Positions 1 through 28,246 of a DNA stretch of 28,246 bases are shown here, in pieces; the stretch's first letter is position 1, and each line of letters begins with the position of its first letter. The position numbers and the translations under genes were made by a program. This stretch comes from a virus, in the IMG/VR virus record IMGVR_UViG_3300046468_000516, positions 1 through 28,246 of that record, one strand, 5' to 3'. The notes under the pieces were generated by a model. It saw only the letters and a program-made list of their open reading frames with translations. It was not told where the DNA came from and ran no database searches.

Positions 1-256
1 CTTCGCTATTTACTTGTAAGTTAGTTCTACTTGGCTCTAAAATATGATGTGGACATCCACTTACAACACCATCAATCAAAGGATAGTTTAATCTTGATAC
101 TCCGTTTCCAACTGTTTCTATCAGTCCTTGTGAGTTTATTCTTGTTGCTGAACCACTACGTGAAAATGTAAAATCCCCTACACCACTTGATGGTAGTACA
201 GAATAAAACTTGCTTCCTTGTGCAGCTGGTATTAAACAAAGTTTTGGTTTTGCCAT
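1..256 (-). CDS. Tail fibre / minor structural protein, N-terminal part (cut by window edge)
   Basis: The frame is open from an ATG at 256-254 to the left edge, giving 85 residues that begin MAKPKLCLIPAAQG. The run FTFSRSGSATRIN (about residues 29-41), followed by a hydrophobic stretch ending GCPHHILEPSRTNLQ, is a signature I know from the N-terminal parts of Bacteroidota phage fibre or minor structural proteins that often carry lectin-like (LamG/concanavalin) domains. The role would be in the virion, possibly host binding. The start overlaps the stop of the upstream homing endonuclease gene as TAATG. The C-terminal domains that would define receptor binding lie outside the window, so the exact role is inferred. 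Confidence 0.7.
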   Translation of the reverse strand, partial: MAKPKLCLIPAAQGSKFYSVLPSSGVGDFTFSRSGSATRINSQGLIETVGNGVSRLNYPLIDGVVSGCPHHILEPSRTNLQVNSE

Positions 257-886
257 TATTTTTTAAATTTTAAATTAGTTTTATTTTTTCTACTTCCATT
301 AAGCATAGATGATAAAGTTCTATAATTTATATTTATAGATTTAGCAGCTTGTTTAATAGTTTCAAAAGTTTCATTTGTTTCCGTGTTATAAACCGCTTTA
401 GCAGATGAACTTTTACCACCTAAATTAGCTTTTCTTATTTTTTCTCTTGTTTCTTCTGTTATTTTAACACCTTTTCTTGGAGATGTAACGCCCTCTCTAA
501 TTTTACTTAATTTTGCTTTTTGCTCTTCACTCATTGGCAAACCTTTATTCCAAGCAGTTCTTCCCATTGCAGATTTAGACATTTTTTTCTTTGTCAAATC
601 ACTAACTTGTAGATTTCCTTTTCCTCCATTATTTAGATTAACTAAATTACCATTACCTAAATCTTTTCTACCAAGTTCACAAATCACAAACTCCTCTAAC
701 TCTAAAGCATCTTCAATACTTAATTCTTTTGACAAAACATCTACATAATATCCATATTTATTAACTGTATTATGCCAATAATCATTTCTACTTTTATTTG
801 TATATGGTCTTTTTTCAGTACCTATACCTACATAAAAAATGCTTCCATCGGTTTCCTTTCTGTGTGCATAAAGTACTTTTGCCATT
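248..886 (-). mobile_element. Homing-endonuclease gene unit bounded by a 10-bp direct repeat
   Basis: The sequence TTTTGCCATT occurs at 248-257 and again at 877-886. On the minus strand it reads AATGGCAAAA and holds the start codon of both the homing endonuclease and the downstream fibre gene. With one mismatch the match extends to 16 nt (AAAAA, T or C, AATGGCAAAA). The unit looks like an insertion exactly at the fibre start codon that rebuilt the start on both sides. The repeat is short, and ATGGCAAA is a common gene start here (also at 1073), so chance or microhomology remain possible. Confidence 0.5.
256..885 (-). CDS. GIY-YIG homing endonuclease with NUMOD3 and NUMOD1-like DNA-binding motifs
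   Basis: This 209-residue protein is a free-standing homing endonuclease, expected to nick or cut allelic sites lacking the gene. Residues 1-90 form a GIY-YIG domain variant: VLYAHR takes the GIY place, FYVGIG the YIG place, then an Arg (KRPY), an acidic helix (ELEEFVI) and NLVNLNNGGKG. Residues about 100-155 contain two NUMOD3-like motifs (MSEEQKAKLSKIREG and ITEETREKIRKANLG). Residues about 163-205 resemble NUMOD1 (AVYNTETNETFETIKQAAKS). Its first 90 residues are closely similar to those of the plus-strand endonuclease at 15299, but the DNA-binding part differs. It sits between a 60-residue gene and the fibre gene; stop and fibre start overlap as TAATG. Confidence 0.87.
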   Translation of the reverse strand: MAKVLYAHRKETDGSIFYVGIGTEKRPYTNKSRNDYWHNTVNKYGYYVDVLSKELSIEDALELEEFVICELGRKDLGNGNLVNLNNGGKGNLQVSDLTKKKMSKSAMGRTAWNKGLPMSEEQKAKLSKIREGVTSPRKGVKITEETREKIRKANLGGKSSSAKAVYNTETNETFETIKQAAKSININYRTLSSMLNGSRKNKTNLKFKK

Positions 887-890
887 GTTT

Positions 891-1073
891 TTAGTTTTGT
901 ATATCTTGTATTCCTATTCTATGAATTACGTCTGCTAAACATTTTACTGCTTCAACTTCTTGCCTATCATCCATATTAAACTGACCTTGTATCATTTCAG
1001 TAGATGTACCTATTGAAGATGCAGTTTGTATTGTGTTACCCCACCAAGTACTATCGTATATTTCGTTTGCCAT
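891..1073 (-). CDS. Small probable virion protein, 60 aa
   Basis: The protein starts MANEIYDSTWWGNT and ends in an acidic-to-amphipathic segment (DDRQEVEAVKCLADVIHR). It has no signal peptide or membrane segment. I do not recognise a named family. Its place between the adaptor gene and the fibre gene in the late operon suggests a small structural or neck/tail accessory protein; this is inference from position only. The stop lies 5 nt before the homing endonuclease start, so in an allele without that gene it would directly precede the fibre gene. Confidence 0.65.
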   Translation of the reverse strand: MANEIYDSTWWGNTIQTASSIGTSTEMIQGQFNMDDRQEVEAVKCLADVIHRIGIQDIQN

Positions 1074-1173
1074 TTTTTTCTTTTTTAATCTCTTTACTAA
1101 AACTATTATAAAAAGTATTTAGCTTTATTATGTTAACTGTTTTGGTCTTATATGTCTTTTTTTTACTATCCAT
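1051..1173 (-). CDS. Small basic ORF, 40 aa, coupled to the adaptor gene
   Basis: The ATG at 1173-1171 overlaps the stop of the adaptor gene as TAATG, and the frame runs to a TAG at 1053-1051, overlapping the next gene by 23 nt. The product (MDSKKKTYKTKTVNIIKLNT...) is lysine-rich with no recognised domain. The TAATG junction, used at many true gene junctions here, and the otherwise empty 100-nt gap are the reasons to list it. Low-complexity AT-rich sequence could give such an ORF by chance. Confidence 0.4.
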   Translation of the reverse strand: MDSKKKTYKTKTVNIIKLNTFYNSFSKEIKKEKNGKRNIR

Positions 1174-1685
1174 TATAAAACGAAACTTGAAAAATCATTA
1201 GCATCTTTATCAGGGTACATATCTCCATTACTATTGTTATTGTACTCAGGATATTTATTACTATTAAAACAGATATAATCTAAAAACCTTTTAGTATAAA
1301 ATTCTGCTCTATCATTTATCTTACTCATCATTCTATCTACATCACTATAATTAACAGAATCAGAGTCTTCCCCTCTATGCTTCGATATACCTCCATTATC
1401 AATTTTAAACATAGAGAAAGGAAAGTACTCTGCTTGAGTAAACCATATTAACATTGGCTTAATATAAACGTCTCTAAGGCTCTTATAATCACTATTAGCA
1501 GGTAAGTCTATATCTCCTGATATTATCAAAGCTTGTAACTTATCATATAAATTACCACCTAAATAATTTTGGATATGTATATCCTGTGCCAACTCAATAA
1601 AGTGAATTAGCTTGTCAGCATCAGTACTACCACTAATTATTGACTTAGCCTTTAAATCTTGTATTGTTATGAATAATGCTTTCAT
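1173..1685 (-). CDS. Head-tail adaptor / head completion protein, DUF6712-like
   Basis: This 170-residue protein has the pattern of the Bacteroidota phage family DUF6712: an N-terminal helix-rich segment (ADKLIHFIELAQDIHIQNYLGG), a central DYKSLRDVYIKPMLIWFTQAEYFPF, and a C-terminal RAEFYTKRFLDYI followed by a flexible acidic tail. Such proteins are thought to be connector or head-completion proteins below the portal. The assignment agrees with its place directly after the portal gene, with which it shares a 4-nt ATGA overlap. The biochemical role is inferred from family and position. Confidence 0.65.
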   Translation of the reverse strand: MKALFITIQDLKAKSIISGSTDADKLIHFIELAQDIHIQNYLGGNLYDKLQALIISGDIDLPANSDYKSLRDVYIKPMLIWFTQAEYFPFSMFKIDNGGISKHRGEDSDSVNYSDVDRMMSKINDRAEFYTKRFLDYICFNSNKYPEYNNNSNGDMYPDKDANDFSSFVL

Positions 1686-3448
1686 ATACCTAAAGTCTTT
1701 TTTATTTTATTTAAAGTACTTCGATAAGCACCTTTATCTGCTCTATCTATCATTCTTTCTCCCATCTCACTTGGATTGTTAGGCTCTTTTAAACCATCTC
1801 CATAAGCGTTAGCTGAATCAACTTGCTTACCATCTTTCTTCTTGTAAACTCTTAACTCCCAATAGTGATGACAGTTCTTACCACCTTTGTATTTTAGTAA
1901 ACTATAGTTTCTGCCTTTATGACCTAACTCCTTGTTTACACCTCTAAAAGACATCATATTAATATCTTCCTTTCTAAATACTACTTTTCTACCTGTTAGT
2001 AATTCCATTCGCTTACAGAAATCTCTACTGTTAGGAGACTTTCTCTCTGGCATATAAGCGTATCTTATTTTATATACACCATCATCTTCTGAAGATGCTT
2101 TATCAGAATACTTGATTTCAGCCATTTTAACGGACTCATTTTCGTCTTGGTATATCTCACTATGGATTACCTCCCAATCATCGCTTAAAACCTCTCCTAA
2201 GGCTTCTAATTGATTAATCATATCATCTCCTTCATCTTCTGAAAAGTCTTTATTGTCTTCAGCAGATAATTTCTCTCCTGTTTCTTCTTCTTTTCTAATC
2301 TTAGTAGATACGTTATCTAATTCTGTAAACTCGATTGGTTGTAGAGTTACGAAGTATAAATCTTGATATACTTTGTTAAATTCAAGTATCTCTGTTAATC
2401 CATAGATAATACCATCTTGAAATGGTCTAATAATAACATTATCCATTAGTACAGATGCAGTTCTTAACTCTTCTGCATTGTTACCGAATCCTGTATTGTC
2501 TTTAATACCTAAAAGTATTGGAGATACAATTCCGTGTCCTAACATTATCTTCTCTCTTGCCTCATCAGATAAGAATTGGTATTGAGCGTGAGCATCTGGT
2601 AAGTGTATAGCCTCTATATCAGCTTTAGTTTCTGCTGATTCGTTAAAAGCAATAATAGCTTTACCACTATTAGAACTACCACTAAACTTCTGATTAATCT
2701 TACTCTCTATTGCTTGTTGAGTTTCAGAATTTGGTATTCCATTGTTAAAGTTTACAAATAAACTCGGTTGTAAGCCATTTTCTATATTCGATAAATGATA
2801 ATTTGATACCTCTGCTTCTAACTCGCTATATTGTAAAGATGCTTGATAATCTACTGTAGAGTAGTAATAGAAACCACTTCTATAAGGTTTAAATACATAA
2901 AGCTCGTTTACTTGAGATTTACTACCATTACCAAATGTAGGTATTCTTTTAGGATTATCTGAGTTCTTACAGTCTTTCCAAGAAGGATGATAGTAATAAG
3001 CCTTTATAACACCTTTAGTAGCTTTCTCTGCTCTAAGGGTCTCCATAGGAAAGTGAGATACCTTTAGTATCTTTGTTTTAGTTTTATTGTATGTTAGTTG
3101 CATAACACCTTGTCCTAACAATTTATAGTCATTAACAAGTCTTTTAACCTCTCTTGGTCTAAGCAACTTCTTCATTCTAACATAATCTTCAGGAAATAAG
3201 TCTGAATTAGTAGATTCTAATCCTCTACCATAAATCATATCAACAATACCATTAATACATCTACCATTAGTAGGACTATCAAGATACCTATCTATAAGAT
3301 TATCAAAATAATCATTATCATCCCCAAATGCAACCCACTCTTTATTGTGAACCTCTTTGATTGTAGGAACTTGGTAAGAAGACATATTGACAACTCTAAT
3401 GCTATCTTTATATTCTTTACTAACTGTATTTTTCTTATTTGAACTCAT
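1682..3448 (-). CDS. Portal protein with extra C-terminal Cys/His-containing domain
   Basis: This 588-residue protein forms the packaging and connector ring at one capsid vertex. Residues 1 to about 400 match the phage portal pattern: an early MIYGRGLES segment, the long mixed middle, then DEAREKIMLGHGIVSPILLGI and TGFGNNAEELRTASVLMDNVIIRPFQDGI, typical of portals from Bacteroidota phages. A second domain follows an acidic linker: about residues 459-545 contain SPNSRDFCKRM, a basic GHKGRNYSLLKYKGG and NCHHYW (Cys about 526, His 527-528). I have seen this module linked to other head proteins; a metal site is possible but unproven. The start overlaps the upstream stop as TAATG. Portal lies transcriptionally after the capsid gene, which is unusual. 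Confidence 0.85.
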   Translation of the reverse strand: MSSNKKNTVSKEYKDSIRVVNMSSYQVPTIKEVHNKEWVAFGDDNDYFDNLIDRYLDSPTNGRCINGIVDMIYGRGLESTNSDLFPEDYVRMKKLLRPREVKRLVNDYKLLGQGVMQLTYNKTKTKILKVSHFPMETLRAEKATKGVIKAYYYHPSWKDCKNSDNPKRIPTFGNGSKSQVNELYVFKPYRSGFYYYSTVDYQASLQYSELEAEVSNYHLSNIENGLQPSLFVNFNNGIPNSETQQAIESKINQKFSGSSNSGKAIIAFNESAETKADIEAIHLPDAHAQYQFLSDEAREKIMLGHGIVSPILLGIKDNTGFGNNAEELRTASVLMDNVIIRPFQDGIIYGLTEILEFNKVYQDLYFVTLQPIEFTELDNVSTKIRKEEETGEKLSAEDNKDFSEDEGDDMINQLEALGEVLSDDWEVIHSEIYQDENESVKMAEIKYSDKASSEDDGVYKIRYAYMPERKSPNSRDFCKRMELLTGRKVVFRKEDINMMSFRGVNKELGHKGRNYSLLKYKGGKNCHHYWELRVYKKKDGKQVDSANAYGDGLKEPNNPSEMGERMIDRADKGAYRSTLNKIKKTLGI

Positions 3449-3810
3449 TATATTATGTATGTGTTATCATCTACTATACTATAAGGCTTGTATATTGTGC
3501 CATTACCTATCTCGTGTTTCTCAGTTACTCTTTCTGAAGCAGTTTGAGATGTTACGTATATTTTGTCTCTATACCAAAGCTCACTATCTTTAGTTATTTC
3601 TAAATAATAAGTAGAGTCCTCTTCAAGTATTGTTGATTGAAAAGTAACTTCAGTAAAGTTTACTATATTGCTTAAAGTAGCATTTGTTATAGACTCTTCT
3701 TTACCATCTCCATCTCTTCTTATATTTAAAACGAATACCCCTGACAAGTTTGAACTTCTCGGTGCAATCGTAATTATTTTATCTCCTGATGTCGGTTGTA
3801 ATATTAACAT
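3448..3810 (-). CDS. Beta-rich structural protein of unknown role, 120 aa
   Basis: The sequence alternates short hydrophobic strands and polar turns (DKIITIAPRSSNLSGVFVLNI, then STYYLEITKDSELWYRDKIYVTSQ), as in small beta-sandwich virion proteins. I recognise it as a kind of protein found next to portal and capsid genes in Bacteroidota phages but cannot name a function; decoration, neck or tail roles are all possible. It is preceded by a late-type promoter whose conserved block ends at the start codon. If the GTTATC block is the -10 element, the transcript would begin at or next to the ATG. Its stop overlaps the portal start as TAATG. Confidence 0.6.
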   Translation of the reverse strand: MLILQPTSGDKIITIAPRSSNLSGVFVLNIRRDGDGKEESITNATLSNIVNFTEVTFQSTILEEDSTYYLEITKDSELWYRDKIYVTSQTASERVTEKHEIGNGTIYKPYSIVDDNTYII

Positions 3811-3840
3811 ACTATGATAACTAAATAATTTATTTTTGTT
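3809..3840 (-). promoter_or_regulatory. Predicted phage late promoter for the 120-aa/portal/adaptor genes
   Basis: On the minus strand AACA (3840-3837) is followed by 15 nt and then GTTATC (3821-3816) plus ATAGTAT (3815-3809). The same two-box arrangement occurs before the tail operon, protease, terminase and non-coding RNA. The ATG at 3810 lies 5 nt after GTTATC, so the mRNA may be leaderless or nearly so. A strong terminator lies just upstream (3841-3878), so this operon needs its own promoter. Confidence 0.6.
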
Positions 3841-3878
3841 TTATTTAATAAAAAAACCCCACCAAAAAGGTAGGGTTT
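3841..3878 (-). terminator. Intrinsic terminator after the 182-aa structural gene
   Basis: On the minus strand a 10-position stem (3878-3869 with 3863-3854, one mismatch) with an AAAAA/TTTTT loop is followed by a T-run and TTATTAAATAA. It directly follows the gene at 3900-4448. Confidence 0.8.
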
Positions 3879-3899
3879 AGTTTAAATTAATTATAGTAA

Positions 3900-4448
3900 T
3901 TAGGAAATATCTGTTATACCTGCTGCTACAATATTTTGTTCAGGAGTGTTTCCTGAAACAGCAACTTTTAAGAAATTAGCTGGTTTTTTCTCCATACCAG
4001 TAAAACTCAAAGTATATCCAGTCATATCAGCCATAGCTCCACCTGTTACTACAGTACCTCCTGTTACATCCATTCCATATTCTAAACCTGAAAAGAATAC
4101 ATTTCCGTTATTGTCTTCAATAAGAATATGAGGTCTGTTAAAAGAAATTAGCTTAATTGCTTTGTGGTCTTCTTTGGTTAATTTTTTAAGACTTAACTCT
4201 AATACTTGCTCGAAAGCAGTAGTTCCATTCTCTCTACTTGATTGAATGTTTTCAGTATAGGTAGAGTTTCCTCTAACATTATATTTATAAGCATCTGGGT
4301 CTCCACCAACAGTAGCGATTACATCCTCATCTGTTGTGTCTGGTGTAATAAGACCTAATCCTCCAAAAGGAATAAAATAAACAGCGTTGATTCCACCAAC
4401 ACTATCTTTACAAGGTTCTGTTCTACCTGCCGTAATAAAATCACACAT
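3900..4448 (-). CDS. Major virion protein, probably tail tube
   Basis: The 182-residue product begins MCDFITAGRTEPCKDSVGGIN and contains ENGTTAFEQVLELSLKKL, NRPHILIEDNNGNVFFSG and a Gly/Thr-rich VTGGTVVTGGAMADMTGYTL. This pattern is one I associate with a structural protein of Bacteroidota phages encoded close to the capsid gene; the beta-rich make-up and size fit a tail tube subunit, although a head decoration protein cannot be excluded. The gene is enclosed by two strong terminators (4473-4506 and 3841-3878), as for proteins made in high amounts. No late promoter motif is visible in the 82-nt gap before it, so expression probably depends on read-through from the capsid gene. Confidence 0.6.
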   Translation of the reverse strand: MCDFITAGRTEPCKDSVGGINAVYFIPFGGLGLITPDTTDEDVIATVGGDPDAYKYNVRGNSTYTENIQSSRENGTTAFEQVLELSLKKLTKEDHKAIKLISFNRPHILIEDNNGNVFFSGLEYGMDVTGGTVVTGGAMADMTGYTLSFTGMEKKPANFLKVAVSGNTPEQNIVAAGITDIS

Positions 4449-4472
4449 AATATTTATTTTTTAATTATTAGT

Positions 4473-4506
4473 TATAAAAAAAGGGTAGGCAGTAACTACC
4501 TACCCT
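4473..4506 (-). terminator. Intrinsic terminator after the major capsid gene
   Basis: AGGGTAGG (4506-4499 on the minus strand) pairs with CCTACCCT (4489-4482) around a 9-nt loop, and a T-run follows to 4475. It sits between the capsid gene and the 182-aa structural gene and probably sets the ratio of their transcripts. Confidence 0.85.
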
Positions 4507-4530
4507 CTTTCTGTTTATTTATTTTTAATC

Positions 4531-5478
4531 TTAGTTAGCAGAATTTACTATTCCGTAAGTTACGATATCTTCAACGATTCCGTACTGTACACCTGCAGTA
4601 AATCTCATTATGATTCTTACGTTTTGAGAACCATCTAAGTCAGCCATATCTAATACTTTTACTTCTTGGTGGTCTGATAATAAACCTGTTCCAAATTGTA
4701 AGTTATCTTTAGTAGTTGCTACGGCAGTGTTTGCTGCTAATCCGTTAGCCATAAAGATTTTTACACCATCAAAGTATAAGATGTTAATATCTTGGTTGTT
4801 TCCTTGAGAACCTACACCAGCAGCACCTTGTCCATTAGCTTGGAATCCTCCTAAAGCTCTCTTGTAAGCTCTAAAGATGTTTTGAGAAACATAGATGAAT
4901 AAATCATCTCTACCATATAAAGCAGAAGGAATTGCATCTACTACTTTCCCTAATTCATCAACAACATTAGAAGCATCTACAGTAGTACCAGCAACTTCTT
5001 GTGCAGCAGGTAAAGCAGCATCAGCAGCTAATAGAGTAGAGAATCCATCAAATGAACCTTCTCCATCTGCTCCTGCCCATATGTTCTGCTCATTCTTTTG
5101 TGCTACTTTAGCAGCAACATAAGAGATTAAGTAGTCTTGGAAAGAAGATGGTAAGTTGTCAAATGCAGAATATCCCATTGAGATTGCATCCCAATCAGAA
5201 CGGAAATCTTTCTTACATAATTCTAAATTAACTTGTAATTCCTTTGGTTCAAGGATTCTTTCAGTTAAAGTCAAAGTTGAAGTGTCATTGAAGTCGCAAG
5301 TACCATTCTTAGTGATACCATCTAATTCCAATCTTTTAACAACCTCTTTGAACTTTACGTTTGGTCGGATAGTTAATCCACCATTTGCAATAGTGTTACC
5401 TGATAATAAAGCAGCAGAAATATATTTTCCTGCAGATTCCCCAGCGTAAGTTGTAGTAATACTTGTAGTAGTAGCCAT
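4531..5478 (-). CDS. Major capsid protein (HK97-fold)
   Basis: This 315-residue protein has the size and sequence pattern of major capsid proteins of Bacteroidota siphoviruses: an N-terminal arm, the motif LTERILEPKELQVNLELCKKDF (about residues 90-112, in two overlapping parts), the central SYVAAKVAQKNEQNIWAG, and a C-terminal beta-rich part (VRIIMRFTAGVQYGIVEDIVTYG). It forms the capsid shell. The neighbours support it: an acidic scaffold gene and an XkdF-like protease lie directly upstream. The gene is followed by a strong terminator. The codons and amino acid content (many Ala and Gly, few Lys) differ from the Lys- and Ile-rich neighbours, as expected for a highly expressed structural protein. 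Confidence 0.9.
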   Translation of the reverse strand: MATTTSITTTYAGESAGKYISAALLSGNTIANGGLTIRPNVKFKEVVKRLELDGITKNGTCDFNDTSTLTLTERILEPKELQVNLELCKKDFRSDWDAISMGYSAFDNLPSSFQDYLISYVAAKVAQKNEQNIWAGADGEGSFDGFSTLLAADAALPAAQEVAGTTVDASNVVDELGKVVDAIPSALYGRDDLFIYVSQNIFRAYKRALGGFQANGQGAAGVGSQGNNQDINILYFDGVKIFMANGLAANTAVATTKDNLQFGTGLLSDHQEVKVLDMADLDGSQNVRIIMRFTAGVQYGIVEDIVTYGIVNSAN

Positions 5479-5490
5479 TTTGTCTAATTT

Positions 5491-5967
5491 TTAATTAAAT
5501 AACATTCTATTAACTCTCTCTTCGATAGTCATAGATTTGTTTGGGTTTGATAATAAATTCTTTTTCTTTTCGATTTGAGCCTCTGGAGAATGTACAACTT
5601 CTTCTACATTTTCAGATAATTCAACTTCTTCTTGTTTAGATAACTCCTCAGGAACTTCTTTAGCTTCTCCCATTGGTTTATCTTCGATTAATGCTTTAAT
5701 CATAGAAAGTAGCTCTGCTTTTACTGCTGATAATTCTTCAGAAGTAGCGTAACTCATAGCAGGAGCTTCAACTTCCTCCTCGATTACAACCTCTTCTTTA
5801 GGCTCTTCAGCAAGTACAACTTCTTCTACTTCCTCTTTTACTTCTTCAGTTACTTCCTCTGTAGATAACTCTACTGACTCTTCAACTGCAATGTCTTCAA
5901 CTTTTATCTCTTCTTTAGAAAGATTTAAAAGCTCTTTGACATTATTAAGGATTTCTGTCGCTTTCAT
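5491..5967 (-). CDS. Acidic scaffold-like protein
   Basis: The 158-residue product is strongly acidic and Val/Glu-rich (long runs such as EEVTEEVKEEVEEVV), then has a helical segment (TSEELSAVKAELLSMIKALI), another acidic stretch and a short basic C-terminus (PNKSMTIEERVNRMLFN). High charge, predicted coiled coil, and a place between protease and major capsid genes are hallmarks of capsid scaffolding proteins, where the C-terminal basic segment often binds the coat. It has no recognisable enzyme motif. The start is an ATG 13 nt below a variant late promoter (5980-6011). Function is inferred from composition and context. Confidence 0.75.
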   Translation of the reverse strand: MKATEILNNVKELLNLSKEEIKVEDIAVEESVELSTEEVTEEVKEEVEEVVLAEEPKEEVVIEEEVEAPAMSYATSEELSAVKAELLSMIKALIEDKPMGEAKEVPEELSKQEEVELSENVEEVVHSPEAQIEKKKNLLSNPNKSMTIEERVNRMLFN

Positions 5968-5979
5968 ACTTATTGGTTT

Positions 5980-6011
5980 ATATTAATATAACTATTTAAA
6001 AATTTACTGTC
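5980..6011 (-). promoter_or_regulatory. Variant late promoter before scaffold and capsid genes
   Basis: On the minus strand GACA (6011-6008) is followed after 15 nt by GTTATA (5992-5987) and TTAATAT (5986-5980). Each box differs by one base from the consensus AACA/GTTATC, but the spacing equals that of the 3810 and 16460 sites. It would boost scaffold and capsid transcription. Confidence 0.45.
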
Positions 6012-6017
6012 GTATTT

Positions 6018-6152
6018 TTACTCTTCTTCTTGCTTGTGAATTGAGCCTATGCCTTGCTTCCAATACTCGTCTGCGTTGCATTTTCTTTTCTTTAAATACT
6101 TATCACAATCAATAGAATAAGTATTCTTACATTTGCAATATTTAGCTCTCAT
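6018..6152 (-). CDS. Small Cys-containing protein between protease and scaffold, 44 aa
   Basis: The ATG at 6152-6150 overlaps the protease stop as ATGA and the frame ends with TAA at 6020-6018. The product begins MRAKYCKCKNTYSIDC and has four cysteines (residues 6, 8, 16 and 25) in a pattern that could bind zinc, then a Lys/Arg stretch and an acidic end. I do not recognise a family. Translational coupling and the lack of any other use for this interval support a real gene. Confidence 0.55.
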   Translation of the reverse strand: MRAKYCKCKNTYSIDCDKYLKKRKCNADEYWKQGIGSIHKQEEE

Positions 6153-6736
6153 ACATCTTCAGTTAATATTTTCTTTATCTCTTCTAAAACACTACTCGCT
6201 TCAACCTCTTCAATATCTTCTACGTTATCGCTAAACATACCTTCGATACTTAATCCTAAGTATTTACCTTGTTTAACATCTTCCCATACCTCATCGTTGT
6301 CTATCTTCATAGTAACTGCCCAAGCACCTTCTACTGCATTTAATCCATATAAAGCAGTCTTATCCTTTTCAGGGTCTTCTACTATCCAAGATTCTATAAC
6401 AGATACACCTCCTGTAAATTCAGCGTGTTCTAATGTTGTATTATTGTTTTTAAGGCGTTTTAAGTATAGCTCAGACGCTTTTCTTACTGTTTCGGTAGAG
6501 AAGGTTATATTATACTCATAATCTCCTCTACGTCTGTATATGAGCTTATTTGGTACTAATGCTAAACCAACTATTATTCTTTTTTCTGAATCAACAGTTT
6601 TAAACTCTACTTTATGCTTACTTAAAGCTACAAAGTTCTCTTCAATAGCTGGAAATTCTACTAATGATATTGCATCAATTCCATCTTCCTCTCTTGATTC
6701 GTCTATAAATAATTCTATTATATCTAATCCTTCCAT
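6149..6736 (-). CDS. Prohead protease, XkdF-like (putative serine protease)
   Basis: The 195-residue protein matches the XkdF-like phage serine protease family (Peptidase_S78_2 type): EKRIIVGLALVPNKLIYRR at about 51-70, ITFSTETVRKASELYLK at 77-93, TTLEHAEFTGG with candidate catalytic His104, the strand ESWIVEDPEKDKTALYGL, and GKYLGLSIEGMF with candidate Ser163. It would trim scaffold and capsid proteins during head maturation. The order protease, small Cys protein, scaffold, capsid supports this. The start is preceded by a late promoter at 6750-6782, which restarts transcription after the tape measure gene. The short acidic C-terminal tail is unremarkable. Confidence 0.85.
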   Translation of the reverse strand: MEGLDIIELFIDESREEDGIDAISLVEFPAIEENFVALSKHKVEFKTVDSEKRIIVGLALVPNKLIYRRRGDYEYNITFSTETVRKASELYLKRLKNNNTTLEHAEFTGGVSVIESWIVEDPEKDKTALYGLNAVEGAWAVTMKIDNDEVWEDVKQGKYLGLSIEGMFSDNVEDIEEVEASSVLEEIKKILTEDV

Positions 6737-6749
6737 ATTTAACTTATTT

Positions 6750-6782
6750 ATACTATGATAACTTGTTTTATTTTATTCTGTT
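6750..6782 (-). promoter_or_regulatory. Predicted phage late promoter for the head genes
   Basis: On the minus strand AACA (6782-6779), a 16-nt spacer, GTTATC (6762-6757) and ATAGTAT (6756-6750). The protease ATG follows 20 nt after GTTATC. It is in the only substantial gap between tail and head genes. Confidence 0.6.
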
Positions 6783-6787
6783 TTATT

Positions 6788-8683
6788 TTAAGTACCTGCT
6801 TGACTTACAATCATACCATCTAACTGTTGTTGATTAGTAACGTCTCTCGATACTACATAGGCTTTTAATGGCTTATCAAACTGTGCTTGTATTGCGTTTA
6901 TAAGTAAGTTATCGCCAGACCTTCCTACTATATTAAACGAAGGGTCTGCTCGTTGTGATGCACCTGCTCCACCACCACCAGTAGTATTAATAGGTGTTGC
7001 TGCTGATGATGATTGATATTTTTGTCTTGATATAGCTGCTACTTGGAGTAAACCTCCTGCTATTGCTACACCTGCGTTTATTTTAGCTTTTAACAATCCT
7101 CCATCTGGTAATAATTTATTTATTGGGTTAGCTAAAGTATTTTTAAAAACAGAACTTGCTGCTGAATAAGTATCTAATAAAGCAGTAGATATGTTAAATG
7201 CTTTTTGAGTATTAAAGGCTTTTTTCTTTATCGCCTCTTGTTTTACTCTTAGTCTTTCGTCATTTTGAGCTATTTCATTTTGAATACTTTTTCTTTGGTC
7301 AGCAGATAAGCTTTCGTTTAATAATCTATTATTCAATTCCTCGTTTAGAGCATTTGTTTTATTTTGCTCTATAGTTAATTGTCTTTCAAATTCTCCATCT
7401 ACAAAATCAGTAAGACCTGACATTACTACATTGTACCTTTCTATAAACTGAAGAAGCTCGTCTTCATCAGGCATAAAAGGAGTTACTTTTGCTGGTAATA
7501 TAAGTTCCCCTGTTATATTAGCAGTATCACTTATATCATCAAAATTCTCATCTTTAATAATATCTGCAAGACCTGCCATCTCATTGTAAAACCATTTTAC
7601 GAGAGGTCTATCTTTACCTGTTGGTTTTTTACCATTTTTTTCAGGGTCTAAAATTAACGCATCACTAATATTATTTATTTGTTCTAATATAGGGTCAGAT
7701 TCTTTCTTTATACCTTTAGCTAAAATATTGAAATCTTGTATCAATTCATCATTTGTCTTTTTTCTTAAAGTTAAATTAGCTTGACCCATCTGATAAGATT
7801 GATTAACAGCTTTCTCTAACTCAATACCTTCTTCTTTTAGTAAACCTTTTATTATCTTAACTTTCTCTTCTTGGTCTTCTGTAGAATTAACTAAATCTAC
7901 CCTCATTTGCTTAGATAATAAGGCAGAGTTTTCTTGAACTAACTTATCCATCTCTACCCTACCAGCTTGAGCAAGAGTATATTGTTTTATTTTTAATCTA
8001 ATATCATCTAAACTATTTCCGTATTTTAAATCTTCCTCACTTAAAGTAGGTATTAATTTTATTAACTCTTGAGTAACTACCTTTCTTCTTTCTTCAGTTA
8101 AATTAACATCTTCAAGTTCTTTTGCATATTGATTAGCAACTAAACCACTTGAATAAACTTCTTTTGTTAAATCACTTACGGATTTCTGAGCTTTTTCATT
8201 AGCTCCAAAGAAAAAGTCTAATGCAGATATAGCTGCTGTAATAGCGAAAACTATACCAAGAGGCCCCATAAGTTGTTTACCCATAAGTTTCAAAGCACTA
8301 CTAAGACCACCTGCTTTAGTAGATGCAGTACCTAACTGAGAAACTAACTGAGTGATGTTATTCGCCATACCACGAATACCATAAGGTGCATCAGATATAA
8401 CTCTACTAAGTTCCATTGTTGCTGAAGTAGCACTACCTGTAGCATCTGAAATTTGGTGTTGAGTTTTAACTAATTTACCATATTCTTTTTGAGTTAGCTT
8501 TAATGATTTAAGCGTACCTCCTGAACCTGTTTTACTTATAGTTTGATTTAATTTTTTAGCAGAGTTTTCAGCATTTTTAACTGTAAGGTCAATATCTCTA
8601 AACCCTTTTTCTGTAGATTGAAGTTTAACAATATTACCTTCATCATCAACAACTACTTTAAATACAATTTTTTCGTCAGCCAT
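6788..8683 (-). CDS. Tail tape measure protein
   Basis: At 631 residues this is the tail-length ruler that lies inside the tail tube. The N-terminal 130 residues are helical and Lys/Thr/Ser-rich; residues about 135-160 are hydrophobic (GPLGIVFAITAAISALDFFFG), then come long helices, and a coiled-coil region with QNDERLRVKQEAIKKKAFNT and ALLDTYSAASSVFKN. The C-terminus (SFNIVGRSGDNLLINAIQAQ and AYVVSRDVTNQQQLD) is the typical end of Bacteroidota phage tape measures. By the usual ruler relation (about 0.15 nm per residue) a tail of around 95 nm would be expected. The start overlaps the stop of a 48-aa ORF as TAATG. It lies downstream of the baseplate-type genes, the reverse of the lambda order. 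Confidence 0.88.
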   Translation of the reverse strand: MADEKIVFKVVVDDEGNIVKLQSTEKGFRDIDLTVKNAENSAKKLNQTISKTGSGGTLKSLKLTQKEYGKLVKTQHQISDATGSATSATMELSRVISDAPYGIRGMANNITQLVSQLGTASTKAGGLSSALKLMGKQLMGPLGIVFAITAAISALDFFFGANEKAQKSVSDLTKEVYSSGLVANQYAKELEDVNLTEERRKVVTQELIKLIPTLSEEDLKYGNSLDDIRLKIKQYTLAQAGRVEMDKLVQENSALLSKQMRVDLVNSTEDQEEKVKIIKGLLKEEGIELEKAVNQSYQMGQANLTLRKKTNDELIQDFNILAKGIKKESDPILEQINNISDALILDPEKNGKKPTGKDRPLVKWFYNEMAGLADIIKDENFDDISDTANITGELILPAKVTPFMPDEDELLQFIERYNVVMSGLTDFVDGEFERQLTIEQNKTNALNEELNNRLLNESLSADQRKSIQNEIAQNDERLRVKQEAIKKKAFNTQKAFNISTALLDTYSAASSVFKNTLANPINKLLPDGGLLKAKINAGVAIAGGLLQVAAISRQKYQSSSAATPINTTGGGGAGASQRADPSFNIVGRSGDNLLINAIQAQFDKPLKAYVVSRDVTNQQQLDGMIVSQAGT

Positions 8684-8829
8684 TATCTTGTTAGTTTTTT
8701 TCTTTTTATACTTGTTTTTAACTCTCTAAAACTTGAAGGTAATTCATATAGTCCTTTAGCTATATTAATATCCTTGTCTTCTATTAACCACTCGTTATTC
8801 CTTAGTAATTCTAATGTTTCTCTTATCAT
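8683..8829 (-). CDS. Small protein coupled to tape measure, 48 aa
   Basis: The ATG at 8829-8827 overlaps the stop of the 715-aa gene as TAATG and the TAA at 8685-8683 overlaps the tape measure start in the same way, so both ends are coupled. The product is a charged helical peptide (MIRETLELLRNNEWLIED... ending KRKKLTR). No family is recognised. The exact fit between two genes is strong evidence that it is translated; it may be a tail assembly helper. Confidence 0.65.
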   Translation of the reverse strand: MIRETLELLRNNEWLIEDKDINIAKGLYELPSSFRELKTSIKRKKLTR

Positions 8830-10976
8830 TATATGTCGCTTAATAATTCTATTTCAGATTTACCTGTATAAAAATCTGTTTCTATTGAGTTAATCTTATA
8901 GCTTTTACCTGAAACTATAAACCTATCTGCTAATGTGTATTTATACATTATATTTAAAGGTAAGTAAGCAGTTATTTTAGTAAGCCTATTTTTTGGGCTA
9001 AAAACACCTGAAATATAATTTTTATGATAGTTGTTAAATAAGGTTTCATTTGTAGCAACTAACTCCCATTCATCATTTTCTTTACTGAAATTTATTGATT
9101 GTTTAACTCCAAATAAATCAATATCTAAATCTGAATTAGCAGGTGCGTAATAAGATGATATTGGTTCGTGGTCTAAAGCTCCGTTATTTCCATTTACTTG
9201 GTTTACAAAAGATATTTTTCCATCTGTAGCAAGTGTTTTTCTATCCATAAAAAATATTAAAGGCTGACCAATATAGCTTTGTTGATTATCATCTACACAA
9301 AAACCCCATTGTATTCCTGTAGGTGGATTAGGATTACTTATATTTAATAATCTTTCAAACTTCATATGTTCAAAAGGTATTTCAATCTTAAATATATCTT
9401 TAGATAAAATAGCATTATCTTCTCCAGTGTATTCCTCTGTACCCCATTCTTTATTAAATAGTTGTTGATGTTGTTTTGCTAAAAAAGTACCTAACCCTTT
9501 GTAAGAATATTTTACCTCTCTAAAAGGTAGAGCTACATTTGTTTGACTTTTATTTACATCCACATATTCTGTAATATCATAAGGAGAATCTGAAGATGGA
9601 TTATCATAAAAGTCATTTAATGGTTTAACAATCATTTCACTTCCTTCAACGTAAGTAATAAGATTAAACATCTTAAACAATGATGTTAAAAAATCTAAAA
9701 CTTTCATTTCAGGTATTTGTTGAGTTATATTGAACTCAATATACTCTCCTTGTATATTAATAATACCTGTTGTATAACTATCTTCATCCCATACAAAAGT
9801 TGATATTCTATTTCTAACAAGCCAATTAATACTTGAAAATTCTATTGTTTCAGTAGTGTTTATTTGTATATAATAATTTTTATTTAATATAGAATCACTA
9901 CTTGTAGCCTCTATTTCTATTTGACCAGTACTTCCTGTTATAACACCACTTTCATATACCTTTTCCCCATCTCTGAATACAATAAAAGAATATGGTACAC
10001 TTGAATACCCTGAATCAACATTTATTGTTAATTTTAACTGTCTGTAAAATACATTTGTACTTGGGTACATTATAAGATTACCATTTTGTATTGAAGAATA
10101 AGTCTGAGTACTGTCAGTCCAATCATCTACAGTGTAAGTTATGGTTTCCACCTGTTCACCTGTGGTTACCACACCTTTTGCTCTGTGCAACCACATATAT
10201 AAATTGTTAAAATTATCCGAATATCTATGAAAGAAATCATCACTAAATACTAAGTTTTTACTATATCCATTAGAAATAGTATATTTTTTCTCAATAGCTT
10301 TTATTATAATATTTAATCTTATAGCATATTTTAATTCATTCCACTTAACTCCGTGGTCAAAAGGATTTCCGTTTTGATTGTCATAATGAAGATTACCCTT
10401 GTCTTCTATAGACTCATTTGAATCATAATAAAGCCTTTGTGTGTGCGTTATTAAAGGTACTTGTACTGGAGCTATATAAGACACTCCATCTACAGTTTTG
10501 TTTTGTATTGTAGTTAAATAATCTTTTATGTCATCAGGACTAAACATTAATTTATCTCCATTTTGCTTTTTACTAAATTCATCTAACCAACTTAATCCTA
10601 ATAGTAAATCATCTCCTAATATATCTTTCAATGAAACAGTGTTACCAAAGAAAGTTATTCTGTATGTATGAGCAATATTGTTTTTCAAATCAACTCCTTC
10701 AAGTTGAATATAACCATTTCTAAAAGGAATAGAGTTTAATTCTATATTTGCAGCAACTCGTATTCTTGCATCAAAACCATCTTCAATATCGTTATTATAA
10801 TAGTGTTTAAATATTTTATTATTGGTTTTACTCGCAGGTAAAGAAAATGTTTGAGAATACTCTGTAAACACCTTACTAATATCTCTAACGTCTTTTATAG
10901 TATCAGTAATACTAATACTAACATCTTCAAACATATCAACTCTCTGACCTTCTATGTATAATTGAGCTATCTGCAT
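8829..10976 (-). CDS. Large baseplate / tail hub-like protein
   Basis: This 715-residue protein starts MQIAQLYIEGQRVDMFEDVS and continues with DVRDISKVFTEYSQTFSLPA and KIFKHYYNNDIEDGFDARIR, a hallmark N-terminal block of a large structural protein near the tape measure gene in Bacteroidota siphoviruses. The middle has beta-rich segments with Ser, Thr and Tyr, and a later MKVLDFLTSLFKMFNLITYV followed by EGSEMIVKPLNDFYD resembles the hub part of tail proteins. I infer a distal tail or baseplate role by size and place. No lysozyme or peptidase motif was found. The start is 1 nt after the upstream TAG. Confidence 0.65.
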   Translation of the reverse strand: MQIAQLYIEGQRVDMFEDVSISITDTIKDVRDISKVFTEYSQTFSLPASKTNNKIFKHYYNNDIEDGFDARIRVAANIELNSIPFRNGYIQLEGVDLKNNIAHTYRITFFGNTVSLKDILGDDLLLGLSWLDEFSKKQNGDKLMFSPDDIKDYLTTIQNKTVDGVSYIAPVQVPLITHTQRLYYDSNESIEDKGNLHYDNQNGNPFDHGVKWNELKYAIRLNIIIKAIEKKYTISNGYSKNLVFSDDFFHRYSDNFNNLYMWLHRAKGVVTTGEQVETITYTVDDWTDSTQTYSSIQNGNLIMYPSTNVFYRQLKLTINVDSGYSSVPYSFIVFRDGEKVYESGVITGSTGQIEIEATSSDSILNKNYYIQINTTETIEFSSINWLVRNRISTFVWDEDSYTTGIINIQGEYIEFNITQQIPEMKVLDFLTSLFKMFNLITYVEGSEMIVKPLNDFYDNPSSDSPYDITEYVDVNKSQTNVALPFREVKYSYKGLGTFLAKQHQQLFNKEWGTEEYTGEDNAILSKDIFKIEIPFEHMKFERLLNISNPNPPTGIQWGFCVDDNQQSYIGQPLIFFMDRKTLATDGKISFVNQVNGNNGALDHEPISSYYAPANSDLDIDLFGVKQSINFSKENDEWELVATNETLFNNYHKNYISGVFSPKNRLTKITAYLPLNIMYKYTLADRFIVSGKSYKINSIETDFYTGKSEIELLSDI

Positions 10977-12116
10977 CTATCTAATATTGTTTATAGTATC
11001 AAATGATTTATCAAATTGTATTGTGTATTGTACTAACTTATCGTTTAAAGAAGTCTTGTAAGTAATATCTCCTGTTTTAACGTTAATTGGTAATACTTGT
11101 TCTCCATCTTCTGTTATGTTAGTAACCCATACCTTTTCAGATAACATCATTTCCTTAAACACTTTGTTATACTCTTCATCTAAGAAACCACTACTTAAAG
11201 TAACTGATTCTTTACCTACTACATTAAAATCTCTGTAAACGTGATTATAACTGTTATATGAAGATGCGTTTAATATATTTGACTTATAAGACTCTTTCTC
11301 AACATTCATACTCTCAACTGACTTCTTAAAGAAGTACATATCTTGTAAAGCACCAAACTTATTTACAAATGTTACCTTTTTAGGTTCGTATTTGCATTCT
11401 TGTAATGTTTCTACATTTATAGTTTTAATACCATTACTATCTGAAACAATTATCTTATCTACTGCACCTATTGAAAATTCATTAAAAAATGCTTCTAAAC
11501 ATTTATTACTTTCATAATCTGTACCACCATCTTCTAAAACTCTTTCTTTAAAAGAATCCCAATTAGTATCATCTCCATAAATAGAAACGTACTTTATTTG
11601 TTCTGAACTTTCATCGCTTTGTGTAAATGATGTCGTGCCTACAACCTCATTATCTTTTAAAAATGTAACTGTTGGACTTGAATTTGTATATATTGGAACT
11701 CTAAATGTATTATCTTCTAAAACAAATAATTTTCTATTTGTAATCATTAATGGAGATGGTGTAAAAACTTCTTCAAAATATTCATAACCATCAAAAGCAT
11801 CAATAGTATAAGCATAATAAATAATAGATACTTCAGATGAATTATATCCATTTAATTCAAACCTAACCCATACTCCTTGACCACTATAATTACCATCAAA
11901 CTCAATATCTAAAAAATCTCTTATAAGTTCAGCTACTTCAAATGTTACTCTTGGATTACCAGTTGTAGGTGTTGTAGCTGATTTTCTTATAGTATATTCA
12001 GGATTTGTCGGTACAGTATTTTTATCTCCAGTCCATATATATATTTTTAATATTCCATAAGACAAATTACTTACAGATACGCTTTCAAAATGTGGACTTC
12101 TTACTTGTATTGCCAT
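10977..12116 (-). CDS. Tail-associated structural protein, 379 aa
   Basis: The product begins MAIQVRSPHFESVSVSNLSYGILKIYIWTG (quoted in part: a PHFESV start and LKIYIWTGD strand), then TGNPRVTFEVAELIRDFLD, and is beta-rich throughout with many Tyr, Phe and Ser. This start pattern is shared by a conserved protein located between neck and hub genes in Bacteroidota phages, without an assigned function known to me. A distal tail or tail-tip role fits its place upstream of the large hub-like protein. The start overlaps the gp10-like stop as TAATG, and the stop directly abuts the next start. Confidence 0.55.
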   Translation of the reverse strand: MAIQVRSPHFESVSVSNLSYGILKIYIWTGDKNTVPTNPEYTIRKSATTPTTGNPRVTFEVAELIRDFLDIEFDGNYSGQGVWVRFELNGYNSSEVSIIYYAYTIDAFDGYEYFEEVFTPSPLMITNRKLFVLEDNTFRVPIYTNSSPTVTFLKDNEVVGTTSFTQSDESSEQIKYVSIYGDDTNWDSFKERVLEDGGTDYESNKCLEAFFNEFSIGAVDKIIVSDSNGIKTINVETLQECKYEPKKVTFVNKFGALQDMYFFKKSVESMNVEKESYKSNILNASSYNSYNHVYRDFNVVGKESVTLSSGFLDEEYNKVFKEMMLSEKVWVTNITEDGEQVLPINVKTGDITYKTSLNDKLVQYTIQFDKSFDTINNIR

Positions 12117-12652
12117 TACTTAATTGCTTTTAATGTTTTTAATTGAGCAGCTATATCCTTTCTATAACCTTCCTTTAATATTTTCTTTATCTCTTCTTTA
12201 GTTTCTTTCTTAACGGCTTCTATAAAACCACTACCCTTATACCTAAACCTTTTAGATATTCCTTTTTCTGCAATACTTCTTGCTAAAACAAAACCTAAAG
12301 ACTTCCAACTACTTTCGTAAACTTTTCTAAACTTACCTGTAGGTTTGTAACTTCCATCAACATCTTTTTCATATAACCTAAACATAGGTCTCATACCTTT
12401 AATCTTCGCCCACTTAGCTAATTTCTTAGCCATATCGTAATCGTACTTTCCCTTGTTCTTTATACCTCCAGATAGAGCATTTGCATATTGTTCTCCAAAG
12501 ATGTATAGCTCATTGTCTTGAACTCTATACCTAAAAGACTTGTCCAAGTTACCTGAAGCAGAAAACTCATCATCCTTAGCACCTTGCTTCAATCTATTTC
12601 TTATAAGCTTACCTACTTCTCTTAAAGCTAATTTTAAGTTCTCTCCCTCCAT
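12116..12652 (-). CDS. Neck / tail completion protein, HK97 gp10-like
   Basis: The 178-residue basic protein contains SASGNLDKSFRYRV followed by ELYIFGEQYANALSGG (about residues 31-63). This S-G-L-xx-S-F plus xYAxALExG-like arrangement is characteristic of the HK97 gp10-like minor tail or neck family. The C-terminal half is Lys-rich and helical (FIEAVKKETKEEIKKILK). It would act at the head-tail joint or tail completion. Both its start and stop are in TAATG overlaps with neighbours, so it is inside a tightly coupled operon. Confidence 0.65.
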   Translation of the reverse strand: MEGENLKLALREVGKLIRNRLKQGAKDDEFSASGNLDKSFRYRVQDNELYIFGEQYANALSGGIKNKGKYDYDMAKKLAKWAKIKGMRPMFRLYEKDVDGSYKPTGKFRKVYESSWKSLGFVLARSIAEKGISKRFRYKGSGFIEAVKKETKEEIKKILKEGYRKDIAAQLKTLKAIK

Positions 12653-13110
12653 TAACAGATACTTATGCCGTTAGGAACTTCTATTGATATATTTACTCCC
12701 CAACCTGCTAACTCGTTACCAAAACGCTCTTTAAATGGTTCAGCAGTTGGTTGTGTAGTTACTTGATAATTCATCTCAAATAAATCTCCTCTCATCAACT
12801 TCATTATTAAAGAGTTTATAACTTGGAATTGAGTATTCATAACGTCTTGTAAGTTGTCATTACCATAAAACAATTCGTGGTTAGCCTTTTTAGTGTTGTA
12901 ATCAACTATATCTGCACAAAGTAGATTAATGTTAAAAACAACTGTTCTCTCTTTGTAATTAGCACTATCTATCAACATATGTGATAATGGAAATATAGTG
13001 GTCTTATCTAAATCAACCTCACTTAAATCCCCATAAGTAACAGTATTTACTGATGGACTTGCCAGTAACTCATCCTTTATGATTTCTAATATGTCGTAAA
13101 CGTGTGTCAT
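12652..13110 (-). CDS. Tail terminator / tail completion-like protein
   Basis: The 152-residue protein has a pattern well known from Bacteroidota siphoviruses: an N-terminal helix (YDILEIIKDELLASPSVNTV), TYGDLSEVDLDKTTIFPLSH, a strand VVFNINLLCADIVDYN, GNDNLQDVMNTQFQVINSL and a closing GNELAGWGVNISIEVPNGIS. The size and alpha/beta make-up fit tail terminator proteins that cap the tube. Its ATG overlaps the stop of the frameshifted chaperone product as ATGA, which argues that ribosomes translate the -1 frame into this gene. Confidence 0.65.
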   Translation of the reverse strand: MTHVYDILEIIKDELLASPSVNTVTYGDLSEVDLDKTTIFPLSHMLIDSANYKERTVVFNINLLCADIVDYNTKKANHELFYGNDNLQDVMNTQFQVINSLIMKLMRGDLFEMNYQVTTQPTAEPFKERFGNELAGWGVNISIEVPNGISIC

Positions 13111-13367
13111 CTCATTTTTTGTTTTAACATTCTACTTTCTAATTCTGATTTCTCTTTTACAAATTCCAAATACATTAAGCATTGGTGTAAAGGGAGTCTT
13201 GTAACCTCTCCGATTCTTCTAACATCTTCTCGAGCGAGAGTAAATATTGCTTGATAGTCTCCCCATTTTCTACCGAAAGCTTGTCCTGCCGACCCTCCTG
13301 TTTCTTCTGCAACTCTTTGAGTGTATAAGCCATCGTATAATTCCCTAATTTTGTCGCTAAACGATAA
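13107..13367 (-). CDS. -1 frame extension of the tail assembly chaperone (frameshift product, 86 codons used)
   Basis: In the -1 frame relative to the chaperone gene, an open frame runs from the slippery site to TGA at 13109-13107. It has no ATG, GTG or TTG before Met residue 62 of the extension, and a TAG at 13385-13383 closes it just upstream of the slip, so it can only be made by frameshifting. The predicted peptide is protein-like: DKIRELYDGLYTQRVAEE, then GGSAGQAFGRKWGDYQ, REDVRRIGEVTRLPLHQ, CLMYLEFVKEKSELES. I know similar segments (FGxKWGxYQ... EVTxLPLHxCL) as small proteins following the chaperone in related phages. The stop overlaps the next start as ATGA. It would give a chaperone fusion of 258 aa, as with lambda gpGT. 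About 190 nt are read in both frames. Confidence 0.78.
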   Translation of the reverse strand, partial: LSFSDKIRELYDGLYTQRVAEETGGSAGQAFGRKWGDYQAIFTLAREDVRRIGEVTRLPLHQCLMYLEFVKEKSELESRMLKQKMR

Positions 13368-13882
13368 AAAAAAACCCTTGCACTAAGTGCAGCGTCTAAT
13401 GGAGCATCTCTCATTACATCAGCCATATACTCTGTACCCTTGTAATCGTGTATAAGATACTTATCTTTACTCCTGAACTTAATTGGTCTGTAAAGAACTG
13501 CCATAGCCTTATGATAATTCTTATTATCAAACATATACTTCTCTAAGTCTATAAACTCTCCATAACTCATCTTATCAAAGTTAGGTATCAATCCAAACTC
13601 TACAACAACGTCATCTGTACCTTTTAAGCTAAACCTTTGAACTAAATCTATCTTTTGATTAAGTAAGTTAGAAATGTGTTGTATGGTGCTATAAAACACC
13701 TCTAAGCCTAACTTGTCTATGTCCTTAAAGTCAATATTACAAAAGATGCTTAAAAGCTTCTTGTCTAAAAACTCAGTATCTTCTGCGTCTTTATTCTTCT
13801 CGTAAATATCAATATACCTTTGCCATTGGTTTAATTTTATACCTCTTAATGTTGCAGGTACTTCAAAACTAAAATCACTCAT
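13175..13882 (-). CDS. Tail assembly chaperone (zero-frame product)
   Basis: The 235-residue protein follows the Bacteroidota phage tail chaperone pattern: VPATLRGIKLNQWQRYIDIY at the start, KKLLSIFCNIDFKDID, a central GLIPNFDKMSYGEFIDLEKY, KAMAVLYRPIKF and PLDAALSARVFF (residues 161-172). The C-terminal part, with SVENGETIKQYLLSLEKMLEE, also fits the family, so the zero frame is genuine after the slip site. It would keep the tape measure soluble before tube assembly. The codons from residue 173 onward are unusually GC-rich: by hand count 54 of 120 bases at 13201-13320 are G or C against 36 of 120 at 13441-13560, as expected if two frames constrain the same DNA. A late promoter lies 22 nt upstream. 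Confidence 0.8.
   Translation of the reverse strand: MSDFSFEVPATLRGIKLNQWQRYIDIYEKNKDAEDTEFLDKKLLSIFCNIDFKDIDKLGLEVFYSTIQHISNLLNQKIDLVQRFSLKGTDDVVVEFGLIPNFDKMSYGEFIDLEKYMFDNKNYHKAMAVLYRPIKFRSKDKYLIHDYKGTEYMADVMRDAPLDAALSARVFFYRLATKLGNYTMAYTLKELQKKQEGRQDKLSVENGETIKQYLLSLEKMLEESERLQDSLYTNA
13366..13374 (-). other. T9 slippery run for -1 frameshifting
   Basis: On the minus strand nine T residues follow GGG. In the zero frame they read GTT TTT TTT TAT, giving the heptamer T TTT TTT at 13373-13367, which allows both tRNAs to slip back one base. The slip joins Phe172 to the -1 frame (Leu-Ser-Phe-Ser-Asp). A weak 5-bp inverted repeat (13365-13361 with 13336-13332) lies downstream but is closer than usual for a stimulator. 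RNA polymerase slippage on the T9 run, adding one U, would have the same effect. Confidence 0.7.
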
Positions 13883-13896
13883 AAATAAACATTGTT

Positions 13897-13930
13897 ATAC
13901 TAAGATAACTTAATTTATTTTTTTTGTGTT
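13897..13930 (-). promoter_or_regulatory. Predicted phage late promoter for the tail operon
   Basis: On the minus strand AACA (13930-13927), a 17-nt spacer, GTTATC (13909-13904) and TTAGTAT (13903-13897). The chaperone start is 22 nt below GTTATC. It lies back to back with the host-type promoter at 13938-13967, so this gap drives late genes leftward and the small operon rightward. Confidence 0.6.
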
Positions 13931-13937
13931 AATTTTT

Positions 13938-13967
13938 TTGTCAGATTAAATAATTTAACTATATTTG
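13938..13967 (+). promoter_or_regulatory. Host-type Bacteroidota promoter for the rightward small-gene operon
   Basis: TTG at 13938-13940, exactly 19 nt, then TATATTTG at 13960-13967 match the Bacteroidota housekeeping promoter (-33 TTG, -7 TAnnTTTG). The expected transcript start is about 13973, giving a leader of roughly a dozen bases before the ATG at 13985. Confidence 0.75.
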
Positions 13968-13984
13968 CATTAGATATATTGAAT

Positions 13985-14227
13985 ATGAATATTTTAGACG
14001 AGAAGTTAAGTATTAGGTTTGTTAAGTTTAAATGTTTAGATACAAATAGAATCTATAGAGTAGTAGAAACTATCTCTACATTTGATTTAAAGCAACCTCA
14101 TTACTTCGATAAAGTTACCGAATGTAAAGATACAGTAAAGAGAGATGATGGCGTTAGAAGGTCGTTTATGAGGGAGCAGTTAGGTTACAGATTTAAGAAT
14201 ATAGAAGGAATAATAGATAAATACTAA
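13985..14227 (+). CDS. Unknown small protein, 80 aa
   Basis: I chose the ATG at 13985 rather than a TTG six bases earlier because the promoter would place the transcript start near 13973. The product (MNILDEKLSIRFVKFKCLDT...) is basic and mixed alpha/beta, with no signal peptide, membrane segment or motif known to me. It is the first gene of a plus-strand operon under a host-type promoter, so early expression is likely. It could be a host-takeover protein; that is inference from expression context only. Confidence 0.65.
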   Translation: MNILDEKLSIRFVKFKCLDTNRIYRVVETISTFDLKQPHYFDKVTECKDTVKRDDGVRRSFMREQLGYRFKNIEGIIDKY

Positions 14228-14237
14228 AACAATAATT

Positions 14238-14603
14238 ATGAGTAACAAAGAAACAACCAAAGAACAGATTGCATACCTAAAATCAGTATTGCTATCACAA
14301 TTACTATTAGAGGCTAATGAAGAGCTTGTAGCTACAAACAGATACAAACAAAGCCTAAAGCAACAGATAAATAGAACTAATACTATATTAGAACCTATCG
14401 TAAGAGAAGAATTTGATAGCGTCTATAAAACAGACCCTGAGATGACAACTAATATCTTAAACAAGATAGAATCACTTGTAGATAAAATATCATCATACCA
14501 AATAGAAGAGTTGGTTATGCTGGAAGCAGTAGTAGATAAATATGAAAACAATAAGGATTGGTTCTTAAAGTATGCTGAATCTGATTTTTTAAGACTTGAT
14601 TAA
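14238..14603 (+). CDS. Unknown helical protein, 121 aa
   Basis: The sequence is almost wholly predicted helix with heptad-like spacing (YLKSVLLSQLLLEANEEL, then NTILEPIVREEF and IEELVMLEAVVDKYENN), so a coiled coil is likely. No catalytic motif is seen. The start lies 10 nt after the previous stop in the context TAAAACAATAATTATGA, which recurs almost exactly before the gene at 15134. I do not recognise the family. Confidence 0.65.
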   Translation: MSNKETTKEQIAYLKSVLLSQLLLEANEELVATNRYKQSLKQQINRTNTILEPIVREEFDSVYKTDPEMTTNILNKIESLVDKISSYQIEELVMLEAVVDKYENNKDWFLKYAESDFLRLD

Positions 14604-14604
14604 G

Positions 14605-14832
14605 ATGACAGAAATAAAAACACTATTTAAGTTAAATATGATATTTAGTAGGTTATTAAAAGATTATTTTGAAAAGCCATACGAAGTCCTATATGTATCT
14701 AAGGATGTTTACAGATACCACAACCTTAAAGATGTAAAAGAATATAAAGGAGCTATGATTAAAGAAGGTATAGGATTATTATCAAATACTATAGTAGCTG
14801 GTTATTTTACTGATAAAAATAATTATAAATAG
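14605..14832 (+). CDS. Unknown small protein, 75 aa
   Basis: I chose the ATG at 14605, which follows the previous stop after one base and sits in the context GATTAAGATGA. That 11-mer recurs exactly at the next gene start (14832-14842). A longer reading from TTG at 14596 is less likely. The product (MTEIKTLFKLNMIFSRLL...) is basic with an N-terminal helix and a moderately hydrophobic C-terminal half (GIGLLSNTIVAGYF). No family is recognised. Confidence 0.6.
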   Translation: MTEIKTLFKLNMIFSRLLKDYFEKPYEVLYVSKDVYRYHNLKDVKEYKGAMIKEGIGLLSNTIVAGYFTDKNNYK

Positions 14833-14838
14833 ATTAAG

Positions 14839-15123
14839 ATGATTAATAAAATAATAAATACTATAAAGAATATTCCACTAACTAATTTAGTTAGAAAGAA
14901 GAAACTAACACCTATAGAAAGACTATCAAGTAGATTAGGATATATGGGAACTTCATTTATGATGATGTCTCCACACCTACTACCAGATAAAATAGGTATG
15001 GTTACATACATAATAGCAGGTATAGTATCAATACCTCAAGTATTTGTAGCTAAACAATGGAACTTAGTAGCAGTAAACTTAAATGTAGCAATAGCATACA
15101 TAATATTATATCTAACAAACTAA
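14839..15123 (+). CDS. Small membrane protein, 94 aa (holin-like in size, function unknown)
   Basis: After a basic N-terminus (NLVRKKKLTPIERLSSRLG) the protein has about three hydrophobic segments: GYMGTSFMMMSPHLL (about 34-48), IGMVTYIIAGIVSIPQVFVA (about 52-71) and NLNVAIAYIILYL (about 80-92), separated by short polar turns including KQWN. It is expected in the inner membrane. Size and topology would suit a holin, but no endolysin gene is in the window and the gene is in a host-type (probably early) operon, which argues for a different membrane role such as exclusion of other phages. The function is unproven. Confidence 0.6.
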   Translation: MINKIINTIKNIPLTNLVRKKKLTPIERLSSRLGYMGTSFMMMSPHLLPDKIGMVTYIIAGIVSIPQVFVAKQWNLVAVNLNVAIAYIILYLTN

Positions 15124-15133
15124 AACAATCATT

Positions 15134-15295
15134 ATGAACAGAAGAAAACTAATACAGAAACTACAACAACTTATAGATAGATTACCTATAAGCAATAAAA
15201 GAAAAGAAGCTAAACAAGACCTACTAAGTCTTAAACTAAATAAAAGCCAATACCACGATATAATGATATTTGATAAGTATAAGAAAAATCTATAG
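15134..15295 (+). CDS. Small basic protein, 53 aa
   Basis: The ATG at 15134 follows the previous stop by 10 nt in the context TAAAACAATCATTATGA. The product (MNRRKLIQKLQQLIDRLP... ending DKYKKNL) is Lys/Arg-rich and helical with no recognised domain. Its last codons and stop lie in the 19-bp repeat that is duplicated on the far side of the adjacent homing endonuclease gene, so the insertion left this gene intact. It is the last original gene of the plus-strand operon. Confidence 0.6.
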   Translation: MNRRKLIQKLQQLIDRLPISNKRKEAKQDLLSLKLNKSQYHDIMIFDKYKKNL

Positions 15296-16414
15296 TACGT
15301 GAATACAGAGGTTAAAAATAAAGTTGTTTATTTACATAGAAAAAAAACAGAAGGAACTATTTTTTATGTAGGTATGGGTGAGCAAAATAGAGCCTATACT
15401 ACTCACTCAAGGAATAAGTGGTGGGTAAATGTGTACAAAAAACACGATAGAGTAGTAGATATTGTTGCTAAAGACCTTAGTATAGATGATGCTTATGAGT
15501 TGGAAGTGTTTTTAATTTCTGAAATAGGAAGAAAGGATTTAGGATTAGGTAATCTTGTTAATCTTGATGATGGTGGAAAAGGTGCTGCTGGTCATATACC
15601 CACACAAAACGCAAGGAATAAACTAAGTAAAAGACTGTCTAAGAAAGTTATAAATACAGAAACTTTAGAAGTTTTAAAATCTGGTACTGAATTAACTAAA
15701 AAATACGGAATATTCGGAAATGTATTACAAAAAGACCACCCAAATAGTGATTGGATGAAGTTAGAGGATTATAAAAACGGAAAACATTTAACAGAAAAAT
15801 GGATTAATAGATATAAAATAAAAAATAGTTATGTAAAAATCATAAACACAAATACATTAGACATATTCTACTCCATTGAAGAAACTGCTAAAAGCATAGG
15901 TAAAGGAAGTTATAAAACTAATCAAGGTCAGTACATTCGTTTATCTCAGAAATTAAAAGGCTCAATTAAAAACAATTCAAACTTTATGTATTATGATGAT
16001 TATGAAAAAGGACTTCATTTAACAAAAGAATGGATTAGAAGGAAAGAAAGAAAAATAAGTAAGAGAGAGATTCCTTTAAAGGAAATAGAAATATATGACT
16101 TTAAAAAACAAGTTTGGTTTAAAACAACAAGGAGTGATTTTTATGATAAATATAGTATTAAACCATCTACTTATACAGCTTTATTACACGGAAGGTTCTG
16201 TAGAAAAGAATATAAGAAATTCAATAAAACAAATAATCAATGGAAAAATATATTAAATATTGAAACAAATAAAGTAGAGAGATTTAATCAATGGTATTTA
16301 TCAGAAAAATTAGGTGTAACATCAAATAACTTATCAAATTTATTTTTAGGTAGAACTAAAATACTATACAAAAAATATAAGATTATTGATTGACAATAAG
16401 AAAAATCTATAGTA
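15279..16414 (+). mobile_element. Homing-endonuclease gene insertion flanked by a perfect 19-bp direct repeat
   Basis: ATAAGAAAAATCTATAGTA occurs at 15279-15297 and again at 16396-16414, bracketing the endonuclease gene closely (2 bp on the left, 2 bp on the right of its stop). The left copy encodes the end and stop of the 53-aa gene. The right copy forms the first half of a small hairpin (16408-16424) that would close the operon. Removing one repeat plus the gene restores a gene end running straight into the hairpin, so the unit behaves like a recent insertion with target duplication. Confidence 0.75.
15299..16393 (+). CDS. GIY-YIG homing endonuclease with tandem NUMOD1-like DNA-binding modules
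   Basis: The 364-residue protein begins at GTG 15299, 3 nt after the upstream TAG; no ATG lies before the catalytic domain. Residues about 8-95 are a GIY-YIG domain (VVYLHR, FYVGMGEQNRAY, ELEVFLISEIGRKDLG, NLVNLDDGGKG), closely similar to the endonuclease at 256-885. The rest carries four repeated NUMOD1-like modules: KKVINTETLEVLKSGTEL, VKIINTNTLDIFYSIEET, IEIYDFKKQVWFKTTRS and ILNIETNKVERFNQWY. Each is followed by a helix and short basic segment. Different DNA-binding modules on a shared nuclease domain imply different target sites. It is inserted between the last gene and the hairpin of the plus-strand operon. Confidence 0.85.
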   Translation: MNTEVKNKVVYLHRKKTEGTIFYVGMGEQNRAYTTHSRNKWWVNVYKKHDRVVDIVAKDLSIDDAYELEVFLISEIGRKDLGLGNLVNLDDGGKGAAGHIPTQNARNKLSKRLSKKVINTETLEVLKSGTELTKKYGIFGNVLQKDHPNSDWMKLEDYKNGKHLTEKWINRYKIKNSYVKIINTNTLDIFYSIEETAKSIGKGSYKTNQGQYIRLSQKLKGSIKNNSNFMYYDDYEKGLHLTKEWIRRKERKISKREIPLKEIEIYDFKKQVWFKTTRSDFYDKYSIKPSTYTALLHGRFCRKEYKKFNKTNNQWKNILNIETNKVERFNQWYLSEKLGVTSNNLSNLFLGRTKILYKKYKIID

Positions 16415-16424
16415 AACAACTATA
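16408..16424 (+). terminator. Weak hairpin at the end of the plus-strand operon
   Basis: TATAGT (16408-16413) pairs with ACTATA (16419-16424) around AAACA, followed by an AT-rich stretch with TTTATTTAT. There is no clean T-run, so this may be only an RNA-stabilising or weak termination hairpin. Confidence 0.35.
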
Positions 16425-16459
16425 CTATACTATTTATTTATAATACAACATTATACACA

Positions 16460-16491
16460 AACAAAAATAAATTATTTAGTTATCTTAATAT
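16460..16491 (+). promoter_or_regulatory. Predicted phage late promoter facing the non-coding region
   Basis: AACA (16460-16463), 15 nt, GTTATC (16479-16484) and TTAATAT (16485-16491). Its spacer is nearly identical to that of the 3810 promoter (AAAATAAATTATTTA shared). It is the only late-type site on the plus strand, and no gene follows it for over 500 nt, so the product is probably an RNA. Confidence 0.6.
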
Positions 16492-17040
16492 ACAGAGTTG
16501 TAGTTCTCTTTAACCTACCAAACTTTAGTCATAATCGTAAGGCTATTGGTTCAGATACATTAAGTCTCCTTAGTAATTGCATCTATAACCTTTATAATCT
16601 TCGTAGCACCCAATAGATATTCAAACTAACGAGCATAAACAGTTATACCAGTTAGCTAACTACTAACATACATTAAGATTATAGGAGGGTGCATATCTAA
16701 ACATCGAGCATATAATTATATTTTCAAAATTAGATTACCTGTTTATAACAAAAAGATATTAGACTATAATCAGTATTGGACTAATTATTATATTTTCAAA
16801 ATTGATATGTCAGTTTTAAACGAAAAGATATTTGACTATTTAAGTATATCGGATATAGCTAGAATTCGTTAAAGATAGATACTACACAATCCTAATCTTT
16901 GATTTACGCCTATTTCTCTATATCTATGGTACATTACTATAGATTTAATATTTGAGTGGCTTAGACGTGCTTAAATTGAGTTTTGATTTGTGGTTTAAAT
17001 TTCTATATCATACCCCTAAACAATGCCAAGCAATTAAAAA
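16492..17040 (+). ncRNA. Candidate structured non-coding RNA downstream of a late promoter
   Basis: No convincing gene is present in 16425-17048. The segment has several complementary blocks: 16543-16549 with 16610-16616 (7 bp), 16593-16601 with 16675-16683 (9 bp), 16606-16611 with 16687-16692 (6 bp, crossing the previous helix, so a pseudoknot or switch is possible), a TAAG/CTTA hairpin at 16561-16572, a palindrome AGTTAGCTAACT at 16650-16661, and an ATCTAT/ATAGAT hairpin at 16922-16944. Two 53-nt repeats lie in the middle. A 60-odd codon open frame through the repeats (to TAA at about 16873) lacks an ATG start, so a decayed gene is the main alternative. The 3' end is not defined. Confidence 0.45.
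16715..16839 (+). repeat. Two 53-nt imperfect direct repeats in the non-coding region
   Basis: Units at 16715-16767 and 16787-16839 have a period of 72 nt and match at 42 of 53 positions by hand alignment. The first 17 bases (ATTATATTTTCAAAATT) are identical, as is most of AAAAGATATTnGACTAT near the end, while the 18 nt between them vary. In each unit ATATTTT can pair with AAAAGATAT, giving two similar hairpins. Confidence 0.7.
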
Positions 17041-17051
17041 AATAACTGCAT

Positions 17052-17085
17052 AAAAAAAACCTATATAAAATTTAATCTATATAGG
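17052..17085 (-). terminator. Intrinsic terminator of the AT-rich leftward operon
   Basis: On the minus strand CCTATATA (17085-17078) and TATATAGG (17067-17060) form an 8-bp stem, followed by eight T residues. It closes the operon spanning 17109-19733 and separates it from the non-coding region. Confidence 0.8.
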
Positions 17086-17108
17086 CTAAATTAATAGGTA
17101 AAATATTA

Positions 17109-17288
17109 CTATTCGTTTAAGAAATAGCGTTTAAATGTTGTTTCAAGTACATCAATAATATTATCTTTGTCATTTCCATTCAATGCACAATTAATTAAGA
17201 ATTCGATTTCGTCGTATGGGTCGGCACATTCATAATTAAGCCAGTCGAAATAAGTTTCAATGTATTTTTGTTTTTGCTCTAATGTCAT
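17109..17288 (-). CDS. Unknown acidic small protein, 59 aa
   Basis: The ATG at 17288-17286 begins an ORF that ends in TAG at 17111-17109, just before the operon terminator. The product (MTLEQKQKYIETYFDWLNYE... CADPYDEIEFLINCAL...) is acidic, helical and has two cysteines. Small, acidic, aromatic-rich proteins in accessory phage operons are often inhibitors that mimic DNA or bind host proteins, but I see no specific motif. It is the last gene of the operon. Confidence 0.6.
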   Translation of the reverse strand: MTLEQKQKYIETYFDWLNYECADPYDEIEFLINCALNGNDKDNIIDVLETTFKRYFLNE

Positions 17289-17317
17289 AATATTTGTTTT
17301 TATTTTTATGTTATTTA

Positions 17318-17839
17318 TTAACTTATTATGTATTCAATGGTATCATATTTAATACCAAATTGCTCATTAAATTCTTTTATTATACTTTCACTTTCTGGAA
17401 ATTCTGTTTGATTAACACAAAACCCAAAACATTCAGTATTTACACTTGAATAAGTTTTATTGTCTACTGTTACTAATTCATTAACGTATGCAATATAATC
17501 GTTTAAATGTGTGAAAGATTTTTTTAATAATTTAATTAATTGTTTTAAATAAGCTTTGTTAATTTCATCTTTATTGTAGTGTAAAGTATATTCTTGCCAA
17601 TCCGACTGGCTATATCCTACAGCGTTAATAATCAATTTATCTGTATAGTTATTATTATAAGCATTTGTTGCTTGTAATTCTTTAATTATATTCACAAAAC
17701 TATTGTTTTTTATTTCACAATATAGGTCTAATTCAGTTAATAAATAACCTATATTTTGATTTCTTATATCATAAGATAAATTACTATTATAATCTTTTTT
17801 TATTACTACTTTTGTATTAATGTTTATTTTATTAGTCAT
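17318..17839 (-). CDS. Unknown protein, 173 aa, with GYSQSDWQEY motif
   Basis: The product is mixed alpha/beta and Asn/Tyr-rich. A central IINAVGYSQSDWQEYTLHYNKDE (about residues 69-91) recalls a GYxQGDW-type motif seen in some phage and plasmid proteins of unknown function; it is followed by a helical segment (YLKQLIKLLKKSFTHLNDYI). The start sits in the recurring context TATAACGATATG. No catalytic residues or localisation signals were identified. Confidence 0.6.
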   Translation of the reverse strand: MTNKININTKVVIKKDYNSNLSYDIRNQNIGYLLTELDLYCEIKNNSFVNIIKELQATNAYNNNYTDKLIINAVGYSQSDWQEYTLHYNKDEINKAYLKQLIKLLKKSFTHLNDYIAYVNELVTVDNKTYSSVNTECFGFCVNQTEFPESESIIKEFNEQFGIKYDTIEYIIS

Positions 17840-17854
17840 ATCGTTATATATATT

Positions 17855-18136
17855 TTAATGTTTTATGTTTTGGGATATTAATTTCATTGCGTTGTATTTT
17901 CTCGTAAAATCTATGACCCCTTTTAAAATATCGTTTTCATTTTCATATTCCAACCAAAAGTAAATTTGATTTTTTAACGCATCATTATGAAAAAATACAT
18001 TTTTATACAGTTCTTTATCTTTATGTTTTTTGAGATAATTATATAATTTTTGAAACCTATCAACGTCATCAATACTTATATTTTTGTACGTATACTTGTT
18101 TGCTCGTAAACAGCTTAAAAATTGCCTTACTATCAT
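17855..18136 (-). CDS. Unknown helical protein, 93 aa
   Basis: The product (MIVRQFLSCLRANKYTYKNI...) is Lys-, Tyr- and Asn-rich and mostly helical, with FQKLYNYLKKHKDKELYK in the middle and YFWLEYENENDILKGVIDF later. No family is known to me. The start is in the context TATAACGATATG, 4 nt after the previous stop. It belongs to the AT-rich accessory operon. Confidence 0.55.
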   Translation of the reverse strand: MIVRQFLSCLRANKYTYKNISIDDVDRFQKLYNYLKKHKDKELYKNVFFHNDALKNQIYFWLEYENENDILKGVIDFTRKYNAMKLISQNIKH

Positions 18137-18140
18137 ATCG

Positions 18141-18335
18141 TTATAATTTTAATTTTAACCTTAACTCTTTTCTGTGTATTTTATGGTTGTAAAAATCACA
18201 CCATATATTTGCATAATCTTTTCTGCCGAATAAATTTATTACTTTAACACCTTTCTCTTTTAAACTCCGGTGTGTTTCTTTTGTTGTTTCGAGTATCAAA
18301 ACTTTTCCATCTTTTTCTATTATAAAATATTTCAT
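18141..18335 (-). CDS. Unknown small protein, 64 aa
   Basis: The product starts MKYFIIEKDGKVLILETTKE and ends HKIHRKELRLKLKL, alternating short beta strands and basic helices. No motif is recognised. Its start uses TATAACGATATG, identical to the start contexts of the genes at 18136 and 17839, which supports translation of all three. Confidence 0.55.
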   Translation of the reverse strand: MKYFIIEKDGKVLILETTKETHRSLKEKGVKVINLFGRKDYANIWCDFYNHKIHRKELRLKLKL

Positions 18336-18347
18336 ATCGTTATAAGT

Positions 18348-18551
18348 TTAAAAAGTTATTGAATTGAATTGTTTTTTAATGCAGCTCAAGGCCTTAAAAT
18401 TAGTGTACTTATTACGGTGTCTATATAAGTCGTTTGTTAAAATATAGCTACTTATTTCCGTTCTATCTTTGTTAAGTGAATAGCAAATAAAATCTTTGTT
18501 GGTACTTACTAATTTGAGTCTTAATTTAAAGTTTATTTTTAGTTTAAACAT
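18348..18551 (-). CDS. Unknown small basic protein, 67 aa
   Basis: The product (MFKLKINFKLRLKLVSTNKDF...) is very basic and beta-like at the N-terminus, with SCIKKQFNSITF at the end. The ATG is 2 nt after the stop of the upstream 53-aa gene (TAACAATG). No domain is recognised. In parts it resembles the upstream 53-aa product (both have a FIxYSLN/YFSINK type segment followed by a helix), suggesting they may be related duplicates, though this is tentative. Confidence 0.5.
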   Translation of the reverse strand: MFKLKINFKLRLKLVSTNKDFICYSLNKDRTEISSYILTNDLYRHRNKYTNFKALSCIKKQFNSITF

Positions 18552-18553
18552 TG

Positions 18554-18715
18554 TTATATATTTTTTATAAAGTTGATTAATTCTTTTTTACTCTCTTTAT
18601 TGATTGAGAAATAATTTGTTTTTTTACCCTCGCATCTAATTTGTATCGAACTATGTAATTTTAAATTTCCTAATTTGTCTAAATTATTTTTGTAGTAATT
18701 GTTTAATTTATTCAT
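18554..18715 (-). CDS. Unknown small basic protein, 53 aa
   Basis: The ATG at 18715-18713 starts an ORF ending in TAA at 18556-18554. The product (MNKLNNYYKNNLDKLGNLKL... then NYFSINKESKKELINFIKNI) is Asn- and Lys-rich. The ORF fills the space between two other genes with only 2 nt to the next start and 11 nt from the previous stop, which supports it. No function is suggested by the sequence. Confidence 0.5.
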   Translation of the reverse strand: MNKLNNYYKNNLDKLGNLKLHSSIQIRCEGKKTNYFSINKESKKELINFIKNI

Positions 18716-18726
18716 TGTTATTATTT

Positions 18727-19545
18727 TTAAATTAAGTTTTTTATATAGTTTATTTCTTTTATAGATATATTATGACAACCTACTTTTAAAAAGTTGTTAA
18801 AAGAAGTAACCGTAAACCTATTATCTATTTTTTGACCTATTACTTTTTTTGCTTCAATTAATTTTAAAACTTTTTTTGCTTCTTTAATTGATATTTTTAC
18901 ATTTTGACTTGTTTCTATGTTTTCGCCATTGATACGTAAATAGTCAAAATTTGTTTTATTTAGAAACCAGTCTATTTTATTACTTTTCCAATCTTTTAAC
19001 TTTTGTACTATTTCTTTTTTTGCTTTTATTGATGCTTTTAAATTAGCCTCTTTTATCGTTTCTTTTAAATTGTCAAAATCATTATAAAATTTATTTGCTA
19101 TTCTTAAAGTTTCTCTATGCTCTTTATAACTATTAAATTTTGTTTTCTGTTTGGTATATTCTAAATATTCAAAATACATTTTTAAAGTACTATCTATTTG
19201 TGTTAAATAAAACTCTTTTGTTTTTCTTGCTTTAACTAATTTATTTAAGTACTCTTTTGTATTTTGATTTACTCTTTTATAGTCTGTTTTAGTTATAAAA
19301 TATTGTTTTCTGTTTCTTGTTGCTGATGTAATTAAACTTATATGTTTTCCTGTTGTACTTGAATAACCTTTGTCGTTTATTAAAATTGTATTATTGTCTA
19401 AAAATTCAGCTAATAAATAGTGTGAACCATAACTATAAATTTTATTGTTATAAAAATAAATTGAACCGTTTGAGGTTCGACCCTCGTTTTGATTTTGCTC
19501 GTTAAATACGTGTACTATTTCACTATTTGTAAACACTCTTTTCAT
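18727..19545 (-). CDS. Conserved phage protein of unknown function, 272 aa
   Basis: The N-terminal 75 residues hold a distinctive pattern: IVHVFNEQNQNEGRTSNGSI, YFYNNKIYSYGSHYLLAEF, then a GYSSTTGKHISLITSAT. I recognise this HVF-x-GR-x-YSYGSHYxLA arrangement from proteins of unknown function in many phages and plasmids. The rest is Lys-rich and helical, about 95-200 forming a likely coiled coil. No nuclease, methylase or HTH signature is visible. It is the largest gene of the AT-rich leftward operon. Confidence 0.65.
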   Translation of the reverse strand: MKRVFTNSEIVHVFNEQNQNEGRTSNGSIYFYNNKIYSYGSHYLLAEFLDNNTILINDKGYSSTTGKHISLITSATRNRKQYFITKTDYKRVNQNTKEYLNKLVKARKTKEFYLTQIDSTLKMYFEYLEYTKQKTKFNSYKEHRETLRIANKFYNDFDNLKETIKEANLKASIKAKKEIVQKLKDWKSNKIDWFLNKTNFDYLRINGENIETSQNVKISIKEAKKVLKLIEAKKVIGQKIDNRFTVTSFNNFLKVGCHNISIKEINYIKNLI

Positions 19546-19546
19546 C

Positions 19547-19657
19547 TTATTTGTTTTTATTGTTGATTTCCTTTTTTAATTTGTTAACTAAATGTAATAA
19601 ATAGATATTATCTGTTGCAGTTGCTAAATTTCTAATTTGCTCTATTGTTTCTAACAT
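19547..19657 (-). CDS. Small helical peptide, 36 aa
   Basis: The ATG at 19657-19655 and TAA at 19549-19547 frame a 36-residue helical peptide (MLETIEQIRNLATATDNIYL...). Its stop is 1 nt before the ATG of the 272-aa gene and its start 4 nt after the preceding small ORF. This spacing supports translation as an upstream peptide or leader, but composition alone is weak evidence. Confidence 0.4.
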   Translation of the reverse strand: MLETIEQIRNLATATDNIYLLHLVNKLKKEINNKNK

Positions 19658-19661
19658 ATTT

Positions 19662-19733
19662 TTATCGTTTTATAGTATGAATAGCCTGAGCGATTTTTTT
19701 TAGTTCCTTAATTACTTTTTTAATTTGTTTCAT
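19662..19733 (-). CDS. Very small basic peptide, 23 aa
   Basis: The ORF runs from ATG 19733-19731 to TAA 19664-19662 and encodes MKQIKKVIKELKKIAQAIHT plus three residues, an amphipathic Lys-rich helix. It is the first ORF below the host-type promoter at 19775-19805. It may be a small protein or a leader peptide; it could also be chance. Confidence 0.3.
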   Translation of the reverse strand: MKQIKKVIKELKKIAQAIHTIKR

Positions 19734-19774
19734 TGTTTTGAGTTTTAAATAGATAACTTAATTGTTATCCTATG

Positions 19775-19805
19775 CAAATTTAAAACAAATAAATTTAATA
19801 CACAA
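19775..19805 (-). promoter_or_regulatory. Host-type Bacteroidota promoter for the AT-rich leftward operon
   Basis: On the minus strand TTG (19805-19803), 20 nt, then TAAATTTG (19782-19775) fit the -33/-7 Bacteroidota promoter with a spacer one base longer than ideal. The transcript would start near 19768 and cover all nine ORFs to the terminator at 17052-17085. A GATAAC/GTTATC inverted repeat at 19752-19769 lies at the start point and could be an operator. Confidence 0.6.
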
Positions 19806-20030
19806 CAAAAAAACAAAAAAATGTAACAAAAATAAATTTCAGTGTTTTATCATTCTATTGCTAAGGTATAAATTTGTAATATAATTTTAACAATTAAACA
19901 CTTGCATACGTCTACAAAAAATAAACCATATAAAAAAATAATATCGTTATTTATAATGAATATAAATAAGCTATTTTTAACGAGTCTAAATAAGAATAAG
20001 CTATCAAGAATCATTCTAAATAATAAAATA

Positions 20031-20167
20031 TACCCCCTCATATTAAACATACCCCCTCATATTAAACATAGGGTATTATATTAAACATCCCCCCATATTA
20101 AACACACCCCATTATATTAAACAAAAAAAGGGAGACAAAATTAATTGACCCCCTTCATATTAAACAT
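20031..20167. repeat. Iteron-like tandem array, 19-bp unit
   Basis: The core ATATTAAACA occurs six times, at 20040, 20059, 20078, 20095, 20114 and 20157 (start positions), with steps of 19, 19, 17, 19 and 43 bp. Each core is preceded by a C-rich segment, the fullest unit being ACCCCCTCATATTAAACAT. The near-constant 19-bp step places sites on nearly the same DNA face and suggests cooperative protein binding. The terminator hairpin interrupts the array between copies five and six. Confidence 0.8.
20123..20155 (-). terminator. Intrinsic terminator after terminase large subunit
   Basis: On the minus strand AAGGGGG (20155-20149) pairs with CTCCCTT (20134-20128), with one G-U pair, around a 14-nt loop, and a T-run follows to 20123. 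It lies 20 nt below the terminase stop. Confidence 0.75.
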
Positions 20168-20174
20168 TTTATTT

Positions 20175-21386
20175 TTATCTTATCACATAAACTCCAGAGT
20201 TTACCCCTTGTACTAAATACATCATACCATACCTAATAGCATCTATAAAGTGATTAAACTTATCTATTGGTGCTTCTCCCTTGTCTTTCCATACATAGTT
20301 GTTTAGCTCTCTTATTATGCCGTGAGAACCTCTATCAACTATTATCTCATAATCTTGCATAAGTGCTATACCTGATAATATACTACCTTTCTTCTTTATT
20401 GTAGGTTTTATGTTAAGACCCAATGTTTTCATCTCTGATATTAAACGTGGTTCACTATTATCACAAATAATTAAATCCATACCACACTCTCGTCTATTCA
20501 TACCTGCTATCTCAGATGTGTTTAGATTAGGTTTTCCGTAGATTTCCTTAACCCAAACCTTTCTTGCATTCTTATCTACCGAAATCTTCACAAGTGTCGT
20601 TAAATCGGCTGAAAATCCAAAATCCTGCCCATAGCAAGTAAGTTCTGTAGGAATAAAGTCTCCTACTCTCCATTTTCTTATAATAGTACCTTCAGCTTTC
20701 TCAAGCCAACCTCCTAATATTTGGTGTTGATACTTATCTGGTCTCTTACGTTTCATTTCATATATCCTACCTAAGAATGATTCAGATAAGTTTGTCTTAT
20801 TATCTTTGTAAGTTGTATGAACATAAGTAACATCTCCTTTAACCATATTAGATGCTGCCAATACGTTTTCATTTTGGAAAAACCTCTGATATATCCAATG
20901 CTCTTTAGTTGTTGGATTCAGTATAAGAATAACTCTATTCTGTTTAGTTTGTGAACGTATAGAGAAATCAATCTTATCAAAAACACTTTCATCAACAAGT
21001 TCTTCTGCTTCATCCACTACAAATGTAGTTATACCATTTAAGGATTTAAGTGCTGCAGTCTGATTACCTGATGATGTTCTAATACCTTTAAATATAATAG
21101 AGCTACCTGTCTTGAGGTTCATAATCTCATCTTTAGTTATCCTAAAGTCATCGTGGACTCCCATTAAGTTAATCTTCTCAATAAATTCAGGAATAATAGA
21201 TGTATGTGCTGAAATCATAGTATAACGTGAGAACAGTATCTTATGTCCTGATTCATAAGTTAAGTTAAGTAAGAATACATTTATACCAAATGACTTACCA
21301 CTACCCCTACCTCCTGTAACAACAAAATACCTACCTTCGTTCTTGAAAATAGGTATATATTTCTCGTGTATATTTATATTATTCAT
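20175..21386 (-). CDS. terL: Terminase large subunit (ATPase and nuclease)
   Basis: This 403-residue protein is the DNA packaging motor. Walker A is GGRGSGKS at residues 25-32, Walker B is TFVVDEAEE at 121-129, and the coupling motif is LNPTT near 156-160. The nuclease domain has the expected acidic residues: QDFGFSADLTT (Asp255), LIICDNSEPR (Asp309) and HFIDAIRYG (Asp382). The length and motif forms fit the Terminase_3/PBSX-like group. The gene overlaps its small-subunit partner by 8 nt and is followed by a strong terminator and the 19-bp repeat array. Confidence 0.93.
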   Translation of the reverse strand: MNNINIHEKYIPIFKNEGRYFVVTGGRGSGKSFGINVFLLNLTYESGHKILFSRYTMISAHTSIIPEFIEKINLMGVHDDFRITKDEIMNLKTGSSIIFKGIRTSSGNQTAALKSLNGITTFVVDEAEELVDESVFDKIDFSIRSQTKQNRVILILNPTTKEHWIYQRFFQNENVLAASNMVKGDVTYVHTTYKDNKTNLSESFLGRIYEMKRKRPDKYQHQILGGWLEKAEGTIIRKWRVGDFIPTELTCYGQDFGFSADLTTLVKISVDKNARKVWVKEIYGKPNLNTSEIAGMNRRECGMDLIICDNSEPRLISEMKTLGLNIKPTIKKKGSILSGIALMQDYEIIVDRGSHGIIRELNNYVWKDKGEAPIDKFNHFIDAIRYGMMYLVQGVNSGVYVIR

Positions 21387-21765
21387 CTTTTGGTGTTACG
21401 TCTATAATCTTATCTTTAATCTTCTTACCTTCAACGCTATCTCCAAAGAAATTAATAGTAGGTGCTTGAACTTTATTAGAAACCTCTTCTTTATCATCTC
21501 CATAAGCAAAATCCATAAGCAATTTCATATGATTATAGCTACCTTCTTCTGCTTTCTTAGCTAAGCTCTCAAAAGCATTTACTTCGCTCCCAAATACGTT
21601 CTTAATAGCCTTTTTAGCATATTGTTTCTTACGATTCTTCTTAGCAGTATTCATTGCAGGTTTATTAGACCTCTCTTTTTCTGGTACAGGTAGCTTAGGA
21701 ATAGATTTCTTTCTACTATTACCTTTTCTACCATCTGTTGGCTTAATCTCTTGTGAATTACTCAT
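21379..21765 (-). CDS. Probable terminase small subunit
   Basis: The 128-residue protein is very basic in its first half (GRKGNSRKKSIPKLPVPEKE, then NTAKKNRKKQYAKKAIKNVFG) and has a short helical segment (NAFESLAKKAEEGSYNHMKLLMDFAYG), followed by an acidic end. The order and 8-nt overlap with the large subunit, size and basic DNA-binding character indicate the small terminase subunit that recognises the packaging site; the sequence alone would not prove it. A late promoter abuts the ATG (GTTATC, 5 nt, ATG), so the mRNA may have almost no leader. Confidence 0.65.
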   Translation of the reverse strand: MSNSQEIKPTDGRKGNSRKKSIPKLPVPEKERSNKPAMNTAKKNRKKQYAKKAIKNVFGSEVNAFESLAKKAEEGSYNHMKLLMDFAYGDDKEEVSNKVQAPTINFFGDSVEGKKIKDKIIDVTPKDE

Positions 21766-21796
21766 ATTATGATAACTAAAGTATTGTTATTTTGTT
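21764..21796 (-). promoter_or_regulatory. Predicted phage late promoter for the terminase genes
   Basis: On the minus strand AACA (21796-21793), a 16-nt spacer, GTTATC (21776-21771), ATAATAT (21770-21764). The start codon begins 5 nt after GTTATC, exactly as at the 3810 site. Confidence 0.6.
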
Positions 21797-21806
21797 TTTT
21801 AGGTAT

Positions 21807-22484
21807 TTAAAATAATTCTGTTTGTTTAATATCTTGTTTTTTAATAATACCTAAAGCAGTTTCAAAGATTGTTTTACCAGCTTCATAATCTACAAGGTTT
21901 CTTGACATTTTCCCTAAATCTTGTTTACCCTTGTATTTTCTAAAATCGTAATCGTGAAACTCACAAAACACATCAAAAACATTTTTATTTAATTTTTTAT
22001 ATTTCTTTCTACCCTCTTCTTGAGCTGCCATATTAGGACTTTTCCTTTCACTTAAAACATTCGGTAAATTAAAGTTTGTCCAATATAAATGCCTATCTCT
22101 TTTTTTTGCAGGGATTAAAGGAGTATAGTATGGTATTACATTTTCAACTACATATTTACCATCGAAAAAAGTATCTAAAAAAATTATTTCTTGATAAAGT
22201 TTCATATCTGGGTACTTCATTTTTCTTTTAGTTTTCATAGAAATTTGAAATCTACTATGAGTTGGACAAGGTGGAGAACTCCATATAAAATCAAACTCTT
22301 TGTAATGGTCTAATAAATATTGGTGTGCATCTGCTACTATTACAGTATCATTTGGGAAGCGTTCTTGGTATAATCTTGCTGCTTCTGGGTCTAACTCCAC
22401 AGCAGTAACTTTAATATCCTCTTTTACTTCATTCCACTTGTATCGATTACCACCTAAACAAGCATATAAATTTAATATCTTCAT
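21807..22484 (-). CDS. C5-cytosine DNA methyltransferase, compact
   Basis: The 225-residue enzyme should transfer a methyl group from S-adenosylmethionine to C5 of cytosine in DNA. Motif I is ILNLYACLGGNRYKW at residues 3-17 and VELDPEAARLYQ follows (motif II). Motif IV is SSPPCPTHSR with catalytic Cys73, motif VI is YVVENV at 111-116 and motif VIII is KKRDRHLYW. It lacks a long target-recognition domain, as in small phage enzymes. No restriction gene is nearby, so it is probably solitary and protects phage DNA from host restriction or marks it. It lies just upstream of the terminase genes but with the early gene block, separated by the late promoter. Confidence 0.88.
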   Translation of the reverse strand: MKILNLYACLGGNRYKWNEVKEDIKVTAVELDPEAARLYQERFPNDTVIVADAHQYLLDHYKEFDFIWSSPPCPTHSRFQISMKTKRKMKYPDMKLYQEIIFLDTFFDGKYVVENVIPYYTPLIPAKKRDRHLYWTNFNLPNVLSERKSPNMAAQEEGRKKYKKLNKNVFDVFCEFHDYDFRKYKGKQDLGKMSRNLVDYEAGKTIFETALGIIKKQDIKQTELF

Positions 22485-22496
22485 TTTATTTATTTT

Positions 22497-22814
22497 TTAG
22501 GTATAATAATAATAATTTCCTTGCTCGTTACGTTCTGCTTCATAATAGTTCTTAGTAAGTTCTATTTCGTAATGCAATAATCCAGATAGGTAACCACATA
22601 TAAAAGTAATATCTGAATTTGACAACTCATAATCCTCTTCATCTTTCATAACCTCTGTATTTAATACATCGTGTATGTCTAAACTTAAATCTATTAAGTA
22701 ATCATCTTCTTGATAGTATAATCTAATCTCATCAGGAAGTGGGTGCATAGAATTACTATTACTTGAGTATTCTGGTCGTATTGATAATATCCTATTCTTT
22801 AGTTCTTCTGTCAT
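22497..22814 (-). CDS. Unknown acidic protein, 105 aa
   Basis: The product is acidic and Tyr-rich: an N-terminal NRILSIRPEY, then EIRLYYQEDDYLIDLSLDIH, a hydrophobic ITFICGYLSGLLHYEIELTK and a tyrosine-rich end. No membrane topology is convincing. I do not recognise the family. It is 12 nt upstream of the methyltransferase start, so the two are probably cotranscribed. Confidence 0.55.
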   Translation of the reverse strand: MTEELKNRILSIRPEYSSNSNSMHPLPDEIRLYYQEDDYLIDLSLDIHDVLNTEVMKDEEDYELSNSDITFICGYLSGLLHYEIELTKNYYEAERNEQGNYYYYT

Positions 22815-22819
22815 AACTT

Positions 22820-22951
22820 CTATTTAATAAATTCTTGGTTTCTTAATACTTCTTCAATAGCGTTTACAAGGTCATACTTTTGACCAAAGGTAATACCTCC
22901 GTTATAAAAATCTGTATCAATCTTTTGTAGTGTTTCTATTAGTTCTTTCAT
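22820..22951 (-). CDS. Small helical protein, 43 aa
   Basis: The ATG at 22951-22949 begins an ORF that ends in TAG at 22822-22820, 5 nt before the next start. The peptide (MKELIETLQKIDTDFYNGGI, then TFGQKYDLVNAIEEVLRNQE) looks like two helices with a glycine turn, a normal protein composition. No family known. It is first after the terminator at 23045-23068, but no clear promoter is seen; TATATTGC at 22981-22974 on the minus strand is a poor -7 candidate. Confidence 0.5.
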   Translation of the reverse strand: MKELIETLQKIDTDFYNGGITFGQKYDLVNAIEEVLRNQEFIK

Positions 22952-23044
22952 AATATTTAGTTTTTAATTACGTTGCAATATACAAAACAATTTAAGTTAT
23001 TGACTACTTGTTATTAATTTTAACATTTCTTTAACATTTAAACT

Positions 23045-23068
23045 AAAAAAGGAAGCTAATTAGCCTCC
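23045..23068 (-). terminator. Intrinsic terminator overlapping the DUF3310 gene end
   Basis: On the minus strand GGAGGCT (23068-23062) pairs with AGCTTCC (23057-23051), one G-U pair, loop AATT, followed by six T residues. The hairpin includes the last codons and TAG stop of the DUF3310 gene. Confidence 0.8.
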
Positions 23069-23259
23069 CTTAATAGTTCTATCTCTCTATTGAGATAATC
23101 TTGTGCCTTAATAAGGTCAAGCAGTTCATCGTGTTTCTTTCCTGCTCTTGCAATATACTTAATTATATTACCTCTACAGAAATTTAAGTCATAATCTCTA
23201 ATAACATCTATAATGTCATAATCTTTGCCATTTTCGTAATGTGTTTGTGTACCTCTCAT
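23056..23259 (-). CDS. DUF3310 protein (phage nucleotide-metabolism-associated)
   Basis: The 67-residue protein shows the whole DUF3310 pattern: HYENGKDYDIIDVIRDYDLN (about 7-26), CRGNIIKYIARAGKKHDELL (28-47) and DLIKAQDYLNREIELL. The family is common in phages, where it occurs alone or joined to nucleotide kinase or MazG-like parts; its activity is not settled. The gene ends within an intrinsic terminator, so it closes the replication operon that starts to the right. Confidence 0.82.
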   Translation of the reverse strand: MRGTQTHYENGKDYDIIDVIRDYDLNFCRGNIIKYIARAGKKHDELLDLIKAQDYLNREIELLREAN

Positions 23260-23277
23260 AATTTATTTATTAATAAG

Positions 23278-23817
23278 TTAATATAATTCTAATATAGACT
23301 CTCCTTCTATTATTTGACATTCATCTTTACTCTTCCAAGACCAAGATTTAACTCTCATAGTAATAAGTTCACGTATCTCATCTCTTCTGTCCTCTGGAAT
23401 GGTGTCTATAAGCAATTCTAAGCTATCTTTACCTATTTTTAATGAGTTTATATGTAAATTACGTTTAGACTCCTTTAAAGCTCTCTTTTGAGTCTGTTCT
23501 ATTGTAAAAAACTCTTCAGCCTTATCATTAAAGTAAACATTATAAAAATCTCTGAATGATGGGTATGTTTTATAGTAAATACCTATTTTTTGTAGTGCTT
23601 GAAATATAGATGCTCTATTTCTTTTTACACCTCTTGATTTAAACCATTCTGAAATCATTCTATCATTCATATAATTAACATCTCTTAGTATCTTATAGAA
23701 TAATGTTCTTGTAATCATTATTTCAGTCTTTCTTGAGTTAGAATTTAAGTCAATACCTGTTAATACTTCAAAATCTCTTGCTAATTCATCTGCTGTTTCT
23801 TTCTTGTAATCTATCAT
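23278..23817 (-). CDS. DnaA domain IV-like DNA-binding protein
   Basis: In the 179-residue product, residues about 33-90 resemble the C-terminal DNA-binding domain of DnaA: ITRTLFYKILRDVNYMNDRM forms the first helices and RNRASIFQALQKIGIYYKTYP takes the place of the signature helix region. This suggests binding to an origin or operator rather than ATP hydrolysis, because no Walker motif is present. The rest is helical and charged. A target could be the 19-bp repeats at 20031-20167, but that is speculation. The assignment rests on remembered pattern similarity. Confidence 0.45.
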   Translation of the reverse strand: MIDYKKETADELARDFEVLTGIDLNSNSRKTEIMITRTLFYKILRDVNYMNDRMISEWFKSRGVKRNRASIFQALQKIGIYYKTYPSFRDFYNVYFNDKAEEFFTIEQTQKRALKESKRNLHINSLKIGKDSLELLIDTIPEDRRDEIRELITMRVKSWSWKSKDECQIIEGESILELY

Positions 23818-23827
23818 CTTTTTTGTT

Positions 23828-24070
23828 TTAGTTTAATTTATTGTTTTCTTTTATTTCTTCTATTTTAAGTAATACTTTAGTAAAGGTATTGGTTTGATAC
23901 CAATCTAAAACCTTTTTTATACCAGCACAAGCCAAGTATATCTCTTGTTCTTCGTAATATTCTAAAATGTCTTCTAAAATGTATTTAGGTAACCCTTCTT
24001 GCATCTCAAGTATTGTATTCAAGAAGTATAACTCCACAACATTCTTATCTTCATCGCTTAATGTTCTCAT
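23828..24070 (-). CDS. Unknown small acidic protein, 80 aa
   Basis: The product (MRTLSDEDKNVVELYFLNTI..., GLPKYILEDILEYYEEQEIY, ACAGIKKVLDWYQTN) is acidic and helical. Its ATG lies inside the end of the exonuclease gene, an overlap of 20 nt, which suggests coupled translation. No family is recognised; a role with the exonuclease in replication or recombination is a guess from context. Confidence 0.55.
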   Translation of the reverse strand: MRTLSDEDKNVVELYFLNTILEMQEGLPKYILEDILEYYEEQEIYLACAGIKKVLDWYQTNTFTKVLLKIEEIKENNKLN

Positions 24071-24788
24071 AACAATCTGTTTTTAGTGTTAGTAATGATT
24101 TAGCTTCATTAAACATAGCTTTTGCATCATCTCCATAAACCTCCTTATAAAGTCTATAGGTTCTATTCATTAATGAATACTTGTTATTAGCGTCTTTAAA
24201 CAACTTTTCAGCATAAACCTTACCATAGCCCTTACAGACCTTTATATTGTCTGCTGAGTCCCCTACAATCATCTGAGAATAGAAGTTTTTATTAGCTTCT
24301 TGCTCTGATATTTTAACTAACTCTCTTTTCTTATAGTTGTAGTCGTAAAACCAGCAAGGGAATTGTTTATAGTCTTTATCTAAAGACATTATAATAACAG
24401 AGTCAATACCATTCTTTTCTACCTCTTCTGCCCATAATGTAGCTACAACATCATCTGTCTCTACACCATCTCCATAAATAGAATTGTATTCAAGCTTAAC
24501 CATATCGTGAAGTAGAGGTAATATCTCTGGTCTCTTCTGCGTTCTATTTAACTTATAGGTAGCTGATATATCTTTCCTAAAGTTATTTTTAGAGCCATTA
24601 CAGAATACTACCTCATTAACATTCACTTGTTCTTCTAAGAAATCAAGTAACCTTTCAAAGCTAACTTCAAACTTATTGAAAGCAACATTAACATCTGTCT
24701 CAAATAAGTCTTCAGGAAACTCTCTATCATCTTTCTTCTTAAAGCAAGAAGCATAGATTAAACTATCTGCATCAAATATTACTTTCAT
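24051..24788 (-). CDS. 5'-3' exonuclease / flap endonuclease-like
   Basis: The 245-residue protein has the PIN-like fold pattern of phage 5'-3' exonucleases: FDADSLIYASC with Asp6 and Asp8, a basic FRKDISATYKLNR (about 70-82), DGVETDDVVA with Glu110, Asp112 and Asp113, SLDKDYKQF with Asp137 and Asp139, and QMIVGDSADNI (Asp177, Asp180). A helix-turn-helix-type KGYGKVYAEKLF follows. It would remove RNA primers or flaps and degrade DNA ends during replication and recombination. All metal-binding acidic residues appear present. It overlaps genes on both sides. Confidence 0.85.
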   Translation of the reverse strand: MKVIFDADSLIYASCFKKKDDREFPEDLFETDVNVAFNKFEVSFERLLDFLEEQVNVNEVVFCNGSKNNFRKDISATYKLNRTQKRPEILPLLHDMVKLEYNSIYGDGVETDDVVATLWAEEVEKNGIDSVIIMSLDKDYKQFPCWFYDYNYKKRELVKISEQEANKNFYSQMIVGDSADNIKVCKGYGKVYAEKLFKDANNKYSLMNRTYRLYKEVYGDDAKAMFNEAKSLLTLKTDCYENIKR

Positions 24789-24912
24789 AAATCAGTAGTT
24801 TATTGTTAGGTTTTTTCTTCTTATGCATTCTCTTGTCATCAAACCAACCTGTAACAGGATTGATTCTGTGATTCCAGAACTTAGTTAATTTTTCTTCTTT
24901 AGTTCGCTTCAT
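24772..24912 (-). CDS. Small basic protein, 46 aa
   Basis: The ATG at 24912-24910 begins an ORF ending in TGA at 24774-24772, overlapping the exonuclease start by 17 nt. The peptide has an aromatic, His-containing core (KFWNHRINPVTGWFDDKRMH) followed by KKKKPNNK. No family is recognised. It lies 16-23 nt below a host-type promoter, in a gap otherwise without a gene. Confidence 0.5.
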   Translation of the reverse strand: MKRTKEEKLTKFWNHRINPVTGWFDDKRMHKKKKPNNKLLIYESNI

Positions 24913-24934
24913 AATATATGTATTTAATTTAAAG

Positions 24935-24965
24935 CAAAACTACAAAACTATTTATATACTTCCAA
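24935..24965 (-). promoter_or_regulatory. Host-type promoter before the exonuclease genes
   Basis: On the minus strand TTG (24965-24963), 20 nt, then TAGTTTTG (24942-24935) match the Bacteroidota pattern. A second TAGTTTTG directly precedes it (24950-24943) but without a well-placed TTG. The transcript would start near 24928, just before the 46-aa gene. Confidence 0.5.
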
Positions 24966-25442
24966 ATACTTTTTCAATTTATTTACAATTCCTATAATAC
25001 AAGGTCTGCAACTTGTGTTTTTTTGATTAGTATTAAAAATGTTATTGTGAATAGATATTAGTCTCGCTCTTTGTTGAGATGTGGTTTTACGAGGATTACC
25101 TCCTAAGAAATCACTCAGGTAAACATAATCTTCTTCTGATATACAATTAACCTTCTTATAAGTAAATAGCTTATTAAGTTTCTCTTGCCTATCATCACAA
25201 CCACAATCTTCTCCTGCTATAAACTTAACTAACTTATCTACTCCTGTAGCCTTAGTAATCTTAGCTACTGTATCTCCAACACCTTTAGATTGTTTAGCAA
25301 CATTATCTTTAAGTGCTTCATAATCCTTAGATACCTTAGTCTTATTCCATTCCTTATACTCTCTGTAATCTTTAGACCTCTTGTCTATAGTTTCATAGTA
25401 TCCTTGCTTTTCTAATTCTAAATAATAATTGTCTGGTTTCAT
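24948..25442 (-). CDS. Unknown phage protein with Cys pairs, 164 aa
   Basis: The 164-residue product is basic and helical at first (KDYREYKEWNKTKVSKDYEA), with a repeated KGVGDTVAKITKATGVDKL. The middle GEDCGCDDRQEKLNKLF and late NTSCRPCIIGIVNKLKKYL give two Cys pairs that could bind zinc together. This arrangement is common in Bacteroidota phages, next to a sigma-like gene, but I know no function. It overlaps the sigma factor gene by 4 nt (ATGA), so the two are coupled; a role as sigma partner or anti-sigma is possible but unproven. Confidence 0.6.
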   Translation of the reverse strand: MKPDNYYLELEKQGYYETIDKRSKDYREYKEWNKTKVSKDYEALKDNVAKQSKGVGDTVAKITKATGVDKLVKFIAGEDCGCDDRQEKLNKLFTYKKVNCISEEDYVYLSDFLGGNPRKTTSQQRARLISIHNNIFNTNQKNTSCRPCIIGIVNKLKKYLEVYK

Positions 25443-25969
25443 ATCTTGTCAAAATCTTGGTTAAAATAATCTATTAAATCTTCTGATAAACTTTCTCTTA
25501 ATATAGCTTTTTGGTTTAGTATAGAGTTATGTATAGAAGTCAATCCTATCTTAGCTCCTTTAGATATAGCTCGTAAAGATAAGCCTTGTATAAAATACAG
25601 TTCAAATAGCCTCTTGTCGTAAACAGTCCAACCAGATGTTATACTCTCTACCTGACTCATTATCTTTTCAAAAGCATCATCTTCCTCCACATCATACTGC
25701 TTCTCAACAACCTCATCATTCTCTAATATCTCATAGAAAATACTGTTACGTTTATCTTTTAAATAAGAGTAATACAAATTCCTTAATGTAACCCATACAA
25801 AGTACCTATTAATATCATCTTTGTACATAATTCTACTCTCATCTTTAACAAGTCTATGCATCCTAAGATACATATCCTGAACCAAGTCTTCAGCTACATC
25901 TAACTTACATCCTAAATTCACTAACATCTTAATCCATAACTCTTGATGAACTGCTAATTTTTCTAACAT
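25439..25969 (-). CDS. ECF-like RNA polymerase sigma factor
   Basis: The 176-residue protein has the two-domain layout of extracytoplasmic-function sigma factors. Region 2 covers about residues 9-75: DVAEDLVQDMYLRM is the core-binding helix and RYFVWVTLRNLYYSYLKDKR the -10 recognition part. After an acidic linker, region 4 (about 115-160: DKRLFELYFIQGLSLRAISK, then IGLTSIHNSILNQKAILRESL) forms the helix-turn-helix that would read the -35 box. It would redirect host RNA polymerase to phage promoters; the two-box motif with AACA and GTTATC found before late genes is the natural candidate target. Start and stop overlap neighbours (TAATG, ATGA). Confidence 0.82.
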   Translation of the reverse strand: MLEKLAVHQELWIKMLVNLGCKLDVAEDLVQDMYLRMHRLVKDESRIMYKDDINRYFVWVTLRNLYYSYLKDKRNSIFYEILENDEVVEKQYDVEEDDAFEKIMSQVESITSGWTVYDKRLFELYFIQGLSLRAISKGAKIGLTSIHNSILNQKAILRESLSEDLIDYFNQDFDKI

Positions 25970-26364
25970 TAAATCTCTTTTATAATTATTTCTACTCTTG
26001 GGTTTTCTCTATCTAATTCTGTAGGTAATATAGTCTCTGTCTTTACGTAATCATCATTATCATCTTCCCAACAACCATAATCTGTAATCGAGTCTAATAA
26101 AAACTTACTCACTACACTAATCACATTCATCTTATCTAAGCGTCTTTTAGAGGCTTTATAGACCTTATAAGTTACCTCGACAGGTGTTTGTATAAACAAA
26201 TCCTTTAACTGCTCTCTAAGAGCCTCTGAATAGGCTTTCTTAGCATCATTACTTATTCTGTGATGTAAGTTCCTATATGTATTCATATTCAAAGCAATCC
26301 TCTTATCTTTAACAGTCTTTCTCGGTAATGTTACAAATAGAGGGGATATTATCTTATGCGTCAT
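25969..26364 (-). CDS. RusA-like Holliday junction resolvase
   Basis: The 131-residue protein fits the RusA family in size and in its conserved acidic pattern: KRRLDKMNVISVVSKFLLD (Asp77, Asn80, Asp91) followed by EDDNDDYVK (acidic residues 100-105), and a final strand NPRVEIIIKEI. The N-terminal part has a basic segment and helix (YSEALREQLKDLF). RusA-like enzymes cut four-way junctions in recombining or replicating phage DNA. It overlaps both neighbours by TAATG. The catalytic Asp residues appear present; identity is from pattern only. Confidence 0.7.
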   Translation of the reverse strand: MTHKIISPLFVTLPRKTVKDKRIALNMNTYRNLHHRISNDAKKAYSEALREQLKDLFIQTPVEVTYKVYKASKRRLDKMNVISVVSKFLLDSITDYGCWEDDNDDYVKTETILPTELDRENPRVEIIIKEI

Positions 26365-26708
26365 TAAAATAATTCTTTTATTGGTAATAGTATTCCTTTT
26401 GATGTGTTATTATCTCCTCCAGCTCTATCCCTATCTGTATTAAGATATTTTCTGCACCTATCTTTTAAATCAGAAGTCTTTATTAAATGTAATGTTTCTC
26501 CAAATGCAAAGCAATAGTAATCTGCTTTAGATTTAGATATACCTGATTGCTTACCTCTACTAAAGTATTCTACATACACATTACCTGTTTTTAAAGCCTT
26601 CAAATCGTACTTAACTTCAATAGTCGAGGAGTTAAGTATATTACCTAACTCCTCTTCTTTAACTTGACCGACTTTTAAATCGTATTTAAAATCATTATTG
26701 TAATTCAT
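26364..26708 (-). CDS. PD-(D/E)XK-like nuclease or related protein, 114 aa
   Basis: The 114-residue product contains EEELGNILNSSTIEVKYD (residues 18-35), whose Glu31-Val-Lys33 can serve as the (D/E)XK signature, then a strand GNVYVEYFSRGKQSGISKSK and ADYYCFAFG. A helix with Glu18-Glu20 precedes it, as in the fold. The arrangement EVK...VEY...SGI...ADYY is one I associate with small phage nucleases near recombination genes. Its substrate is unknown. Overlaps with the metallophosphoesterase and resolvase genes (both TAATG) place it in a recombination/replication operon. Confidence 0.55.
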   Translation of the reverse strand: MNYNNDFKYDLKVGQVKEEELGNILNSSTIEVKYDLKALKTGNVYVEYFSRGKQSGISKSKADYYCFAFGETLHLIKTSDLKDRCRKYLNTDRDRAGGDNNTSKGILLPIKELF

Positions 26709-27424
26709 TACAACTCCATCTTTACATTAAAAGCAGTATGACCACCTAATACAATACCTAAGCCAATAGCTTCCTTCTTACCTCCTTGCATATACCCCAT
26801 AGCATAAGACTTACTATCTATACCACAACCTACTGCCATACCAAAGATAGCTCTTGTCTTTCCAAACATCCATTCACAATAAAAGTCTGTATGATAATGA
26901 CCAGATACAGTAGATACCATATCTCTCTTTGCAGCCATTCTTGCTTTACCACTTTTATCTCCGTGAACATACCTAACACCATCGTAATAAACCTCTGTTA
27001 CAAAGTTCCAATTAGGAGTCTCTAACACTTCAGAAAACTCTTTAATCCATTTACTTGGAATATTTGATGATTGTGCTTTACGGATTATAATTCTATCGTG
27101 ATTACCTAAAGTAACATCTGCATTAGGAAATGCTTTATACCATTTAGCTAATTTAGCTACTGCTTGTTCTAACTCAAACTTACCACCTAAACCATCTGCT
27201 GATGATTCGTGATAGCTTGAATAATGATTGTCAATAACATCTCCAATAAAAACAACCTTGTTACAGTTGTGTATAGCATACTGTTCTTTACAGAAATCTA
27301 AATAACCATCTAAACAAAATGGTTCGTGTAAATCGCCTATAACAAGAACTCTGTTCTCTACTTTAGTTAGGTTCTTATAAGCCTTTAATATCTTACCTTT
27401 TAATCTTGGTCTAAAATCTTTCAT
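26708..27424 (-). CDS. Calcineurin-like metallophosphoesterase
   Basis: The 238-residue enzyme carries all the metal-site blocks of the family: VIGDLHEPF (Asp31, His33), FIGDVIDNH (Asp62), TLGNHDR (Asn108, His109), RYVHGD (His154) and VSGHYHTDF (His176, His178). It would hydrolyse a phosphodiester or phosphomonoester; in phages such proteins may be DNA-end or nucleotide phosphoesterases, and the substrate is unknown here. The length and motif order are normal. It lies at the start of a chain of overlapping genes with the nuclease-like, resolvase and sigma genes. Confidence 0.85.
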   Translation of the reverse strand: MKDFRPRLKGKILKAYKNLTKVENRVLVIGDLHEPFCLDGYLDFCKEQYAIHNCNKVVFIGDVIDNHYSSYHESSADGLGGKFELEQAVAKLAKWYKAFPNADVTLGNHDRIIIRKAQSSNIPSKWIKEFSEVLETPNWNFVTEVYYDGVRYVHGDKSGKARMAAKRDMVSTVSGHYHTDFYCEWMFGKTRAIFGMAVGCGIDSKSYAMGYMQGGKKEAIGLGIVLGGHTAFNVKMEL

Positions 27425-27489
27425 AATTGTATTTTATGTTATAAATATAATGTTTATTGTTTAATATTAATTAAAAAGTTATAAACAGA

Positions 27490-28246
27490 TTAAAAACTAA
27501 GTAACTCATCAGGAGTAATTATCTTAGGTAATCCATTTTCATTCAATATAAAGTCAAAAGACTCAAATGGTGTATTCCTACTTCTTTTACAAGATACTGT
27601 TATACAACCAAACTTATTCTCATCTCTCTCTAACTGTATCTGAGTCTCTGCTTTCTTCTCTAAGAAACTACCTAAATGTCCTGTTGGCTTATCTGAGCCA
27701 AAGTTACTATGGATTACAGTTACGATATGGCAATCATAAACAGTAGACCAAGCCATTATCTTTTGTACGATTAGATTAGACTCTTCTAAGTTATTAGCAT
27801 CGCTAACTAAATCTGCAATACCATCAATAACTATTAAACCTATTTCCTTACCTTCTTCTCTCATACAATCTAAGTAGTATTGTATAAAATCTATCCTATC
27901 CTTATAACCTATCTTTCTTAAAGCAAATGTATGGTAGAAATCTAAGTTTAATCCTTTATTCATCCATTCAACTCTCTTAAACACTCTTTGTGAATGCCAA
28001 TCTCCTTGCTCTGTATCAAAGTGTATGAAGTGTTTTTTACCTCTAAAAGAACCCATACCTTTAGTAAACTCTCCAGCAGGATTACAGAAGGCTGAACCTA
28101 ATAAACTAACAAAAAATGTTTTCATTGACTTTGGAGGTGCTTGTATAAAGCTAAAGTTACCATAAGTTCCAATAGGAATAGGAAACTCTTTAACACTACC
28201 ATCTTTAGTAACTACCTCTTTGTTCTTAAAGCTAATCGCTACAGGT
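27490..28246 (-). CDS. AAA_25 / RecA-like ATPase, N-terminus beyond the window
   Basis: The frame is open to the right edge, adding 40 residues before Met at 28125, which is therefore not the true start. The added part ends in NFSFIQAPPKSMKTFFVSLL, a Walker A-like loop in which Met replaces the usual Gly before Lys-Thr. Later come FIHFDTEQGDWHSQRVFKRV, IGLIVIDGIADLVSD (Walker B) and VTVIHSNFG. This is the pattern of RecA/DnaB-like ATPases of Bacteroidota phages (AAA_25 group), probably a replication helicase or helicase loader. About 251 residues are visible. Confidence 0.75.
   Translation of the reverse strand, partial: PVAISFKNKEVVTKDGSVKEFPIPIGTYGNFSFIQAPPKSMKTFFVSLLGSAFCNPAGEFTKGMGSFRGKKHFIHFDTEQGDWHSQRVFKRVEWMNKGLNLDFYHTFALRKIGYKDRIDFIQYYLDCMREEGKEIGLIVIDGIADLVSDANNLEESNLIVQKIMAWSTVYDCHIVTVIHSNFGSDKPTGHLGSFLEKKAETQIQLERDENKFGCITVSCKRSRNTPFESFDFILNENGLPKIITPDELLSF

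Follow-up and report, generated by a model that had tools for sequence, protein, structure and literature searches.

The window analysed here, that is the whole stretch of 28,246 bases, is a virus contig (G000) with a GC content of 29%. Its packaging and structural genes lie on the minus strand: a candidate terS (21379-21765), assigned from its position before terL and the first gene of a putatively regulated operon, is followed by the terminase large subunit gene terL (20175-21386); the first gene of a tail operon is found at 13175-13882, a prohead-protease-like gene at 6149-6736 and a scaffold-like gene at 5491-5967. Downstream of the latter is a capsid candidate (4531-5478), which matches PHROG_11320, a family of unknown function, and is proposed from gene order; the portal protein (1682-3448) lies downstream of a 120-aa gene in the operon starting at 3810. 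A gene for an ECF-like sigma factor (25439-25969) is also on the minus strand. Iteron-like direct repeats of TGTTTAATATRRKGGGG (minus strand, about 19-nt spacing) occupy positions 20020-20167, between terL and the genes at 17-19.5 kb, and are a possible replication origin or packaging site; the same repeat is found in 90 loci, mostly of these phages. Two similar-looking homing-endonuclease-like genes are present at 256-885, which matches PHROG_314, and at 15299-16393.

The initial annotation described five strict copies of a two-box element in this genome, and a pattern search of the whole window for AACAN{15,17}GTTATC recovers all of them in place: at 3816-3840, 6757-6782, 13904-13930 and 21771-21796 on the minus strand, and at 16460-16484 on the plus strand. 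The five matches compare with 0.29 expected, and five were reached in 0 of 100 shuffles. The WTARTAT extension (GTTATCWTARTAT) proposed 3' of GTTATC accompanies every strict site. Four sites are located 11 to 27 nt 5' of terS, the tail operon, the protease gene and the 120-aa/portal operon; no ORF follows the fifth, on the plus strand. The weaker copy reported at 5980-6011 (GACA-N15-GTTATATTAATAT) is present too, and is not a chance match, because its orthologues in four relatives (G014, G016, G017 and G019) are intact, with AACA-N15/16-GTTATATTAATAT lying 29-30 nt 5' of the orthologous scaffold gene. As had been claimed, no intergenic copy precedes the replication genes (22.5-28.2 kb). De novo search for gapped motifs on single AT-rich genomes is too weak without composition correction; once corrected, it ranks part of the motif top in the window and the whole motif top in the cultured phage P12024S, and it does not rank the motif top in all genomes.

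Each copy can be read as a predicted late promoter. Those of terS-terL (21764-21796, minus strand) and of the 120-aa gene and portal (3809-3840, minus strand) share one geometry, which the initial annotation did not point out: counting 11 nt on from the first G of GTTATC leads exactly to the A of the ATG (21765 and 3810, respectively). The predicted promoter of the tail operon (13897-13930, minus strand) has its ATG 27 nt past the G, a distance kept at 26-28 nt in relatives; at that of the protease gene (6750-6782, minus strand) the distance is 26 nt, and the second box in relatives is GTTATC or GTTAAC. A weaker predicted promoter (5980-6011, minus strand), supported by the intact orthologous sites, would serve the scaffold-like gene and the capsid, and the plus-strand copy (16460-16491) a structured non-coding RNA, since it precedes nearly every homologue of that RNA. 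Just upstream of the promoter at 3809-3840, an intrinsic terminator-like hairpin (3854-3878, minus strand) appears to end the preceding unit. A divergently oriented neighbour of the tail promoter is a host-type promoter, TTG-N19-TATATTTG (13938-13967, plus strand), for small plus-strand ORFs, conserved in G001 and G008. The suggestion that early genes use a TTG/TAnnTTTG promoter is weakly supported, with 7 copies of that pattern in the window vs 3.3 in shuffles, of which this site is the one that is clear and conserved.

The product of 25439-25969, which the initial annotation called an ECF-like sigma factor, is a 176-aa protein with regions 2 and 4, and profile and fold searches bear the assignment out. 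It matches TIGR02937 (sigma70-ECF) with E=1.8e-9 (37.4 bits, under the curated cut-off of 42.9) and PHROG_1740 with 8e-7. As a single sequence it reaches Pfam Sigma70_r2 (region 2) only at E 0.014, below the curated cut-off; 19 of 41 family members match Sigma70_r2 at E<=0.01. The family profile finds SigW (4e-4) and SigL (7e-4), aligning positions 13-162. The AF2 model consists of two helical domains joined by a floppy linker (75-89), with a pLDDT of 77.7 and low global confidence (pTM 0.38); used in Foldseek, it gave ECF sigmas as the top 12 PDB matches (probability 0.99-1.00, E 1e-3 to 2e-2), with low global TM. Among these fold matches is PDB 9n9q; a link to dCas12f-sigma RNA-guided transcription was discarded, as no Cas protein is found in the window, and a literature search on that link returned nothing relevant. 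The protein displays regions 2 and 4 but no region 3, and its length is within the 160-190 aa or so of ECF factors. ECF sigma factors favour AAC in the -35 box, and the predicted promoters have an AAC-containing -35 box at near-fixed spacing (AACA-N15-17-GTTA). By profile and predicted fold, the protein is thus a member of a large ECF-like sigma family, which has at least 569 relatives in IMG/VR; BLAST of the window protein against 50,697 phage records gave no similarity. The adjacent gene (24948-25442, minus strand) shares 4 nt with the sigma gene and encodes a 164-aa protein with CxC and CxxC motifs, conserved alongside the sigma as far as P12024S gp35; it is a possible partner, either an anti-sigma or a co-factor. 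At 23278, a 179-aa protein shows a weak HTH match.

Behind the plus-strand promoter lies a conserved non-coding segment. Its homologues are numerous (among them those in L012, L096, L137, L141, L152, L168, L184, L194, L294, L301, L302 and L340), and almost every one immediately follows the motif. The segment contains a structured core of about 200 nt (16490-16692, plus strand), whose start and end are predicted positions. Its elements are a 5' pseudoknot, a CCAA/TTGG hairpin and the helices d, a, b and c, which occur in the order d a b c a' d' b' c', so that a, b and c are mutually crossing; RNAalifold adds a 5' helix, which crosses the GUAG/CUAC helix. In 15 distinct sequences, 91.8% of cells are paired under the named structure vs 32-44% when it is slid, 19 pairs (73 cells) have changed on both sides, and covariation is 0.408 vs 0.146 (0/500); this count leans towards the structure, because that was read off those very sequences. 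Ten held-out sequences confirm helices a, b and c as predicted from the alignment, with permutation counts of 1/20,000, 0/20,000 and 119/20,000, respectively; helices b and c may form simultaneously or alternate. Rfam contains no match to the RNA at gathering score and none meaningful at E<=10, and P12024S/L do not match the RNA model. One homologue, in G054, occurs without motif and without sigma. The plus-strand copy appears to drive a conserved RNA with crossing helices, a point missed in the initial annotation, and this RNA looks new. We consider it likely that the late regulon includes this new family of knotted RNA (about 200 nt, with a 5' pseudoknot and three mutually crossing long-range helices), which would be made together with the particle proteins and have a dedicated role, for example in packaging, virion content or host takeover. 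The homing-endonuclease-like gene at 15299-16393 shares the strand of the RNA locus and lies just 5' of it.

The motif is not confined to the window. In 22 relatives, including the complete genome of the cultured phage P12024S, the boxes precede the matching packaging, head and tail operons, and they precede no replication gene; the search over relatives thus upheld the expected recurrence at matching operons and absence from early regions. A comparison of the region upstream of terS in about 60 distinct relatives shows boxes and ATG unchanged, with turnover of the spacer and even of the entire preceding gene. The spacing to start codons was counted in 186 loci with the sigma, comprising 2,611 distinct gene starts; the 'non-sigma' loci are mostly fragments of these phages and were left out as negatives. 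At 63 distinct starts, [AT]ACA-N15-17-GTTA is found exactly 11 nt upstream, as against one start each at 10, 12 and 13 nt, and a second peak is found at 26 nt (13 starts); five control patterns give 0-1 starts at 10-13 nt. In some sigma-bearing contigs (G046, G048, G052 and G053), no AACA/GTTA site can be recognised at the 11-nt distance. At terS and the 120-aa gene the expected start site of transcription is therefore the start codon itself, and ECF-type spacing suggests that transcription starts on this A, in which case the mRNAs would be leaderless; the pattern predicts leaderless late mRNAs at many sites.

Motif and sigma occur together in related near-complete genomes, as they should if one serves the other. 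When records were retrieved by the motif first, the sigma (E<1e-57) was found in five of the six whole records with at least two sites, and the sixth (G024) has no homologous phage genes in the part examined; it was found in 0 of 4 single-site records. As the motif is AT-rich, isolated matches in other genomes often arise by chance; the matches in G024, G026, G027, G028 and G030 were set aside as chance, the parts examined having no sigma and no homologous late genes. The TerL relatives RAP44 and Harreka have no sigma and 0 sites in 160 gene starts; the top de novo pattern of RAP44, TAAC-N17-TATG, reflects stop/start context and not two boxes. G017 has the motif but lacks the sigma gene, which may have been lost to truncation of the contig at terS, where it starts.

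The sigma and its sites also vary by lineage. P12024S, a complete Nonlabens phage whose sigma gene (gp33) is syntenic and whose annotation lists no RNA polymerase, has seven AAAACA-N16-17-CGTTAATATA sites before structural and terminase operons, all with the ATG 10-11 nt from the G; the bases before the ATG vary (ACATG, CCATG, TAATG) and the distance is constant, and the motif is the best de novo pattern of that genome (log10P -9.6). In G013, whose sigma is 33% identical, AACA is absent and a variant of its own, (C)AAAAT-N12-14-ACGTTATATATA, is found 5' of the matching operons. More generally, variants of the -10 site are more alike within than between genomes (5.52/8 vs 3.98 expected, sd 0.25, 0/5000). 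A diverged sigma is thus accompanied by its own coherent motif, which is the outcome foreseen for a true sigma/promoter pair; such lineage-matched variants are what co-evolution of recogniser and site predicts, and shared ancestry contributes. The co-occurrence is confounded by shared ancestry and the shift in motif rests on few independent lineages.

What these genomes show directly is a conserved motif, where it is placed, that it goes with the sigma gene and that the two are matched lineage by lineage; from this we infer the binding of the sigma to the sites, the start sites and the late timing. In the reading that we hold to be very probably correct, the phage ECF-like sigma, together with the host core polymerase, acts on two-box promoters of the packaging, head and tail operons and of the structured RNA, with several leaderless mRNAs. 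The sigma would be made from the early or middle region, bind the host core RNA polymerase and direct it to promoters with AACA at about -31 and GTTATC at about -11; the first transcribed base would be the A of TAT(A/G), located 11 nt past the G, and the products would be the packaging, head and tail transcripts and, from the opposite strand, the non-coding RNA. At several late genes this start site would be the start codon, hence the leaderless messages.

Another factor could instead read the boxes, either an alternative sigma of the host or a phage-encoded activator working alongside the primary sigma of the host; the sigma-like protein of the phage would then have a different task. Host ECF sigmas too favour AAC at -35, and small conserved proteins are encoded nearby (the 164-aa CxC/CxxC protein and the 179-aa protein with its weak HTH match); however, a shared host factor does not predict a distinct, coherent motif in lineages whose phage sigma has diverged, the near-complete genomes with the motif have this sigma as their common transcription factor, and two boxes separated by 15-17 nt look like direct sigma contacts, so that we regard this explanation as unlikely. 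Much less probable still is that the motif, being near the ATG, acts as a translation-start or RNA-level signal and not as a promoter: the exact 11-nt spacing at many genes would agree with such a signal, as would the few Shine-Dalgarno sites used by Bacteroidota, yet the boxes also lie 25-30 nt before the ATG (protease, tail, scaffold) and before a non-coding RNA, and their spacer varies by 1-2 nt, as in promoters. That the repeats are functionless AT-rich sequence passed on by descent, as the 29% GC of the genome and some chance matches elsewhere could suggest, is negligibly probable and already contradicted by the persistence of the boxes while flanks and spacers turn over, by the single spacing shared by non-homologous genes with no comparable peak in control patterns, and by the coherence of variants within genomes.

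Sigma-type proteins of phages, such as T4 gp55 and SPO1 gp28/gp34, are known to carry out the late or middle switch; T4 late transcription needs the sliding clamp and gp33 and uses a -10 element only, and SPO1 uses a sigma cascade. The proposed sigma resembles them in being a sigma-type phage protein that would turn on late genes. With bacterial ECF sigmas (SigW, SigL, SigE; TIGR02985 in Bacteroidota) it shares regions 2 and 4 and the AAC in the -35 box; conversely, it is phage-encoded, scores below curated cut-offs, pairs with a GTTATC -10 box and has no demonstrated anti-sigma. Phage sigmas with cognate middle/late promoters are described for phiEco32 and Salmonella phage 7-11 (PMC4331800); the T4 system has been reviewed (PMC2988020). 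As proposed here, in phiEco32 and 7-11 a phage sigma redirects the host polymerase and the structural cluster is under its promoters, with other genes under host promoters; their promoter, however, is a 9-bp element, TAATGTATA, instead of the two boxes AACA/GTTATC, and their hosts are Enterobacteriaceae, whereas those of the window phages are most likely Bacteroidota. Another close system is that of the Nonlabens phages P12024S/L (Inhavirus), with a similar arrangement of genes about the terminase and sigma gp33 and with two-box sites, whose second box is CGTTAATATA and not GTTATC; the record annotation marks no regulon. The initial annotation knew of no described regulon with this motif in Bacteroidota phages, and none was found in the openly accessible journal papers that the search covered. 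That a phage can bring a sigma together with late promoters for it is a known idea (phiEco32, 7-11); what is new is the two-box promoter and its occurrence in phages most likely of Bacteroidota.

Since the cultured relative grows on Nonlabens, the window phages most likely infect Bacteroidota, flavobacteria being the most probable hosts of this family of small marine phages; a scan of bacterial genomes gave three MAG contigs only, with no clear prophage. The finding offers a concrete, testable candidate for the late-transcription switch of an abundant marine phage group with cultured relatives (P12024S/L), predicts leaderless late mRNAs and points to a structured phage RNA. With a sigma and a dedicated promoter set in each of its many lineages, the group is a natural data set on the joint change of sigma and promoter. 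One of the relatives, G003 (58,119 bases), has the regions of the sigma and of the 120-aa gene in two copies and is probably a concatenated assembly. The TerL of OQ791282 (Shigella phage Henu10) is 44.6% identical to that of the window, as close as the TerL of Riemerella phages, so the host label of that record may be wrong.
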